From NCBI GenBank assembly GCA_030524055.1, contig JAUNHH010000004.1, positions 62,001-126,000 on the forward strand: a stretch of 64,000 nucleotides of DNA, read 5' to 3'. Position numbers and translations under genes: made by a program. Every line of letters starts with the position of its first letter. Positions within the stretch are counted from its first letter, which is position 1. Under the pieces are notes generated by a model. That model made no database searches. It saw nothing but the letters and a program-made list of their open reading frames with translations, and was not told the origin of the DNA. The DNA comes from Actinomycetaceae bacterium (lineage in GTDB: Bacteria > Actinomycetota > Actinomycetes > Actinomycetales > Actinomycetaceae). Of the stretch, positions 1 to 64,000 are shown piece by piece.

Positions 1-1
1 T

Positions 2-1195
2 GGACCCGGAGCGATTTTCTGGATGTGGATTGTGGCCGGTGTCGGTATGGCCACCGCATTCTTTGAGGCAACACTCGCCCAGATCTTCAAGGTCAAAGCC
101 GAGGACGGGACCTTCCGGGGTGGGCCCGCCTACTACATTTGGCTGGGCATGAAAAATAAGACCTTGGCTATGGTTTTTGCGGTGATCACTGTCGCCACAT
201 GCGCATTTGCTATTACCTCGGTACAGTCAAATGCGATTGCGGGCACCCTTCTTTCTGCAGTGTCACAACCTGGCCCAGGGGAGGGCGTCTTCTTTTCTCC
301 CTTCCAATTGACGATTGCCGCACTTCTTTTTGTCTTCTCCTCAATGGTGATTTTCGGTGGAATCCGCACCGTTGCCCGCGTTACCGAGTGGATGGCGCCC
401 ATTATGGCGTTGATCTACGTCATTTTAGTGGCCGTTATTGTCGTAATGAATATTGGCGAATTTGGCGCGGTGCTGAGTCAGATCTTTACCACTGCCTTCG
501 ATGCGCGTCCCTTAGCTGGGGGAGTTGCGGGCGGTATTCTCGCCGCGATTATTAATGGCACTCAGCGTGGACTTTTCTCTAATGAAGCGGGGCAGGGTAC
601 TGCCCCCAATGCTGCAGCAACAGCAACAGTGGCCCATCCGGTGAGTCAGGGACTAATCCAATCTCTGGGTGTCTTTATTGACACGATTATTGTCTGCACC
701 GCCACTGCCTTTGTCATTCTTATTGCTGGTGAAAGCATATGGGCAGTTCCAGGAGTGAATCCGGCAAATCTGACGACATTAGCTGTGGCTTCTCAACTTG
801 GTCAGTGGACTATTTTGCCAATGGCTGTCCTGATTTTCGTTCTGGCCTATTCGTCAATTATTGCGGCCTACGTCTATTCCGAAACGAATATGACCTTTGT
901 GACGCAGGCGCCGTGGGCCAAAATCCTCGTCCGATCAGTTTCGGTAGCTTCGGTTGTTCTTGGTGCCTTAGTTCCGCTGGATTTAGTGTGGAATGCCGTC
1001 GATATTGCCATGGCTGTGATGACGGTAACGAATTTACTTGCTCTGATTTGGCTGGCCCGTTGGGGCTTGGGCGCGCTGCGAGATTGGGAAGCGCAACGTC
1101 GCAGCGGAGTAACTGAGCCAATTTTTAACGGGAGGGAGAATCCGCATCTTCCTGCAGACGTGCCTACCGAAACGTGGAATGGTCACAGCGCCTAA
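2..1195 (+). CDS. Sodium:alanine/glycine symporter, AGCS family (5' end missing)
   Basis: The reading frame is open from base 2, before the first Met at 23, and the pre-Met residues (GPGAIFW) continue the family's conserved GPGAxFWMW segment, so the gene is cut by the left edge. AGCS proteins import alanine or glycine with Na+ across the cytoplasmic membrane. Visible family signatures are ATLAQIFKVK followed by GGPAYYI near the start, and GTQRGLFSNEAGQGTAPNAAATA in the middle, which in this family forms part of the substrate and sodium site. About eight hydrophobic spans remain. The C-terminus is hydrophilic and ends in a normal stop. Substrate preference cannot be read from the sequence. A GTG-started membrane gene follows 24 nt later on the same strand. 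Confidence 0.93.
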   Translation, partial: GPGAIFWMWIVAGVGMATAFFEATLAQIFKVKAEDGTFRGGPAYYIWLGMKNKTLAMVFAVITVATCAFAITSVQSNAIAGTLLSAVSQPGPGEGVFFSPFQLTIAALLFVFSSMVIFGGIRTVARVTEWMAPIMALIYVILVAVIVVMNIGEFGAVLSQIFTTAFDARPLAGGVAGGILAAIINGTQRGLFSNEAGQGTAPNAAATATVAHPVSQGLIQSLGVFIDTIIVCTATAFVILIAGESIWAVPGVNPANLTTLAVASQLGQWTILPMAVLIFVLAYSSIIAAYVYSETNMTFVTQAPWAKILVRSVSVASVVLGALVPLDLVWNAVDIAMAVMTVTNLLALIWLARWGLGALRDWEAQRRSGVTEPIFNGRENPHLPADVPTETWNGHSA

Positions 1196-1219
1196 CGTAA
1201 CCCGCTAAACTGACCAGCT

Positions 1220-3130
1220 GTGAAGAATTGCTGGTCAGGGATATTTCCGCAGGTGCCACTGCCCTCTTGGCGAGGGCGAGTGGCAGCCGTGGTCTTGGGA
1301 AATGTTTTCTCACTTGCGTGGACGCTCGGTCGGCGCTTCGATGCTCATGAAGCATGGATGCTTGTCGGGCGAAGTAATGTGGCACTATTTCTCCTCGAAT
1401 ATGCGGTAATGGCTGCCGTATTTATTCCTCTCACCCTGTTCTTTTATCGACTGGTCGAAAAGCGGTGGTCGCAACGTTGCCGCAGCCAAAAATATCGTGA
1501 AGCATCGGCAGAAACCTCGCCTGCCAGCACATTCTTTTCCTCATGGCGGCGTATCGCACTTTTTCTAGGTAGTGCCTGGTTACCTTGGTGGCTTTTCCTT
1601 ATGCCCGGACAAATCACCATGGATTCAGCAACTCAGATCCGACAGGCTCTCGGTCTTCTGCCATATACCGATCACCATCCCATTGCGATGACAGCACTAA
1701 TGGGCCTGATTATTGCTCCGCTGCGTGCCCTGACCGGATCTACCAATTTCGCATTAGCGATGTGGACGCTACTGCAACTTGCCGTATTAGCTGTCATCTT
1801 CGCTCGAATGTTGATCCACCTTCACGCTAATCGCACCCCGCTGTGGGTTTTGCAGACCACTATTGCCTTTTTGGTTCTTCATCCGATGATCGGCTGGTAT
1901 TCAGTGACTGTGTGGAAAGATGTGTGGCTGGGTGCTCTACTCGCACTCTTATCTGCCGTCATTGTGCGCATTTTGACCACCCTTTACGCGGGAGAAAAGA
2001 TTCCCACTGTCTTATGGTGGGAAATCACTGCCGTTATGACAGCGGTGGGACTCTCCAAGAAAACAGGAATATACATTCTTATCCCTGTTGCCGTGGTCTT
2101 TATTGCTGTGATCGCCCGTTTTTGGAGCCGCGCTGGCGGTGAATGGAAAAATGCTCTACGCCATTGGGTCTATTTTTCTAGGGGCTTGAGCGGGCGCGCG
2201 CTAGGTAGTGCAGTGCTGGCCTGTATTATCGCCCTTGCCGGACAGGCAACGATTCATAGGGAACTGATGATGTCGCTGGAGGCGACCCCCGGGTCGCCAG
2301 CGGAAGCATATTCCCTTCCCTCTCAACACATTGCGCGGATTGTGCGCGATCATGGTCCGCAGCTCACTGATGCTGATAAGGCAGATATTGAGTGGTTTTA
2401 TCCGGGGGCAGATCTAGCAGCGCTGTATAGGGCTAATCTTGCTGACCCTGTAAAAGGGGCTGCGGATCCTCAACGTTTAACTACCGATTCTGGGCGCTAT
2501 ATTGCGCTGTGGTTCCGCCTGTCGAGCCGTCATCCCGCTACTGCCCTTGAAGCGACCTTAGTGGGCACCCGTGGCTATTGGTATCCGGGAACGGTGCACA
2601 CACTTGGATCGACCTATGACTGGGATTTTATGGTCGGATATCTCGAAATGGTGGATGGAGTTCCCCCGGCAGAACTTGACCCCAAATATGCGCCTGAAGA
2701 ACAACCCATTTCGGCAGTGAAAAATGGAGTTGCCACTCTTTTAAATACGGCTTTTCGCGAGGTTCCGGTGTTATCTGTGGCCCTGTCTTTAGGGTGGTGG
2801 AGTTGGATTATTCTTCTCATTTCAGGGGCGCTATGGGTCACTGGTCAACGCGAGAAGGGGGCCCTGCCTGTTCTCACTCTCGCGGCAATGGTGTGGATCA
2901 CCTGTCTGCTTTCTCCTGTCCATGCCGAAGCGCGATATGCATACCCCCTTCTTCTGCTCATTCCTGTCTTACTCTCGTGCCACACCGCTCCTGCCTCGTC
3001 TCAAACGCCTAGGCTATGTCTATGCGAATCGTGCGTTTCTCAGACGGTGACTTGCCGGCCTATGGTGTTCTCGAAGACAATTCCGAACGTATTATCGTTC
3101 TCAAAGGGGACCCGCTTTTCTCGCCTGTAG
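1220..3130 (+). CDS. Polytopic membrane protein, DUF6020/glycosyltransferase-like
   Basis: GTG start 24 nt after the symporter; 636 residues with about ten hydrophobic spans. An early segment (PGQITMDSATQIRQA, then TDHHPIAMT near residues 130-155) resembles the Asp-containing first loop and HHP motif of DUF6020-type proteins, which look like GT-C (ArnT/PMT-like) polyprenyl-sugar transferases. A paralogue with the same plan lies at 55.8-57.6 kb in the surface-glycan locus, supporting an envelope role; the reaction is inferred, not shown. Odd feature: after the last hydrophobic span (YPLLLLIPVLL) the frame runs 115 bases into the next gene in a different frame. This gives a Cys-rich tail of about 45 residues that the paralogue lacks, suggesting loss of the original stop codon. 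Confidence 0.7.
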   Translation: MKNCWSGIFPQVPLPSWRGRVAAVVLGNVFSLAWTLGRRFDAHEAWMLVGRSNVALFLLEYAVMAAVFIPLTLFFYRLVEKRWSQRCRSQKYREASAETSPASTFFSSWRRIALFLGSAWLPWWLFLMPGQITMDSATQIRQALGLLPYTDHHPIAMTALMGLIIAPLRALTGSTNFALAMWTLLQLAVLAVIFARMLIHLHANRTPLWVLQTTIAFLVLHPMIGWYSVTVWKDVWLGALLALLSAVIVRILTTLYAGEKIPTVLWWEITAVMTAVGLSKKTGIYILIPVAVVFIAVIARFWSRAGGEWKNALRHWVYFSRGLSGRALGSAVLACIIALAGQATIHRELMMSLEATPGSPAEAYSLPSQHIARIVRDHGPQLTDADKADIEWFYPGADLAALYRANLADPVKGAADPQRLTTDSGRYIALWFRLSSRHPATALEATLVGTRGYWYPGTVHTLGSTYDWDFMVGYLEMVDGVPPAELDPKYAPEEQPISAVKNGVATLLNTAFREVPVLSVALSLGWWSWIILLISGALWVTGQREKGALPVLTLAAMVWITCLLSPVHAEARYAYPLLLLIPVLLSCHTAPASSQTPRLCLCESCVSQTVTCRPMVFSKTIPNVLSFSKGTRFSRL

Positions 3131-3798
3131 AGCCTTCGGGGCGAATTATTGATCTGGATGATGTGCGTCTATTGTCGCCAGTTATTCCTCGATCAAAAGT
3201 GGTCGGTATTGGGAAGAATTACGCTGACCATATTGCAGAAATGGGTGGGGAAACCCCCGCAGCTCCCGTTGTTTTCCTGAAACCGAATACCTCGGTGATT
3301 GGACCTGACGATCCTATTGTTTTGCCTTCGTGGTCCAATGAAGTGCATCATGAGGCAGAATTAGCGGTAGTTATTAAGACGCTGGCTAAAAATATTTCCG
3401 TAGAGGACGTTGATTCCGTTATTTTGGGATATACCTGCGCTAATGATGTGACAGCGCGGGATTGTCAACGCAATGATGGACAGTGGAGTCGTGCTAAAGG
3501 TTTCGATACCTCCTGCCCTTTAGGACCGTGGATTACTGTTGACCCGGATTTGGATGTTGATAATCTGCAGATTACCTGTCGAGTAGATGGCCAGATTCGC
3601 CAGCACGATTCGACATCGTCAATGATTACTCCCGTTCGTGAACTTGTTTCTTATGCCTCGCAGATCTTTACTCTGCTGCCGGGAGATGTCATCATTACAG
3701 GGACGCCATCGGGGATCGGCCCTATTGAAAAAGGGCAACGCGTTGAAGTCGAAATTGAAGGGATTGGTGTGCTATCGAATCCAGTTTTCGCATCATAA
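3016..3798 (+). CDS. Fumarylacetoacetate hydrolase (FAH) family protein
   Basis: 260 residues, the usual length for short FAH-family enzymes. A small N-terminal domain (MRIVRF to LLSPV) is followed by the catalytic domain beginning VGIGKNYADHIAEMG. Metal-binding acidic residues are seen in HHEAELAVVI and GYTCANDVTARDCQ, and the C-terminus has the hallmark GDVIITGTPSGIG. Members act on 2-oxo or fumaryl-type acids (acylpyruvate hydrolase, oxaloacetate decarboxylase or tautomerase, 2-hydroxyhepta-2,4-dienedioate isomerase); the substrate cannot be chosen from sequence. The start overlaps the preceding membrane gene by 115 nt. A second Met at 3022 is equally possible and no strong Shine-Dalgarno sequence is visible. 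No other aromatic-catabolism genes are nearby, which argues for a general metabolite-repair role. Confidence 0.88.
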   Translation: MSMRIVRFSDGDLPAYGVLEDNSERIIVLKGDPLFSPVEPSGRIIDLDDVRLLSPVIPRSKVVGIGKNYADHIAEMGGETPAAPVVFLKPNTSVIGPDDPIVLPSWSNEVHHEAELAVVIKTLAKNISVEDVDSVILGYTCANDVTARDCQRNDGQWSRAKGFDTSCPLGPWITVDPDLDVDNLQITCRVDGQIRQHDSTSSMITPVRELVSYASQIFTLLPGDVIITGTPSGIGPIEKGQRVEVEIEGIGVLSNPVFAS

Positions 3799-3871
3799 AC
3801 GAGGACGGGGTGTCTCCTTTCCTTCGGTGAATTGTGTAGGTGTGGTCGGAGCATAAGAAAGATAGGAGCAT

Positions 3872-5929
3872 ATGGAAACCTTAGAGATTGTTCTCTTGCT
3901 ATTTGGGGTTGTCGTACTGTCGGCAATTATCGATCAGATTGTTGTTGGGCTTTCCTTGCCTCTGATCCAAATTGCTGTAGGTCTGGGATTAGCGTTAATG
4001 AGCGCGCATCCCATTAATGTGGGCCTTGACCCTGAACTTTTCCTTGCTCTATTTATCGCACCTCTTTTGTTCCATGAATCCCGACATGTCGATCGAAAGG
4101 CCCTATTCCGCAATATCGGCGATGTGACGAGTTTGGCTATCGCCCTCGTTATACTTATTACTCTTGGCGTCGGATTCCTCACCAACTTTTTGGTGCCCTC
4201 CATTCCTCTAGCGGCAGCATTCGCTTTAGGAGCAACATTGGGGCCAACAGACGCAGTAGCGGTCACCTCGCTCACGTCTACTGTCCATCTTGATAAACGG
4301 CAGAAAACACTGCTGACAGGAGAAGCGTTGATTAATGACGCTTCAGGTGTTGTCTCCTTTAATTTTGCTGTTGCTGCCCTCGTGACTGGGACCTTTTCGC
4401 TCACGTCAGCGAGTGCCTCATTACTGATGACTTTTGCTGGCGGCCTTATTATTGGCATCATTATTGGGCTCATCGTCGTGGGGCTTCTTCAGCTGGTTCA
4501 GCGCCTCGGTATGGACTCCTCAACCTTCCATGTTGGCGTGGAAATTCTTGCCCCCTTTATGGCTTTCCTTGCGGCCGAGCACTTCCATGTGTCGGGTATT
4601 TTATCTGTGGTGGCGGCAGGGCTTGTTATTGCACTTATTCCCAGACGGCCCACCGTTGATTCTGCGCGATGGAAATTGGCCTCTAATGCTGTGTGGGAAA
4701 TGGGGTCATTCCTGCTGAACGGGCTCGTCTTTGTTCTTCTGGGCACACAACTTCCCCGCGCTTTTCTCCCGTCTTGGGAAGGGCAAACCTCGTCATTGAC
4801 TCTCGTGGTGACGATTGTTGTCATTACCGTTCTTCTAGTGGTTTTGCGCTTTATTTGGGTAGCTGGCATGGAGGTTGTCCATATTCAGCGGATTAAATCG
4901 CGTATCGACCATGTTAAAGTTCTTGGTTCCGCAGGTTCATCATCGTCATTGCCTCTTCCGTCAATGGGAAAGACAATGCTGAAAAATGCTATTGTCACCA
5001 CTTTAGCCGGGCCTAAAGGAGCTATTACTCTCTCGCTGATGATGGCATTCCCGCTATCTATTCCCGGGGTAGATCCAACGGTGCGGAATGACTTAATCTT
5101 TATTGCCTCAGGCGTTATTCTCTGCACGCTTATGCTGGCAAACTTTATTGTCCCGGTCCTGTCGCCAAAAGTAGAGGACTCTCAGGCCCGCGCCCATGAA
5201 GATGAAGCCCGACGGAAAGTCCTGCGCGAAGTCCTTGAAGCACTGCGACACCGTGCAGAATCTGACCCAACCCCGGCACTATCGATTGTCTTCCGTATTT
5301 ACCGCAATCGTGCTGATGAGCTCTCTTCTGATGCCCGCCGGAAAGCCGCAGTAGAAAAACTTAATGTCGAGCTCTTTGACCTCGAAAAAGAATGCCTCGA
5401 TGAATTGCGGGTGCGCGGAGAAATTAGCTCTGATACGCACGCTTTCTGTCTGATGACATTGGCAAAATTGCGTCGCCACGCGCCAATTGGTCCGCGTCGT
5501 AGAGTCCGTGCGAGTACCTGGCGTCAAATGATTATGCTGATGCGCCGACTTTTGCGTCGCCCGCCCACACTGTCAGAAGAAGAAATTGCCGGGGCACACC
5601 GTGCAATGTTGGAACGCGCTCTTGAGCATTTACGTGTCAGTGCCGCCTCCGATGATCGCTCTCGGGCACGCGCTGCCACATTAATGATCGAGGGCTTTGA
5701 ATTGGCCCTGTCTACTGGTGGTGAACGTACCGCTTTGATTCGTTCAATGGTGCGTTCTCCTGAAGCTCAAGAACGTCTTACTCGGCAAGTCCGTGAACTT
5801 CAAGCCGATGCTTATCGAATGGAATTAGAAGTCATTCAGACCCTTCGGGAGAATCGAGAGATCACTGCCGAACTTGCCTCGTCATTACGCGATGAAGTTT
5901 ATCTATTGCAAACGGAGTTTGTGTACTAA
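3872..5929 (+). CDS. Na+/H+ antiporter, CPA1 (NhaP) family
   Basis: 685 residues. The first 430 or so form about twelve membrane spans; the GPTDAVAVTSL and LLTGEALINDASG segments (around residues 125-160) are the CPA1 signatures, with the NDxxG acidic residues of the ion-binding site. The last 250 residues are hydrophilic, charged and probably helical, matching the cytoplasmic regulatory tail of long NhaP-type antiporters. The protein would exchange Na+ or K+ for protons at the cytoplasmic membrane. The start is well supported by GATAGGAG seven bases upstream of the ATG. A one-base-changed copy of the repeated genomic word (see findings) lies in the leader at about 3800. The gene stands alone between the FAH gene and the purine-uptake pair. 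Confidence 0.92.
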   Translation: METLEIVLLLFGVVVLSAIIDQIVVGLSLPLIQIAVGLGLALMSAHPINVGLDPELFLALFIAPLLFHESRHVDRKALFRNIGDVTSLAIALVILITLGVGFLTNFLVPSIPLAAAFALGATLGPTDAVAVTSLTSTVHLDKRQKTLLTGEALINDASGVVSFNFAVAALVTGTFSLTSASASLLMTFAGGLIIGIIIGLIVVGLLQLVQRLGMDSSTFHVGVEILAPFMAFLAAEHFHVSGILSVVAAGLVIALIPRRPTVDSARWKLASNAVWEMGSFLLNGLVFVLLGTQLPRAFLPSWEGQTSSLTLVVTIVVITVLLVVLRFIWVAGMEVVHIQRIKSRIDHVKVLGSAGSSSSLPLPSMGKTMLKNAIVTTLAGPKGAITLSLMMAFPLSIPGVDPTVRNDLIFIASGVILCTLMLANFIVPVLSPKVEDSQARAHEDEARRKVLREVLEALRHRAESDPTPALSIVFRIYRNRADELSSDARRKAAVEKLNVELFDLEKECLDELRVRGEISSDTHAFCLMTLAKLRRHAPIGPRRRVRASTWRQMIMLMRRLLRRPPTLSEEEIAGAHRAMLERALEHLRVSAASDDRSRARAATLMIEGFELALSTGGERTALIRSMVRSPEAQERLTRQVRELQADAYRMELEVIQTLRENREITAELASSLRDEVYLLQTEFVY

Positions 5930-5950
5930 AATATCCGCTTCGCCGTAATA

Positions 5951-5975
5951 TTCCCTGTGACTCTCACACAGGGAA
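5951..5975 (+). promoter_or_regulatory. Hairpin overlapping the ribosome-binding site of the NCS1 permease
   Basis: TTCCCTGTG at 5951-5959 pairs perfectly with CACAGGGAA at 5967-5975 across a 7-base loop. The 3' arm shares its last bases with the Shine-Dalgarno AAGGA that serves the ATG at 5985, so folding would reduce ribosome access. It could also act as a weak terminator for the antiporter, but no T-run follows. Confidence 0.45.
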
Positions 5976-5984
5976 GGATGACTC

Positions 5985-7463
5985 ATGAGTAGTTCACTTG
6001 AGCGTTCCGGTGGCGATGGCGCCCTCGCTGTTGAACTCGCCGGACTGGATGTTATTCCTGAATCAGATCGTAAAGGCAAACCCTCCGACCTCTTTATGCC
6101 GTGGTTTGCCGCCAATATTTCGGTACTGGGAATTTCCTGGGGCGCATGGATCCTCGGATTTGGACTGTCTTTTACCCAGGCCCTCATTGCCTCAGTTATT
6201 GGTATTGCCGGGTCATTTCTTGCCTGCGGTCTTATTGCTATTGCTGGTAAACGCGGCTCCGCCCCGACACTAGTCTTGTCACGCGCCGCATTTGGCTATA
6301 ACGGAAATAGGATTTCTGCTGCTATTTCCTGGATTCTCACCGTCGGTTGGGAAACATTCCTGTGCATTATGGCCGTCCAAGCAACTGCCACAGTTATGGG
6401 GGCCTTAGGCTTTAGCGATCACCTTGTTGCACAGATTATTGCCTTGATCCTGGTGGTCGTGATCTCTGGTGGTGCTGGCGTTCTTGGCTTTGACACCATT
6501 ATGAAAGTCCAGACGTGGATTACCTGGGCAACCGCCATTTTGACTGTCGTTTATGTGGCCCTTGTGTGGGGCAGTATTGATATGGCAGCAGTGATGTCTA
6601 TGCCCGGCGGATCAGTCACCGCTCTTATTGGCGCCCTGTGTATGGTCCTGGTGGGCTTTGGCTTTGGTTGGATTAATGCGGCGGCTGACTATTCCCGCTA
6701 TCTGCCGCGTAAAGCCTCAACAGCTGGTGTTGTCGGATGGACCACCTTTGGTGCGGCACTGCCCACCATTGTGTTGGTGATTCTCGGCCTACTGGTGGTG
6801 GGCTCTAATCCAGATTTATCCGAGAAAATCGGTAGCGATCCCATTGGTGCCCTGACAACTATTTTGCCGACCTGGTTCCTCATTCCCTTCGCCCTCGTCG
6901 CTATTTTGGGCCTTGTTGGTGGCATTGTGATGGATATTTATTCCTCAGGTCTATCCCTTTTAGCAACAGGGGCACCAATTACTCGCCCCGTGGCCACCGC
7001 CCTCGATGGCACGATTATGCTGGTCGGCACTATTGGCGTGGTTTTCTTTGCTGAGGACTTTATCGGGCCCTTTACTGGATTCCTCACCACCTTGGGCGTT
7101 GTTATTGCCGGTTGGGGTGGCGTAATGCTTGCTGATATTGCTCTTCGCCGTAAGGACTATGACGAACCTGCCCTTTTCACCCCCACAGGGATTTATGGGT
7201 CAGTGAATTGGGGAGCCATTATTTCCCTCGCCGTTGCCTCTTTTATTGGCTGGGGACTCGTGGTGAATTCTTCCGCATCATGGCTATCGTGGCAGGGATA
7301 TCTGCTGGGCCCCCTTGGCGGTAAAGAAGGGGAGTGGGCTTTCGCTAATATTGGCATTCTTTTGGCAATGCTTATTGGCTTTGTTGGCTATTGGTTGTCC
7401 TCCGCTGGGCGGGTCCGCGCGCAAGAAGCTGCCACCACAGGTGCCACGTCGAAAGATGAGTGA
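5985..7463 (+). CDS. NCS1 family nucleobase:cation symporter (CodB-like)
   Basis: 492 residues with about twelve hydrophobic spans. The N-terminal pattern, a charged leader then FMPWFAANISVLGISWGAW, and the later RAAFGYNGN are typical of NCS1 permeases for cytosine, purines or allantoin. The next gene overlaps its stop and is a purine nucleoside phosphorylase, so a purine base or related compound is the likely substrate (inference from context). The ATG at 5985 is preceded by GGAAGGA, part of which lies in a hairpin (5951-5975). The mid-protein DYSRYLPRKA segment, also conserved in NCS1 proteins, supports the family assignment. Confidence 0.9.
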   Translation: MSSSLERSGGDGALAVELAGLDVIPESDRKGKPSDLFMPWFAANISVLGISWGAWILGFGLSFTQALIASVIGIAGSFLACGLIAIAGKRGSAPTLVLSRAAFGYNGNRISAAISWILTVGWETFLCIMAVQATATVMGALGFSDHLVAQIIALILVVVISGGAGVLGFDTIMKVQTWITWATAILTVVYVALVWGSIDMAAVMSMPGGSVTALIGALCMVLVGFGFGWINAAADYSRYLPRKASTAGVVGWTTFGAALPTIVLVILGLLVVGSNPDLSEKIGSDPIGALTTILPTWFLIPFALVAILGLVGGIVMDIYSSGLSLLATGAPITRPVATALDGTIMLVGTIGVVFFAEDFIGPFTGFLTTLGVVIAGWGGVMLADIALRRKDYDEPALFTPTGIYGSVNWGAIISLAVASFIGWGLVVNSSASWLSWQGYLLGPLGGKEGEWAFANIGILLAMLIGFVGYWLSSAGRVRAQEAATTGATSKDE

Positions 7464-8272
7464 AACCAATGAGCGTTGATCCACGTTTTCCTCAGGCTCT
7501 GATCGGTGATGAACAGCGTCAAGCGGCAGCCGTCCTCACCGAGAAAACAGGCGTGCCCGCTCACGACCTCTTGGTTGTATTGGGCTCAGGTCTGGCCGAT
7601 TGTCTGAATAAGTGGGGCGAGCCGCGTGCGTCATTGCGCCTATCGGAATTGCCTGGAGTAATAGCTCCTGTTGCTGATGGGCATAAGGATGAGGTGCGTT
7701 CCTATGAACGCGGCGGCCTCAATATTCTTGTGGCGCTCGGTCGAACCCACCTCTACGAGGGAGTAGCCCCGCAGACAGTGACCGCATTAGCGCGTTGCGC
7801 CGTTGCAGCAGGAGTGCGCCGCGCAGTGTTATGTAATGCGAATGGGTGTCTTCAGCAGTGGAATCTCGGCGATGTTATGGCCATTAGTGACCACCTGAAT
7901 TTCTCAGGGCTATCACCCTTTGATGGGCCATTATTCGTCGATATTTCGCAGGTCTGGGATGAATATCTGACTCAGGAACTAAGCCGAGTGTGCCAGCGCG
8001 TGGGTACCTATGCATTAATGCGTGGTCCCGAATATCAAACGATGGCGGAAAGTAAATGGTTGGCCTCCACTGGCGCTGATTGCGTGGGAATGTCAACGAT
8101 TTTCGAGGCCATTACTCTGCACGCATTAGGCGTTCACGTCTGCGGAATGAGTGTTGTTTCTGACCTGTCTTTTGCTTCCGCTCCAACGGATCCTTCTGCA
8201 GTGGTTGAGGCGGCTGCGCGGGCAGGTGCAACAATCGAGGCGGGGATTGAGGCAGTTATCGCAGTGTCATAA
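7460..8272 (+). CDS. Purine nucleoside phosphorylase (trimeric class)
   Basis: 270 residues. Recognisable blocks are LGSGLAD near the start (phosphate loop), GRTHLYEG, NANGCLQQW, SDHLNFSG, RGPEYQTMAE and VGMSTIFEA, with MSVVSDLSF near the end. These are the conserved motifs of the low-molecular-weight, trimeric PNP/MTAP class that converts purine nucleosides plus phosphate to base and ribose-1-phosphate in the cytosol. The GTG at 7460 overlaps the permease stop (GTGA), and an ATG at 7469 is an alternative start. The coupling with a nucleobase permease indicates a purine salvage operon. The Cys in NANGCL replaces the usual Gly of NAAGGL, a small deviation near the base pocket. Transcription ends at the strong hairpin directly after the stop. 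Confidence 0.88.
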   Translation: MKPMSVDPRFPQALIGDEQRQAAAVLTEKTGVPAHDLLVVLGSGLADCLNKWGEPRASLRLSELPGVIAPVADGHKDEVRSYERGGLNILVALGRTHLYEGVAPQTVTALARCAVAAGVRRAVLCNANGCLQQWNLGDVMAISDHLNFSGLSPFDGPLFVDISQVWDEYLTQELSRVCQRVGTYALMRGPEYQTMAESKWLASTGADCVGMSTIFEAITLHALGVHVCGMSVVSDLSFASAPTDPSAVVEAAARAGATIEAGIEAVIAVS

Positions 8273-8324
8273 ATAGACGAGGGCGGGGCCGGAATATATT
8301 ACCCCGCCCCGCCCTCGTCTATTT
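8271..8324. terminator. Bidirectional terminator made of an inverted pair of the repeated word
   Basis: An 18-bp perfect stem (8271-8288 with 8307-8324) encloses an 18-base loop between the convergent PNP and MalY genes. Each arm carries a full copy of the over-represented word: CGAGGGCGGGGC at 8278-8289 on plus and 8306-8317 on minus, both preceded by GA. The arms extend beyond the word through AAATA/TATTT, giving A and T tracts on both sides suited to termination in both directions. Confidence 0.8.
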
Positions 8325-8326
8325 CT

Positions 8327-9505
8327 CTACTTTTCTGGCAGAGCTGACACGATACGATCAACAATATCCAGGCTGGCTTCTAAGCTGCAGGCAAGATTGA
8401 CGCGAATCCACTGATTCCAGTCTTCCCCCAGGGTCTTTCCTGCATTAACGGCAACCCCTGCATATTCACGAATATAGGTGGCCGGTTGGAGATCCCCGAA
8501 ATCGTGATTCTGCATTCCCCACCACGTTAAATAGGTGGCTTGAGGGGGAGTGTAGTCAATATTGTGAGTCGATAGAATATGCTGAATGCCGTGTGTGTTC
8601 TTGCGAATAAGAGCAATCACTTCATCGAGCCAGGCTTCGCCTTTCTCATAGGCAGCAATAGTGCCTAACACACCCAGAGAAACAGGATAGTCATCAACTC
8701 CATGGGGAATCCCATCCCAGCGTGCACGCAAATCTGGATCGGTCAGAATAACTTGGGCATTAGGTAATCCCGCTGTATTCCATCCTTTTGTTGCCGCAGT
8801 TGCGGTGACAGTATGGGCAGCAAATTCTTCCCCAAGGCGTGCATAGGAAATAAAGGGTGTCTCATCGAGAATCAGAGGCGAATGGATTTCATCGGAGAAA
8901 ACCAGTGCGTCATAACGGGACACCACTTCATACACGGCGCGCAATTCTTCTTCGCTGAGAACTCGACCTGTCGGATTCCAGGGGTTACACAAAATGACCA
9001 GGCCAGCACCTGCCTTTAAAGCGTCTTCAATCCGCGTCAAATCAAGGCGCCATCCGACCCCACCAGCATGAACGCCATGCAGTGAGGGAACTTCAATGAC
9101 TCGGCGATTGAGCAGACCAGGGATTGTCAGGAAAGGCATATACGCAGGGGTAGGCACAATCACCGCAGATCCAGGCTTGGTCAAGTGCTCGATTGTTTTC
9201 ACGAGGGCGGGCAGCACTGCAGGAACAGAGCGCACCGCGTCAGGGGAAATATCCCAGCCGAAACGGCGGGCTTGGAAATTCGCGGTGGCTTCTTGAAGAC
9301 GCGGAGTCAGCCACGGCGGTGGGTAACCAAGAAAACCGTCGTGAATAGCTCGGGTAATGGCTTCTTCCACTTCGGGGGCTGTGCCAAAGTCCATTTCCGC
9401 AACCCACGCTCCAAGAGTGGGGGAACCATCAGAACGTGTGATCCCCGTCCATTTGAGGGACCCGGTTGCTCTCAGGTGCTCTGTGGTAAAGGTGCGGATA
9501 GGCAT
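8327..9505 (-). CDS. MalY/PatB-type PLP-dependent C-S lyase (aminotransferase class I/II fold)
   Basis: 392 residues on the minus strand. Family marks are WVAEMDF near the N-terminus (MalY/PatB proteins have W-x-A-[D/E]-M-D-F), GYPPPWL, NPWNPTGRVLS, SDEIHSPLI and the PLP-lysine segment ATKGWNTAG with Lys at about residue 240. These enzymes cleave cystathionine or cysteine conjugates to pyruvate, ammonia and a thiol, and some double as regulators. The ATG at 9505 is preferred over an in-frame TTG at 9517 because GGGAGA stands six bases before it. The gene is monocistronic and convergent with the PNP gene, and shares its bidirectional terminator. A near-copy of the repeated word lies inside at about 9201. 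Confidence 0.9.
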   Translation of the reverse strand: MPIRTFTTEHLRATGSLKWTGITRSDGSPTLGAWVAEMDFGTAPEVEEAITRAIHDGFLGYPPPWLTPRLQEATANFQARRFGWDISPDAVRSVPAVLPALVKTIEHLTKPGSAVIVPTPAYMPFLTIPGLLNRRVIEVPSLHGVHAGGVGWRLDLTRIEDALKAGAGLVILCNPWNPTGRVLSEEELRAVYEVVSRYDALVFSDEIHSPLILDETPFISYARLGEEFAAHTVTATAATKGWNTAGLPNAQVILTDPDLRARWDGIPHGVDDYPVSLGVLGTIAAYEKGEAWLDEVIALIRKNTHGIQHILSTHNIDYTPPQATYLTWWGMQNHDFGDLQPATYIREYAGVAVNAGKTLGEDWNQWIRVNLACSLEASLDIVDRIVSALPEK

Positions 9506-9648
9506 ATAGTCTCCCAAGCGTGTGATCTACCGGTTTTTCTAGAGGGTACTCCTCTTGCACCATAGCAGCCTGGCGGTATATCCCATGGGACGATGTAACA
9601 TCCAAGGAGCCAGATGAATGCCTAGGGCCGACAATGAGGTGGTGACTA

Positions 9649-10110
9649 GTGGGGATCAAAATATCGTCCACCCATGTTGAGCGTCTTCGCTGCTCGGGGT
9701 GGCATCAGCAGCGCCATGTCGATATTGCCGGATATGAGGCCCTATTTGCTGACGCTGGATATCCTTTGAAACCTGCAGCCCGCGAGTTTTTAGAGTCTTT
9801 CGTCGGCCTGACAATTCCTATTCCGGATTATCAGAGCACCAGTGGGCATCAAGAATTCATTGTCGATCCGGAAATAGCAGTGCGTAATATTCCCGCGCCC
9901 AGAAGCGACTATGAAGAGTGCGCGGGCGCTGTGCTGACACCTATAGGCGTGGCCTATGGTGAGCAGCTCACACTTTTCATTGCCGCGTGGCCACGTGCAG
10001 GGGCTGTTTTTGGCGGCTTTGAAAGCTCATTCAGTCTGATTGGCGACTCTTTTGATGAGGCGCTCACAACGATCTTTAGTGGTAAGGCATTTACGCGCCT
10101 GCAGGAGTAA
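9649..10110 (+). CDS. SUKH-3-type immunity protein (orphan)
   Basis: 153 residues, no signal peptide or membrane span. The pattern GW-x6-R-x-VDI then Y-x2-LF-x2-AGY, FLESFVGLTIPIP and a central TPIGVAYGEQ-x-LFIA-x-W-x-RAGAVFGGF resembles the SUKH superfamily (SMI1/KNR4-like), SUKH-3 branch, whose members neutralise diverse toxins of polymorphic toxin systems in the cytoplasm. The GTG start has GAGGTGG six bases upstream. No toxin gene is adjacent: the neighbours are a MalY-type lyase (divergent) and gltX, so this is an orphan immunity gene, perhaps defending against non-kin toxins. The family call rests on pattern memory, and a profile search would settle it. Confidence 0.6.
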   Translation: MGIKISSTHVERLRCSGWHQQRHVDIAGYEALFADAGYPLKPAAREFLESFVGLTIPIPDYQSTSGHQEFIVDPEIAVRNIPAPRSDYEECAGAVLTPIGVAYGEQLTLFIAAWPRAGAVFGGFESSFSLIGDSFDEALTTIFSGKAFTRLQE

Positions 10111-10116
10111 GAGCGT

Positions 10117-10128
10117 GCCCCGCCCTCG
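10117..10128 (-). repeat. Repeated word CGAGGGCGGGGC, intergenic copy
   Basis: Exact minus-strand copy, preceded by CA, in the 54-base gap between the SUKH gene and gltX. It has no inverted partner, so it is not part of a hairpin. Confidence 0.9.
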
Positions 10129-10164
10129 TGAAAGAAGAACAGGTGTGGCGAGTAGACTTGTCCT

Positions 10165-11673
10165 ATGACGTCTTTGGCAAAGAGCGCGAATGTGCGCGTG
10201 CGTTTCTGCCCTTCACCAACGGGCACCCCCCATGTGGGCCTTGTACGAACCTGCCTTTTTAACTGGGCGTGGGCCCGTCACACGGGTGGCACCTTCGTTT
10301 TCCGTATTGAAGACACGGACGCCGCCCGCGATTCACAGGAATCCTTCGAGCAGATTCTCGACTCCTTGCGCTGGCTTGGCCTGGAATGGGATGAGGGCGT
10401 CGATAAAGGTGGTCCTCACGAGCCTTATCGCCAAAGCGAAAGAATGGATATTTACGCCGATATTGCGCGGCGCCTGGTCGAAGGTGGATATGCCTACGAG
10501 TCCTTTTCGACGGCTGAAGAAATCGAGGCGCGTCATAAAGCAGCGGGGCGGGACCCGAAATTAGGGTATGACGGCTATGACCGCACATTAACTGAGGAAC
10601 AAAAGGCCGAATTTCGTGCGCAGGGTCGCGAGCCGGTTTTACGCATGCGTATGCCCGATGAGGATGTGACCTTTACGGATCTGGTCCGCGGAGAAATTAC
10701 TTTTAAGGCCGGATCTGTTCCTGATTATGTCATTGTCCGCGCTAATGGGCATCCCTTATATACGCTGGTCAACCCTGTTGATGATGCGCTCATGGAGATT
10801 ACCCATGTGCTGCGCGGTGAGGATTTATTATCCTCAACGCCACGGCAGATTGTTCTCTATCAGGCCCTTATTGAGCTGGGAATTGCGAAATATATGCCTG
10901 AGTTTGGCCACCTGCCCTATGTAATGGGGGAGGGGAATAAGAAACTGTCGAAGCGTGATCCCGAGTCGAATCTTCTTCTTCATCGTGAAGCGGGAATGAC
11001 ACCAGAAGGCCTGAATAACTATCTCGCGCTTTTAGGGTGGTCTATTGCGGCTGACCGCGATATTTTCACGATGGAGGAGATGGTCGAAGCCTTCGATATT
11101 ACGGATGTCAATCCGAACCCTGCGCGTTTTGATCCGAAGAAATGTGTGGCGATTAATGCTGAGCATATTCGCCGCTTGGAAGCTGATGATTTCCGTAATC
11201 GTTTGGTGCCTTTCCTTCATGAAGGGGGCTATGTGTCAGCAGCTGAGTTTGACGCATTAACCCCTCGTGAACAGGAAATCCTTACCTTTATTGCCCCAAT
11301 GGTGCAGACCCGCATCCAGCTTTTAGGTGAAGCAAAAGGAATGGCCGGTTTCCTTTTTGTTGCCGATGATGCTCTGGAACTTGAGGAAGCGTCAGTGGCG
11401 AAACTGAAAGACACTGCGGGCGATGTATTGCGCACTGCCATTGGCATTATTGAGGGCTTAAATGAGGCGGAATTTACCACCGCGACTTTAGAAGAAAAAC
11501 TCCGGGCTGCCATTGTTGAGGGAATGGGGATTAAACCCCGCCTTGCTTTTGGTCCGCTGCGCGTGGCGGTGACAGGCCGTCAGGTGTCGCCCCCGCTTTT
11601 TGAGTCCATGGAGATCCTTGGCCGCGAGTCGGTCTTGGTGCGCCTGAAGGCCTTGGAGCAGCGCCTGTCCTAA
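10165..11673 (+). CDS. gltX: Glutamate--tRNA ligase
   Basis: 502 residues, normal for discriminating or non-discriminating bacterial GluRS. The Rossmann fold starts at residue 11 with the class I HIGH-type motif as [11 protein letters not shown] (residues 17-26). The glutamate-binding [10 protein letters not shown] follows, and the KMSKS-type motif is KKLSKRDP near residue 260. The C-terminal 170 residues form the helical anticodon-binding region. The enzyme charges tRNA-Glu in the cytosol. Upstream of the ATG there is only a weak ribosome-binding site. No gatCAB genes are in the window, so whether it also mischarges tRNA-Gln cannot be judged. The gene is followed by about 620 bases with no recognisable gene. 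Confidence 0.97.
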
Positions 11674-11749
11674 GAGGGTGGGCGCGTTTGCGCCGGTTGC
11701 GCCATTGCGGCGTCGGAGGTTTCGGCTTCCGGCGCCGCTTTTCTTCTTT

Positions 11750-11761
11750 CGAGGGCGGGGC
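11750..11761 (+). repeat. Repeated word CGAGGGCGGGGC, intergenic copy
   Basis: Exact plus-strand copy in the long gap after gltX. It is one of only two exact copies not preceded by A (here T). Confidence 0.9.
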
Positions 11762-11999
11762 GCGAGTGGTGAAGAGGGGAGTGGCCCGCACAGAGCATCC
11801 CCAGGCGCCGATCTCTGTCACAGCAGGCGGACAAAGCGCCGCGAGGCACATTTTCCAGCGGCAATTGTCGTCATGGACGCCGTTACCCCGAGGAAGGCAT
11901 GTGTATCTGCATATCAAGAGGAATTAGTCCGCAATTATATGTCTTTGTCCATAATCCTATGTCTAGTCCTTAACGCTACGGCTGTTTTCTTTGCTTCGT

Positions 12000-12031
12000 G
12001 ATGGGCCACCTTGATGGCGAAATGGTCCATC
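12000..12031 (+). other. Imperfect hairpin in the long intergenic region
   Basis: GATGGGCCA (12000-12008) faces TGGTCCATC (12023-12031), a 9-bp stem with one G-U pair and a 14-base loop. No T-run follows, so it may be a leader structure or chance. Confidence 0.25.
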
Positions 12032-12294
12032 AATGCCCTCCACCTCCTCCTAAATTGCCTGATTAGCAGCTATTTGGCTGGTTTTACAACTAATAGTGGG
12101 CCTCGTGTCAATAGAGCGGCACGCCACAGTGTCTGAGTAAGGGTTTGGCGACCCGTGAAAACCCGCTGTATTCCCAGGTTATCGGCCAGGGTGAGCAGAG
12201 TCACCGGCAAACTATCAGTTCTTGCGTCTATGTCAGCTAGGTGCATTCTGTTCACACGTGCCACACTGGTCTCTCTGTCAACAGTGGAGGTTTT

Positions 12295-14715
12295 ATGCAC
12301 ACCCGCCGACCAGGGCTTTTCCTGACCGGACTCCTTGCCGGAGCCCTTTTGGGCACCGCCCTCGTACCCTCTAGTCCAGCGGCCCACGCCGCTACTGGTC
12401 TGGAAGGATGGGACCCCGGCAATATCATTAGCGACGCCAATATGTACGGCTCAGCTGTGGCTTCCTCCCTATCTGATCAGCAGATCCAGGACTTCCTCAA
12501 TGAAAAAGGAGCCAATTGCGTAGGCGGCCCCGATGGGTCCGACTGTCTAAAAGACGCCACTTTCACCACCAATACCGTTCCCGCTTCCCAATGGTGCACC
12601 GGTGCCTATGAAGGTGCCGCTAATGAAAGTGCTGCATCGATCATTGGTAAAGCTGCCCGCGCCTGCGAAATCTCACCCAAGGTGCTCCTCGTCCTTCTCC
12701 AAAAAGAGCAAGGCCTTGTCACCACCACCTCGCCAACGGCCACAAAATACGCCAAGGCGACCGGTTTTGGCTGCCCTGATGGCCAACCCTGTAAAAATCA
12801 ATTCGCTGGATTCCCTCAGCAGGTCTACTCCGCGGCTTCACGCCTCCAGCAATACCGCCTGCAGCCAAACTCCTTTAACTTCCGTGCGGGCATGACGACC
12901 ACTGTCCGCTTTAACCCCAATGCGTCCTGTGGCGGACAAAGCGTCAGCATTGCCAATGCTGCCACTGCGGGCCTCTACAACTACACGCCTTTTGTGCCGA
13001 ATAAGGCCGCGCTCGATGCTGTGGCGGGCACAGGCGATGCTTGCTCGGCATACGGAAACCGCAACTTCTACCGCTACCACTCACTGTGGTTCGGACAGCC
13101 TAATGTCGGCACCCCAGCGCCAGCCCCCCAAACCCCTGCGGATCCTGTCGAGCCGCCAAAACAAGTGGGCCGCCCCGCGGAACCGGCAAAGCCCGCCCCT
13201 GAAGGCCCGAAGGTCCTCACCGACACTGCGACCCGCCCCAAACAAGATCTGACCGGCGATAACCGCGGTGACATTCTCGTGAATAAAGACGGGCGTGCCC
13301 ACATTGTTGAGCCCAGTGTTCCCTCCGGCGATCGCACAACGTCAACTATTACTACTGGCGAGCGTTCCGGTTGGGGCTGGAACCCCACGCGCACTATTGG
13401 CGTGGGCGACTGGGACGGCGACTCCTCTGCGGACCTAGTGTCGTGGCGAGCCAATGGCATCCTCGTCCAATACCGCCTACGAGACGGCCAGTGGCAGCCT
13501 GCTCGCCAGATCGGCCGTGGGTGGAATGGTTTTGACGCTGTTTTCGGTGGAAGTGACTGGGATGGCGACGCTAAGCCAGACCTTCTTGCCCGCTCGGCCC
13601 ACAATGGTGACCTACATCTGTACCCCTCGAATGGGCGCGGTGGCTTTGAAGCCCCACGAAAGGTTGGCGCCGGCTGGCAGGGCCTGACTAACCTCAGCAT
13701 CGTTCCCGCCTACACGGGTGGGCGCCCCGCGGTGACCGCAGTTGACCAGCAGGGACGCCTACGTATTTACGAGGGCGATGGCCGCGGCGGATTCACCACG
13801 AACTCGATTCTTGGACCCGGGTGGAATGTGATGACATCCCTGGCTGGGGTTGCTGATCACAACGGCGATGGCCGTGGAGATATTGTGGCCGCCGCCCGCA
13901 CAGGTGAGCTCTACCTTTATGTCACGAATGCGACCACCCTGTCCCGCACAGCGGCCAATAACCAGGTGGAACGGGTGAGCACACTTGCCCCCACTGGCAC
14001 TGCCGGAGGCAATCGCCTCTATGGCGCCACCCCAACGGGCACTATCCACTCCGTTGACCTTGCCTCAACGACTGTCGCTGGCCAGCGGCCCGCCCGCGAT
14101 ACAGGAATCGCGATGTCAGATGGCGACCAGGTGTTGCCTGTTGGACTGTGGGATCACGACAATCATGCCGACATTATTAAGGTCAGCGCCGATGGTCGCG
14201 TGACCCTACACCGTGGCAACGCTAATGGTGGATTTAGCGGCGGGGAAGAGATTGCCTCTGGTTGGGCCTATACCCAGGTGATCCCCGTCATGGGGTGGGC
14301 AGGTAATGACCAGCCTGGCCTCGTTGGCTGGAATCAGAGCACTGGCGACGTTGTCCTTCACAGCGCAGAAGGAACGGGCGCGATTACTGCGCCAGTCACT
14401 ATTGGTAAAAACCTGACCTGGGCGGATCGCATTGTTGACGGTGGGAACTGGTCTGGAGCCCCCGGCCCACAACTTTTAGCCCGCCGCGCCTCAGATGGAG
14501 CGTTGATGCGGATTGCCTCAACGACTGCTGGCCTCACTATCGACCAGCCGCACCAAATTGGACGCGGATGGGCTGGACTCGATGTGTTTTCGCTCGGAGA
14601 TATGAATGGAGATGGTCGCGATGATCTGGTCCTTAAGGCCAGCGACGGGGTTTTGACTCTCTACACCGGTAATGGTGCAGACGGGTTTGGACCAATCACC
14701 AATCTCGGACGTTAA
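12295..14715 (+). CDS. Secreted lysozyme-like cell-wall protein with FG-GAP repeat tail
   Basis: 806 residues from the ATG at 12295, chosen because GGAGG lies four bases upstream; the frame is open further but without support. The signal peptide is clear: HTRRPG, a hydrophobic stretch, then SSPAAHAATG. Residues 35-265 form a Cys-containing domain with LLVLLQKEQGLV and FPQQVYSAASRLQQYR, a pattern seen in actinobacterial proteins annotated as lytic-transglycosylase or haemagglutinin-like; the Glu of KEQG is a plausible catalytic acid (inference). A Pro-rich linker (about 265-315) leads to roughly ten FG-GAP/VCBS blades with D-x-[N/D]-G-x-x-D calcium loops (DWDGDSSADL, DHNGDGRGDI) and recurring GxGWxG motifs. 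The protein would act outside the cell on peptidoglycan. It is followed at 65 bases by a PGRP amidase carrying the same kind of tail. Confidence 0.8.
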   Translation: MHTRRPGLFLTGLLAGALLGTALVPSSPAAHAATGLEGWDPGNIISDANMYGSAVASSLSDQQIQDFLNEKGANCVGGPDGSDCLKDATFTTNTVPASQWCTGAYEGAANESAASIIGKAARACEISPKVLLVLLQKEQGLVTTTSPTATKYAKATGFGCPDGQPCKNQFAGFPQQVYSAASRLQQYRLQPNSFNFRAGMTTTVRFNPNASCGGQSVSIANAATAGLYNYTPFVPNKAALDAVAGTGDACSAYGNRNFYRYHSLWFGQPNVGTPAPAPQTPADPVEPPKQVGRPAEPAKPAPEGPKVLTDTATRPKQDLTGDNRGDILVNKDGRAHIVEPSVPSGDRTTSTITTGERSGWGWNPTRTIGVGDWDGDSSADLVSWRANGILVQYRLRDGQWQPARQIGRGWNGFDAVFGGSDWDGDAKPDLLARSAHNGDLHLYPSNGRGGFEAPRKVGAGWQGLTNLSIVPAYTGGRPAVTAVDQQGRLRIYEGDGRGGFTTNSILGPGWNVMTSLAGVADHNGDGRGDIVAAARTGELYLYVTNATTLSRTAANNQVERVSTLAPTGTAGGNRLYGATPTGTIHSVDLASTTVAGQRPARDTGIAMSDGDQVLPVGLWDHDNHADIIKVSADGRVTLHRGNANGGFSGGEEIASGWAYTQVIPVMGWAGNDQPGLVGWNQSTGDVVLHSAEGTGAITAPVTIGKNLTWADRIVDGGNWSGAPGPQLLARRASDGALMRIASTTAGLTIDQPHQIGRGWAGLDVFSLGDMNGDGRDDLVLKASDGVLTLYTGNGADGFGPITNLGR

Positions 14716-14780
14716 AGAACCTAAAACGAGGAATGTACCCCACAGGTCATTCCACTGAGTAAAGATGAGAAGGGAAAAGA

Positions 14781-17360
14781 ATGATGAATAGACGACGCTC
14801 AGCTGCGATTGGAGTTGGCACCGCCCTCGTATGTGCGTTGGTTGCCCCCAATACAGCCCCCGTTGTGACTGCGGACTCGCCCGCTATCCAGGCGGCCATT
14901 TCTTCCGCGGACGGTTCTGCAGTGAACCTTGGCGCCGTTAACGACGCCTCTGACATTCAAGACGTGACCGGCGGCGTAGACCCCGTGGAAACGACTGTGA
15001 AAATGGATGTCGCCGTCGCGCCGGAAGGGTACACCAAGACCGCTGCCGAAAGTGAAGGGCAAGCAGAAGCAAAACGCGACCAAGTTGTCGAAGTTTCCTC
15101 CTCCGATAAGGAGTCATCGAACGAGGACGGTGCTGGAGCTGCCAAGGCTCCCAGTGGCACAGCCAACACCGCCCCTGTGGCTTTTAAGGTCGAAGAGGGC
15201 GATGACCCTGCCGATGAGCAGTCTGCTGGCTCTGATGCCCCTGCACAATCCGGTGCCTCTGATACTGCCCACAGCGGCGCCCAGTCTGGCGCAGACTCTG
15301 CCGCGAGCGCTGCCGGTACCGGAACCGCTGCTGACCCGAATGTTCCCTCTGAAGAGTTGTCTATTGTTCGTCAGCCCATTTCTTCTGAGATGGTGATTAT
15401 GGGCGTGACCTTGCCGGGTATGAAATATGAGCCGGGAATGACTTTCTCGTATCGTGCCCTTGATGATGGTTTCTGGGGTGAGTGGGTCACTTTGGATATT
15501 GCTGAGCCGGACGCCGATGTGGACCTGGCGAAAGCTGAGGCAGGTACTGATCCGACACCGCTGGTGAATGTGGATCAGATTGAAGTGGTGGCTCGTAGCG
15601 CCGATGGTCGGGCAATTCCTGGTGCTGAGCTTTCTATTGTGGATCCGATGGGCAATAAGAGCCCGGCGGCTCTGGATATTCCCAGTGTGGAGGAAGTTGC
15701 GGGTGAGGCAGCCCAGTCTGGTGGCGCCGATTCTGCCGCTAGCGGTGCGAGCGAGTCACAGGATGACTCGGCGGGTGCTGAAGACAAGCCTGCGGAGGCT
15801 GGCGATGATGCCTCCGAGGGCGCTAAGACAGAGACTCCGAAGACAGGTGACACTGTGGCCGATCAGGATTCTGATGCCAGTGGCGCTGTTGGCAAGGGTC
15901 AAGCGGGGAGTGCTTCTGCTGCCGTGTGGCGTGATGCCGAGCAGGGAGGCGCTGTGCCGACCGCTATGAATCCGGCGCAAACGGTGTATGACGCTGAGTT
16001 CCATGGTCTGAAAATCACGACCCGTAAAGGGTGGGGTGCGGATGAGTCCATGTTGGATTGGGGTCCGGATGAAAATGATATTCAGGGCGCCGTTATCCAC
16101 CACACTGCTGGTTCCAATAACTACACCCAAGATCAGGTTCCTGGCTTGATCCGCGGTATCTACAACTACCATGCGAACACCCTAGGGTGGGGCGATGTGG
16201 GCTACCACCTGCTGGTTGATAAGTTTGGTGGCGTCTGGCAGGGACGCGCTGGCGGCCTCTTTAAGGGCGTGTATGGTGCGCATGCCTATGGCGCTAATGG
16301 TCAGACTTTCGGTATTTCTGTTCTGGGTGACTACACCTATGACGCTCCGCCGCCTGCCGCTATGGATTCTGTAGCCAAAGCTGTGGCGTGGAAACTGCGT
16401 CTACATGGCATTACCAATATTGACCGTCGCATTAGTGTTCCTGGCGCTGCTCAGGGATGGCTGCCTGTGGTTTCTGGTCACCGTGATGTTGGTGGGACTG
16501 CGTGCCCTGGCCAGGCTTTCTATAACCGCCTGGGTGACGTGCGTGCGTCCATTAAGCGTTACCTTTCGAATAACCCGGCTGGTGGCGCTAAGGCACAGAC
16601 TCCTGTGACTCCTCGTTCTGGCCTGTATTGGGAAAACCGTGTGCAGGCCGGCCGCGGCTGGAATGTGGGCCAGACCCTTTCTGGTGGCGACTTTGAAAAG
16701 AATGGTCGGAGCGACGCTCTGCTGGTGAAGAATGACGGTTCGATGTGGCTCTACCCTGGTGCTGCGGGGCTCGGCTTTGAACGCCACCGTCAAATTGGCC
16801 GCGGCTGGCAGGTGATGGACCAGATTAATGCGGGCATTGACTTTAATAATGACGGCAATACTGATGTGATTGCTCGTGAGAAGTCCAGCGGACACCTGTG
16901 GTTGTATCCGGGTAATGGCAAGGGTGGTTTCCTTGCGCGCGCCCGTATTGGTAGCGACTGGAGGGGCTATTCCGGGATTTTCACTGCGGCGAATCTGGTG
17001 GGCGACAAGTCCGCAATTTTGGCCGTGGAGTCCGGGTCAGGACGTCTGACTGCTTTTGTTAGTGATGGTCGCGGCGGCATTGGTCAGACAGTGCGTTATG
17101 GCGTGGGCTGGAATCAGATGCGTTCGATTACCTGGGTGGGGGACCGCACGGGTGATGGTGTCAATGACGTGGTTGCAGTGGATAACAAGGGTTTCCTCTT
17201 CCTCTACCCGAATTTGGGCGCTCGCGGTTTTGCTGCGCGTTCTTCGGCGGGCCAGGGGTGGCAGGGCTTCTCGCCGCTGCGCACAGTCAATGGTGATGGC
17301 GTGTTCTGGACTGTGGATGGTAATGGCGCGCTGTGGCAGTACCGCCTGATGCGGGGCTGA
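14781..17360 (+). CDS. N-acetylmuramoyl-L-alanine amidase (PGRP type) with FG-GAP tail
   Basis: 859 residues with a signal peptide (MNRRRSAAIG then a hydrophobic run to VVTADS). Residues 70-390 are Ala/Ser/Asp/Glu-rich low-complexity sequence around a small folded block (about 190-285). The amidase-2/PGRP domain spans about 410-600: VIHHTAG (438-444) and SGHRDVGGTACPG (from 565) supply the zinc-binding His residues and Cys. It should cut the amide bond between MurNAc and the stem peptide. The C-terminus has FG-GAP blades (NDGNTDVIARE, GDGVNDVVAVD) with the same GRGW motifs as the preceding protein. AAGGGA precedes ATG-ATG. Codon choice changes visibly near 15355, from C-ending to T-ending codons, which hints at a mosaic origin. 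A strong terminator follows. Confidence 0.9.
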   Translation: MMNRRRSAAIGVGTALVCALVAPNTAPVVTADSPAIQAAISSADGSAVNLGAVNDASDIQDVTGGVDPVETTVKMDVAVAPEGYTKTAAESEGQAEAKRDQVVEVSSSDKESSNEDGAGAAKAPSGTANTAPVAFKVEEGDDPADEQSAGSDAPAQSGASDTAHSGAQSGADSAASAAGTGTAADPNVPSEELSIVRQPISSEMVIMGVTLPGMKYEPGMTFSYRALDDGFWGEWVTLDIAEPDADVDLAKAEAGTDPTPLVNVDQIEVVARSADGRAIPGAELSIVDPMGNKSPAALDIPSVEEVAGEAAQSGGADSAASGASESQDDSAGAEDKPAEAGDDASEGAKTETPKTGDTVADQDSDASGAVGKGQAGSASAAVWRDAEQGGAVPTAMNPAQTVYDAEFHGLKITTRKGWGADESMLDWGPDENDIQGAVIHHTAGSNNYTQDQVPGLIRGIYNYHANTLGWGDVGYHLLVDKFGGVWQGRAGGLFKGVYGAHAYGANGQTFGISVLGDYTYDAPPPAAMDSVAKAVAWKLRLHGITNIDRRISVPGAAQGWLPVVSGHRDVGGTACPGQAFYNRLGDVRASIKRYLSNNPAGGAKAQTPVTPRSGLYWENRVQAGRGWNVGQTLSGGDFEKNGRSDALLVKNDGSMWLYPGAAGLGFERHRQIGRGWQVMDQINAGIDFNNDGNTDVIAREKSSGHLWLYPGNGKGGFLARARIGSDWRGYSGIFTAANLVGDKSAILAVESGSGRLTAFVSDGRGGIGQTVRYGVGWNQMRSITWVGDRTGDGVNDVVAVDNKGFLFLYPNLGARGFAARSSAGQGWQGFSPLRTVNGDGVFWTVDGNGALWQYRLMRG

Positions 17361-17419
17361 TTGTCGCCATCTGGCGTGGAATAGCTGCGCGGGTGTGCCC
17401 GCGTTGGTGCCTCATATGA

Positions 17420-17460
17420 GTGTGGCCCAGGAGATTTCCTGGGCCACACCTTTATGTTTT
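17420..17460. terminator. Rho-independent terminator between convergent genes
   Basis: GTGTGGCCCAGGA (17420-17432) and TCCTGGGCCACAC (17437-17449) form a perfect 13-bp stem with a 4-base loop, followed by CTTTATGTTTT. It lies between the amidase gene and the minus-strand epimerase gene and could serve both. It does not contain the repeated word. Confidence 0.85.
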
Positions 17461-17489
17461 GTGAATGGTGTCTGCGGTTGCGGGCAGGT

Positions 17490-18560
17490 CTATTGGCGGG
17501 CGTAGGTTTGGATTGTCTCTACGGCACGTTGAGCGGCACATCCGTCCCCATAGGGGGCTTGATCGGTGTCAGCAGGGCGGGGCCGTGATGCTGCTTCGAC
17601 GAGGGCGGGGCCTGGTTCCACGAGGGTATTCCACCCTAGTTCTACTGTTTCTACCCATTCGGTTTCAGGGCGCACGGTTGTACAGGGGACCCGCAATAAA
17701 AAGGCTTCTTTTTGCAGGCCGCCAGAGTCTGTAATGACGCCGCGGGCGTGTAATGCTGAGGCAATGAGATCCGGATAGGCAATAGGGGAGTGCAGGCGAA
17801 TATTTCCTCGCTCTAAATCCACCCCATGCTCTTTAGCTTTTGCGACCAGACGCGGGTGGGCAAGGAGAACCACAGGATGATCCACCTGCGCGAGGGAGTC
17901 AATCACAGCGGTAAGGCGCTCAGCAGAATCGGTATTTTCAGCGCGGTGAATAGTCGCTAAAGAATAGTGGCCGTTGGCGACACCTAAAGACTCACCCACA
18001 GGGCTGGGCTTGCCCGCCACAGTAGCGCGCACTTTCAACAGCACATCTGTCATCACATCGCCAACCACTACAGTGCGTTCTGCCAGGCCTTCATGAGCGA
18101 GGTGTGTAGCTGCCACATCGGTGGGGGCAAGGAGAAGATCGGCTGCGTGATCGGTCAAAATCCGATTATGTTCTTCCGGCATGGCCCGGTTAAAAGAGCG
18201 CAGCCCAGCTTCTAAATGAGCCAGCGGCAGATGCATTTTCACTGCGGAAATAGCAGCGGCCAGGGTGGAGTTCGTATCCCCATAGACCAACACCCAGTCG
18301 GGGGACAGGGAAGGCAGAGCCTCGTCAAGTGCAGCCAGCATTGCACCGGTTTGTTGGCCTTGAGAGCCAGACCCTACCCCAAGGTGAATATCTGGGGCCG
18401 CAATGCCTAGATCACTAAAAAACACATCAGAGAGCATTGGGTCATAGTGTTGGCCCGTATGAATAATCAGGTGTTCAACTCCCACCTGCTTGCAGGCGTC
18501 AGCAATAGGGGCGAGTTTGACGAATTGTGGGCGGGCGCCCACCACAGAGACCAGACGCAT
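17490..18560 (-). CDS. wecB: UDP-N-acetylglucosamine 2-epimerase (non-hydrolysing)
   Basis: 356 residues from the ATG at 18560, which gives the canonical N-terminus MRLVSVVGARPQFVKLAP. A longer frame upstream lacks family similarity. Further hallmarks are IIHTGQHYD, YGDTNST, HLEAGLRS, PEEHNRILTDH, HRAENTDS and DSGGLQKEAF. The enzyme interconverts UDP-GlcNAc and UDP-ManNAc in the cytosol. Its natural partner, a UDP-ManNAc-type dehydrogenase, is encoded at 41.8 kb, so ManNAcA in the surface polymer is plausible. It is divergent from the GT2/ABC/GT4 operon, sharing a 92-base promoter region. An exact copy of the repeated word (17600) lies in frame and is read as Gly-Pro-Ala-Leu-Val. A further partial copy is at 17571. 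Confidence 0.95.
   Translation of the reverse strand: MRLVSVVGARPQFVKLAPIADACKQVGVEHLIIHTGQHYDPMLSDVFFSDLGIAAPDIHLGVGSGSQGQQTGAMLAALDEALPSLSPDWVLVYGDTNSTLAAAISAVKMHLPLAHLEAGLRSFNRAMPEEHNRILTDHAADLLLAPTDVAATHLAHEGLAERTVVVGDVMTDVLLKVRATVAGKPSPVGESLGVANGHYSLATIHRAENTDSAERLTAVIDSLAQVDHPVVLLAHPRLVAKAKEHGVDLERGNIRLHSPIAYPDLIASALHARGVITDSGGLQKEAFLLRVPCTTVRPETEWVETVELGWNTLVEPGPALVEAASRPRPADTDQAPYGDGCAAQRAVETIQTYARQ
17600..17611 (+). repeat. Repeated word, copy inside wecB
   Basis: Exact copy preceded by GA, antisense to the gene. The gene reads it as GPALV near the C-terminus, a poorly conserved stretch of the epimerase. A shorter 11-base match begins at 17573. Confidence 0.9.
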
Positions 18561-18652
18561 GCCAGCATCGTATCTGAAAAGGCGATACTGTACTGAGACT
18601 GCAGGTATATCCCATACACCTTCTGTCAATCCAGCCATCTTGAGGAGAAGCC

Positions 18653-19786
18653 ATGACGCAGCCACTTGTTGATGTGGTGATTCCCGTTCACCGCGTAGAG
18701 CGTCCCATTGAAAGGGCCGTCGCTTCCGTTATTTATGACGAGGGCGGGGCTGCTCCTCTTGTGCGTGCCATTGTGGTCACTCACGGCCTTACGGCCGCCG
18801 ACTTTGGGGACCGCCTTGAAGGATTCGGGCGGGGCCTGCTGGTTGTGGAACACCATGATGGAATCCCATCCCCTGCGGGCCCACTCAATGCTGGTATTGA
18901 TGCGGCCACAGCTACCTGGGTGAGCTGTATGGGATCTGACGACTTCTTAGAAGAGGGGGCACCTGCCGCGTGGGAAGCCCACGTGGAGCGACGCAACCCT
19001 GATGTGCTGGTTTTGCCTGTGGTGGATCAAGCCAGCGGCCAGATCGATATTCCTAGCGTCAGACACGGCAGGGTAGAAAACCTGGATCCCATTAAAGATC
19101 GCCTTTTTTACCGGACCGGGCCGATTATGCTGGTCCGTCGTGACCTGCTGAACACCCATGATATTCGGATGGCCGCAGATTTGCGGACAGGTGAAGATCT
19201 TGCCTACTCCATGAAAGTGTGGACCCACGCACAGGTCATTGACCTACTCAACCCTGAGAAACCCTGCTATATCGAAGGGAATGATGGGGGAGAGCGTGTC
19301 ACGCATACCCGTTTCCTCATGGATGAACTCGTGGCGCCTGCAGCTGGCCTGGCCACACAGCAATGGATCGCAGACCTTGATGAGAAAATGCGCACGGCAT
19401 TAACGGTGCGGATTTTCCGTCACTCCCTCATCCCCGCATTGAAGGCACGTATTGCCGATATTAGCGACGAAGAAATCAGCACCCTCAGAGAAGCGATGCG
19501 CGCGTGGATACGTCTTGCCCCCGCCGTCCAAGGCCCCTTGTCTATGGCTGAACACCATGCTGTCACCACAGTGCTCAGTGGAGCCACACGCGAGGAGATT
19601 GCCACAGCAACTGCCGGCTTGTCCGGCCCGCCCTCGCCAAAGAAAATCCTGCCCACCTCGCTCGCTGGCCTCGCCCACCCGGATAACCGTCTTCGTCATT
19701 TCCTTGTTGGCCGTGCCCGCCCACAGACTTGGCGGGTACACTTCTCGCCTATGAACGCTGACAGTCGTGGAGATGTGGAGTCGTGA
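18653..19786 (+). CDS. Family 2 glycosyltransferase
   Basis: 377 residues, cytosolic. The N-terminal GT-A fold is clear: VDVVIPVHRVERPIERAVASV, then PLNAGIDAATATWVSCMGSDDFL, where SDD is the metal- and nucleotide-binding acidic motif (about residues 92-100). Acceptor and sugar are unknown. The ATG has GAGGAG six bases upstream. The stop overlaps the GTG of the ABC exporter (GTGA), so the two are translationally coupled and this is the first gene of a GT2-ABC-GT4 operon. An exact copy of the repeated word encodes DEGGA at residues 29-33, in a loop between the first two strands where other GT2 proteins vary. This suggests the word was accepted as an insertion or by drift in a tolerant position. 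Confidence 0.85.
   Translation: MTQPLVDVVIPVHRVERPIERAVASVIYDEGGAAPLVRAIVVTHGLTAADFGDRLEGFGRGLLVVEHHDGIPSPAGPLNAGIDAATATWVSCMGSDDFLEEGAPAAWEAHVERRNPDVLVLPVVDQASGQIDIPSVRHGRVENLDPIKDRLFYRTGPIMLVRRDLLNTHDIRMAADLRTGEDLAYSMKVWTHAQVIDLLNPEKPCYIEGNDGGERVTHTRFLMDELVAPAAGLATQQWIADLDEKMRTALTVRIFRHSLIPALKARIADISDEEISTLREAMRAWIRLAPAVQGPLSMAEHHAVTTVLSGATREEIATATAGLSGPPSPKKILPTSLAGLAHPDNRLRHFLVGRARPQTWRVHFSPMNADSRGDVES
18739..18750 (+). repeat. Repeated word, copy inside GT2 gene
   Basis: Exact copy preceded by GA, read in frame as Asp-Glu-Gly-Gly-Ala. A related partial copy (GGGCGGGGCCTG) follows at about 18827. Confidence 0.9.
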
Positions 19787-21564
19787 AGAACCTCATCACA
19801 CAAATCCGTAAACTCATTCCTCTACTGCCAGCAGGCACCTCCCGGTTTCTGATGGCCTATATGGTGTCCACCTCGGCGCTGAACCTTCTTGACACTTTTG
19901 CTTTGGGTTTGCTGGCGGTCATCCTCAACCCCATGGTCACCGGTTCAACCACACACCTTCCCTTTGTAGGCACTATCGGACCTGACCAATATCCCTGGGT
20001 GCTGTTAGTCATTAGTTCCGCCATGATCCTTAAAGCGATTCTGGCGCTCGTTATCCAGTGGTATGCGACCCGCCGTTTTTCTGTTTATGAACTGGCTGTC
20101 GGCGATAAACTTTTCGCCGCTTATATTCGCTCCTCTTGGACCGACCGGCTTTCACGATCCACAGCGGAACTTGTCCGCATGGCCGATGTTGGTATTGCCA
20201 ATACTATTTCTGGCGTTCTTTTCCCCGCTATTTCCTTACCGCAACAAATTGCCTCTTTCCTTGCTGTCGTTATTGTTCTGATTATTGCCCAACCGGGGAC
20301 AGCAATCATTACCCTGCTGTATTTCGGTATGGTTGGCGCCTTTATGTACCTTGGTTTGTCACACGCCTCCGTCACCGCAGGACAGGTAAATCTGCGCTAT
20401 TCGTTGCGGGTTGCGCGTCTCATGACGGAAATGGTGGCGGCCCTGAAAGAAATTACGCTGCGCAATCAATTTGATGACGTCGCTGCTGTTGTCCACGCCA
20501 ATAGGGAACGCTCCACTCGGGCACGTGCCAATATCCAATTCCTTGGCGCTGTCCCCCAACGCCTCATTGAAGGCGCCCTCGTCGGCGGATTTGTTGTGGT
20601 CGGAGCCTATGCGTGGATTGTGGGCGGCCCCACCGAAGCCTTCGCCGCCATTGCTCTTTTTGGTTTAGCGGGATTTAGAATCACCCCATCCCTGGTGACA
20701 TTCCAATCCGTCATGACCAGTACCGCTAATAATCTTCCCCACCTGCAGGCCGTCCTTGATGATATTGAAGCCGCTGAACGCTACCTCGCGAATGCTGACA
20801 CCATTGGGAAAGAACCCCTCAAAGACACCCCACGCACACTACACCTGGACAAAGTCTCATTCACTTACCCTGGTGCCCCAGATCCAGCAGTCAATAACCT
20901 GTCATTAACAATTCCTATGGGCTCTTCTGTTGGGATTGTTGGCGCCTCAGGGTCAGGAAAATCCACCCTGGTCGATATTCTCCTTGGGCTACTGACCCCA
21001 CAAGAAGGCCAGATCCTCCTTGACGGACAATCCCTCACTGACGTCCTGGCAGATTGGCGCTCTCGCGTGGGTTACGTCCCTCAAGAAGTTGCCCTTTTTG
21101 ATGCGTCCATCGCCCAAAATATTGCTCTCACCTGGGGAGAAGACATTGATGAAGAGCGCGTGCAGGCATGCCTAGAACGCGCCCAACTGGCTGCCATGGT
21201 CGCAGAACGCCCAGGCGGCATCCACGCCCGCATCGGAGAACGCGGCCTGGCCCTGTCCGGTGGGGAACGTCAACGTCTCGGCATTGCCCGGGCGCTCTAC
21301 GTTAATCCACTGATCCTCGTCATGGATGAAGCAACCAGCGCCCTTGACACTAAAACAGAAGACTCTGTTACCCGCGCTATCCGTGACCTCCACGGGCAGG
21401 TCACCGTCATCTCCGTGGCCCACCGCCTGTCCACCATTCGCGACAATGACCAAATCTGCTTTATGCGCGCCTCCCGCCTTGAAGGGGTTGGCACATTCAA
21501 CGAATTAGTGGCCACACAGCCAGATTTCGCTGCCCAAGCACGACTTGCAGGACTCGCAGAATGA
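19783..21564 (+). CDS. ABC transporter, fused membrane and ATPase domains (lipid/oligosaccharide exporter type)
   Basis: 593 residues: a six-span membrane domain (1-335) and a nucleotide-binding domain. Walker A is GASGSGKST (387-395), the signature is LSGGERQRLGIARALY (from 491), Walker B is LILVMDEATSALD (from about 510), and the H-loop is VISVAHRLS. All catalytic residues are present, so it is probably active as a homodimer. Its setting between two glycosyltransferases, with both junctions overlapping by 4 nt, suggests a PglK/MsbA-like flippase for a lipid-linked glycan (inference). Drug export is less likely given the operon. The GTG start overlaps the preceding stop. Confidence 0.9.
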   Translation: MKNLITQIRKLIPLLPAGTSRFLMAYMVSTSALNLLDTFALGLLAVILNPMVTGSTTHLPFVGTIGPDQYPWVLLVISSAMILKAILALVIQWYATRRFSVYELAVGDKLFAAYIRSSWTDRLSRSTAELVRMADVGIANTISGVLFPAISLPQQIASFLAVVIVLIIAQPGTAIITLLYFGMVGAFMYLGLSHASVTAGQVNLRYSLRVARLMTEMVAALKEITLRNQFDDVAAVVHANRERSTRARANIQFLGAVPQRLIEGALVGGFVVVGAYAWIVGGPTEAFAAIALFGLAGFRITPSLVTFQSVMTSTANNLPHLQAVLDDIEAAERYLANADTIGKEPLKDTPRTLHLDKVSFTYPGAPDPAVNNLSLTIPMGSSVGIVGASGSGKSTLVDILLGLLTPQEGQILLDGQSLTDVLADWRSRVGYVPQEVALFDASIAQNIALTWGEDIDEERVQACLERAQLAAMVAERPGGIHARIGERGLALSGGERQRLGIARALYVNPLILVMDEATSALDTKTEDSVTRAIRDLHGQVTVISVAHRLSTIRDNDQICFMRASRLEGVGTFNELVATQPDFAAQARLAGLAE

Positions 21565-22646
21565 AAATCCTGATTGTCACCACATGGCTGCCCACTACGG
21601 CGGCCCCGACCTCGGGAATATTTATCGACCGAGACATCCGCGCCCTGTCCCGCGTCGCCGACGTCCGCGTCCTGCACCTGGTGTCCCCAACGGTCGATGA
21701 CGGCACTCGCCGCACCTCCATTGGCAATGTCCCCGTCCTGCGTTTGCCCATGGCACCCACCAATCCGCTCAGCGTTGCCCGGGCTGCCCGGCAGATTCGG
21801 GCTCTGCTGGGCTGGGCTGACCTACTCCACACAATGGCAGTCTCCACGCTAGTACCCATGGCACTGCTGCGGCCGCGCCTTGCCTGGGTGCACACCGAAC
21901 ACTGGTCTGGATTTGCCGCGCCACGCAGCGGGATTGGCAACCTCGCCATAGGGGCATTGGGTCGCCTCCTTGCCCGCCCATCAGTGGTGTGTGCAGTTTC
22001 TGATGACCTTGCTGGTCGGCTGCGCGACGTGGGAGCCCGACGCGTTGAGGTCGTGCCAAATATTGTCGAATCGGCGGGGGAGCCCCAACCCATGCCCAAG
22101 CGCGACGGCCGCCACCTCCACATTATTGGGGTGGGCGGACTCATTCCCCGGAAGCAACCGTTAGCAACTGCCGCTGCCGCCCAGGTACTCGTCCAGCGCG
22201 GCTACACGGTTGAGCTGACCTGGATTGGGGACGGGCCACTCGCAGAAGACCTGCGCGCCGCCGCCCTCGCCGGCGGTGTCACGCTGCATATGCCGGGCAT
22301 TGTGCCCGCAGGTGAGATCGCCGGGTATATGGCGGAGGCAGACGTCTTTATGGTGCCCTCCACCTCGGAAACCTTCTTCCTTGGTGCTGCCGAGGCACTC
22401 GCCGCTGGCCGGCCCGTCGTCACCGGAGATAACGGCGGCCAGAAGGCATTTGTGACAGCACCTTTTGGGGCAATGGTGGGTGGGGAAGACCCGCAGGCAC
22501 TCGCGGATGCGGCGCTTCAGGTCGTTGAAGCAGCGCGAGCCGCCACGCCGGAAGAGATTGCCGGGCCGATTCGCCAGCGCTATTCCGCGGAAGAATTAGC
22601 GCGCAGGTATATGGAAATCTACTCCGCCCTCGTCAATGAAAAATAG
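21561..22646 (+). CDS. Family 4 glycosyltransferase
   Basis: 361 residues with the two-domain GT-B plan. The N-terminus MKILIVTTWLP is followed by a glycine/proline loop (TSGIFIDRDI). A donor-binding C-domain begins around GVGGLIPRKQP (about residue 190) and carries the E-x7-E segment as ETFFLGAAEALAAGRPVV (about 270-288). It probably adds a sugar from a nucleotide donor to the lipid-linked substrate handled by the ABC protein upstream; donor and acceptor are not deducible. ATGA overlap with the ABC gene. The last codons include a degenerate copy of the repeated word (22622-22635), and the gene ends at a hairpin built from two more copies. Confidence 0.87.
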   Translation: MKILIVTTWLPTTAAPTSGIFIDRDIRALSRVADVRVLHLVSPTVDDGTRRTSIGNVPVLRLPMAPTNPLSVARAARQIRALLGWADLLHTMAVSTLVPMALLRPRLAWVHTEHWSGFAAPRSGIGNLAIGALGRLLARPSVVCAVSDDLAGRLRDVGARRVEVVPNIVESAGEPQPMPKRDGRHLHIIGVGGLIPRKQPLATAAAAQVLVQRGYTVELTWIGDGPLAEDLRAAALAGGVTLHMPGIVPAGEIAGYMAEADVFMVPSTSETFFLGAAEALAAGRPVVTGDNGGQKAFVTAPFGAMVGGEDPQALADAALQVVEAARAATPEEIAGPIRQRYSAEELARRYMEIYSALVNEK

Positions 22647-22662
22647 CGGGAAATAGCGTAGA

Positions 22663-22697
22663 CCCGCCCTCGTCAATTCCATTCACGAGGGCGGGGC
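22663..22697. terminator. Hairpin from an inverted pair of the repeated word, convergent junction
   Basis: CCCGCCCTCGT (22663-22673) pairs with ACGAGGGCGGG (22685-22695) over 11 bp with an 11-base loop. The right arm is an exact copy of the word (22686-22697); the left differs at one base. It sits between the GT4 stop (22646) and the end of the minus-strand asparagine-synthetase-like gene. No long T-run is present, so termination is inferred from position. Confidence 0.65.
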
Positions 22698-22702
22698 GCG
22701 CT

Positions 22703-24535
22703 TTATCGACAATTAGCAACCGAATCTGACAGGCCAATTTCGATATGCGGATTCCATTGGTCACGAATAAACTGCTGGGAATACACGCCCGTAATATTGA
22801 ACCCGCCAAGGAGAAGACGATTCAGCTGCGAAGGGCTCATTTGTCCCGCATATAAATCCAAACCCAAAGGATGCTTCATGACAAAACGCGATGTCATGAC
22901 GCGCTCAATCGGAGTTTTGAGATGAATAGCCCCTAAAATCCTCCCCGCAGTATGAATAACTGACGCTGGAATACGACGATCCACATGCGTGGCCAATTCA
23001 ATTCCCGTCACCTGTGAATAAAATGCATTCACGTGATCGCGATACCAATTCCTGCCTTCTGATAAAGCTAAAGGAAGACGGGCAGCAAAATCCCACATTG
23101 GCGCATCCAACATAGGTAAATCCCACCCTAGGTCAAAGAAAGAATAAGGCAGCATGGAATGATTAATGTATTTTGCTTGGCGTTCGGACACATTAAAGAC
23201 TTCTACGGCATCTGCCCAGTCCTGCGGCGAATCCCCACGCACATTCACCCGCAAAAAGTCCTCAACAACCCCACCAATACGCGGATCTTTACTCGCCTCA
23301 CGCCACCGATTATCCAAATTCGCGTGCTGGCGGACAATCGCGCGAGACAGCTCGCCGCGGCGGGCGGGCGAAGCAGCAGCTAAAAGATCCTCATCGTGGA
23401 GGTTCCCAATCACCGTATGACCCGGCAAAATCACATCATCCCTGGTCAACGTTCCATCGGCCAGCAACGTGCGCAACGCATACCAATCCTGAATATGCGG
23501 CAGCGACGCCCCCAACCACGTGGAGCGAATAAAATCCGCCGCCTCAGGGCTAGCCCAGGCCTGCCGGACCTGATCCGGCACTAAATCGACCCCCACCCAC
23601 GGGTAACCACAGGACTCGGCTAAACGCCGCGACACCTGCACCTCAGCGGCCCCAGGACGCCCATAAGTAAAGGTCAAAACGTTTTCTACACCGGCCCGAC
23701 GCAACCAAGCAATCAACAGACGCGAATCCAAACCACCCGAGAGCGGCAAAACCAAGCGGCGACCCTGGGTGCGGCGCAGCATCTCCTCCATTGAGGCATC
23801 CAGCGCCTGGTTGAAGGCCTGCGAGGCTTCCTCCGGGGAGGCAAAACCGTCGCGGGAACTGCGCGGAAAATCTGAATACGCCAGCGTGTGGGCGCCCGTT
23901 GAGAGGTCAATCGTCACCGTAGCGCCACCAGGAATCTGGTGGACATCACGCAGTAGAGTGCGCGTACCCAGGGTGTAACTCAATGCCGCAAATTGGCGGC
24001 GGCCCGCAGTATCGACAGCGATATAAGTACCCACAGCGTCAGTAATGCCCGCCAGAGTTGGGCTGAGCACGACCATGCCAGGGGTGGAACCATCCATATT
24101 TCCGTGCGTTACTGTCCACAGCAGCGGGCAGGTGCGGGAAATATCCGTGGTGAGTTTCAGGTGGGTGCCGGTGTGCTCGATGCGGGTGGTGCCCACGGGA
24201 AGCGGGGAGGAGGTGGTGGCTGTGGCACGGGGGTGGCCGGGGGTGAGGGCGTCGAGAATAGTGACTGAATGCGGGTCAATGGGAGTAACGTTAGGCAAGG
24301 AATTTGCTGTGGCCTGCTGTGAGGATTCTGGTGCCGCTTCCGGGGTGGCCACCTGAACTGCGCTATCGGTGGCCTGCGGGGGTGTGGCTGTGGCGTGGGG
24401 TTTGTCAGTCACAAGGGCGACGTCAAGCACAAGAACCTCCTGGTGGGCGGGTTGCCGGGGAGGTGCGTTATTCGCCACGCCCAGAGGCAACCCCGATATC
24501 CATTGGTAGCGGGGAAGGCTCGGCGCGCCGAGCAT
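22703..24535 (-). CDS. Asparagine-synthetase-like amidotransferase lacking the N-terminal Cys
   Basis: About 610 residues. The C-terminal half is an AsnB-type ATP-pyrophosphatase domain with the PP-loop LPLSGGLDSRLLIAWL and later FTYGRPGAAEVQV. The N-terminal half retains only the last part of the glutaminase fold (SYTLGTRTLLRDVHQIPGGATVTI). It starts with about 100 residues of Pro/Ala/Thr-rich sequence instead of the catalytic Met-Cys, so glutamine hydrolysis is probably lost. Such proteins occur in surface-polymer and natural-product loci and form amides with free ammonia or an amine (inference). It is the last gene of a minus-strand operon after DUF4291 and WD40 genes. The ATG at 24535, five bases after the WD40 stop, is chosen; an ATG at 24571 overlapping that gene is possible. 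Confidence 0.75.
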   Translation of the reverse strand: MLGAPSLPRYQWISGLPLGVANNAPPRQPAHQEVLVLDVALVTDKPHATATPPQATDSAVQVATPEAAPESSQQATANSLPNVTPIDPHSVTILDALTPGHPRATATTSSPLPVGTTRIEHTGTHLKLTTDISRTCPLLWTVTHGNMDGSTPGMVVLSPTLAGITDAVGTYIAVDTAGRRQFAALSYTLGTRTLLRDVHQIPGGATVTIDLSTGAHTLAYSDFPRSSRDGFASPEEASQAFNQALDASMEEMLRRTQGRRLVLPLSGGLDSRLLIAWLRRAGVENVLTFTYGRPGAAEVQVSRRLAESCGYPWVGVDLVPDQVRQAWASPEAADFIRSTWLGASLPHIQDWYALRTLLADGTLTRDDVILPGHTVIGNLHDEDLLAAASPARRGELSRAIVRQHANLDNRWREASKDPRIGGVVEDFLRVNVRGDSPQDWADAVEVFNVSERQAKYINHSMLPYSFFDLGWDLPMLDAPMWDFAARLPLALSEGRNWYRDHVNAFYSQVTGIELATHVDRRIPASVIHTAGRILGAIHLKTPIERVMTSRFVMKHPLGLDLYAGQMSPSQLNRLLLGGFNITGVYSQQFIRDQWNPHIEIGLSDSVANCR

Positions 24536-24540
24536 GGTCT

Positions 24541-25629
24541 TTATGGTAGCGGGCCGGGGCGGTCCTGCCATACCGCAAGATTGCCGTCGTTCATTGGAAC
24601 AACAATTACGGGAGCAGCCCAGTGCAGGCGGTGGGGGTTAGCACGTTTAGTGCTGGCGCGAATGACAGGAACAACACTGACGCATAATGCGTCCGTCGGG
24701 TGGGGAGATAATGACCGGAGTGGTTGGGCAGTGGCAACGGTCCTGTTCTTTGGCGAGGCCGGGGCAACTGGCGAAGCCGGGGGTAGTGACGAGGCCGGGG
24801 CCGCTGTGGGCGATTCTGGAGGGGGATCGAGGACGTGGTCTGCCTCCCACAGCCATACTCCGTGGACATCCCCAGCAGAAATAATGTGCGTTGGCGCGGC
24901 ACTGTCTGGATAGGAAGCCACAGCCCACAGGGGAAACCCATCGTTGAGCACGCACCAGTGAGCTGGAGTTCCTGGCGAGAGAATCAGAACAGATGAATCG
25001 TAGTTCGTTACTGCTATGTGCTGGTGACTCAGTGAAAATACGCCGGTAGCGGCCAGCGGTATATCTGGTAGAGGAAAAAGGGCAGAAGAATCGGTCTCAC
25101 CTTTGGGCATAGTCCACAATGAAATGCGCTCTCCATAAGCGGCGGTGAGTAGTTGTTGACCCCTGGTAGGGGCTAGGCCAACAACGGGGCCATTATGTGC
25201 TTTCCACGAGGCATAGTAGGAATAGGACGGGCGCCGCCAGAGGATAATATTCCCTTCCGTGTCTGCCGCAATCAGAAAATCTGATGTGCTGGCCAGCGCA
25301 TTGATTGGCGCCGAATAGGGACTGACAACAGAGCAGATAGTGCGCAGAGAATCCGCTTCAATGTGGTGCACAGAATTTGCCGCAGCATACATAAAGGAGC
25401 GGCCGTCTTCCATTTCATGCAACGCTGTGACAGGGTTGTCAGCGGTTAACGGTCGAATCACTGGAAGCCCAGAGGGGAGATCCCATAGGGTGATCTGTCC
25501 ATCGTCACGTGCGACCACGACTGTTGGTGAACCATAACGAGTCAGGGCACACAGGTGTCGGACATCGGTGCCATTGCCCTGGAGGGTGTAGATCTGGCGG
25601 AGATGTGCCAGGGGAGTGGGAGCAGTCAT
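24541..25629 (-). CDS. WD40-like beta-propeller protein
   Basis: 362 residues. At least five blades end in a G-x-[I/L]-x-[L/V]-W pattern: GQITLWDLP, GNIILWRRP, ERISLWTMP, HGVWLWEAD and GNLAVWQDR. No signal peptide or membrane span, so cytosolic. Propellers of this kind serve as protein-binding platforms; no enzymatic motif is visible. Near the C-terminus, between the last two blades, is a Pro/Ala/Ser linker (PPESPTAAPASSLPPASPVAPASP) encoded by two one-mismatch copies of the repeated word in GAGGCCGGGG form (24754 and 24790). The gene lies 12 bases after DUF4291 and 5 bases before the asparagine-synthetase-like gene, so the three are probably co-transcribed and may form a complex. Confidence 0.75.
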   Translation of the reverse strand: MTAPTPLAHLRQIYTLQGNGTDVRHLCALTRYGSPTVVVARDDGQITLWDLPSGLPVIRPLTADNPVTALHEMEDGRSFMYAAANSVHHIEADSLRTICSVVSPYSAPINALASTSDFLIAADTEGNIILWRRPSYSYYASWKAHNGPVVGLAPTRGQQLLTAAYGERISLWTMPKGETDSSALFPLPDIPLAATGVFSLSHQHIAVTNYDSSVLILSPGTPAHWCVLNDGFPLWAVASYPDSAAPTHIISAGDVHGVWLWEADHVLDPPPESPTAAPASSLPPASPVAPASPKNRTVATAQPLRSLSPHPTDALCVSVVPVIRASTKRANPHRLHWAAPVIVVPMNDGNLAVWQDRPGPLP

Positions 25630-25641
25630 TTCCGGGTGGGA

Positions 25642-26241
25642 CTATGAGGTGGGCGGGGAGGCTCCAATGTGGGTGGCAAGATCCGCGGGCAGAGGGTAGG
25701 GCTTTTCTTCTGGAAGGTGATCGCGCCAGTCATCAGGGTGAGAACGAAGATCCGTGACCAGTTCCGTAATATCCTCCAGGTCAACAATCCACTCATCCAC
25801 AAAAGAATCGACGAGGGCGGAGCCAATGCCTAATTGCAGGCTCCGGTATTTTAATGGCGCGCCGCTGGGGGTGCGTTCGGGGTCCCATTGGATTCTCACC
25901 GGATGGGTAGAAAGAAGGGTTTTCCATTCCTCGTGAGAGGCGTGGATATCAGGATCAAAATGGGACAGAGAACTGGACCCAAGAAGAGTTTCAAATCCGC
26001 TTCTGCTCAGGTGAAGGCGCAGAACCCGTTCTTGGCCAGGCTTTGTTGCCCACCCGCAGCGATACATCATCCACAGGAATGAGGGTTTAATCCACGTCAT
26101 TCGAGTACGCGAAAAGGGTGGGGCGAATGTGCCTGCATTTATTGCGGCATTAGCGATCTCGTGCCGATAAGCCTGGTAAACAACAATAGTATCGTCGGTA
26201 AAATCCGCTCGAATTTGGCGGTATGGGATATTTTCTGTCAT
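25642..26241 (-). CDS. DUF4291 family protein
   Basis: 199 residues, no membrane span. The recognised DUF4291 sequence is YRQIRADFTDDTIVVYQAY near the start, then PFSRTRMTWIKPSFLWMMYRCGWA and later IQWDPERTPSG and LKYRSLQLGIG. The family is widespread, short and of unknown biochemical function; the invariant R-M-T-W-I-K-P-S-F and Q-W-D-P-E-R motifs suggest an enzyme or nucleotide-binding fold, but this is a guess. It is the first intact gene of a minus-strand set with WD40 and AsnB-like genes. No good Shine-Dalgarno precedes the ATG. A near-copy of the repeated word (25812, one mismatch) is read as IGSALVDSF in the C-terminal third. Confidence 0.8.
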   Translation of the reverse strand: MTENIPYRQIRADFTDDTIVVYQAYRHEIANAAINAGTFAPPFSRTRMTWIKPSFLWMMYRCGWATKPGQERVLRLHLSRSGFETLLGSSSLSHFDPDIHASHEEWKTLLSTHPVRIQWDPERTPSGAPLKYRSLQLGIGSALVDSFVDEWIVDLEDITELVTDLRSHPDDWRDHLPEEKPYPLPADLATHIGASPPTS

Positions 26242-26274
26242 ATGTAGGTATTGTGCTTAATGGATTGGCTACGG

Positions 26275-26565
26275 TCAATAGGCTATGAGCGACGGTGGCC
26301 AATCGTCAATAATGATCCGAACTTCCACAGTGTGGGGTGCAGTAATATGTGCGTCCCACCAGTGCCATATACGTTCTTCAGGTGAAAGCCAGGATGTCCA
26401 GTCAGTTAACCTCCACGTTTCGAGAATGGCATCCTTTTGTGCGGACGAATAGGGGGCGCGAAACCTTCGGGTAAACCAGTGGGCGAGCGACTTTTTAACA
26501 GTCGAATAGCCTGGAGTATGGCCGTCGGCGTTTCCCTATCAAAGGCGGTCTAATTTGGGATTCAT
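26275..26565 (-). pseudogene. Short gene interrupted by a frameshift at CTT-TGA
   Basis: On the minus strand an ATG at 26565 with AGAGG upstream starts MNPKLDRL and meets TGA at 26541-26539. One base further (+1) the frame is open to a stop at 26275 and reads like real protein, with ILQAIRLLKKSLAHWF, YSSAQKDAILETWRLTDW, then a C-terminus VEVRIIIDDWPPSLIAY. Removing one T from CCTTTGA would give a continuous protein of about 95 residues. Alternatively CTT-TGA is the same slippery pair used by the programmed +1 frameshift of prfB, but the Shine-Dalgarno-like stimulator of prfB is absent here, so simple decay is favoured. No family recognised. It lies between the immunity array and DUF4291. Confidence 0.5.
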
Positions 26566-26648
26566 TTTCTTGCCTCTTTCCCATCGCATGGGGATATAAA
26601 GGTGCTATTTACTACTGCGGCCCATCTTAGGCCACCAACTGGAGGTGC

Positions 26649-27446
26649 CTATTCCCAGGGTGGGAGGGGGAGATCGGATTCGGTTTCGCAGTCGAGCCAG
26701 AGGAACGATTGAGGGCGTTCTCCTGTTGCGAGGAATTCTTTCAGTGCGCGGCGGCAATCGGATTTAGAGATAAAAACGTAAAGTGGGAACTCAATCTCTT
26801 CGTAGCCGCCGAAGGGTCCGTAGTATTCGCCTTCTTCTGTTTGGTCGGGAGGGTAGACAGCGTGCCAAGGGTCTTTCCGTTTGTGGTTGTCCGTGTGGTA
26901 GAAAACGGTGAGATCATCATTTACTACGCAGATTTCGACACGTTTTAAGCCGAATTGTACCTGTAAAACAGATCGCGCGGAGCCGTCGAGTTTGTCGAAT
27001 TCGGCCAGAATCTGTTCCGCTGTCGGGTTATTAATATGGCCCTTAGTGTATAAACCGTCGCTCCATTGTGCATAAGAAGATGAGTGTGGGGTGGGGATAT
27101 TTTTTGAATAGAGTAAGTCGAGCGCCACGTAGTAACCTAGGACGGGAGGGAATATTATTGAGAAGATAGTTAGCTCACGCGGATTGAATGACGGGATGAA
27201 ATTTGGGATTGCAAATGTGAAATAGGTGAGTGCAATCCACCAAAATATAATGAGAAGGAATCGCCATTTTGATTTAATCGGCGCACTGATCGCTCCAATA
27301 ATTATCCCCACTGTTCCTGCTGTGAGTGCAGGAATAAGCTTTCCGGTCATGGCTGCTGGAGCGGCAATTAATGCCCCGAATAAAAGGATGGACCGGAGAA
27401 AGGTCCAAGTTGTCTCTAGAATTCGGTAACCTGCATGTGTCATCAT
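26649..27446 (-). CDS. Membrane-anchored Imm1-like immunity protein (array member)
   Basis: 265 residues. The N-terminal 105 residues hold about three to four hydrophobic spans. The C-terminal domain (from about 130) includes NPTAEQILAEFDKLDG, a central VEICVVNDDLTVFYHTDN and the ending ALKEFLATGERPQSFLWLDCE, a pattern like Imm1-type immunity proteins, which are known to neutralise deaminase-fold toxins. It shares this domain with the genes at 28596 and 29454 but is clearly more divergent. AAGGAGG precedes ATG-ATG (27446 or 27443). It is the last intact member of the array downstream of the RHS toxin. Placing the immunity domain on a membrane anchor suggests neutralisation at the inner membrane face (inference). 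A degraded relative lies just upstream at 27531-27640. Confidence 0.6.
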   Translation of the reverse strand: MMTHAGYRILETTWTFLRSILLFGALIAAPAAMTGKLIPALTAGTVGIIIGAISAPIKSKWRFLLIIFWWIALTYFTFAIPNFIPSFNPRELTIFSIIFPPVLGYYVALDLLYSKNIPTPHSSSYAQWSDGLYTKGHINNPTAEQILAEFDKLDGSARSVLQVQFGLKRVEICVVNDDLTVFYHTDNHKRKDPWHAVYPPDQTEEGEYYGPFGGYEEIEFPLYVFISKSDCRRALKEFLATGERPQSFLWLDCETESDLPLPPWE

Positions 27447-27530
27447 CGCCCTCCTTTTCCGAATTTCGATTGCGCCTGCATTTCTACTGACTTGTGTTGA
27501 TACTGCTCTTAGCGCTGTGCGTCGAATTAT

Positions 27531-27640
27531 TTATTTCCACCAGGGGCCTATGAGTGCGGACTCGTTCCAGCAGTCGATCCAGAAGAGGGATTGTGGTTGT
27601 TGGCGTGATAAAAGGTAGTAATATCGTCATTCACAATGCG
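27531..27640 (-). pseudogene. Internally deleted remnant of an Imm1-like array gene
   Basis: On the minus strand one frame reads IVNDDITTFYH, matching the family's VNDDLTVFYHTD, and immediately afterwards another frame reads QQPQSLFWIDCWNESALIGPWWK-stop, matching the family C-terminus (RPQSLLWL...LIRPWW). The roughly 50 residues that should lie between are missing and there is no start codon, so this is the scar of a deleted paralogue. Confidence 0.7.
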
Positions 27641-27662
27641 TGCCTAAGGATCGCGGTAAGTG

Positions 27663-28073
27663 CTATATGAGGAAGTCTAATTCGCCAAGCGCGTCGAGAT
27701 TCCCGGTGGCAAGAAATGAGTGGAGCTTATCCCAAGCTTCCATCGATGAGTGAATGTATTTGGCGTAAAATAGGAAATCGCCCTCGATGAATGGAAGTAG
27801 GAGATCTTCGTTAGGGGGATTCTTGTTGCCAGAGAGAACGAAACCGCTCGCTTCAGAATTAAGAGTGAATGCCATTGCGCAATTCCCGTCAGCAAAAGCT
27901 GTGCAAATATACACTGACGGGTTGAGGAGTGTAGTGATTTCCATATATCCACTTTTGTCTGCAATGAGATCCTTATATTCCTGCCTAAAGGCGTTAATGG
28001 TGATGCTGCGATGTACACCGATGCCCAGGTTTTCGCGTAGAAATGAGTCCGAAATTCCGATTGTCGCGTCCAT
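27663..28073 (-). CDS. Probable cognate immunity protein of the deaminase fragment
   Basis: 136 residues from the ATG at 28073, supported by AGGAG seven bases upstream and 13 bases after the deaminase-like gene's stop. It has no membrane span. A weak resemblance to the array's C-terminal domain is visible in its end, AWDKLHSFLATGNLDALGELDFL, beside ALKEFLATGERPQSFLWLD of its neighbour, and in the central YICTAFADGNCAMAFTL strand pair. Toxin-immunity gene order (toxin first, immunity directly behind) makes it the likely antidote of the DddA-like domain. It is soluble, unlike the other array members. Function is inferred from position and faint similarity only. Confidence 0.5.
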   Translation of the reverse strand: MDATIGISDSFLRENLGIGVHRSITINAFRQEYKDLIADKSGYMEITTLLNPSVYICTAFADGNCAMAFTLNSEASGFVLSGNKNPPNEDLLLPFIEGDFLFYAKYIHSSMEAWDKLHSFLATGNLDALGELDFLI

Positions 28074-28086
28074 TTTTATCTCCTGT

Positions 28087-28569
28087 CTATCTGCCAGTAG
28101 AGGGTTCTTTTGGAAGGTTATCATTGCCAATATAGGTATTGCTATAGTGCCATCGCGGCCCTTTGGGTACGGTTCCGGCAGGAGTCTCAACTCGTAATTG
28201 TGTTCCTGGAGGAAGTATGGTTTCGGTTGAAGTGAAGCAGAAATTGCAGGTCCCATTGGGGTTATCGATATAGAGTGTCGCCGAAGGGATGCTGCGCTCT
28301 CGCATTAACTGTGCTGCCTGCCCTTCTGTAGGGATGGCAAATGGGTAATTTGTGTACAGTACATATAGGCTGCTGCCCGAAATAAGTGTAATCATTTCAC
28401 CTGCGACCTCAATAATTGGTGACGCAGGAAGAGTCCAGCTTAAGGAAACTGGCAGCAGTATTAAGAGGAGCAAAAGAGACAGTAGATAAATGCGATTTTC
28501 CCGAATCTGCCGAGGGGAGGGGCCCTGTAGGTTTGGCACTTTGCTCCCCCTTTGGATTTGCTGAGTCAT
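28087..28569 (-). CDS. Chimeric gene: immunity-family N-terminus fused to a DddA-like (SCP1.201) deaminase domain
   Basis: 160 residues from the ATG at 28569. Residues 13-57 (NLQGPSPRQIRENR then one hydrophobic span) match the N-terminus of the adjacent membrane immunity genes. Residues 66-160 resemble the SCP1.201-like deaminase DddA: EGQAAQLMRERSI, then YIDNPNGTCNFC, ETILPPGTQLRVETPAG and a Gly-Asn-Asp ending. Glu82, Cys108 and Cys111 keep the spacing of the DddA catalytic Glu and two zinc Cys (26 and 29 residues), as recalled from the literature. The histidine two residues before the Glu is Pro80 here, so zinc binding and catalysis should be lost. It is best read as a displaced toxin cassette captured by recombination into an immunity gene, and may be inactive. 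An immunity-like gene follows. Confidence 0.65.
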   Translation of the reverse strand: MTQQIQRGSKVPNLQGPSPRQIRENRIYLLSLLLLLILLPVSLSWTLPASPIIEVAGEMITLISGSSLYVLYTNYPFAIPTEGQAAQLMRERSIPSATLYIDNPNGTCNFCFTSTETILPPGTQLRVETPAGTVPKGPRWHYSNTYIGNDNLPKEPSTGR

Positions 28570-28592
28570 GAATTTGCTGTCATCGTGTCGGA
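28563..28592. repeat. Direct repeat copy 1 (array duplication boundary)
   Basis: Thirty bases identical to 29421-29450, covering the MTQQ start region of the deaminase chimera and the 3' flank of the next gene. Homology continues, less perfectly, into both flanking genes with an offset of about 855-858 bases. Confidence 0.85.
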
Positions 28593-28595
28593 TAT

Positions 28596-29411
28596 TTAAT
28601 CCCACCAGGGCCGTATGAGGTCTGCTTGCATTCCTCCGGTGCTGAGCCACAAGAGGGATTGTGGTCTTTGTCCGGTGGTGAGGAATTCTTCGAGGAGGCG
28701 CCGGTTGTCGGCTCTAGTGATAAAGGCGTAGAGGTTGAAAGTTGCGTGGAGAAGTCCTCCTATTGGGCCGTAATATTCACCTTCCTGCGTGTGTCCGGGT
28801 GCGTAAACGGCGTACCAGGGTACCTGGCTTTTTTGCTTGTCTGTGTGGTAGAAAAGGGTGAGGTCGTTAGTGAGTACGCATATGTCAACTTGGTGTAGCT
28901 CTGTATGTATGCGTAATGTGGAGTGTTTAGAGCCGTCGAGTTTGTCGAATTCGGCGAGAATCTGCTCGGCGGTGGGGTCGTTAATGTGGTCCCTATAGTC
29001 TTGACCGTCACTCCATTGCACATAATAGGAGGAATGAGGGACATTAGACCGCTCAAAAACGACAATGCTGCGAACGGCATGGTAGGCGAAATACGGTGGG
29101 AAGTATATTGAGAGCACGTTTATGTCGTTTGCATTGAGCAGAGAAATATCGGTGACCAAATATCGAGCTCCATATATTCCTCCTATCCACCAGAGCGGTA
29201 TGAGGAGGAGCCACCAATTTGACTTTCGGAATACACAAAATGCTCCCACGCAGGCGCCCGCTATTCCAACAATTAGTGCCACAGGCAGATTCCAGGTAAA
29301 AATTACGGGAACGAGTATGATAAGAAGCAGTGTCGATAGTCGAGAAACGCGGTTCTCCCGAATCTGCTGAGGGGAGGGGCCCTGTAGGTTACGCACTACA
29401 TTCCTGCCCAT
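28596..29411 (-). CDS. Membrane-anchored Imm1-like immunity protein (array member)
   Basis: 271 residues: a cytosolic N-terminal segment (NLQGPSPQQIRENR), about three hydrophobic spans (30-110), and an Imm1-like C-domain (NDPTAEQILAEFDKLDGS, VDICVLTNDLTLFYHTD, RRLLEEFLTTGQRPQSLLW). It is very similar to 29454-30251 over its whole length, and parts of the DNA are nearly identical at an offset of 855 bases. The start is disturbed: the MTQQ start conserved in the neighbouring chimera exists at 29427 but is out of frame and ends after a few codons. Translation must therefore begin at ATG 29411 (MGRNVVRN), which lacks a good Shine-Dalgarno, and expression may be weak. Confidence 0.6.
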   Translation of the reverse strand: MGRNVVRNLQGPSPQQIRENRVSRLSTLLLIILVPVIFTWNLPVALIVGIAGACVGAFCVFRKSNWWLLLIPLWWIGGIYGARYLVTDISLLNANDINVLSIYFPPYFAYHAVRSIVVFERSNVPHSSYYVQWSDGQDYRDHINDPTAEQILAEFDKLDGSKHSTLRIHTELHQVDICVLTNDLTLFYHTDKQKSQVPWYAVYAPGHTQEGEYYGPIGGLLHATFNLYAFITRADNRRLLEEFLTTGQRPQSLLWLSTGGMQADLIRPWWD

Positions 29412-29420
29412 GCTTTTGCT

Positions 29421-29450
29421 GAGTCATGAATTTGCTGTCATCGTGTCGGA
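29421..29450. repeat. Direct repeat copy 2 (array duplication boundary)
   Basis: Identical over 30 bases to 28563-28592. It lies between two array members and marks the unit of tandem duplication. Confidence 0.85.
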
Positions 29451-29453
29451 TTT

Positions 29454-30251
29454 TTAACTCCACCACGGTCGGATGATGTCGGATTCAGTTTCGCAGTCGA
29501 GCCAGAGGGGGGATTGTGGTCTTTGTCCGGTGGTGAGGAATTCTTCGAGGAGCTGGCGGTTATTGGCTCTAGTGATAAAGGTGTAGAGGTCGAAAGTTGC
29601 GTGTGGAAGCCCTCCTATGGGCCCGTAATATTCGCCTTCCTGTGTATATCCGGGAGAATATACTGCGTGCCAAAATGTATGGGTTTTATGGTTATCCGTG
29701 TAGTAGAAAAGGGTAAGCTCGTCGGTGAGTACGCATATATCGACACGTTTTAGTCCCTCTTGTATTCGTAAAGTGGAGCGTTTGGATCCGTCGAGTTTGT
29801 CGAATTCGGCGAGAATCTGCTCGGTGGTGGGGTCGTTAATATGGTCCCTGTCGTATTGGCCGTCACTCCACTGCACATAATAGGAGGATTGAGGGATATT
29901 GGATCGCTCAAACATAACAATGGCGAGAACAGTGTAATAGCCAAATGTGGGTGGGAGAAGTACAGACAGGGCAGCAAATTTCCCGACATCGAAAAATGCT
30001 GGGTGGGAACTTAACTCACGGAGTCCATAAGTGGCAATGACCCACCAAAGTGGTATTAAGAGGAGCCACCAATTTGACTTTCGGAATACACAGAATGCTC
30101 CTATGCATGCGCCTGCCCCACCAACAATTAGTGGTACAGGCAGGTTCATAACTATTGGTACTGGCATGGCTATAAGGAAAAGTAGCGTCGATAGCATGGA
30201 AATCCGATTCTTGCGAATCTGTTTCGGCGACGGTCCCTGTGAATGAGACAT
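29454..30251 (-). CDS. Membrane-anchored Imm1-like immunity protein next to the RHS toxin
   Basis: 265 residues. N-terminal QGPSPKQIRKNR, about three hydrophobic spans, then the Imm1-like domain (DPTTEQILAEFDKLDGSKRS, VDICVLTDELTLFYYTDNHK, GEYYGPIGG, LLEEFLTTGQRPQSPLWLDCE). The ATG is preceded by GGAGGGG, the best translation signal in the array, and lies 45 bases after the RHS stop. That is the classical position of the immunity gene for the upstream toxin. The GEYYGPIGG and W-x-AVY motifs are shared by the three full-length members. Its C-terminal DCETESD ending matches the gene at 26649 rather than its nearest neighbour, a sign of gene conversion or shuffling among array members. Confidence 0.62.
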   Translation of the reverse strand: MSHSQGPSPKQIRKNRISMLSTLLFLIAMPVPIVMNLPVPLIVGGAGACIGAFCVFRKSNWWLLLIPLWWVIATYGLRELSSHPAFFDVGKFAALSVLLPPTFGYYTVLAIVMFERSNIPQSSYYVQWSDGQYDRDHINDPTTEQILAEFDKLDGSKRSTLRIQEGLKRVDICVLTDELTLFYYTDNHKTHTFWHAVYSPGYTQEGEYYGPIGGLPHATFDLYTFITRANNRQLLEEFLTTGQRPQSPLWLDCETESDIIRPWWS

Positions 30252-30296
30252 TACCCCTCCATCATTATGTAGTAATTAGGAATCGCATGGATGATG

Positions 30297-33200
30297 CTAA
30301 TAGTCAAAGTATGAAAGTGGGTTAGTCCATTCACCGATTGTTGATGTGATAGCACTTGTACCTGCGCCACTCCACAATGCGCGAGTATTGGGACGGTTTA
30401 TGTTGAAAGTGTCGCGCACTGTACTAGGTGCTGTCCTAGTCAGTTCCTTTAGGTTAACGTAAGTGCCTGGGTTAAAATCAATATGTTTAAAAACCTTGTC
30501 CGCTCCGACTCCTGTTCCCATTCCCCAGGCTCCACTTGCGAGAGCGATTATAGGGTTGGGAAGTTCTCCTGGGTTCGATACGAGTTGCTGTGTCAAGCTT
30601 CCCAAAGAGCCGCCAAATAAATTGATCTGGCAATTAAGGAGTAGGTTAAAGTCTTCGTCTCCTATGGAATTGAATATTCGTTTTGCGATAGTTGTGCTGG
30701 CAGGTGCAGAGATGCCGCCAAAGCCTGCGGATATTCCTCCGCCCAACATGGCGCCAACTAGCCCTAGAGGTTCTATGGGTTTGTTTCTGAAGACTTGCGG
30801 AAGAATGTAGCCGGCGGCTCCGCTAATTGCGCCAGTGCCTCCATGAACCCCTGCGACTGCCCAAAGGGGAGCAGTTTTTCCTGCTGTAGTAAGTGCTTTG
30901 GCTGCCCACCCGCCAAGTCCGCCCAAAAGGCCAACAGCGCCTGACACGGATACGGACTGCCAGTCAACCTTTCCAGTGGTGGCTTTCTGGAGGATCGTAT
31001 CAGCCCCAGCACTCATTAGACCTAGTCCCACTACCTGTGCACCAGGGAATGGTGCAAACATGAGTGCGACGCCGCCAGCAACTCCTAGGCCACCAGCGAT
31101 GTACTCCCAGTTTTCTTTGCCCCAGTCCAGAACTTTTGCACCGAAACCACGATTATCCTGGTTGTACTTAGTCAGGTCCTTATCTGTCAGTGGTTTTAAC
31201 CCACTGAAATCAGTGGCCATAGTCGGCATATTTGCCGCGTAGGAATAGGGATTAGACGCCCAGGGGCTTTGAGGGAATTGCTCCAGTGGGTCTTGGGAGA
31301 GGAAAGAATAGGTCGGGCCATGTAGCGCCCGCACGCCTAATAAATCCACTCCCTGAAATTGGATAGTGCCTGTGGCGGTTAAACGCAGGTGCTCACTGAC
31401 CCCAGGAATAGGAGAACCCACTTGCTCCCATGGATTTTCCGGAGAGGAAGTCCAATAGGGGCGCGAACCAACAGGCAGGAATGTGGAACCCAAAGCGGTC
31501 CCACCCGGAATTGAAGTCACTGGGGTATCGCCAATACGCAAGGGAGTTAGCGTATCGAGATCCCATTCAATAGCCACCCCATCAATCTCGACAGGCAGCC
31601 CTAAACTATCCCGCGACAATAAAGCATCGGTGCCACTATTTATCCCACCAAGTAACCCAGTAGGATCCCACGAATAAGAGAAACGCCCATCAGGACCATT
31701 TTCACTAATCCGCCTACCCGCTAAATCATAAGCGTAGGTCCATTCCTTATTGCCTGCGCTCCGGCGAATAACCTGGCCAGCGGCGTCATAAGTAAATGTT
31801 TCCTCAGCGGTGCCATCCTTCGTGATGGTTACGCAGCGAAGAAGGTGACCAGCCAGATCCCATTCATATTCCACAGATGTATCGGGAGAAATAATCTGAG
31901 TTAGTTGCCCGGCCTCGTCATAGGAATAGGTTGTGTCTACCCCATTACGCGTCCGGCACATCAGCCGCCCATGATCGTCATAACCTAAAGACTCGGTCAC
32001 ATCACCCTCAGGGGAAGACAAGGAATAGGAAATCACTCGCCCATATTCATCGCGTTCCCAACGTTGCGATAAATCCCGTGCCTCCATCGACACTGAGGTA
32101 GGGGAGTGCTCATAAGAGACCTCACCAAATGCCGTTGAGTGAATAGCTTCTAGTGCCCCGCCCTCGTCCCAGGAATAGGTCACGGTGGAAGCAAGCGATG
32201 AATGCTTCAGGACACGACCGAAATCATCGCGTACCCACCGCGAAATTTCTTTCCCATCGCGGCTATGGACCTTGGGTAATCCCCAAGAATCGACCTCAAT
32301 AGCAGTAATACTGCCATCGGGATTCATTATTTGCTGGGAGCGCCCGTCTTCACTCCACCGCGCAAATACTGACTTTGTGCCAGAAGGCGCAATCGAAGCG
32401 AGTTCCTCCCAACCATCGCTGCGACTCCATGCGAGACGCTGACCGTCCGGCTCCTCCTGCCAGATTTGTTGGCCAGCCAGATTGTAACCCGCGCGAGTTG
32501 TCCGCCCGAGCGGATCAGTCTCGCTCTCGACGCGATCATTAGCGGTATAGGTCCGGGTTGTATGGTTACCCAGCGGATCGCAAATATCCACAACCCGCCC
32601 GCAATCGTCATAGGAATAGTGCGTCGTTCCGCCCAGAGCATTGGTCACCGACGTCAACTGCCCTGCCGCATCCCACGTGAAAGTCCGCTTCCCCCACGTC
32701 GCATCGCGCAGCATTGTCACGCGGCCCGCCGCGTCATATTTCCACGAGGACGGGGTTAATCCAGGGGTAGCAGCGCGCACAATCCGCCCGTCGCGATCCC
32801 ACTCCAGATCAATGTGGGAACCATTCGATGCCTCTTGGCGAATAAGCAGTGAATCGGCGTCATAAGTGAACTCAGTGCGACCCTGAGAAGTGGTCACAGC
32901 ACTGCGCCGACCACACTGGTCATATTCAATAGACACATTCCCCGCGCGCGAGGAAATATGCGTCGGTTTACCTGCGCCATCGCGCTCAATCCGCGTCGAA
33001 GAGCCATCCCGGTCAATGACTTCACTGATCCGACCGGCTAGATCTCGCACAATAACCGCATTGTCACCCAGAGCTGATGCCCACCGGGTAGGACGACCCA
33101 AAGCATCAACGTCAACAATCTGCCCAGCTGGTTCATCTGAAGTATCTATGCGCAGGCCGTTACCTTCAGACCACGTTAGCACAGCTAAATCCCCCAGAGG

Positions 33201-35729
33201 ATCCCTGAGTTTCGTCGGGCGGCCTACAGCGTCATATGTAGCCTCCCAGGTAGCTCCTGCTGGCGTAGTAATCGTCCGCAGTCGCGACAGCGCATCATGA
33301 ACATAGGACCACTCGCGGCCATCGGGAAGGCGAACTGTTGTGAGATTTCCAAAGTCATCCCAGCCTTTTTCGAGGCGCCGCCCAAGGGGATCAATAGTGG
33401 CAACTTCCTGGCCACTCTGGTCATATTCAATCGTGGTTCGTGCCCCGCATGGGTCCGCAAAGGAACGCACTCGGCCAGCAGGGGAGTACTCAATAGTCCA
33501 CGTAGCGCCACTGGGGTCAATCCGGCGCGTCATGAGCCCAGCGTCATTCCACTCATAACGGGTGGTGCGCCCCGACGGTGAAATAGTGGCAATCACACGA
33601 CCTGCGGCATCGTAATGCCCCTGAGTCTTATTGCCTGCAGCGTCAATAATTCCCACGAGGTTGCCATGGGAGTCATACTCAAAGCGCGTGACAACCCCTG
33701 CCCCGTCACGGATCTGCACCAGTTGGCCATTGCGCCACTGTAATTCGGTGCGTGCACCTAAGGGGTCAGTAATGACACTGGGATCACGGTTGTCGCCCTC
33801 ATATTCCAATAGCGTGGTCGCAACGCGGGCATTTTTTGCTGCACTGCGCGCGTCTTGTCCGCCCTCAGGAATAGTTAAGGTGAGGGAAATAAGGCGATCC
33901 GAGTCATCCCACTGCCAATTTGTGCGAAGCCTAGCCGGGTCAATGGCAGCAGTAGGCCGCCCTCGATCATCAAATTCACGTGCTGTCAGGCCGCCAGCGC
34001 GACTCTTGAACAGTATTTGATTGCCCCACCGGTCATAGGACATTGTTTGACGCTGACCGTCAGTGTCAACTACTGCGGTCAGGCGTCCATAGGTGTCACT
34101 GACCCACACATTTGGCCTTGTCCGGTCATCATCGGCAACTTCGGTGACGCCGCCAGGAAGATAGGTGTAGACAGAGGTGCGACCTTCTGGAGATTTTTGG
34201 CTATGGATGCGTCCCTGATCGTCATACATATTGTGGACAAGGCGCACGCCATCAGCGTCATAAACCTGGTCGATTAAACCTTGCTCATTCCAATGGTAGG
34301 TGCGACTAGTGAGTTCGCCGCCCTGGCTGGAAATGAGGCGACCGGCCTCGTCATAGGAATAGGTGACCTCACGGCCATCGGGACAATAAACCCGGTGAAT
34401 GCGATGGGCGTCCAGATCCCACTCAATATCTACGCGCCAACCACGTTCATGGACTACTGCTGATAAATGCTGGCCACTGTAGACATACTCCACCCGAGTG
34501 CCTTCACCACAGGACGTTGCGAGCAAATCACCAGAGGCATTGAACTCCCACAATGCCCCTGAATGATTGGTAATCGCAAAATATCCCTGATCGGATTTTT
34601 CCAACCAATACGAGTCGCCGCGACTACGATCCCACGCTTCCCCTTGCCGGGGGAAGACAATCACACGACCATCGGTCATTACCCACTGGGCATGACCCGC
34701 ATTATCGAAATCCAAGCGAGAGTCAGCAACACTTGACCATCCAATACCAAAGGCCCCCACCACATCAGATAACGCATTGTAGGTTCGCGTCCACTCTAAA
34801 GGTGCCCCTGCTCCAAAGAAGGAGAGATCACGCTCAACCTCAATAAAATTGCCGGTTGCTACATTGACAGGATCGTCAGCAAAACCAGAGGTGGGAATTT
34901 CTCCTCGCATTTCCGGTGGCGTCAAGGTGATCTCCATTCGGCTCGCACTAATGCCCTGTGCTTTAAGTGCCTCCTCTAATGCCCAATCAGATAGCGTAGA
35001 AATTTCACCACCAGTACCTGCCTCTTCAAAAGCCTTGGCAATAGTGAGTGCCCAATAATTGTCCTCCCTATTAGCGAGAATAAAGCCGCGGAATCCTCTG
35101 AAGACACCAGAAGCATGTAACTTGCCCCATTGACATCCGTTACTAAAGTCCTCGTAGATCCCTTCTAACTCGCCCACATAGCCCTCAAGCTCGGTATCTC
35201 CCTCTGAGGCATTTGACGCGAATGCCCGCAAATTGTCAGGTCGCGCTGAGCTAGTCCCGTTACCACCTGACCCTTTGGAAGGAGTATCTCGCTTCAGTAA
35301 GCTTGGCGGCTCGGAAGTCTGGACGGGCGCATCGCCCGTTGTTTCAACAGGAGGTGGATCCAGGGAGAAGACATCATCAAACCCCCTATGGATATCCCAC
35401 TTTGCTGCTCGCCGCTGCGCCCATTCACGGGCCCTCTTCCGAACCTCATTTTCTTTCTTCGCTGCTTCGGCAAGTAACTCCACTTTGTCAGCGATATCGC
35501 GCAAACAGATATTAAGGTTCCTGGAATCGACTGTCGCTGCCTCAGCATTCTCCTTGAAGAGAGTAGCGAAGTAGCCCTGAAAGTCTTTCAAAGCGGTACC
35601 GACCCAGGAGTATTCCCGTACCCACTGAATCTGCTCTAGGCGCCCAGCAACTGCCCTACACCTATCTGCCAAATCCTGCGCAACCCGGAAATCAAACACC
35701 ACATCATCCATTGCTTTGAGTTCACCCAT
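30297..35729 (-). CDS. RHS/YD-repeat polymorphic toxin with WXG-like helical N-terminus
   Basis: 1810 residues from the ATG at 35729, chosen because AAGGAG lies six bases upstream; an ATG at 35744 overlaps that site. Residues 1-120 are helical and charged, resembling the WXG/LXG-type leaders of type VII secreted toxins. From about 290 (DPVNVATGNFIEVERDLSFFG) begins the DUF6531/RHS domain, with dozens of YD repeats such as YSYDEAGRLIS and FTYDAAGQVIR. The RHS core ends near residue 1510 with SFLSQDPL, NPYSYAANMP and the cleavage-type motif TDFSGL. The last 300 residues are Gly-rich hydrophobic pretoxin sequence ending LSYFDY; no known toxin fold is recognisable. Immunity genes follow in the same operon. 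It probably forms a shell delivering its C-terminus to competitors. One exact repeated word encodes DEGGA. Confidence 0.88.
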   Translation of the reverse strand: MGELKAMDDVVFDFRVAQDLADRCRAVAGRLEQIQWVREYSWVGTALKDFQGYFATLFKENAEAATVDSRNLNICLRDIADKVELLAEAAKKENEVRKRAREWAQRRAAKWDIHRGFDDVFSLDPPPVETTGDAPVQTSEPPSLLKRDTPSKGSGGNGTSSARPDNLRAFASNASEGDTELEGYVGELEGIYEDFSNGCQWGKLHASGVFRGFRGFILANREDNYWALTIAKAFEEAGTGGEISTLSDWALEEALKAQGISASRMEITLTPPEMRGEIPTSGFADDPVNVATGNFIEVERDLSFFGAGAPLEWTRTYNALSDVVGAFGIGWSSVADSRLDFDNAGHAQWVMTDGRVIVFPRQGEAWDRSRGDSYWLEKSDQGYFAITNHSGALWEFNASGDLLATSCGEGTRVEYVYSGQHLSAVVHERGWRVDIEWDLDAHRIHRVYCPDGREVTYSYDEAGRLISSQGGELTSRTYHWNEQGLIDQVYDADGVRLVHNMYDDQGRIHSQKSPEGRTSVYTYLPGGVTEVADDDRTRPNVWVSDTYGRLTAVVDTDGQRQTMSYDRWGNQILFKSRAGGLTAREFDDRGRPTAAIDPARLRTNWQWDDSDRLISLTLTIPEGGQDARSAAKNARVATTLLEYEGDNRDPSVITDPLGARTELQWRNGQLVQIRDGAGVVTRFEYDSHGNLVGIIDAAGNKTQGHYDAAGRVIATISPSGRTTRYEWNDAGLMTRRIDPSGATWTIEYSPAGRVRSFADPCGARTTIEYDQSGQEVATIDPLGRRLEKGWDDFGNLTTVRLPDGREWSYVHDALSRLRTITTPAGATWEATYDAVGRPTKLRDPLGDLAVLTWSEGNGLRIDTSDEPAGQIVDVDALGRPTRWASALGDNAVIVRDLAGRISEVIDRDGSSTRIERDGAGKPTHISSRAGNVSIEYDQCGRRSAVTTSQGRTEFTYDADSLLIRQEASNGSHIDLEWDRDGRIVRAATPGLTPSSWKYDAAGRVTMLRDATWGKRTFTWDAAGQLTSVTNALGGTTHYSYDDCGRVVDICDPLGNHTTRTYTANDRVESETDPLGRTTRAGYNLAGQQIWQEEPDGQRLAWSRSDGWEELASIAPSGTKSVFARWSEDGRSQQIMNPDGSITAIEVDSWGLPKVHSRDGKEISRWVRDDFGRVLKHSSLASTVTYSWDEGGALEAIHSTAFGEVSYEHSPTSVSMEARDLSQRWERDEYGRVISYSLSSPEGDVTESLGYDDHGRLMCRTRNGVDTTYSYDEAGQLTQIISPDTSVEYEWDLAGHLLRCVTITKDGTAEETFTYDAAGQVIRRSAGNKEWTYAYDLAGRRISENGPDGRFSYSWDPTGLLGGINSGTDALLSRDSLGLPVEIDGVAIEWDLDTLTPLRIGDTPVTSIPGGTALGSTFLPVGSRPYWTSSPENPWEQVGSPIPGVSEHLRLTATGTIQFQGVDLLGVRALHGPTYSFLSQDPLEQFPQSPWASNPYSYAANMPTMATDFSGLKPLTDKDLTKYNQDNRGFGAKVLDWGKENWEYIAGGLGVAGGVALMFAPFPGAQVVGLGLMSAGADTILQKATTGKVDWQSVSVSGAVGLLGGLGGWAAKALTTAGKTAPLWAVAGVHGGTGAISGAAGYILPQVFRNKPIEPLGLVGAMLGGGISAGFGGISAPASTTIAKRIFNSIGDEDFNLLLNCQINLFGGSLGSLTQQLVSNPGELPNPIIALASGAWGMGTGVGADKVFKHIDFNPGTYVNLKELTRTAPSTVRDTFNINRPNTRALWSGAGTSAITSTIGEWTNPLSYFDY
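32155..32166 (-). repeat. Repeated word, copy inside the RHS gene
   Basis: Exact copy on the coding (minus) strand preceded by GA, read as Asp-Glu-Gly-Gly-Ala within a YD repeat (SWDEGGALEAI). Confidence 0.9.
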
Positions 35730-35854
35730 GGCGCGCTCCTTCATTGAGTTAAGCAGAAAGGCGAATACTCAGTGAGCCTAACATCACCTCGATAGTTTTG
35801 CGAGATATTCGCGGACTTTTGTTGGGACACGTTGCTAACGTCTATCACTAACAT

Positions 35855-35866
35855 GCCCCGCCCTCG
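35855..35866 (-). repeat. Repeated word, copy in a divergent promoter region
   Basis: Exact minus-strand copy preceded by CA, in the gap between the RHS start and the divergently transcribed GT4 gene. The same gap holds a small palindrome, GCGAgatatTCGC, near 35799, a possible operator. Confidence 0.85.
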
Positions 35867-35920
35867 TGCCTCACAGGCAATAATGTGCCGCCCGACCCTG
35901 CCCTATGGGACAATCCTCTT

Positions 35921-37078
35921 GTGCATGTCCTCTGGCTTCCCTCCTGGTACCCAACAGACCGCGAGGACCTCGCGGGTTCCTTTTTCCGTGAGCAAACCAC
36001 CGCTCTAGCCGCCTCTGGCATGACCGTTGGTGTCCTTGCCCCCTACATCCGTACCATCAAAGGGGAAAGTCCGGTACCGCCCTACTCTGGCCAGATTATT
36101 GACGAGGACGGGGTCCGCATCCTTCGTTTCGGCGCCCAAGGTGCGCTGCTTAGCACACGGCGCCTCACCACTGCCATGGCTACCGCACCGCTAATGCGAG
36201 CTTTTAGCGCATACTGCGACGCACGTGGGCGCCCCGACTTTATTCACGCCCACAGCCTTTTTCCTGGCGGACACTTGGCCGCCATCCTGTCGAAAAAAAC
36301 AGGAATCCCCTGGGGACTGACAGAACACCGCTCACTTGACCACTTACCTATACGCTCATCAAGGGCGCACCGTCACGAACAGCGGATCCTTAAAAGCGCC
36401 ACATTCCGATCAGCCGTATCCCCAGGACACGCCCGCCATTTAGAACAGCGTTTTGGACGCGCCAGCGGCCCATGGATTGTCACGCCCAATCTTTTGTCCA
36501 CTGTGCCTCAGCCTGAATCATGGGGCCCCATTCACCCTCCCATTATTGGTCACCTTTCCCATTTAGATCCAGGGAAAAAAGTCGATCTATTAATCCGGGC
36601 ATTTGGAACAGTAGCCGAATATGACCCCACTATTCGTTTGCGTATTGCGGGGCCACTCGATACGCCAGCTGGCCAGGCGGTACACGACCAGGTTCAGGAA
36701 AGTCCCTATCGTGACCGTATTGAATTAATTGGGCGGGTCGAACGGGAGCAAGTGCCACAGTTTATGGAAGACGTGAGTGTTTTTGCTCTTCCCTCGGAAA
36801 GTGAAACTTTCGGAGTGGTCCTCGTAGAAGCTCTCGCAATGGGGACACCCGTCGTCGCTACCCGCACATGGGGCGCCGAAGGCATTATCGACACGGGCGA
36901 CGGATATATTGTCGATCTTAATGATGAAGAAGGATTTGCCAGCGCCCTGGCACGCATCATTACAGACCCCTCCACGCCGCAAGAACGTCAAGAACGCTCC
37001 TCCCGCTGTATTGCACGTTTCGGTGAGGCAGCATTTGCCACACGCTGGGAAAAAATCTATACGGAAAGCATTCGATAA
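35921..37078 (+). CDS. Family 4 glycosyltransferase
   Basis: About 385 residues, GT-B fold. The family N-terminus VHVLWLPSWYPTDREDLAGSFFREQ begins at the GTG at 35921; an earlier GTG at 35885 adds 12 residues without family similarity. The C-domain has IGHLSHLDPGKKVDLLIRAF and the donor-site segment PSESETFGVVLVEALAMGTPVV. It is first in a plus-strand series of surface-polysaccharide genes and its stop overlaps the next start (TAATG), so translation is coupled. The sugar donor is unknown. It is transcribed away from the RHS toxin, with which it shares a promoter region. Confidence 0.87.
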   Translation: MHVLWLPSWYPTDREDLAGSFFREQTTALAASGMTVGVLAPYIRTIKGESPVPPYSGQIIDEDGVRILRFGAQGALLSTRRLTTAMATAPLMRAFSAYCDARGRPDFIHAHSLFPGGHLAAILSKKTGIPWGLTEHRSLDHLPIRSSRAHRHEQRILKSATFRSAVSPGHARHLEQRFGRASGPWIVTPNLLSTVPQPESWGPIHPPIIGHLSHLDPGKKVDLLIRAFGTVAEYDPTIRLRIAGPLDTPAGQAVHDQVQESPYRDRIELIGRVEREQVPQFMEDVSVFALPSESETFGVVLVEALAMGTPVVATRTWGAEGIIDTGDGYIVDLNDEEGFASALARIITDPSTPQERQERSSRCIARFGEAAFATRWEKIYTESIR

Positions 37079-38187
37079 TGGCAACAACCGTTGTATTTCA
37101 TACCCCTTATCCACTGAATCCTGAGGCCACCTCAGCCTCAGGTATTCGCCCAGTGCGTATGCGAAATGCTTTCCGTGACCTTGGATGCACAGTTTTTGAC
37201 GTCACTGGATATGCTGCAGACCGTAAACGCGGTATTGCCGCAGTAGAGGACTATATTCGCGGCGGCGGCACTATTGATCTGGTCTATTCAGAGTCCTCCA
37301 CAATGCCGACTCTCATGACTGAACCGCACCATCTGCCAACCCACCCCCATATGGATTTCCAATTCCTTGGGAGGTTAGCGAAAAAAGGCGTCCCCATTGG
37401 ATTATTCTATCGCGATATTTATTGGCTCTTCCCCGAATATCGTGAGCGCGTAGGGCGCCTTATTTCGACAGGAACAATTGCTCTCTATCGTCACGACCTG
37501 CGCCAATATTCGCGAATCCTCCGGCGCCTCTATTTGCCCTCACTGGAAATGGGTACCCATATTCCGATTGTTCCTCGGCGCCTTATGGATACTCTTCCCC
37601 CAGGGGCAGATATTATTCCGCGCACCCCGCCCTCGGAAAAAGGCACTGACCTCAACCTTTTCTATGTGGGCGGCCTATCAGAGCACTATCGACTAGAAGA
37701 ATGCGTCAAAGCAGTTGGAGCCGCCCCCAACGCACATATGGTGCTGTGTACCCGCGACAGCGAATGGGCCGCAGTTAAAGACACCTACGCTCCACTGGGC
37801 GGTGACAGCGTGCAGGTGATCCATAAATCCGGCGATGACCTGACCCCCTATTACAACCAGGCTGATCTTGCTGTGCTCTTTGTTGAACCGCAGCCCTACT
37901 GGTCTTTCGCCGTCCCATTCAAGCTCTTTGAGTATATTGGTCGGGGTATTCCCATTATTGCGACCAAAGGTACCTGGGCTGGCCAAATGGTGGCAGAAAA
38001 TAATCTTGGATGGACTTTGCCTTACCGTGCCTCCGCCCTCGTTGATCTTCTTGCTGACCTGCGTGCCCACCCCGACAAACTCGCCGCAGCTGCCACCGCA
38101 GTTGCTGCAGCCGCCCCCGCCCACACATGGACGGCGCGCGCCACTCAAGTGATTACTGACCTCACCGGCCGCGCCCCAACCCCATAA
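37078..38187 (+). CDS. Glycosyltransferase-like protein (GT-B)
   Basis: 369 residues, coupled to the preceding GT4 gene by TAATG. The N-terminus (VVFHTPYPLNPEATSASGIRPVRM) and the later YVGGLSEHYRLEECVKAV and PFKLFEYIGRGIPIIATKGTWAGQMV show the GT-B donor domain, with the acidic residue of KLFEYIGRGIP in place of the usual E-x7-E. A bulky central stretch, GLFYRDIYWLFPEYRE, is typical of actinobacterial relatives acting in surface-polymer loci. The Ala/Pro-rich C-terminus looks unstructured. Substrate not deducible. Confidence 0.78.
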   Translation: MATTVVFHTPYPLNPEATSASGIRPVRMRNAFRDLGCTVFDVTGYAADRKRGIAAVEDYIRGGGTIDLVYSESSTMPTLMTEPHHLPTHPHMDFQFLGRLAKKGVPIGLFYRDIYWLFPEYRERVGRLISTGTIALYRHDLRQYSRILRRLYLPSLEMGTHIPIVPRRLMDTLPPGADIIPRTPPSEKGTDLNLFYVGGLSEHYRLEECVKAVGAAPNAHMVLCTRDSEWAAVKDTYAPLGGDSVQVIHKSGDDLTPYYNQADLAVLFVEPQPYWSFAVPFKLFEYIGRGIPIIATKGTWAGQMVAENNLGWTLPYRASALVDLLADLRAHPDKLAAAATAVAAAAPAHTWTARATQVITDLTGRAPTP

Positions 38188-38256
38188 CTGGGCACTGCCT
38201 CTCAACCCACAACTTCCACACCCGCCTTCACCCTTCGCAGATCAGGTAGACCACCA

Positions 38257-39450
38257 ATGACCCTCGCACTCCGCGCCCTCCTTGTTATCTCCCGTATTCA
38301 CCTGCCTGAAGCCTCAGCCGCCTCCTTCCGACTCGACGCCGTCGAACGCGCTATGGCGAAACTCGGCCGCCCTGTGCGAGTCCTCACCACAACAGTTCCC
38401 GACCAAGAACCAGACGACCCTGAAGGAGTCCAGGTATCCCGTTGGCCCGCCCTTCGCGACTCTAGTGGCTACCTGCGCGGGTACCTGCCCTATATGAGCT
38501 TCGATCTTCCTCTCGCACTGCGCCTCCTGGCCAGCCCGCGCCCAGCCATTGCCCTCGTTGAACCACCACCGACCACCGGCGTGGTTTCTCGCATCGTTCT
38601 GGGCGCCCGCCGAATTCCCTATGTCTGGTACGCCCCCGATGTCTGGTCAGAGGCAACCGAAGGCACCGACGCGCCCGCCGCAGTAAAAAAGGCCGTCCGT
38701 TGGATGGAATCCTTCGCGATTCGTGGCGCTCGCGGGGTGGTAGCCATTAGTGATGATGTGGCCGAGCGTGTGCGCGCCTTGGGGGGACGCGAGATCCACG
38801 TGGTTCCCAATGGCATCGATACGGAAATCTTTACCTCCACCGGTCCGGTCCCCAGCGAAGACGAACGCGCCCGCATTGGCCTTGGCCAGCGCTATTTTGT
38901 CTACGCGGGGACCGCCTCAGAATGGCAAGGCGCAGAAATCTTCGTTGAGGGACTGCGCCGTCTACATGACAGCGATCCCGATGTGCAGATTCTTTTCCTT
39001 GGTGGGGGATCGGCGTGGCCTTCCCTTCAAGAAGCCTCAAGCGATCTGCGGACCTCGGATGGTCGGCCCAGCGTTGTTTTCCTTGCGTCGTTGCCGCCGC
39101 GGGAAGCTGCCGAGTGGCAGCGCGGGGCGCTTGCGTCCTTGGTGTCGATTCGGCCTGGTCTTGGCTATGACTTTGCCTATCCGACAAAAATTCTTGCCTC
39201 ACTTGCGTGCGGAACTCCGGTTCTTTATGCGGGCGTTGGGCCAGCAACGGTGGATATTCACGATTATGCCTTGGGTGAGGTTGCTGACTATGAGGCAGGT
39301 GCGGTCGCTAGTGCGATGAAGGAATGTGCCAGTCAAGAGCGCGGCCCAGAAAAGCGGGCTCATCTGCACCAATGGGTGGATGACCATCGTTCTATTCGTG
39401 CTACTGGACAGGCTGTGGCGCAGATTCTCAATGGATACGCGCGTGAGTGA
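38257..39450 (+). CDS. Family 4 glycosyltransferase
   Basis: 397 residues, GT-B fold: LLVISRIHLPEASAASFRL at the N-terminus, the VVAISDDVAERVRALGG helix before the interdomain VPNGIDTEIF, then FVYAGTASEWQGAEIFVEGL and a C-terminal YPTKILASLACGTPVLYAG donor-site segment. Relatives of this type transfer hexoses or amino sugars to lipid-linked intermediates. It lies 69 bases after the previous gene with a weak CAGGTAG site before the ATG. It is followed by an acyltransferase, so it probably belongs to the same transcription unit. Confidence 0.86.
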   Translation: MTLALRALLVISRIHLPEASAASFRLDAVERAMAKLGRPVRVLTTTVPDQEPDDPEGVQVSRWPALRDSSGYLRGYLPYMSFDLPLALRLLASPRPAIALVEPPPTTGVVSRIVLGARRIPYVWYAPDVWSEATEGTDAPAAVKKAVRWMESFAIRGARGVVAISDDVAERVRALGGREIHVVPNGIDTEIFTSTGPVPSEDERARIGLGQRYFVYAGTASEWQGAEIFVEGLRRLHDSDPDVQILFLGGGSAWPSLQEASSDLRTSDGRPSVVFLASLPPREAAEWQRGALASLVSIRPGLGYDFAYPTKILASLACGTPVLYAGVGPATVDIHDYALGEVADYEAGAVASAMKECASQERGPEKRAHLHQWVDDHRSIRATGQAVAQILNGYARE

Positions 39451-39500
39451 TCTTTCCCATTTCCAGCGCATATTTGATATCTGTCCGCTAAGGTCCTCGG

Positions 39501-41648
39501 GTGACCGAGCGACAAGTAGCGGGTAAGGGACGGCAGCTAAGAGGCGACATTCAGGCATTGCGAGCATTCGCAGTGCTGGCTGTGGTGGGCGTCCACCTTT
39601 GGCCAGAATTTCTCCCCGGCGGATTTGTTGGCGTTGATATCTTTTTCGTCATTTCCGGATTCCTCATTTCCTCGCATTTGCTCGATCAAATCCAGCGGCA
39701 GGGGAGGGTGGCATTACTCGATTTCTATGCCCGACGCATTAAACGATTATTGCCTGCAGCTTTCCTTGTGCTGATTGTGTCGGGAATTGGCGTCGCTATT
39801 GCTGTTCCCTGGGATCGGTGGCCAACGCATTTCACCGAAATAGCGGCTGCCGCGGGATATATTCATAATCTGTATTTGACTCTGACCTCGGTGGATTATC
39901 ATGCGGCAGGGCAATCAGCATCCGTAGCGCAGCATTATTGGTCGCTTTCGGTAGAAGAGCAATTTTATTTCGTGTGGCCAGTGATCCTTATGGGGCTGAC
40001 TTTCCTTGCGTCAAAGATGCTGCGAGGGCGGGGAGCGCCAGCAGAATCAGAACCTGCCCCTCATATTCTTTCAACGAGGGCGGGACGCACTTCACTCCTG
40101 ACCATTCTCACTATTCTTGCCGCCATCTTTTTTGCCTTTAATCTGTGGTTTACCTGGTGGAGTCCAAAACAGGCCTATTTCTTTACGCCCGTACGCTTCT
40201 GGGAATTTATGATTGGTGCGGCTATTGCTGTACTGATCCCGCGGATTACCCTTAATCTCATTGGCAAATGCGCATTCTCCACGGCACTTATTGGCTGGGG
40301 AATGCTGACTCTGTCACTGCTCCTTATTAAACCGACCTACGCCTTCCCCGGGTGGTGGGCACTTTTGCCCACAGTGGGTACCGGCCTTGTCATTGCAGCT
40401 GGAGTTGCTGCCCCTATTGCTGGCCTTTCCCGCATTACTGACCTCAAACCCATCCGCTATCTGGGCGATATTTCCTACTCCCTTTACCTATGGCATTGGC
40501 CCCTCATTGTCCTTGCCCCCTATTTCCTCCGTTATTCACCCCGATGGGGAGAAAAACTCGGCGTCCTGCTGCTCACCCTTATTCTCGCTGCACTGACTCG
40601 CCATTTTGTTGAGGTCCCAGGCCAAAATATCTCCCTCTCGAATCGTCGGACCTATCTGGCAATGGCGACTGCTGTGGCCCTCATTGTGGGGACAACACCC
40701 ATTGCTTTGACCTATGCGCGCAGCGTCGTAGACAGCATTAACGCTCAAGAACAAGATTTTCTTACCGGTCAATGTGTGGGGCCACGTGCCTTAATGAACG
40801 ACGAATGCGCCCACAATATTAATGCGCCGCTTTTTAAAACCTACCTCTCCGATTCCTCTATTTACTACGGACAGCCCGAAGGATGCCGCGTTTTAAGCCC
40901 AGCCAACGCCAACGGGCTCCCAGAAGTTTCTGAATGTGACCATTCAGGGGGCGATCCAGATGCGCCCGTCGTCTATTTATTAGGTGATTCCCACGCTCAG
41001 CAATGGGCGCATCCGATGAACACTATTGCCCAACGCCACGGGTGGCGTCTGCGTCTTCTGTATAAAGGTGGCTGCCCAATGGCGCCGCTCACCCTAAAAA
41101 CAGAAGATACTGCGCAAAAAACCACCTGCACTCAGATGCAAAAAGCCGTCGAAGAACACCTTTCCACCCAGTCCATTGACCGCATTATTCACACGACTTT
41201 TGCCGTGCGGTGGGCTGTAGAAGACGGCACAGCGCGCACCCAAACGCAGATTTATGAAGATGGCCTCCATCAGTGGTGGAAACAATGGCGACAGCGCAGT
41301 ATCACCGTTAATGTCATTGCTGATTCGCCATTGAATGGCGCTATTCGTCAAGTTGAATGCTCAGTGATTCACTCTGATAATCCGGGCAAATGCGCTGTCC
41401 CGCGCAGTCGAGCAATCCCAGAAGCTCCGCTCAATAGTGCAGTAGCTACGCTCAAAGACCCTGGAGTGCGCCTCACGGACCTCACTGATGCATTTTGCGA
41501 CGAGAATCAATGCTATTCCTCAGTGGGTGGAATGCAGATTTATTTCGACTATGACCACCTTCAACGTCAATACACGTCGATGCTCATTGACGTTCTAGAA
41601 CAGCGCCTCGCCCTCGACGATCCTGGCGACACTCCGCCACGCACCTAG
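39501..41648 (+). CDS. Acyltransferase 3 (OafA-like) with C-terminal SGNH domain
   Basis: 715 residues. The N-terminal 380 residues form an acyltransferase-3 membrane domain: RGDIQALRAFAVLAVVGVH then GGFVGVDIFFVISGFLI, RRIKRLLPA and YWSLSVEEQFYFVWP. After a last membrane span the extracytoplasmic SGNH domain (about 430-715) shows the nucleophile motif YLLGDSHAQQWAHP and the DxxH of FDYDHLQ near the end. Such proteins O-acetylate cell-surface glycans, the membrane part moving the acyl group and the SGNH part transferring it. GTG start at 39501. Two near-copies of the repeated word occur close together at 40023 and 40075, in the cytoplasmic or linker loop encoding LRGRGAPAESE and STRAGRT. Confidence 0.92.
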   Translation: MTERQVAGKGRQLRGDIQALRAFAVLAVVGVHLWPEFLPGGFVGVDIFFVISGFLISSHLLDQIQRQGRVALLDFYARRIKRLLPAAFLVLIVSGIGVAIAVPWDRWPTHFTEIAAAAGYIHNLYLTLTSVDYHAAGQSASVAQHYWSLSVEEQFYFVWPVILMGLTFLASKMLRGRGAPAESEPAPHILSTRAGRTSLLTILTILAAIFFAFNLWFTWWSPKQAYFFTPVRFWEFMIGAAIAVLIPRITLNLIGKCAFSTALIGWGMLTLSLLLIKPTYAFPGWWALLPTVGTGLVIAAGVAAPIAGLSRITDLKPIRYLGDISYSLYLWHWPLIVLAPYFLRYSPRWGEKLGVLLLTLILAALTRHFVEVPGQNISLSNRRTYLAMATAVALIVGTTPIALTYARSVVDSINAQEQDFLTGQCVGPRALMNDECAHNINAPLFKTYLSDSSIYYGQPEGCRVLSPANANGLPEVSECDHSGGDPDAPVVYLLGDSHAQQWAHPMNTIAQRHGWRLRLLYKGGCPMAPLTLKTEDTAQKTTCTQMQKAVEEHLSTQSIDRIIHTTFAVRWAVEDGTARTQTQIYEDGLHQWWKQWRQRSITVNVIADSPLNGAIRQVECSVIHSDNPGKCAVPRSRAIPEAPLNSAVATLKDPGVRLTDLTDAFCDENQCYSSVGGMQIYFDYDHLQRQYTSMLIDVLEQRLALDDPGDTPPRT

Positions 41649-41750
41649 CGAGGTGAGACCTCTATCCCTACGACATTTGCCGAATGTGGGCCCGCGGCCC
41701 GCTACGATGGCAATGGTAGTTCCCATCACGCCCGAAGGAGTTCCAGCACT

Positions 41751-43046
41751 ATGCGTATCGCCGTCGTCGCCCTTGGCAAAATCGGATTGCCTCTGGCCGT
41801 CCAATTCGCTGACAAGGGTCATGAGGTTATTGGCGTTGATGTTTCTGACGCTACTGTCGCTGCTGTCAATGCGGGCACGGAACCTTTCCCCGGCGAAGCG
41901 CATCTTGGCGAAAAACTTGCCGCCCTCGTCCCCGCTGGGCGTCTACGCGCCACCACCAACTATGCCGAGGCCATTCCCGGAGCTGACGCCGTTGTTCTGG
42001 TAGTCCCCCTTTTCGTTGATGACGAATCTCGCCCCGACTTTGGCTGGATGGATGCTGCGACCCGCTCGCTCGCCGAACATTTAACGCCAGGCACCCTGGT
42101 CTCTTACGAAACCACCCTGCCAGTGGGAACGACGCGCGGGCGCTGGAAGCCCATGCTCGAAGAGATTTCTGGCCTGACCGAAGGCCGCGATTTCCACCTG
42201 ATTTTCTCGCCTGAACGGGTCCTCACCGGTCGCGTTTTTGCTGACCTTCGGAAGTATCCAAAGCTTGTTGGTGGCCTTAGTGATGAAGGTACGAGGGCGG
42301 GAATCGCTTTCTACGAACAGGTTCTTGATTTCGACGAACGCCCCGACCTGCCCCGCCCCAATGGCGTGTGGGATATGGGCACCGCCGAAGCCGCTGAAAT
42401 GGCCAAACTTGCAGAAACCACGTACCGCGATGTCAATATTGGCCTGGCCAATCAATTCGCTGTCTATGCCGATAAGGTCGGCATTGATGTGGCGCGCGTC
42501 ATTGAAGCGTGCAACTCCCAGCCCTACTCACATATTCACTCGCCGGGTATTGCTGTGGGCGGGCACTGCATCCCGGTGTATCCACGCCTCTACCTTTCCA
42601 CCGACCCAGACGCCACCGTGGTTTCCACGGCGCGTTGGTTTAACGCTGATATGCCGAAATACGTGGTTGGTAGGGTCAGTGAAACCCTCGGTGACCTGAC
42701 CGGTCTGAAAGTTGCCGTCCTGGGCGCCTCCTACCGTGGTGGGGTCAAAGAAACAGCTTTCTCAGGCGTTTTCGCTACTGTTGACGCCTTAAAAGACGCC
42801 GGCGCCTCCGTCCTCGTTCATGATCCCATGTATTCTGACGAGGAATTGGCCGCCTTCGGATGGCAGCCCTACCACCTGGGCGACGACACTGATGTCGCCA
42901 TTGTCCAGGCAGATCATCGCGAATATGCGACGATTACTCCAGCGGATCTGCCCGGTGTCCGTCTTCTCTTCGATGGACGTCGGATTACTGATCCGGCTCT
43001 GTGGACTGGCACGCCGCGCCTCGTCATTGGTGCTCCGGCCTCCTAA
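41751..43046 (+). CDS. UDP-N-acetyl-D-mannosamine/UDP-sugar 6-dehydrogenase
   Basis: 431 residues with the three-domain plan of nucleotide-sugar dehydrogenases. The N-terminal NAD fold is MRIAVVALGKIGLPLAVQFADKGHEVIGVD, the central IFSPERVLTGRV and AEAAEMAKLAETTYRDVNI match the UDP-ManNAcA dehydrogenase group, and GIAVGGHCIPVYP holds the catalytic Cys at about residue 273. It oxidises C6 of a UDP-sugar twice with two NAD+. UDP-ManNAc is the likely substrate because wecB is encoded in the same window; UDP-GlcNAc or UDP-Glc remain possible. GAAGGAG stands 11 bases before the ATG. The gene begins a run of galactan-type genes. Confidence 0.88.
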   Translation: MRIAVVALGKIGLPLAVQFADKGHEVIGVDVSDATVAAVNAGTEPFPGEAHLGEKLAALVPAGRLRATTNYAEAIPGADAVVLVVPLFVDDESRPDFGWMDAATRSLAEHLTPGTLVSYETTLPVGTTRGRWKPMLEEISGLTEGRDFHLIFSPERVLTGRVFADLRKYPKLVGGLSDEGTRAGIAFYEQVLDFDERPDLPRPNGVWDMGTAEAAEMAKLAETTYRDVNIGLANQFAVYADKVGIDVARVIEACNSQPYSHIHSPGIAVGGHCIPVYPRLYLSTDPDATVVSTARWFNADMPKYVVGRVSETLGDLTGLKVAVLGASYRGGVKETAFSGVFATVDALKDAGASVLVHDPMYSDEELAAFGWQPYHLGDDTDVAIVQADHREYATITPADLPGVRLLFDGRRITDPALWTGTPRLVIGAPAS

Positions 43047-43116
43047 ACTACAGTGCTGTAGCCCCATATAGACCCAAGGGCCCTGCGGCCACTCAACGAC
43101 TGAATGGATCTTGACT

Positions 43117-45090
43117 ATGACCACTACCGCCGCACCTGATCGCACTCAGGCAACCCGCGACACAGGATGGGAAACAATCCAACGGGTGGTTTTCCCATCA
43201 GGTGACGACCCGGCAGTGTGGCCTTTGTATATTGACTGGGGACAAGCCCTCTCTAGTGCTGCCATTGCCGCCCGTCACGGGGGACAAGGCGGGCGTGCGG
43301 GTGGGCTCGTTCGTGAAATCCACCCAGCTCCGCGTGTCCACACCCGACGCTCCCTAGAGATCCCTGAAGGCGAACACCTGTCTTTAGCGACGTATTTCAA
43401 CGCCTTCCCCGCGGCCTACTGGCAGCGATGGACCGATGTGCGCCGGGTCCGCCTCGATATTGAAGTGGAAGGTCCCGCTTCGATTTCCCTGATGCGGTCC
43501 TCAGCGCGAGGTACCTTTAACACTATTGAAACCCGCAAGGGTGAAGGACATATGTCCTTTGAGGTACCTCTTGACCGTTTTGGTGATGGCGGATGGATTT
43601 GGCCAGAAATTTCTGCCGCTCACGGCGACACGAAACTAGTCAATGCGGCCTGGTCTGTTCCCGTGTCGGAAAAGTCCCGGAATAGCAAAGTCACGGTGGG
43701 TATTACCACCTTTAATATGGCCGATGAATGCGTCCAACAGGCCCGCCGTTTCCTTGGCGAACCCGAAGTTTTAGAACGCATTGCGGAAATCGTCATTGCT
43801 GACCAGGGGACAAAACATGTGGCTGATGCCGAAGGCTATGACGAGGTTCAAGAAGCCCTTGGTGACAAACTTCGTGTGATTGTCCAGGCCAATCTGGGCG
43901 GGTCGGGCGGCTTTTCTCGCGCCATGTACGAGACGTTGAAAAACCCCGATTCTGATTATGTTCTTCTTCTGGACGACGACGCCGAAATTGAACCCGAAGG
44001 TTTATTGCGTGCCGTTGCCTTTGCTGACCGCGCACTCAATCCTGTGATTGTCGGCGGACAAATGCTGAACCTCAATGAGCGCACCATTTTGCACTCAATG
44101 GGGGAGAGGATTGAGCCCAATAATTTCTGGTGGGACGCCGTCAATCCTGACCTGGCAGGAATCGACCTGGCACAAACAACCATCCGCAATGAACCTGCGA
44201 TGAATCGTCGTATTGACGTGGCCTATAACGGCTGGTGGATGTGTCTGATCCCGAAAGTCGTTATGGAGAAAATCGGCCTGTCACTGCCTTTCTTTATTAA
44301 ATGGGATGACGCCGAATACGGACTGCGCGCCATGGAAAATGGTTTCCGCACCGTGACATTGCCCGGTGCTGCCGTCTGGCATGTGCCGTGGACCGAAAAG
44401 GATGATGGTCTCGATTGGCAGGCCTATTTCCACCAGCGCAACCGCGTGGTCACAGCCCTGCTGCATTCGCCATTTAAAGATGGTGGCCGTTTCCCCTTAG
44501 CGTCCTACGCGTCAGATTCTAAGCACCTGCTCTCATTGCAGTATTTCGCTGAGCACCTGCGCCTGCGCGGCCTCGAAGATGTCTTTAAAGGCCCCGCCCA
44601 CCTGCACCCATCAATCCTGACTCGTGCGGCTGAAGGGCGCGCTGAAGCCAAAGAATTCCCCGATGCGGTGCTGATTAGTGACGCCCGGGACTTCCCTGAA
44701 ATCCGCACCATTCGCCCAGCGAAACTGGCGAAAGAACCCACTGGCCCACGTGGCCGCGTCACCTTTATGACCAAGGCTTTACGTGGGGCACTGCGCCAGC
44801 TGAAGCCTGTTGACAGGCGCACCTTGGCAAATCCAGAAGGGATGATCCAAAATCTGGATGCCCGCTGGTGGCGCCTGGCTATTTTTGACTCTGCCCTGGT
44901 GTCCAATGCCGCTGGGTCGGGTGTGTGGTTCTACCAGCGCGATGACGCTCGCTTCCGTCGCGATGCCTTGCGGAGTTTGCGCCTCCACATTGAATTAAAG
45001 CGAAAGTGGGCCTCGTTAGCGGCCCAGTATCGTGCTGCGTTGCCGCAGGTGACCTCCCCAGAAGCCTGGGAGAAAACCTTTGGCATCTGA
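43117..45090 (+). CDS. Galactofuranosyltransferase, GlfT2-like (GT78-type polymerase)
   Basis: 657 residues from the ATG at 43117; a TTG at 43111 is in frame. The N-terminal beta-sandwich (LATYFNAFPAAYWQRWT, RVRLDIEVEG) is followed by the GT-A domain with YVLLLDDDAEI (Asp286-288), NLGGSGGFSRAM, the base KWDDAEYGLR (Asp397/398), WHVPW and FHQRNRVVTALL, matching mycobacterial GlfT2 in order and spacing. It polymerises Galf from UDP-Galf onto a lipid-linked primer at the inner membrane surface. GlfT1, Glf and Wzm/Wzt genes lie downstream. A small palindrome, CTACAGTGCTGTAG (43048-43061), lies in the leader. Symbol withheld because actinomycete homologues can differ in linkage. Confidence 0.92.
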   Translation: MTTTAAPDRTQATRDTGWETIQRVVFPSGDDPAVWPLYIDWGQALSSAAIAARHGGQGGRAGGLVREIHPAPRVHTRRSLEIPEGEHLSLATYFNAFPAAYWQRWTDVRRVRLDIEVEGPASISLMRSSARGTFNTIETRKGEGHMSFEVPLDRFGDGGWIWPEISAAHGDTKLVNAAWSVPVSEKSRNSKVTVGITTFNMADECVQQARRFLGEPEVLERIAEIVIADQGTKHVADAEGYDEVQEALGDKLRVIVQANLGGSGGFSRAMYETLKNPDSDYVLLLDDDAEIEPEGLLRAVAFADRALNPVIVGGQMLNLNERTILHSMGERIEPNNFWWDAVNPDLAGIDLAQTTIRNEPAMNRRIDVAYNGWWMCLIPKVVMEKIGLSLPFFIKWDDAEYGLRAMENGFRTVTLPGAAVWHVPWTEKDDGLDWQAYFHQRNRVVTALLHSPFKDGGRFPLASYASDSKHLLSLQYFAEHLRLRGLEDVFKGPAHLHPSILTRAAEGRAEAKEFPDAVLISDARDFPEIRTIRPAKLAKEPTGPRGRVTFMTKALRGALRQLKPVDRRTLANPEGMIQNLDARWWRLAIFDSALVSNAAGSGVWFYQRDDARFRRDALRSLRLHIELKRKWASLAAQYRAALPQVTSPEAWEKTFGI

Positions 45091-45156
45091 TCGAGGGGAA
45101 ATACCCTCACCGTGGCGCTGGGCTGACCTAGCCTGGCGCCACATCAAGGGGGAGCA

Positions 45157-47136
45157 GTGTTAAGCGCGCAGTGGGTCGAAATTATTCCATCGGCCTTAGT
45201 TATTGTCGCTGCATTTCTTGTGCCCGGGGGCGTCATGTCCTGGGCAGCCGGCCTACGATCCTGGCTAGCGGTTGCTGCGACGCCGCTGCTGTCTGTCAGC
45301 GTTATTGCCCTCAGTGCTATTGCCGCACCCTATATAGGAATGAAGTGGGGCCTGGTTCCTATTCTTTTAGGGACTCTCTGTGGTGTGCTCCTATTTTTAC
45401 CGCTGCGATTTTTAAAGGCGCGCAGTGAAAAATGGGAGGGGCCCTGGTGGCTTTTTCCTCTGGGTGTTCTTTTTGGCGGAGGCACCCACCTGTATTTCCT
45501 CCTTGGTGCCCTGCGCGAAGTGGACGCTTTTTCGCAGACCTACGATGGGGCATTCCATATTAATTTGCTGGCCCGAATTCAATCGACGGGGTCAGCCTCA
45601 TCATTAACGGCCGGTTTTTCTGTTCCAACTAACCCCGCCTTTTATCCTGCCGCCTGGCATGATGTTGCCTCTATTCCCCTTGTTTTAGGGGTCGGTAGCG
45701 TCCCGATGAATGCCAATGCGATGCTTATAGTCATGACAGGCATTTTGTGGCCTGTTGGTATTGGCTTGCTGACGGGCGCATTAGGGCGGTCATGGACCTT
45801 AGCCGGTGCGGGGGCACTCTTGTCCTGCGCCTTCTCACAAATGCCTACCCACCTGACATGGTTTGGGGTCCTCTACCCGAATCTTTTCAGCTATATTCTG
45901 GTGGCATTGGTGCTGGTTCTGCTGATGCAATTCCTTCTTCATGAACGAGGGCGGAGCCAAATCCTTGTTGGCGTCATTACTTTGGTGTCAATGCCAGGAG
46001 TAGCTATCGCCCACCCTGCGGCTTTATTCACCCTGGCGATTATGGCAATGCCATTGCTGACACAAAGCGGTATTCGCGCAGTGGTGCGTAGAATACGCGA
46101 TATTCCTACCGCAATATGTGCTGGCCTGACAGTAGCCACCGCTTTCCTTGCCCTTTTTGTCGCAGGGGATTTAGCTATTCTTGGCAACCGATCTTTTTAC
46201 CGGATGCGTTTTGAAGTGAGCTTCTGGGAACCAGTCGATCACGCCAATAATGCGACAATGGCTTTCCTGCATTCTTCTGCAGGGTGGACTCCCTCTCAAG
46301 GGGGGCCAGTCATTATTCTCCTTGCTGCCCTGGTCTTTTTAGGGGCTATTCGCGCTCTCGGCGAAGCGCGCGCCCAGTGGTTAGCTCTGGCTCATGTTCT
46401 TATTGGCCTGCTGTTTATTGTGGCGGTGTCTGACCAAACACCATTCCGTCTCTATTTAACGGGCTTGTGGTACGCCGACATTAATCGTCTGGTGGCCATG
46501 GTGGGCCTGACACAGGTTCCTTTGGCGGTTCTTGGTGTGACCACTATTGTCCAGGCCGTCAAGATTGCAGTATCACAGTGGGAGGCCTTTCCACTGCGGA
46601 CAGGAATTGCTGCCGCGTCTGCAGTGTGTATGGTGATTGGCATTAACTCCGCCACCCTGGACCGCAATTACGGGGAAATCCGGGAAATGTGGGCATATGA
46701 CAATACGGTCACCAGCACCATTAATCTCGTGACCCGCTCTGAGCGTGCCCTCATTGAACGACTCGATCAGCACGTCGCACCCGATGAAGTGATCTTTAAT
46801 AATCCCTGGGATGGGTCTGTTGTGGTCCCCGCCCTCGGACATAGAAATGTTCTTTTCCCTCACCTCAAGATTGATGGCGACCCCGACGCCTACCATCTCG
46901 CCGAATACGTGAATTTTGCCGGAAAAGAAGCGTGGATTTGTGACACTCTGCAAAAGCGCAATATTCGCTGGGCCATTGATTTTGAAGGCGACTATCTGTG
47001 GGGACGCCCCGATGGGGCTTTCCATGCTGGAGACTGGTCACTGGACCGGTTGATTGATGATGGCGGCGTGCGCGTGGTCGATCAGGAACGCCGCGCCACA
47101 CTCTACGAAATCACTGCCTGCGGCCCATGGGAATAG
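45157..47136 (+). CDS. DUF6541-type polytopic membrane protein
   Basis: 659 residues, about twelve to fourteen hydrophobic spans and a soluble C-terminal domain of 120 residues outside the membrane. The family hallmark is a loop with YDGAFHINLLARI and, soon after, NPAFYPAAWHDVASIP. Others are a mid-protein THLTWFGVLYPNLFSY and, in the C-domain, VIFNNPWDGSVVVPALGHRNVLFPHL. The architecture recalls GT-C glycosyltransferases, which use a polyprenyl-linked donor on the outer membrane face; no enzymatic role is proven. GTG start with GGGGGAG just upstream. A paralogue of the same length class lies at 52.1-54.2 kb on the other strand, flanking the glf-wzm-wzt genes symmetrically. Confidence 0.8.
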   Translation: MLSAQWVEIIPSALVIVAAFLVPGGVMSWAAGLRSWLAVAATPLLSVSVIALSAIAAPYIGMKWGLVPILLGTLCGVLLFLPLRFLKARSEKWEGPWWLFPLGVLFGGGTHLYFLLGALREVDAFSQTYDGAFHINLLARIQSTGSASSLTAGFSVPTNPAFYPAAWHDVASIPLVLGVGSVPMNANAMLIVMTGILWPVGIGLLTGALGRSWTLAGAGALLSCAFSQMPTHLTWFGVLYPNLFSYILVALVLVLLMQFLLHERGRSQILVGVITLVSMPGVAIAHPAALFTLAIMAMPLLTQSGIRAVVRRIRDIPTAICAGLTVATAFLALFVAGDLAILGNRSFYRMRFEVSFWEPVDHANNATMAFLHSSAGWTPSQGGPVIILLAALVFLGAIRALGEARAQWLALAHVLIGLLFIVAVSDQTPFRLYLTGLWYADINRLVAMVGLTQVPLAVLGVTTIVQAVKIAVSQWEAFPLRTGIAAASAVCMVIGINSATLDRNYGEIREMWAYDNTVTSTINLVTRSERALIERLDQHVAPDEVIFNNPWDGSVVVPALGHRNVLFPHLKIDGDPDAYHLAEYVNFAGKEAWICDTLQKRNIRWAIDFEGDYLWGRPDGAFHAGDWSLDRLIDDGGVRVVDQERRATLYEITACGPWE

Positions 47137-47185
47137 ACATGATGTCGCCCGATCTTTTTCTCCTGCGTCCTTTACAGTGGTGACC

Positions 47186-48133
47186 ATGTCTGAACCCAGG
47201 GTATATGCCGTTGTTGTGGCGTGGAATCGCGCCGAGATGCTTGTCGATACCCTTAATGCCCTTGGCGCACAAACATGGCCACTAAGCGGCCTGGTTGTTG
47301 TCGATAATGCCTCTACCGACGCCACCCCCAGCATTGCTGCTGGCCACCCAGCTGTCACTGATGTGGTCACCATGACTGAAAATATGGGCGGGGCAGGCGG
47401 ATTCGCAGCAGGAATCGCTCGGGCATTGCACCACGGTGCAGACATCGTGTGGATTATGGACGATGACACTGTCCCATCGCCCACCGCCCTCGAAGAACTA
47501 ATGAAGGCGCGTGCTGCCTATCCGGGTCAGCCAGCTGTTCTTGCCTGCCGGGCGGATTGGATTGACGGGCGCGAACACCCCATGAATGCGCCGCGGACTC
47601 GCTATGGGCTCAGCAAGCGCTTCCACGCACATGCGGCCGCTGTTGGAGGCCGTCAAATACGGACCGCCTCTTTTGTCGCGATAGCCATTGATGCGCGTGC
47701 CATTAAAGAAGAAGGTCTGCCCAATGCTGCCTACTTCCTGTGGAATGACGATTTTGAATATACGGCGCGGCTTTTGCGGCGTCGAATAGGGCTCTATATT
47801 GATGCCGCCCGCGTGGAACACCGAACGAAGGTCTTTGGGAATTCGACGGCGGACCCGGGTCCGCGTTTCTACAATGAAGTCCGCAATAAGTTCTGGGCCT
47901 TTACGCGTTCTCCCGGACTGGGGCCAGTCGATAAACTCCTTTTCGGCTCTATGACAACGCTGCGGTGGATTCTCATGTTCGCGCGTAGCAACGATAGGGC
48001 GGCGGCGTGGAAATACTTCACCGATGGGGTGCAGGCAGGTTGTGAGGCACCACCGTCAACCTCCGCGGTATTAGCAGATACCCCTGTGGGTACGGAGGTT
48101 GCCCAGATTGAAAAGAGGGCTGGCCGTGACTGA
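47186..48133 (+). CDS. Galactofuranosyltransferase, GlfT1-like
   Basis: 315 residues from the ATG at 47186, giving the family start SEPRVYAVVVAWNRAEML; the upstream extension overlaps the preceding gene and has no homology. Motifs are VVDNASTDAT, ENMGGAGGFAAGI (the GlfT1-type glycine-rich loop), VWIMDDDTVPSP (Asp92-94) and FLWNDDFEYTARL. GlfT1 adds the first Galf residues to the linkage unit and GlfT2 (43.1 kb) then extends the chain. The stop overlaps the next GT2 gene by 8 nt. Assignment of linkage follows mycobacterial knowledge and is inferred here. Confidence 0.88.
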   Translation: MSEPRVYAVVVAWNRAEMLVDTLNALGAQTWPLSGLVVVDNASTDATPSIAAGHPAVTDVVTMTENMGGAGGFAAGIARALHHGADIVWIMDDDTVPSPTALEELMKARAAYPGQPAVLACRADWIDGREHPMNAPRTRYGLSKRFHAHAAAVGGRQIRTASFVAIAIDARAIKEEGLPNAAYFLWNDDFEYTARLLRRRIGLYIDAARVEHRTKVFGNSTADPGPRFYNEVRNKFWAFTRSPGLGPVDKLLFGSMTTLRWILMFARSNDRAAAWKYFTDGVQAGCEAPPSTSAVLADTPVGTEVAQIEKRAGRD

Positions 48134-49043
48134 TTTTTCCGTCCTTTTGCCTGTATATATTGGCGACAATCCCGCCCATTTTGAGCGTTCCTTGCAGTCA
48201 GTAGCAGCAGATCAAACGCGGCCCCCATCGGAAGTTTTAGTGGTCTGTGATGGGCCCGTTGATCCCGCTATTAATCAGCTTCTTGAGGAGTGTTCCCGAG
48301 GGAAGCGGCCAGACATTATGGGCGACGTTTCCTTGCGTATTCTTCGCCTGCCAACAAATCAAGGCCTGATTCCGGCGCTGAATTCCGGGTTGGAGGCGTG
48401 CCTTTACGATATTGTCGCCCGCGCTGACGCAGATGATATTTCCCTGCCCGAACGTTTTGCTGAACAAATTCCCATTATTGAGGCGGGAATTGATTTGGTT
48501 GGCAGTGCAATTGCTGAATTTGAGGACGATGAAAACACCATTGGCCTCGTGCGGACAATGCCACTGACCGCAAAAGAAATTTGCGATGTTCTGCCGCTGC
48601 GGGATCCTTTTAATCATCCTTCCGTGGTTTATCGTCGCTCTGCGGTGGCCAAGGTGGGTGGTTATGAAGATGTGGACTTTATGGAGGATTACTGGCTTTT
48701 TGCCCGTATGGTCCAAGCTGGAATCCCCTGTGCCAATCACCCCTCCGCCCTCGTTCTTTATCGCGTAGGAGACGGAGCCTATGACCGCCGCGGAGGACTG
48801 CGCATGTTGCGGGCAGAACTCACCCTCCAACGCCTCTTTTTCGAAGCAGGAATCACCACCTGGGCCACGTCTGGGCGCAATCTTGCCTTACGTGGCGGTT
48901 ACCGCCTGGTCCCCTCCGATGTCCGGCGTTTGGCGTACACCACCGTTGGGCGATTGGGATGGTTTGCGCAAAGAAAGAACGAGGGCGGGGCTGCTACGTC
49001 AAAAACGCTCAAGAAGCCCAAGTCTGACCCCCAACTGCGGTGA
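48126..49043 (+). CDS. Family 2 glycosyltransferase
   Basis: 305 residues from the GTG at 48126, which has AGAGGG six bases upstream and overlaps the GlfT1 stop. GT-A motifs are FSVLLPVYIGDNPAHFERSL, EVLVVCDGP, LPTNQGLIPALNSGLE, VARADADDISLPER (DAD acidic site) and HPSVVYRRSAVAKVGGY. It resembles rhamnosyl- or galactosyl-type GT2 enzymes of capsule and wall-polysaccharide loci; specificity unknown. Near the C-terminus an exact copy of the repeated word encodes NEGGA (48980), in the disordered basic tail. The gene ends at a short hairpin. Confidence 0.87.
   Translation: MTDFSVLLPVYIGDNPAHFERSLQSVAADQTRPPSEVLVVCDGPVDPAINQLLEECSRGKRPDIMGDVSLRILRLPTNQGLIPALNSGLEACLYDIVARADADDISLPERFAEQIPIIEAGIDLVGSAIAEFEDDENTIGLVRTMPLTAKEICDVLPLRDPFNHPSVVYRRSAVAKVGGYEDVDFMEDYWLFARMVQAGIPCANHPSALVLYRVGDGAYDRRGGLRMLRAELTLQRLFFEAGITTWATSGRNLALRGGYRLVPSDVRRLAYTTVGRLGWFAQRKNEGGAATSKTLKKPKSDPQLR
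48980..48991 (+). repeat. Repeated word, copy inside GT2 gene
   Basis: Exact copy preceded by AA, read as Asn-Glu-Gly-Gly-Ala in the dispensable-looking C-terminal tail. Confidence 0.9.
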
Positions 49044-49065
49044 ACCCCTCAATAACGTGAGGGGT
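49044..49065 (+). terminator. Short hairpin after the GT2 gene
   Basis: ACCCCTCA (49044-49051) pairs perfectly with TGAGGGGT (49058-49065), with a 6-base loop, directly after the stop codon. Only a short pyrimidine stretch follows, so it may attenuate rather than end transcription before glf. Confidence 0.45.
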
Positions 49066-49117
49066 CCCATGCTTTCCTGACCCTATACAGGAGTCCAGTA
49101 ACCGTGCGATCGCATAG

Positions 49118-51200
<2,083 letters not shown>

Positions 51201-51201
<1 letters not shown>

Positions 51202-51929
51202 TGCCTGAGGTTATTAAAGTAGAGAATGTCATTAAGGAGTTCACCCTCCGCCACACCCACACCCTGAAAGATAAATTGGTGTGGACCCTAACAGGGCGGC
51301 GCGGGGAAATGTCCGATCAATTCCGCGCGATTGATAATGTCTCCTTTCATGTGGAACAGGGCGACTCCATTGGCCTGATTGGGTTTAATGGCTCCGGTAA
51401 ATCCACCATGTTGAAGCTGATTTCCGGCGTTATGCAGCCCGATCAAGGGACTGTGAAAATCCGCGGACGGATGGCCGGTCTAATTGAGGTGGGCGCTGGG
51501 TTCCACCCGGATCTGACCGGGCGGGAAAATGTCTTCCTCAATGGCGCCATTCTGGGGATGACAAAAGACGAAATCGAAGCTGCCTACGACGACATTATTC
51601 GCTTCTCTGAAATCGAGAAGTTTGTCGATACCGAGGTGAAATTCTATTCCTCAGGTATGTTTTTGCGCCTTGCTTTCGCTGTCGCTGTCCACACCCGGCC
51701 CGATGTCTTCCTTGTGGATGAGATTCTGGCTGTGGGTGATGAGCCTTTCCAGCGTAAATGTCTGGATCGTATCCATGAAATGCAAGAGGATGGTGCGTCG
51801 CTGGTAATTGTCAGCCATGATTTGGATCTGATTAAGCGACTGTGCAATAGGGGAGTACTGCTGGAACACGGCCATTTACGTGTGGACGGCACCTCCGAAG
51901 AAGCTGTAGACGCTTTGCGCGCCATGTGA
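51201..51929 (+). CDS. wzt: ABC polysaccharide exporter, ATPase subunit (Wzt-like)
   Basis: 242 residues: Walker A GFNGSGKST (from about residue 61), signature YSSGMFLRLAFAVAVHT (from about 149), Walker B VFLVDEILAVGDE, and the H-loop in VIVSHDLD. The ALRHTHTLK N-terminus and GEMSDQFRAIDNVSF loop are typical of Wzt/RfbE/TagH ATPases. There is no C-terminal carbohydrate-binding domain, as expected for the short galactan and teichoic-acid versions. It powers Wzm. The gene ends in a compound terminator and one exact repeated word. Confidence 0.93.
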
Positions 51930-51951
51930 CCTTTTGTCCTCGTTTCATTGA

Positions 51952-51963
51952 CGAGGGCGGGGC
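51952..51963 (+). repeat. Repeated word with half an inverted partner, 3' of wzt
   Basis: Exact copy preceded by GA. CCTCGT at 51938-51943 pairs with ACGAGG at 51951-51956, so a degenerate second copy forms a small stem, as in the two full inverted pairs elsewhere. Confidence 0.85.
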
Positions 51964-52017
51964 CCGGACCGCTTCATTGGTGATCAGTGATCACCAGTGC
52001 GGGCGGCCCGGGCTTTT
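51962..52017. terminator. Compound rho-independent terminator after wzt
   Basis: An outer stem, 51962-51972 with 52003-52013 (11 bp, one mismatch), encloses an inner perfect 8-bp hairpin, GGTGATCA/TGATCACC (51979-51995), and is followed by TTTTCTG. It separates wzt from the convergent membrane-protein gene. Its outer arm starts inside the repeated word at 51952. Confidence 0.75.
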
Positions 52018-52121
52018 CTGTGCCCTGTAAGCCATTCGTGTGGGTCTGCGTTGTAGGCGTGCTTTGTCCTCCCGATAAGACCCACTGGCCGGATTCCCAC
52101 CCCTCCACCGCGCTGCCTGCA

Positions 52122-54212
52122 CTATTTGCAGGCAGTGATTTCGTAGAGGGTATCGCCAGTGCCCGAGGTCATCACTGGAGTAAACCCGGGAGTTTCATTC
52201 GTGATTTCGAGGCCGCGCCACCATTTCACGTTATAGCGCAGTATTGGGTGAGGTTCGCTCCATGAGGTGCGATTCTTATCCATAATCAGGACGTATTCGA
52301 CATTGTTGCGCTCTAACAGTGGGCAGATAGCCTTCGGGCTGTCAGCAACTTTACTCGTCACCAAATGCAGGTGCTCTTGGTCGGCTGTGGCTTTACCAAT
52401 CCAGTTTGCTTCATAGGAGCGGTAGACGACATTGAGCCCCACAAGGGAGTAGGCAAAAGCTGAACCGTCATAGGGGACATTGAGGATGACTGGATCAGTA
52501 CCAACTGTTTCGCGTACCTTACGCATAAATGTCAATTCGCTGGCTGTCAGTGGCCAGTGTTCTTCAAGGGATGACTGATGGGCGATATTTCCTCGGCGAA
52601 TAGGGAACTCCCCAAGGGCTAGCGTAGGAATGACAATTGCGGCGACTAGGGCTGTACCAATAGCAGTATGAAGCTGCCGTTGCCGTCTGCCCTGCTGGGC
52701 TCCAACAACTCGTATAGGGAAGAAACTGACGAGAAAACGGATAACATCATCAACGACGCCAGCAACCACGGGCAATGCGCAAATGATGGGGATTGCCGCT
52801 AAACGATATTGGTCGTGATACCAAAAGCCGGTGAGGAGGTCTCGATAGGCACTGAACCTGGTCGCTTCAGGAACATTTCCCGAAGGAATACCTGAACCGA
52901 TGACAAACATCGCCATACCGATAAGCACGGCAATAGCTGGCCATGCTAAACGGTCTTTTCTGGTGATAGCAAAATAGAGCCACACGGCGACTGCGATAAG
53001 AGTGGCGTAGGCCATGACAGGTTCTCGTGGCATGTCATTTGTTGCGCCCGTGAGGATCTCATAAAAGGCACCGGGAAGAGTGGTGTGGGCAGGCCAGTCA
53101 AAAAGAACAGTACGCTGCATAAATTCCATGTAATGGACTGTGCGCCAGCCGAAAGCAAGGGCAATAATAAAGACAATATTGGCCACCACGCCCCAGAGCT
53201 TCCCATGGGGTAGAGCCTGGCAGCGCCGCCAAATTTCACCCATGAGGAACGGGACCAAGAGGACAACAGCTGTAAAGACGCCATTGGGCTGAGAAAGCGC
53301 CACCCCAGCAAAAGCGAAAAGGAAGAGGGTACTAGCGCGCAAAATCTGCCATTTTTGAGCCCTAAAGAGAAGGATAAAGAGGGCCATCGCCCCAGGTAGG
53401 ATCGCCCAGGATAGGAGATTCGAGTAGAGAATCCCCCAGATAGCAAAACGCATGGGGAAAGCAGAGAAAAGTCCGGCGAGTGCGCCCGTGGCAAAAAGGA
53501 CAAAGGGGCGTCCGGATATGAGCACTCGAGCTAATGCCATTGCTGACAATGGCCAGACAATTGCCAAAATAGCGATGACGGAGACATTAACAATAATGGG
53601 CAGCCACTGCTCAGTTGCACCACTAACCAGCGCAACAGTGTCATGCCATGCTGCGGGGTAAAAAGGTGAACCGATAGTGCGGTCAACTAATGCCGCGCCA
53701 ATAGAGGAGCCATTGGCTGTATCCCGTAAATAGGTAATCACGGAAAAGTGGAAAGGGGTGTCATATGTCTGGATAAAAGAATCAGGTCCAGCAAGTGGCT
53801 GAATGAAAGTCCAGAACACTACCCCACAATTGACTAGTAAACCGCTAAAAACGGCAAGCCATGTTCCTTTTCGTGGCTGAATTTCTGACCGGAAAAAAGA
53901 GGTAATAATTCCCCTGAACTTTGGTGGCTGATTGTCTTTTTTTATCGCTCTTAAATAGGGGTGGAAAACACGCCACGTAATTATGATAATCGACAAGCCA
54001 AGTGCGATGGTGAAGTAATTGGCCAGGGTGAAGGGAATGCCTAAGGCTCCCATAATAATTGCCGTTGAAGCGACAAGCCCAACGGAAAGGACGGGTGCAA
54101 GAAGAAAGGCGTCAAGTCGTGCGGTGCCACATGCCCACGCAAGGAGTCCTCCGGGTAAAAGGAGGAGAATGAGCATTAGGGCCATCGGGATTAGGGCAAT
54201 GGACCAGGACAA
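52122..54212 (-). CDS. DUF6541-type polytopic membrane protein (second copy)
   Basis: About 696 residues, minus strand, paralogue of 45157-47136. Shared marks are TYDTPFHFSVITYLRD, then SPFYPAAWHDTVAL, RFAIWGILYSNLLSW, FWYHDQYRLAAIPI and a C-domain with VILNVPYDGSAFAYSLVGLNVVY. The start is TTG at 54212: GGAGG lies five bases upstream and it aligns with the paralogue's N-terminus; an ATG at 54260 adds 16 unsupported residues. About thirteen membrane spans and a 130-residue outer domain. It is probably a GT-C-like enzyme or polymer-assembly protein for the galactan (inference). It is divergent from the polyprenyl-phosphate GT2 gene. Confidence 0.8.
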   Translation of the reverse strand: MSWSIALIPMALMLILLLLPGGLLAWACGTARLDAFLLAPVLSVGLVASTAIIMGALGIPFTLANYFTIALGLSIIIITWRVFHPYLRAIKKDNQPPKFRGIITSFFRSEIQPRKGTWLAVFSGLLVNCGVVFWTFIQPLAGPDSFIQTYDTPFHFSVITYLRDTANGSSIGAALVDRTIGSPFYPAAWHDTVALVSGATEQWLPIIVNVSVIAILAIVWPLSAMALARVLISGRPFVLFATGALAGLFSAFPMRFAIWGILYSNLLSWAILPGAMALFILLFRAQKWQILRASTLFLFAFAGVALSQPNGVFTAVVLLVPFLMGEIWRRCQALPHGKLWGVVANIVFIIALAFGWRTVHYMEFMQRTVLFDWPAHTTLPGAFYEILTGATNDMPREPVMAYATLIAVAVWLYFAITRKDRLAWPAIAVLIGMAMFVIGSGIPSGNVPEATRFSAYRDLLTGFWYHDQYRLAAIPIICALPVVAGVVDDVIRFLVSFFPIRVVGAQQGRRQRQLHTAIGTALVAAIVIPTLALGEFPIRRGNIAHQSSLEEHWPLTASELTFMRKVRETVGTDPVILNVPYDGSAFAYSLVGLNVVYRSYEANWIGKATADQEHLHLVTSKVADSPKAICPLLERNNVEYVLIMDKNRTSWSEPHPILRYNVKWWRGLEITNETPGFTPVMTSGTGDTLYEITACK

Positions 54213-54362
54213 GTGGACCTCCGAAATTGCGGGATGAATCAGTTGAGATTTTAGGCCCAATGCGGTGAGTATCGCAGTCCGCGAGTGAGCCCAATGGCCG
54301 TACTAACGATAGGGTACAGGGGAGAGCGCCGTAGGTGGGTGCCCCCGACTGAAAGTAGTGCT

Positions 54363-55307
54363 GTGACCAATTCTGACCTCCGTATTGCGGCCATTGTGCC
54401 CTGTTACAACGAAGAGGCGGCCATTGCCACTGTTGTGGCTGACTTAAAAGCAGCCGTTCCTGGAATAGACGTTTATGTCTACGATAATAATTCCACAGAT
54501 CGCACCTCGGAAGTTGCAGCTCAGGCGGGTGCTATTGTGCGTTTTGAACCCCGTAAAGGGAAAGGCAATGTGGTGCGTCGGGCATTTGCTGACGTCGATG
54601 CCGATATTTATCTCATGATTGACGGGGATGACACATACGAAGCGGCGGCAGCCCCGCATATGATTGACCTTTTGGTCCGTGAAAACCTCGACCATGTTTT
54701 AGGGTGTCGGCAGGACGATAAAGATAATTCCGCCTACCGTCCAGGTCATGCCCAAGGCAATAAAGCATTTAACTCTTTGGTCAGTTTCCTCTTTGGAGAA
54801 ACCGTCACAGATATGCTTTCCGGATATCGTGTCTTTTCTCGTCGATTCGTCAAATCCTTCCCTGCGCTATCGCGCCACTTTGAAATTGAAACTGAGTTGA
54901 CGGTGCATTCTATGGCTTTGCGTATTCCTCAACGCGAATATGGCGTGGGCTTTAAAGATCGTCCTGAGGGGTCAGAATCGAAACTCAGTACCTTTAAGGA
55001 TGGATTTAGGATTCTTAGTCTGATTGGCCGTCTTTTGGCTCACGAGCGCCCCTCATTTTTCTATGGCCTAGGCGCTATATTCTGCTTTATTCTTGCCTTG
55101 CTTTTTGGGTTGCCTGTGGTGTGGGAATATATGCACACAGGTCTTGTGTCCCGCCTGCCTACTGCCGTATTGGCATCCTCACTTGGCATGATTGGCGTGC
55201 TGCTGGGGATGGTAGGGATGATCCAGAACGGCATTCTTAAAGCGCGTCAGGAAGCGACGCGCCTGATCTATCTGCAACTGCCCTCTACTCCAATACCGCA
55301 AGGGTAA
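54363..55307 (+). CDS. GT2 polyprenyl-phosphate glycosyltransferase (DPM1/GtrB-like)
   Basis: About 314 residues from the GTG at 54363 (start NSDLRIAAIVPCYNEE); a longer frame from 54285 is unsupported. GT-A motifs are IVPCYNEEAAIATVV, YVYDNNSTDRTSEVA, RKGKGNVVRRAF, YLMIDGDDTYE, DMLSGYRVFSRRFVKSFP and FEIETELTVHS. Two hydrophobic spans near the C-terminus anchor it to the membrane. Such enzymes load undecaprenyl phosphate with a sugar, which a GtrA-type protein and GT-C enzymes then use outside. The GtrA gene follows four bases later, which strongly supports this pathway. Confidence 0.88.
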   Translation: MTNSDLRIAAIVPCYNEEAAIATVVADLKAAVPGIDVYVYDNNSTDRTSEVAAQAGAIVRFEPRKGKGNVVRRAFADVDADIYLMIDGDDTYEAAAAPHMIDLLVRENLDHVLGCRQDDKDNSAYRPGHAQGNKAFNSLVSFLFGETVTDMLSGYRVFSRRFVKSFPALSRHFEIETELTVHSMALRIPQREYGVGFKDRPEGSESKLSTFKDGFRILSLIGRLLAHERPSFFYGLGAIFCFILALLFGLPVVWEYMHTGLVSRLPTAVLASSLGMIGVLLGMVGMIQNGILKARQEATRLIYLQLPSTPIPQG

Positions 55308-55311
55308 GCAC

Positions 55312-55869
55312 GTGAGCGACAAGCACAGGGTGGAAGTCAGTGAAGTGCCCGTGTCTACGCCAACCGCTGGACCTGACCAGGAAGCGCCACCAGGCGGAGT
55401 GATTGCCCGTCTCCTTCACACCTTTCTTCACGGCTCTTCCGTCTGGCGTTACCTAGTGGTAGGGGTGGGCACATCCCTGCTGGACCTGGGACTATTTAGC
55501 CTCATGGCGGTGGGTTTTACTGTGCCACCAGTGCCAGCCAATATTATCTCGACCGTTATTACGGTCTGTGTGTCCTATCTGATTAACCAGTCCTTCGTTT
55601 TTAAATCAGCTGGCGGCCCGACGTGGAAGAGTTTCTTTTCTTTTGCTGGGCTTACGCTTTTCACTGGCACGATTTTCCAGTCTGCGGTCATCTGGGGAAT
55701 TGTTGAATCTGCAGCACTCCTTTTCCCCACACTGCCCGGCGCTATTGTGAAGCCAACGGCAAAAGTCTTTGCCATGGGGGTTGGAGCGGTGTGTAACTAT
55801 CTCGGGTACCGGTGGCTTTTCTCCGATAAAGGAAAGTCTGCCTCAGCATCTGGAGCATCTTCTGAATAG
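55312..55869 (+). CDS. GtrA-like lipid-linked sugar flippase
   Basis: 185 residues with four hydrophobic spans. The family pattern is WRYLVVGVGTSLLDLGLF, then SYLINQSFVFKS and, at the end, GAVCNYLGYRWLFS. The proposed role of GtrA proteins is to flip polyprenyl-phosphate sugars made by GtrB-like GT2 enzymes, here the gene just upstream. An N-terminal extension of about 35 residues is Pro/Glu-rich and hydrophilic. GTG start with a weak AAGGG site. A further membrane gene begins inside or at its 3' end. Confidence 0.85.
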   Translation: MSDKHRVEVSEVPVSTPTAGPDQEAPPGGVIARLLHTFLHGSSVWRYLVVGVGTSLLDLGLFSLMAVGFTVPPVPANIISTVITVCVSYLINQSFVFKSAGGPTWKSFFSFAGLTLFTGTIFQSAVIWGIVESAALLFPTLPGAIVKPTAKVFAMGVGAVCNYLGYRWLFSDKGKSASASGASSE

Positions 55870-57583
55870 CCAGATTCGCGCAGCGATCCCCGCCCTCGTA
55901 TTTGCTGTTGCTATTGCGGCAGCGGATGGTTTGGCGCAGCACATTAGCGCTGTAGTCGGGGAATTGTCAGCACCTGCGGGAGTAGCGCCATTTGCGCGGG
56001 CACTGCTTATTGCCTTGCCGGCAGCTGTACTTTTCTATGGGATTCACCGCCTTTTAGGTCGATTAGAAGAGTCCTCATCGACGAGGCCGGGGCGCGAAAA
56101 ATCGTCAAAGGAGGATTATCGGGCGAAATCTCGCCGATGGGAAAATCTCCTAGCTGCGTTGATTCCTTTCCTTTTGTGGAGCGTTCTTTTTGCGCATTTC
56201 TGGCCGATCGCTTCAATGAATGACACGGAGTGGATCCTCAAAGACCCCTGGGGTGCCTCTATTCAACATCCCCTGGCCTATGGCCTGCTTTTGCGTGCTG
56301 TCGTTGACCTCTTTACCTATATTGGTGGGTCGCTGTTGGTGGGGGTAGTGGCAGCAGCACTTCTGCAAATGCTGGCATGGGCAGGGATTATGGCGCTAAT
56401 GGTCGATACTTTGCGCCTTTTGGGTGTGGACTATCGGGTGCGCGCAGCATTTATTGCTTATGGTGCCTTATGTCCGCTAATCGCCAACTACGCCTTTGCG
56501 TTGGTGAAAGACTCACCATTTATGTTGGCGATTGCTACTACCGGTGCCATTCTTGTTCGCATTTGGTCAACCCGAGGTAAAGCACTGCGACGGCCTCTTT
56601 TTCTCTTTATTGCATTATGGGTTCTGCTCACTTTAGCGGTAATGCGGAATAATGGGCTACTAGTGCTGATTGTATTGACTCCGCTGATTATTTTCTGGGC
56701 AAAAAAGGCGAGGATTCATGCGGCAGGTCTGGGCGTTATTGCCATTGTTTTGGCCCTGATTCCGGGGCAGTTATCGGCACACTTTGTTGGCTCTCCACGC
56801 TATGTCGAATCGGTGGCTATTCCCCTGCAAATTGTTGGCCATGTGGTCACCTATGATCGCGAATGCCTGCCTGCGGCGGAAGTAGAGTATTTTTCCTCCA
56901 TTATTCCTTTTGACACGTGGGTCGAGGTTCGTGAACCAGGCAGTGTGGATTCGACGAAATATGCGCAGGGCTTTAGTGAGGGCTATTTGGAGGACACCAG
57001 GGGGGAGTTTCTTTCTCATGTGGGGGCAGTTGTGCGCGCCTGCCCGGCCTCGTCACTTCAAGGATGGCTTGCCCATACCAGCGCATATTGGCGTCTTGAC
57101 CCACCGGTCGTGGGGATGACTGGTCAGTCTGTTTTTACCTCGGCAGTGACAAACTACCCGTCGAATCGTGACCAACTTATTGCTGGCTGGGCACAAAATG
57201 GCGTTGTTAATGAGTCATTGTTGCCTGCCCCGGCACGCAATATTGCAACGGATTTATGGACCCTGCTGATCCACCTTATTCCTGGGCCCGGATTTTGGCT
57301 GTGGGTGGCTATTTTCCTTGCGGCACTATTTGCAGTGCGTGGGCGCAAAGAATGGATTCCTCTATTATCGCCAACATTCCTTGTGTGGGGAACTCTCTTA
57401 GTTGCGTCGCCTGCGACATTCCCCTTCCGCTATGTCGCATTTGTGATGCTCACTCTTCCTTTTGCGGCTGCGATTCTGCTGGGAACGTCGCAGGTGCGTC
57501 GATCTGCTTCTCACTCGGAAGAGCCTGCCACTTCTCAAGTTACTCATACCATCCCGGATTACTCTGCGGCGCTGCATCCATAG
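55769..57583 (+). CDS. Polytopic membrane protein, second DUF6020/GT-C-like copy
   Basis: Open frame of 604 codons; homologous in plan to 1220-3130, with about eleven hydrophobic spans and an early loop, NDTEWILKDPWGASIQHPLAYGLLL, comparable to the DS...HHP loop of that copy. A large outer loop carries YDRECLPAAEVEYFSS and SAYWRLDPPVVGM. The frame begins at ATG 55769 inside gtrA, an implausible 101-nt overlap. A CTG at 55862, with GGAG six bases upstream and 8 nt before the gtrA stop, fits the protein better; no ATG, GTG or TTG is nearby. Following GtrB- and GtrA-like genes, it is a good candidate for the GT-C enzyme that transfers the flipped sugar (inference). A near-copy of the repeated word at 55887 encodes IPALVF. 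Confidence 0.75.
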   Translation: MPWGLERCVTISGTGGFSPIKESLPQHLEHLLNSQIRAAIPALVFAVAIAAADGLAQHISAVVGELSAPAGVAPFARALLIALPAAVLFYGIHRLLGRLEESSSTRPGREKSSKEDYRAKSRRWENLLAALIPFLLWSVLFAHFWPIASMNDTEWILKDPWGASIQHPLAYGLLLRAVVDLFTYIGGSLLVGVVAAALLQMLAWAGIMALMVDTLRLLGVDYRVRAAFIAYGALCPLIANYAFALVKDSPFMLAIATTGAILVRIWSTRGKALRRPLFLFIALWVLLTLAVMRNNGLLVLIVLTPLIIFWAKKARIHAAGLGVIAIVLALIPGQLSAHFVGSPRYVESVAIPLQIVGHVVTYDRECLPAAEVEYFSSIIPFDTWVEVREPGSVDSTKYAQGFSEGYLEDTRGEFLSHVGAVVRACPASSLQGWLAHTSAYWRLDPPVVGMTGQSVFTSAVTNYPSNRDQLIAGWAQNGVVNESLLPAPARNIATDLWTLLIHLIPGPGFWLWVAIFLAALFAVRGRKEWIPLLSPTFLVWGTLLVASPATFPFRYVAFVMLTLPFAAAILLGTSQVRRSASHSEEPATSQVTHTIPDYSAALHP

Positions 57584-57654
57584 GGTGACTACACCCCCGA
57601 CCTGTCAACAATACGACCGCTGTCTCAGCGTGCAGGTTGTTGCTTTGATTTTCC

Positions 57655-57680
57655 AGGGGTATCCCCTTATTCCATAGGGG
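57655..57680. other. Alternating hairpin arms in a convergent gap
   Basis: AGGGG (57655-57659), CCCCT (57663-57667) and AGGGG (57676-57680) allow two mutually exclusive 5-bp stems between the membrane gene and a convergent SUKH-like gene. The stems are short, so the significance is doubtful. Confidence 0.25.
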
Positions 57681-57712
57681 CAAGGAAACCTGCTATTGGG
57701 TTTATCAGGTAG

Positions 57713-58180
57713 TTAATCCGTATGACCGGCTATTTCAAGAGCCTCTATCGTCCACTCTCCAATCCCTGCGTCCCATGCTGTTGCCATCCAAAAGGTTCCT
57801 TCGTCAGCAGATCCCGGCTCAATCGCGTTCATCCTTGCTTTGATACTGAAGGGAACTGTATCGGGATCGTTGTAGGGGATGCCTTCGATAAAAGCAGTTA
57901 CGCACTGCCTGTAGGTAACTAACGAGGAATTGACCCGGTATTTCAGCTTACTATCACCTAAAATAAGTAGTTCCACAATGCAGTTGTCGCTCACGTCAAA
58001 AGCAAAGACCTCGTCACAGTTTCCCATAGCAAATGCTAGGCATTGACATTCTGGATGCCATTCCATCTCTTTTAAGGGCGCGAAGACGGTATCCGCCTCA
58101 AAATAGGGGACCAGAATTTCTGTTGGCACATCGGAAGAGACCTTCCGCATTTCTGCCAGAAGATCCCTGGGGATTTTCAT
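57713..58180 (-). CDS. SUKH-4-like immunity protein (orphan)
   Basis: 155 residues from ATG 58180, chosen because GGAGG lies five bases upstream; ATG 58201 is possible. No membrane span. The order FAPLKEMEWHPECQCLAFAMGNCDEVFAFDVSDNCIVEL followed by YRVNSSLVTYRQCVTAFIEG matches the SUKH-4 pattern of a cytosolic beta-rich core with a conserved N-S-S-L segment. It is more A+T-rich than its neighbours, as is the flanking 58202-58343 gap, suggesting lateral arrival. No toxin gene is adjacent. The assignment is from pattern memory; an unrelated SMI1-like protein is the main alternative. Confidence 0.55.
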   Translation of the reverse strand: MKIPRDLLAEMRKVSSDVPTEILVPYFEADTVFAPLKEMEWHPECQCLAFAMGNCDEVFAFDVSDNCIVELLILGDSKLKYRVNSSLVTYRQCVTAFIEGIPYNDPDTVPFSIKARMNAIEPGSADEGTFWMATAWDAGIGEWTIEALEIAGHTD

Positions 58181-58343
58181 GCGTTCCTCCATGACCTGCA
58201 TTTTGAGGTTCCTCGCTCTGTAACATTTGCTGATTTCCGGATTAAATAAGTGGGTAGTTCGATCTGGTCAGAAGAATAGATGTCTAGGGTGATATTTCGG
58301 ACGCGCCCATATCGTCGTCGCGTGCATTAAATGGCTCATTCGC

Positions 58344-59066
58344 CTATTGGTTCTCTGTGCTAATAATGCGTGCCCCTTCGGCGGTGGCAATTGATTCCAT
58401 GCTGCTATCACTCGCGTCCGTATCAACAAAAACCACAGATGTTCCTGCCAGCCAGGCGCGCAGTGCGAGCGCAGCACTATCAGAAAGTCCGTCATTCACA
58501 CCATTGCTACAGCAGTCGCGGCTGACCTTCATCACCACCCGCTTTGCCTCGCGGATTTCCGCCTCGGCCCCGCCCTCGTCAAATGCGACTGACCTATCGC
58601 TCGATCCTTCAACCTCCACCAGATCCGACTGGGCCATGAGTTCGCTGAGACTGTCAAGCATCCCATCAGGAATGGCCCCATTCCACCGGAAGGCGAGGGG
58701 AGCGAGGTCATGCAGGAGAACCCAGGCGCCATTCTCGGCCCCTTCAATCGCCGCCCCACTGTCAGCCCGATCGCTGACTACTAGATCCGCCTCGCTCGCC
58801 ACCTCGACCTGAGTCCACCCCATTGCCCAGGCACTCACCTCCCACATGAGTCTTTGCCAACTACAGGGCATGTCCAGAACATAGGTTCCCGGCCGATCCT
58901 CGCCCATTAGTGCAGGTGAGAGGTCTCCGCCGAGGAGGTTGACAGCTTTCGTTATCCATCGAGCGGCCGCTCCACCTGTCAATTCGCTACGGTACTGCCC
59001 ATACCATGTTAGTGCAGGCCCATCTATGTGCTGGAGTGCCTGCAATGTGAGGGAGAGTCGATTCAT
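58344..59066 (-). CDS. TIGR03089 family protein (AMP-binding-domain relative)
   Basis: 240 residues from the ATG at 59066, where similarity starts (LTLQALQHIDGPALTWYGQ). Upstream extension of the frame is spurious. The stretch ERxELTGGAAARWITKAVNLL-type start (here RSELTGGAAARW), then GTYVLDMPCSWQRLMWEVSAWAMG and DLVVSDR, fits the TIGR03089 group, an actinobacterial protein resembling an N-terminal fragment of acyl-CoA synthetases but without the ATP-binding motifs. Function unknown; it is often found near whiB2 and wall-polysaccharide genes, as here. It is divergent from whiB with a 237-base control region between. An exact repeated word encodes DEGGA in a variable stretch (58567). Confidence 0.75.
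   Translation of the reverse strand: MNRLSLTLQALQHIDGPALTWYGQYRSELTGGAAARWITKAVNLLGGDLSPALMGEDRPGTYVLDMPCSWQRLMWEVSAWAMGWTQVEVASEADLVVSDRADSGAAIEGAENGAWVLLHDLAPLAFRWNGAIPDGMLDSLSELMAQSDLVEVEGSSDRSVAFDEGGAEAEIREAKRVVMKVSRDCCSNGVNDGLSDSAALALRAWLAGTSVVFVDTDASDSSMESIATAEGARIISTENQ
58567..58578 (-). repeat. Repeated word, copy inside the TIGR03089 gene
   Basis: Exact coding-strand copy preceded by GA, in frame as Asp-Glu-Gly-Gly-Ala. Confidence 0.9.
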
Positions 59067-59303
59067 GGAATAGAGGCTACCTGGGCCCTTGCCTGAGAAG
59101 GTCCTGAAAGAGGTCTGAGGGCCAGCAAAACGGCGGAAACATTGGTGAATCCCACAGGGGAGGTGTCCTGCCAGGTGGGTCAAGAGTAGGCCGTCGCGCG
59201 ACGGGTATCCGGTATTCTGAATTACTCCATCCGGCTTGACGGTGGGGGGATGACACGCGTGTAATTCTCGTGTTGAAACCAAGCCAGTTGAGGAGACATC
59301 GAC

Positions 59304-59600
59304 GTGTGGAACATCTTTGGTGAAGGACCGATCCAGTGGTCTACTACTGACGACGTCGATGCCTACCCACTTTTGGACGGCCCTCTCGCATGGCAGCAAT
59401 TTGCGCTGTGTGCTCAGACTGACCCGGAAGCATTCTTTCCTGAAAAGGGTGGCTCCACTCGCGAAGCAAAAAGTGTGTGCCAAGCCTGCGACGTTCGCGA
59501 AGAATGTTTAGAGTACGCCCTCGCTAATGATGAACGTTTCGGCATCTGGGGTGGACTGTCCGAGCGTGAGCGGCGCCGTATTCGCCGCACGGCAGTGTGA
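59304..59600 (+). CDS. WhiB-family Fe-S transcriptional regulator (WhiB2-like)
   Basis: 98 residues. Four cysteines (36, 59, 62, 68; spacing C-x22-C-x2-C-x5-C) would hold a [4Fe-4S] cluster, followed by the turn motif FGIWGGLSERERR (79-91) and a basic tail. WhiB proteins bind the principal sigma factor and sense redox state or NO; the WhiB2/WhmD branch controls septation and cell-wall genes. The family call is secure, the subfamily is judged from the WQQFALCAQTDPEAFFP context. GTG start with TGAGGAG about eight bases upstream. The stop overlaps the giant GT2 gene (GTGTGA), so both are probably co-transcribed, linking redox or division signals to envelope synthesis. Confidence 0.93.
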   Translation: MWNIFGEGPIQWSTTDDVDAYPLLDGPLAWQQFALCAQTDPEAFFPEKGGSTREAKSVCQACDVREECLEYALANDERFGIWGGLSERERRRIRRTAV

Positions 59601-62600
59601 GCAGCGTGCCTACAGGCACAGCAGCACTCATTGTTACCCGAGGAGTTAGCCCTCACCTTGCTGAGGTGCTCAGGGCTGTTTCCTCACAAACCCTCAAACC
59701 CGACGCCATTGTTGTCATTGACGCCGGGGGAGGGCAGGATACGGGTCATGCCCCACTAAGCCGTGAGGCGCTGCCTCAATCAATACTGCTTCACCAGTCA
59801 CGGCGTGCGGCCACACTTGGCCAGGCTATCGACCATGCGGTTGAAGGTAACCACGGAGAATTCCTCCTGGGAGCCAGATGGTGGTGGATACTCCACGACG
59901 ACTCCATTCCTGACCCCAACTGCCTCGCTTCCTTGTGTCAAACCGCCGAGCGAGGCCGTTCTATTGCCGCCGTCGGCCCGAAACAATTTGACGCCGATGG
60001 CGTGCGCCTCCTGGAAATCGGCATCCTTGCCACGCGCAGCGCCCGGCGCTTAGAGCGCGTAATGCCCGGTGAAATTGACCAGGGCCAATATGACTCGGTG
60101 ACCGATGTCCTTGCGGTGGGCACAGCAGGAATGCTGCTCGACCCTGCCGCGTGGAAAGAGATCGGTGGTTTTGACCCAGCTTTAGGTCCTTTCGGAGATG
60201 GCCTTGACCTGGGGCGCCGGCTCCACTGCGCAGGCTACCGCGTAGTCGCCTCCCCGAAAGCACGTATCCTCCACCATCGTGCGTCACTGCCCAATTCCTA
60301 TAGAGAACGCCGCCGCGCCCAGTTATATAACTGGGCGAAGGCTGTGCCCTGGTGGGTTGTTACCCCGCTGCTGATTTCCCTGGCCTTCGTCTGCCCGGGA
60401 CGTGCCCTGCTTTTCCTTCTGCGCGGAGAAGTTGCCAATGCGCGCGACGAAATATCGGCATGGCTGTCACTGATTTCCTCAACAGGCCACCTTTTCGCAG
60501 CCCGCCATCAGGCAGCCCGTACTGCGACAGTGCCTCCTAGTGCGCTGCGCCCCTTAGAGATATCTGGCCGTGAAATATCTGAACGGCGCACCCGTATCCG
60601 CCGAGCACGTCGCGAGGAAAATAGCGTTGCCCCCGACCCGCAACTTCGTGCTGCACGCGACCGTATTCGCGGGAAAAACGCCGTTTCCCTGGCCTCGATT
60701 CTGGCGGTGACTGCGGTGATAGGCCTAGTGATGTGGCCACCGTCGCAGGTATTGACCGCTGGTGCATGGGGCGTATTGCCCAGTACTTTCGGTGATTTTT
60801 GGAGGGTCGCATGGGCGACATGGACCGCGGGCGGTTCCGGTTGGAATGCGCCACCTGACCCCCTTCTTCCTCTCCTTACCCTGATTCTTACGCCTCTACG
60901 TTTCCTGGGCATGACTCCAACCCTTGCGGCGTCGTGGCTGCTCACCCTTGCTCTTCCCCTCAGTGCTTTGGGTGGATGGCTATTCGCCGCGCGGTGGACC
61001 TGTGCCCGCCATTGGCGGATCCTCGCGGCTCTGCTGTGGGCGGCACATCCGGCATTACTAGAGGCGGCAGGGCGGGGAATGCTTGCCCCAGTCCTGGTTC
61101 ATATTGCCCTGCCTTTCCTTGCAGCCGCATGGAGTGCTCTTCTTGGGATTCGCCCCGCCCTCGTCGTCGAAATTGCGCATGAAGCGGTGGAGATTCCACG
61201 AACGCGGTGGAGCGGAGCTCACGGCGCGGCAGCTCTGGCTGGTCTTGTCATCGCTGGTGGGCACCCGCTTCTTCTCCTGCCTCTTGGGGTATTGGCTGTC
61301 TGCCTGGGCGTATGGCGACGGATCTGGGCGCCCCTGGTCTGCCTTATTCCTGGAGCACTTCTCACGGCTCCAACTTTTGCGGCAGCCGCCCAAAACCCCA
61401 CTTCCTGGGAAGCTTTACTGACCCCGGGTGGCCTGCCTGACGCAGTCGCTCGGGTGTCAACATGGCAACTTCTTCTGGGTGTACCCGCAAGTTCGGCTTC
61501 GCTCTTCCTGGACGCTACCTACTGGGTGGTGGGCGGACTTTTTGCCCTGTGGGCTCTTGTCGCTGTGGCAGGCGTGCCACAGATGACGCCGCTGAGTTTC
61601 CTCGCGCGCGTGGGCGGCATCGCCCTCGTAGCCCTTGCCTTCGCTGGTGGAGCGGCGGCCCGCGCTATCCCCGTAGGCATTGACGCGGGCCATATTGCTA
61701 CCGCATGGAGTGGAACCTACCTTTCTATTGCTGGCCTCCTCATGCTGACCGCCGCAATGATGGGTATGCATTTTTCTTCCCTTCCCATTGACGAGGGCGG
61801 GGCCGAAGGCGAGAAAACACTGACACTCACCCCAATGGGGACCCCACTGACTCAGGGCCTGGCAGCTCTGGGATGCGTTGTGGCACTACTTGCGATGAGT
61901 GCCTTGCCTGCCACTCGCGGAGACTCTAATGACCACAGGGTTTATACTGGCCAGTCACCTATTCCTGCCGTGTCACAGCAAGGACAGGAATCTGAACGAG
62001 TTGGTCGTGTTCTCGTATTGTCACCGGGAGCGAATTGGGATCTTAATGTTGACGTCTGGCGTTGGGCTGGCCCCAGCCTCGCCGATGCTTCTCCAGTTGT
62101 GCGCCACCGTTTCCTTGCCTCTACATCTGACCCTGATAGCGCTGGCAGCGGCGTCACAGTCTCCTCTTTGGCTATGGCTTTGACGTCAGCCCCAGACACG
62201 AAAGTCATTACCTCTCTTGCCCTTCTCGGCTTTGACACGATTGTGGTGAAAAATCCTGAGGCGCTGGCGGCACGTGTTGACGCGCTCGGCCGTGCTCCCG
62301 GACTCGAAAAAGTTGGCGCCACTGATGCAGGAATGGTGTGGCGTATCCGCCCTGAGGGGCGTAGTCCCGGACGAGTCCATCTCCTCCACAGCAATTCAGC
62401 AATGACTCTGCCCTCCGGCCCGATTTCTGTCGCTACTCAAATCTCGGTGAGTTCTGCCCCTGCCACCATCCTCCTGAGTGAACGTTCCGACCCGGCGTGG
62501 CAAGCCACCGTTAATGGCACTCCTTTAGAGACCCTCACTCACCCGGATTTCCCCTGGATGCAGGCCTTTGCTGCACCACAATCAGGATATGTGCAGATTA

Positions 62601-62698
62601 GTCATTCCCCCTGGTGGAAATGGCCGTGGCGTATAGCGGTCGGCCTGGCTGTTGTGGCCTGCCTTGGTGCCGCCGTACCCGTTAGGAGGCGAGGATGA
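59597..62698 (+). CDS. Giant GT2-membrane fusion protein
   Basis: 1033 residues. Residues 1-240 form a GT-A domain: AALIVTRGVSPHLAEVLRAV, DAIVVIDAGGG, WWWILHDDSIPDPNCL (acidic site) and GTAGMLLDPAAWKEIGGFDPALGPFGDGLDLGRRL. From about 250 to 900 there are about a dozen hydrophobic spans, then an outer C-terminal domain with WQATVNGTPLETL and a last span. Large actinobacterial fusions of this type are linked to arabinogalactan or other wall-glycan synthesis. The gene lies between whiB and DUF5719 with overlaps at both ends (GTGTGA, ATGA). Two exact repeated words (61152, 61792) encode RPALV and DEGGA in loops between membrane spans. Confidence 0.82.
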   Translation: MSSVPTGTAALIVTRGVSPHLAEVLRAVSSQTLKPDAIVVIDAGGGQDTGHAPLSREALPQSILLHQSRRAATLGQAIDHAVEGNHGEFLLGARWWWILHDDSIPDPNCLASLCQTAERGRSIAAVGPKQFDADGVRLLEIGILATRSARRLERVMPGEIDQGQYDSVTDVLAVGTAGMLLDPAAWKEIGGFDPALGPFGDGLDLGRRLHCAGYRVVASPKARILHHRASLPNSYRERRRAQLYNWAKAVPWWVVTPLLISLAFVCPGRALLFLLRGEVANARDEISAWLSLISSTGHLFAARHQAARTATVPPSALRPLEISGREISERRTRIRRARREENSVAPDPQLRAARDRIRGKNAVSLASILAVTAVIGLVMWPPSQVLTAGAWGVLPSTFGDFWRVAWATWTAGGSGWNAPPDPLLPLLTLILTPLRFLGMTPTLAASWLLTLALPLSALGGWLFAARWTCARHWRILAALLWAAHPALLEAAGRGMLAPVLVHIALPFLAAAWSALLGIRPALVVEIAHEAVEIPRTRWSGAHGAAALAGLVIAGGHPLLLLPLGVLAVCLGVWRRIWAPLVCLIPGALLTAPTFAAAAQNPTSWEALLTPGGLPDAVARVSTWQLLLGVPASSASLFLDATYWVVGGLFALWALVAVAGVPQMTPLSFLARVGGIALVALAFAGGAAARAIPVGIDAGHIATAWSGTYLSIAGLLMLTAAMMGMHFSSLPIDEGGAEGEKTLTLTPMGTPLTQGLAALGCVVALLAMSALPATRGDSNDHRVYTGQSPIPAVSQQGQESERVGRVLVLSPGANWDLNVDVWRWAGPSLADASPVVRHRFLASTSDPDSAGSGVTVSSLAMALTSAPDTKVITSLALLGFDTIVVKNPEALAARVDALGRAPGLEKVGATDAGMVWRIRPEGRSPGRVHLLHSNSAMTLPSGPISVATQISVSSAPATILLSERSDPAWQATVNGTPLETLTHPDFPWMQAFAAPQSGYVQISHSPWWKWPWRIAVGLAVVACLGAAVPVRRRG
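61152..61163 (-). repeat. Repeated word, copy inside the giant GT2 gene
   Basis: Exact copy preceded by GA on the minus strand, antisense to the gene, read as Arg-Pro-Ala-Leu-Val. Confidence 0.9.
61792..61803 (+). repeat. Repeated word, second copy inside the giant GT2 gene
   Basis: Exact copy preceded by GA, read as Asp-Glu-Gly-Gly-Ala in a hydrophilic loop. Confidence 0.9.
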
Positions 62699-64000
62699 CT
62701 TACAGCCCCCGAAAATTTGCTCTCTCAAGCACCATCCTTATTGCCGCTGCCCTTGCTGGCGCGGCCAGCGTTGTTGGCGTGGGAAAGGGCGTTTCCACGC
62801 CAGAAAATGTCATCCACGCTGTGCCGTCAACAGCTGCACGAACAGAAGCGACCCTGGGCTGCCCTGGCGCAATCCTTGACCCTTTTACTGTCAGTGACGC
62901 GAATCAGCGCGCAGTGCCCTCTATGGACACTTCGCCATCGGATGCACAGTCACACAATCAGTCAGAATCTCCCGCCTCATCTGCTGCCCAGTCGGCCATG
63001 TCGGGCAGGGCAGTAGAGGCTCCCGCGTCTGGTGCGCCTGTCGATCGCCCAATGTCCGCGCGCGCAACCTCCCCAATGTCGGGGGCGCCAATGTCCGGTA
63101 CACCCTCGGCGATGTCTGGAGCTGACACTCGGGCCTCAGGTGGCGATACCGCTGCCTCGGGCGCACAAAGTGGCGCCCTCATGTGGGCATCCACCCAACC
63201 TACCCGTACCTGGAGCCCAGCCACCTCGACCTTAAGCGGAGTGCGTCATAGTGAAGGGGCACCACCAACGGGTGCTGTCATCGCTGGTTATGGTGGCGGA
63301 GAATTGCGCTCCCTGACCATTTCAGGGTGTAAAGAAGCGGCGACAGAACAATATTTTGCGATTGGCTCCACCACTCTTGGTGAAGACCTGGTCTTAACCC
63401 TTGTTAACCCATCATCGCTACCCACTCAGGTTGATATTACGGCCTTTAGCAGCATTGGCCCCATTTCGGTGCCACCTCTGGAGATTACCGTGCCCGCCGG
63501 GCAAAGTGCGGTGGTCCTGCCAGCCTCATGGATTGTGGAAGAACAGCATCCTGTCCTGAAAATTGCAGCTGATGGGCCGGGTGTTGTTGCCTGGATGCAA
63601 ACTTCAGGTATGCAAGGAGAATTGCCGCTGGGCACAGCGCGGGTTCCCTCCACAACCCCGGCGACGCAGCATGTGATCCCCGGCCTCGTTCCAGGAAAAA
63701 ATGCCACTGCCCGTGTCTTTGTTCCCGGCCCTGATCCTGCCCATGTGACCCTCAGCGTCTCGGGTGAGGATGCAACGGTCCCCCTCGGTGGGGGAGAAGC
63801 TGATATTGACCCCCAGGCGGCCCTTGATATTCCTATCGGCTCCGTTCCGAAAGGCGTATCTGCCCTTGGGGTCTCCTCAACCGTTCCCGTTGTGGTTCAG
63901 GTCCTTCACAGTGGCGAGGGCGGGGCTTTCGCTTCAACAACCTCTACCTGGGGCTCACGTGATGGTCTCAGTCCTTCAACGCCAGTGACTTCCGCGCGCC
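62695..64000 (+). CDS. DUF5719-type secreted protein (3' end missing)
   Basis: Open from ATG 62695 to the right edge without a stop, at least 435 residues. AGGAGGCGAGG stands directly before the ATG, which overlaps the previous stop (ATGA). N-terminal signal-anchor, then ATLGCPGAI (first conserved Cys). About 120 residues of Ser/Ala/Met-rich repeats follow (MSG recurring six or more times), then GELRSLTISGC and a series of strand-rich blocks, TLVNPSSLPTQVDITAFSSIG and VPAGQSAVVLPASW, as in DUF5719 proteins. The function of the family is unknown; its constant place next to whiB and wall-glycan genes suggests an envelope role. An exact repeated word at 63915 encodes GEGGA. The long MSG insert is unusual. 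Confidence 0.78.
   Translation, partial: MTYSPRKFALSSTILIAAALAGAASVVGVGKGVSTPENVIHAVPSTAARTEATLGCPGAILDPFTVSDANQRAVPSMDTSPSDAQSHNQSESPASSAAQSAMSGRAVEAPASGAPVDRPMSARATSPMSGAPMSGTPSAMSGADTRASGGDTAASGAQSGALMWASTQPTRTWSPATSTLSGVRHSEGAPPTGAVIAGYGGGELRSLTISGCKEAATEQYFAIGSTTLGEDLVLTLVNPSSLPTQVDITAFSSIGPISVPPLEITVPAGQSAVVLPASWIVEEQHPVLKIAADGPGVVAWMQTSGMQGELPLGTARVPSTTPATQHVIPGLVPGKNATARVFVPGPDPAHVTLSVSGEDATVPLGGGEADIDPQAALDIPIGSVPKGVSALGVSSTVPVVVQVLHSGEGGAFASTTSTWGSRDGLSPSTPVTSAR
63915..63926 (+). repeat. Repeated word, copy inside the DUF5719 gene
   Basis: Exact copy, preceded by GG rather than GA, read as Gly-Glu-Gly-Gly-Ala. Confidence 0.9.

Follow-up and report, generated by a model that had tools for sequence, protein, structure and literature searches.

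According to a 2025 paper, DNA uptake words are known from only two families, both of them Gram-negative (PMC12616744). The DUS of the Neisseriaceae, GCCGTCTGAA with the core CTG (PMC3630211; PMC6370729), is described as occurring in thousands of copies per genome, with dialects that follow phylogeny and inverted pairs that are linked to terminators (PMC3630211). The USS of the Pasteurellaceae is described as a short, genome-enriched motif whose specific binding is the opening step of transformation (PMC12616744). Among the actinobacteria, Micrococcus luteus possesses ComEA and ComEC, with Flp pili replacing the ComG cluster, and the sections of the account consulted here mention no uptake word (PMC6370729).

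The genome of the Actinomycetaceae bacterium considered here carries a word that resembles the DUS, as far as the source describes it, in being short, asymmetric and scattered, in having dialects that track phylogeny, and in its permissive and intergenic placement with inverted pairs, which in the Neisseriaceae are terminator-linked (PMC3630211). By our own comparison, the ATT prefix before its core also recalls the AT-DUS of that family. However, the two sequences are unrelated, with a core of CGAGG in the host and CTG in the DUS, and the host holds 808 exact or 1344 relaxed copies rather than thousands per genome (PMC3630211). The host is also a Gram-positive organism with no detected N-methylated pilin. 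With the USS the word shares its shortness and its high genomic enrichment, although here too the sequences are unrelated. In H. influenzae the 9-base USS core is bordered by AT-rich sequence, whereas the G+C-rich core of the host has a short AT prefix on one side. The host resembles M. luteus, with its Flp/Tad-dependent transformation, in having ComEA, ComEC and two Tad loci, and differs, as far as the account consulted describes M. luteus, in having a word.

Abundance and form of the word

The 12-mer CGAGGGCGGGGC occurs in 15 exact copies in the window (the whole 64-kb stretch of DNA analysed), nine on the plus strand and six on the minus strand (Table 1), where 0.04 would be expected from the window's own order-4 Markov model. 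All 15 lie where the preliminary description had placed them, 13 are preceded by A as it had reported, and seven, again the number it had given, are intergenic with ORFs of 150 aa or more as the reference and gene calls used for the open-ended frame at 63915. That description had also listed at least 11 copies with one mismatch. We counted 16, including all eleven, although two of these start at 22661 and 46826 rather than at 22662 and 46829; the additions are at 12353, 14818, 19625, 21603 and 41605. The 31 window copies with at most one mismatch compare with a mean of 0.59 and a maximum of 2 across 100 shuffles.

The excess extends to the genome as a whole (3.03 Mb), which contains 808 exact 12-mers (405 forward and 403 reverse) and 1344 copies of the relaxed word ACGAGGNCGGGG, against just two copies of the reversed word used as a control. 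A 464 kb sample holds 103 exact copies where 0.30 are expected (order-4 Markov), and 197 copies with at most one mismatch. Counts are thus far above Markov expectation, and the original observation is confirmed as real and stronger than first stated.

In the host species the motif approximates attgACGAGGGCGGGGC and is asymmetric. The flank logo showed sequence outside the motif to be near background, save for the weak ATT prefix, which argues against a mobile repeat; the conserved flanks expected of such a family are absent. The CGAGG block was altered in only 3 of 104 one-mismatch 13-mers, and it is the core common to the host and its relatives.

Table 1. Copies of the word in the window, with strand and context.
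Feature	Position	Strand	Context
exact word	8278..8289	+	intergenic; first arm of inverted pair between convergent genes
exact word	8306..8317	-	intergenic; second arm of inverted pair with 8278
exact word	10117..10128	-	intergenic by ORF list
exact word	11750..11761	+	intergenic; preceding base T, not A
one-mismatch word	12353..12364	-	
one-mismatch word	14818..14829	-	
exact word	17600..17611	+	within ORF
exact word	18739..18750	+	within ORF
one-mismatch word	19625..19636	-	
one-mismatch word	21603..21614	-	
one-mismatch word	22661..22672	-	first arm of inverted pair between convergent genes
exact word	22686..22697	+	intergenic; second arm of inverted pair with 22661
one-mismatch word CGAGGCCGGGGC	24754..24765	+	spelling of relatives' C dialect
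one-mismatch word CGAGGCCGGGGC	24790..24801	+	spelling of relatives' C dialect
one-mismatch word	25812..25823	+	next copy with at most one mismatch at 32155
exact word	32155..32166	-	within RHS-repeat gene
exact word	35855..35866	-	intergenic; divergent genes either side
one-mismatch word	37624..37635	-	
one-mismatch word	40023..40034	+	
one-mismatch word	40075..40086	+	same strand as 40023
one-mismatch word	41605..41616	-	
one-mismatch word	45946..45957	+	
one-mismatch word	46826..46837	-	
exact word	48980..48991	+	within ORF
exact word	51952..51963	+	intergenic; convergent genes either side
one-mismatch word	55887..55898	-	
one-mismatch word CGAGGCCGGGGC	56082..56093	+	spelling of relatives' C dialect
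exact word	58567..58578	-	within ORF
exact word	61152..61163	-	within ORF
exact word	61792..61803	+	within ORF
exact word	63915..63926	+	in frame running off window; preceding base G, not A

Placement and dialects

Within the 464 kb sample, copies with at most one mismatch were 6.3 times as dense in noncoding DNA as inside genes, and convergent gaps held 2.77 copies per kb compared with 1.22 in tandem and 1.08 in divergent gaps. In each of ten genomes, some with few copies, the full word was likewise denser in noncoding DNA than in genes. The 98 of 197 copies that are coding divide evenly into 49 same-sense and 49 antisense and occupy all six frames; their commonest peptide, DEGGA (15 of 98), can be encoded by GACGAGGGCGGGGC.

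All 22 close pairs (at most 80 bp) in the sample were inverted, as were 46 of those found across ten genomes, with five direct. As a number, the 22 pairs of the sample are within what class-preserving randomisation gives (12.1 on average, 25 at most). Two window pairs form strong hairpins, that at 8278-8317 with −41.3 kcal/mol (z −9.2 against shuffles) and that at 22661-22697 with −31.9 kcal/mol (z −5.9). The same-strand pair 40023/40075 folded no better than shuffles (z −1.1). Spacing between copies was more even than in any random run, with a CV of 0.63, the lowest random values being 0.74 in a set of 2000 runs and 0.80 in a set of 1000.

Many relatives within the genus carry dialects of the word built on the CGAGG core. 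At least 100 copies of ACGAGGNCGGGG were present in 18 of 35 genus genomes, and the reversed control reached 13 at most. On the ComEC tree the C dialect required two changes against a shuffled mean of 8.0, with none of 500 shuffles as low; the G dialect was not clustered on this tree (5 changes, shuffled mean 5.6). Where orthologous sites could be aligned, the flanks were alignable and differences within the word were base substitutions. A search for synteny in the first 100 kb of G005, G006, G013 and G021 found none.

Dialect calls rest on noncoding-only counts of the core, which replaced an EM-refined de novo PWM that was dropped after it drifted to codon periodicity in G+C-rich genomes; EM refinement yielded nothing in G011, G019, G029 and G030. 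The loose core CGAGGNCG was denser in genes than outside them in several G+C-rich relatives. Exact copies numbered zero in G010, G016, G019, G022 and G029. Counts of CGAGGNCG restricted to noncoding DNA nevertheless revealed a C-dialect signal in G010 (11 of 14) and G022 (12 of 16). G002, G016, G019 and G029 showed no noncoding excess of the core; all four have ComEC and DprA. The G029 candidate CCTTTGCCTCAG, examined as GAGGCAAAGG, was rejected, as eight of its nine places belong to one intragenic tandem repeat. The G016 core form CCGAGGCCG was also set aside as weak and not a dialect, all of its 18 places in 100 kb being called coding. A 14-mer found in at least 80 viral contigs, with one match each among the matches listed, was read as chance.

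Competence genes

The preliminary description had proposed a check for competence genes, and these were found: the host genome encodes ComEA, ComEC, DprA, an A24 prepilin peptidase and two Tad/Flp loci. The set is present, though not specific to transformable species; the ComEC and DprA models also match 10 and 11 of 14 control genomes, respectively, and are thus weak evidence. A gdhA-like gene adjoins the second Tad locus.

The N_methyl pilin model, which excludes Tad pilins, had no match over the cut-off in the 35 genus genomes, and so no ComP-type receptor was seen. In G000, the five minor pilins of the Tad type carry a net charge of −2 to −8 beyond residue 60 and are not basic. The second Tad locus was considered as a cause of the word and rejected, since it is not a clean correlate across genomes: among the matches listed G010 and G022 lack a second TadA yet keep the noncoding word signal, whereas G002 has a second TadA match and no word. 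Among the same listed matches, none of the five genomes that lack exact copies has a second strong TadA, which at first suggested a correlation. A literature search combining natural transformation with Schaalia odontolytica listed no paper that, by its entry, deals with transforming Schaalia.

Origin of the word and its significance

We consider it likely that a self-recognition DNA uptake sequence, convergent with DUS and USS, has left this word as its imprint on the genome. This had been the first candidate proposed, and sequence-level properties support it: the genome-wide excess on both strands with no conserved flanks beyond the AT-rich prefix; the enrichment in noncoding DNA and convergent gaps, the hairpin-capable inverted pairs and the even spacing; and the clade-linked dialects, with aligned sites that differ within the word by substitution. 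Counting against it are the negative N_methyl pilin search, the non-basic Tad minor pilins, a word abundance that does not track the second Tad locus, the four genomes that have ComEC and DprA but no noncoding excess, the unclustered G dialect, the genic preference of the loose core in several G+C-rich relatives, and a number of close pairs inside the random range.

Alternatively, an abundant chromosomal protein (a nucleoid protein, segregation factor or global regulator) unrelated to uptake could bind the word, with dialects that track the protein. The even spacing, the long specific motif and the clade-linked dialects would suit such a co-evolving binder. However, the motif is asymmetric with both strands equally used, its density is high (1344 copies of the relaxed word), and convergent gaps hold more copies per kb than divergent ones, unlike the sites of promoter-proximal regulators, so that we regard this explanation, which includes the nucleoid-protein site suggested previously, as unlikely and less favoured. 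A primary role as a transcription terminator or attenuator, with inverted pairs folding into hairpins in convergent gaps, is more doubtful still. It would account for the exclusively inverted close pairs, the enriched convergent gaps and the strength of the two window hairpins, but pairs explain at most 44 of the 197 copies, most copies being single, 98 are intragenic on both strands, and a hairpin needs complementarity rather than one fixed sequence.

Chi is typically high in copy number and over-represented, as this word is, yet both Chi and KOPS show strand polarity along the chromosome. Here, among neighbouring copies separated by 100 bp or more, the strand switched from one to the next in 93 cases and stayed the same in 60, with no same-strand runs in the 464 kb. 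This alternation and the over-even spacing argue against a role like that of Chi in recombination or of KOPS in polar segregation, as do the even sense to antisense split of coding copies and the enrichment outside genes, making either very improbable. The view that polar signals were less likely, put forward at the outset, is borne out by this alternation and by the 405 to 403 strand count. HIP1 is a palindromic octamer; the HIP1-like candidate raised alongside does not hold, as the word is not palindromic. Scattered copies and inverted pairs look REP-like at first sight, but an origin as a mobile or selfish element of the REP, MITE or palindrome kind is at odds with the lack of conserved sequence beyond the word in the flank logo and with aligned-site differences that are substitutions. 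Similarly, the DEGGA coding capacity and the loose core's preference for genes in several G+C-rich relatives might suggest a codon or composition artefact, whereas the use of all six frames, the 6.3-fold noncoding density, the denser full word outside genes in ten of ten genomes, some with few copies, and the near absence of the reversed word leave both repeat and artefact scarcely credible.

If the word does serve uptake, double-stranded DNA carrying it would be bound at the cell surface by a protein belonging to the competence apparatus. This receptor would probably be a component of one of the two Tad/Flp pili or be attached to it, and the pilus would deliver the DNA to ComEA; ComEC would then import one strand, and DprA and RecA would recombine it into the chromosome. 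Because word-bearing fragments would be taken up more often, copies newly created or restored by chance mutation would be spread and repaired through recombination, and would build up where genes tolerate them. Changes in the receptor could shift the spelling and give rise to clade dialects, and inverted pairs may have been secondarily used as bidirectional terminators.

On this basis, the word probably represents a third, independently evolved uptake-word system and the first beyond the two Gram-negative families Neisseriaceae and Pasteurellaceae, with an actinobacterial Tad/Flp competence apparatus that would recognise self-DNA via ACGAGGNCGNGGC. A third case in a Gram-positive host, with neither an outer membrane nor detected N-methylated pilins, would make it possible to test whether the uptake machine itself gives rise to uptake words. 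If the reading is true, members of the genus are predicted to be naturally transformable and adding the word would offer a practical route to transform them, while the dialects could act as species mating barriers and would provide a natural experiment on such barriers.

Abundance and extended form of the word

The window holds 15 exact copies of the 12-mer CGAGGGCGGGGC, as the preliminary description had counted. One-mismatch copies, of which it had reported at least 11, number 16, bringing the total at ≤1 mismatch to 31, where shuffled sequence averages 0.59. Across the genome that holds the window (G000; 3.03 Mb, 47 contigs, 98.3% complete), there are 405 forward and 403 reverse copies, compared with two of the reversed word. 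A relaxed form, ACGAGGNCGGGG, reaches 1344 copies versus three for its control.

A flank profile was built from those exact copies in 464 kb of G000 (G+C 0.549) whose flanks were complete, 102 in all. An A lies directly 5′ of the word in 89% of these, preceded by preferred bases at −4 (A, 63%), −3 (T, 67%) and −2 (T, 49%); farther out, preferences are weak (e.g., T at −9 in 45%). Amongst 104 one-mismatch 13-mers, the altered position was 7 in 26, 11 in 18 and 13 in 32, and the CGAGG block was altered in just three. Together, the flank preferences and mismatch positions indicate a unit of about attgACGAGGgCGGgGc, with CGAGG as its rigid part.

Placement in the genome

The 464 kb sample contains 197 copies at ≤1 mismatch (98 coding, 94 intergenic, 5 at edges), a density of 1.55 per kb outside genes versus 0.24 per kb within, as judged by an in-house gene caller (86% coding) that missed some genes, e.g., around 26.6–29.4 kb of the window. 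Those not wholly coding could be placed between two called genes in 92 of 99 cases: 40 lie in convergent gaps (2.77 per kb), 35 in tandem gaps (1.22 per kb) and 17 in divergent gaps (1.08 per kb). Coding copies are split evenly between same-sense and antisense (49 each) and use all six frames, with some frame preference (e.g., DEGGA in 15 of the 98).

All 22 pairs ≤80 bp apart in this sample are inverted, 15 facing one way and 7 the other. Close pairs also arise when positions are shuffled with the coding and intergenic counts fixed (mean 12.1, maximum 25), so the pairs are striking for how they are oriented more than for how many there are. Folding results for three pairs of the window are tabulated below. 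A likely polymorphic-toxin island overlaps the longest interval between words in the window and also holds the G+C minimum among 4 kb bins (0.500 at 28–32 kb); two ORFs between its Imm1 and RHS-repeat genes had no Pfam match.

Locations of sequence features. Window positions refer to G000:C3:62001-126000; other G numbers are genus relatives, C numbers G000 contigs and L numbers sampled loci.
Feature	Location	Strand	Observation
Inverted word pair	window 8278/8306		fold -41.3 kcal/mol, z -9.2
Inverted word pair	window 22661/22686		fold -31.9 kcal/mol, z -5.9
Same-strand word pair	window 40023/40075		fold no better than shuffles, z -1.1
Likely polymorphic-toxin island	window 26649-35744	minus	
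Imm1 immunity-domain protein	window 26649-27446	minus	toxin island
RHS-repeat protein, 1815 aa	window 30297-35744	minus	toxin island
Pilin-like protein	C19:5899-6150		matched by DUF4244, TadE or Tad models
Dense unrelated 12-mers around CCCCTGATAGAC	G025, L151-L155		15 copies per 100 kb; possibly CRISPR/other repeats
Dense unrelated 12-mer AACAGAGCGGAC	G015, L096-L100		17 copies per 100 kb; possibly CRISPR/other repeats
30-base tandem repeat	G029, L187:12859-13078		within one gene; eight units with GAGGCAAAGG
Poly-C tracts	G003, L111-L115		CCCCCCCCCCCC 55 times per 100 kb, overlapping matches included; perhaps runs subject to phase variation or features of the assembly

Dialects, turnover and reach

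Across the genus (35 genomes), the number of exact copies runs from 0 to 808. When 12-mers were counted de novo in 17 of these genomes (samples of 464 kb for G000 and 100 kb for the rest), a spelling related to the word headed the list in seven (G000, G001, G005, G006, G013, G017, G021); in G005, ACGAGGCCGGGG was observed 24 times against 0.15 expected per 100 kb sample. A related 12-mer ranked below first in G004, G028 and, weakly, G016. The 12-mers listed for the 100 kb samples of G002, G003, G009, G011, G015, G025 and G030 were unrelated to the word, yet related 10-mers nonetheless appear in G003, G009, G011, G015 and G025. In four further samples, CGAGGCCG was among the top 8-mers of G010, G019 and G022 and absent from those of G029.

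Dialects were typed by counting CGAGGNCG outside genes, by variable base, against a reversed control, which was not exceeded in G002, G016, G019 and G029.

Dialects by counts of CGAGGNCG outside genes.
Dialect	Genomes
G	G000 104/140; G028 24/39; G015 18/28; G017 9/13
C	G001 30/41; G005 26/41; G006 21/26; G013 13/19
C (continued)	G021 26/32; G010 11/14; G022 12/16
A	G025 16/24
Mixed or weak	G003, G004, G009, G011, G030

Against a simple picture, this loose core is denser within genes in several G+C-rich relatives (e.g., G004, 6.21 per kb versus 2.94 outside). In each of the ten genomes tested, the full dialect word (≤1 mismatch) has its higher density outside genes; its copies number just 7 to 15 in G017, G025, G013, G022 and G028, and the reversed form is present 0 to 2 times. 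Close pairs in these ten are inverted in 46 cases and direct in five.

Mapped on a 30-genome ComEC tree, the C dialect requires two changes (shuffled mean 8.0; 0/500 as low), although five of its ten rows (G018, G020, G023, G024, G027) rest on whole-genome counts, with many ACGAGGNCGGGG and few CGAGGGCGGGGC, in which C is not separable from A or T. The wordless label, under which G033 is filed on counts only, requires three changes (shuffled mean 4.8; 8/500), and the G label, which includes the weak G003 and G009, shows no clustering by itself (five changes, shuffled mean 5.6; 178/500). All labels jointly require eight (shuffled mean 13.3; 0/200); five rows are unlabelled, and G001 and G010 are not represented.

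Seven close relatives carry GCCCCGCCCTCGT, GCCCCGGCCTCGT or copies one to two bases off at an orthologous site of the ComEC locus, where the flanks can be aligned, and a further site in that locus shows the same behaviour. The second Tad locus was compared in G005, G006 and G021, where base substitution in aligned sequence accounts for the difference at most of nine word sites printed; at one, the word in G021 differs at six bases in G005 and G006 with conserved flanks, and two G006 sites fall in gapped stretches. From this small number of sites, words appear to change by substitution, with insertion possible at the two gapped sites.

ACGAGGNCGGGG reaches ≥100 copies in 18 of the 35 genus genomes (reversed controls ≤13). 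In the 178 other family members it stays at or below 63 (controls up to 29), and some of their genera show a mild excess. The exact 12-mer is raised in G160 (51 versus 0 for the control) and G148 (43 versus 1), both of other genera; as ACGAGGNCGGGG is not raised in G160 (11), another base before the core is suggested there. Amongst 396 order-wide genomes, TTNACGAGGNCGNGG has 503 copies in G000, between 5 and 52 in the other six members of the genus that were included and, as the table was read, at most 13 elsewhere.

Competence genes and alternative readings

Competence genes, which the preliminary description had marked as worth seeking, are present in G000 as ComEA, ComEC, DprA, one prepilin peptidase and two Tad/Flp loci. 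On contig C46, ComEA has SLBB and helix-hairpin-helix domains above Pfam cut-offs, its start possibly clipped by the locus end, and ComEC matches PF03772 and TIGR00360 above cut-off, with the ComEC_Rec2 model below; the adjoining gene is, from its translation, presumably holA. DprA was found in 34 of the 35 genus genomes (missing in G008, 70% complete) and ComEC in 33 (missing in G008 and in G031, 560 contigs). The Tad/Flp loci lie on C19 and C44, with TadA identified by T2SSE at both and TIGR03819 above cut-off for that of C19 only. DUF4244, TadE or Tad models match a single minor pilin at C19 and a further two at C44; the remaining Tad genes are assigned from their position, tadB, tadC, flp and tadE2 of C44 among them. 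The N_methyl model had no match above cut-off in any of the 35 genomes. No receptor is named: net charge beyond residue 60 in G000 is −2 to −8 for five Tad minor pilins, −5 for ComEA, and +1 and +2 for two short pilins. In another actinobacterium, Micrococcus luteus, which has ComEA and ComEC, Flp pili are required for transformation (PMC6370729).

Gaps between copies are more even than random, with a coefficient of variation of 0.63 (153 gaps in 464 kb of G000, close pairs merged) compared with 0.92 (minimum 0.74, 2000 runs) for random and 0.95 (minimum 0.80, 1000 runs) for class-preserving placement. A polar word of the Chi or KOPS type, considered less likely from the outset given the use of both strands, is argued against by strand alternation: in the 464 kb sample, neighbouring copies ≥100 bp apart change strand in 93 cases and keep it in 60. 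Less probably, the word may be the site of a co-evolving nucleoid protein; the tests went against the other rivals.

Our search of the open-licence PMC literature, mostly by titles and abstract openings, found no paper on an uptake word in Actinobacteria; the available part of PMC10633639 deals with natural transformation in Saccharibacteria growing on actinobacterial hosts, a Schaalia co-culture among them, and not in Schaalia itself. The pattern of the word matches published uptake words in those properties that were tested from sequence. Although it does not belong to the DUS family of Neisseriaceae, the word would work like a DUS, and we consider it probable that it functions in this organism as a DNA uptake word.
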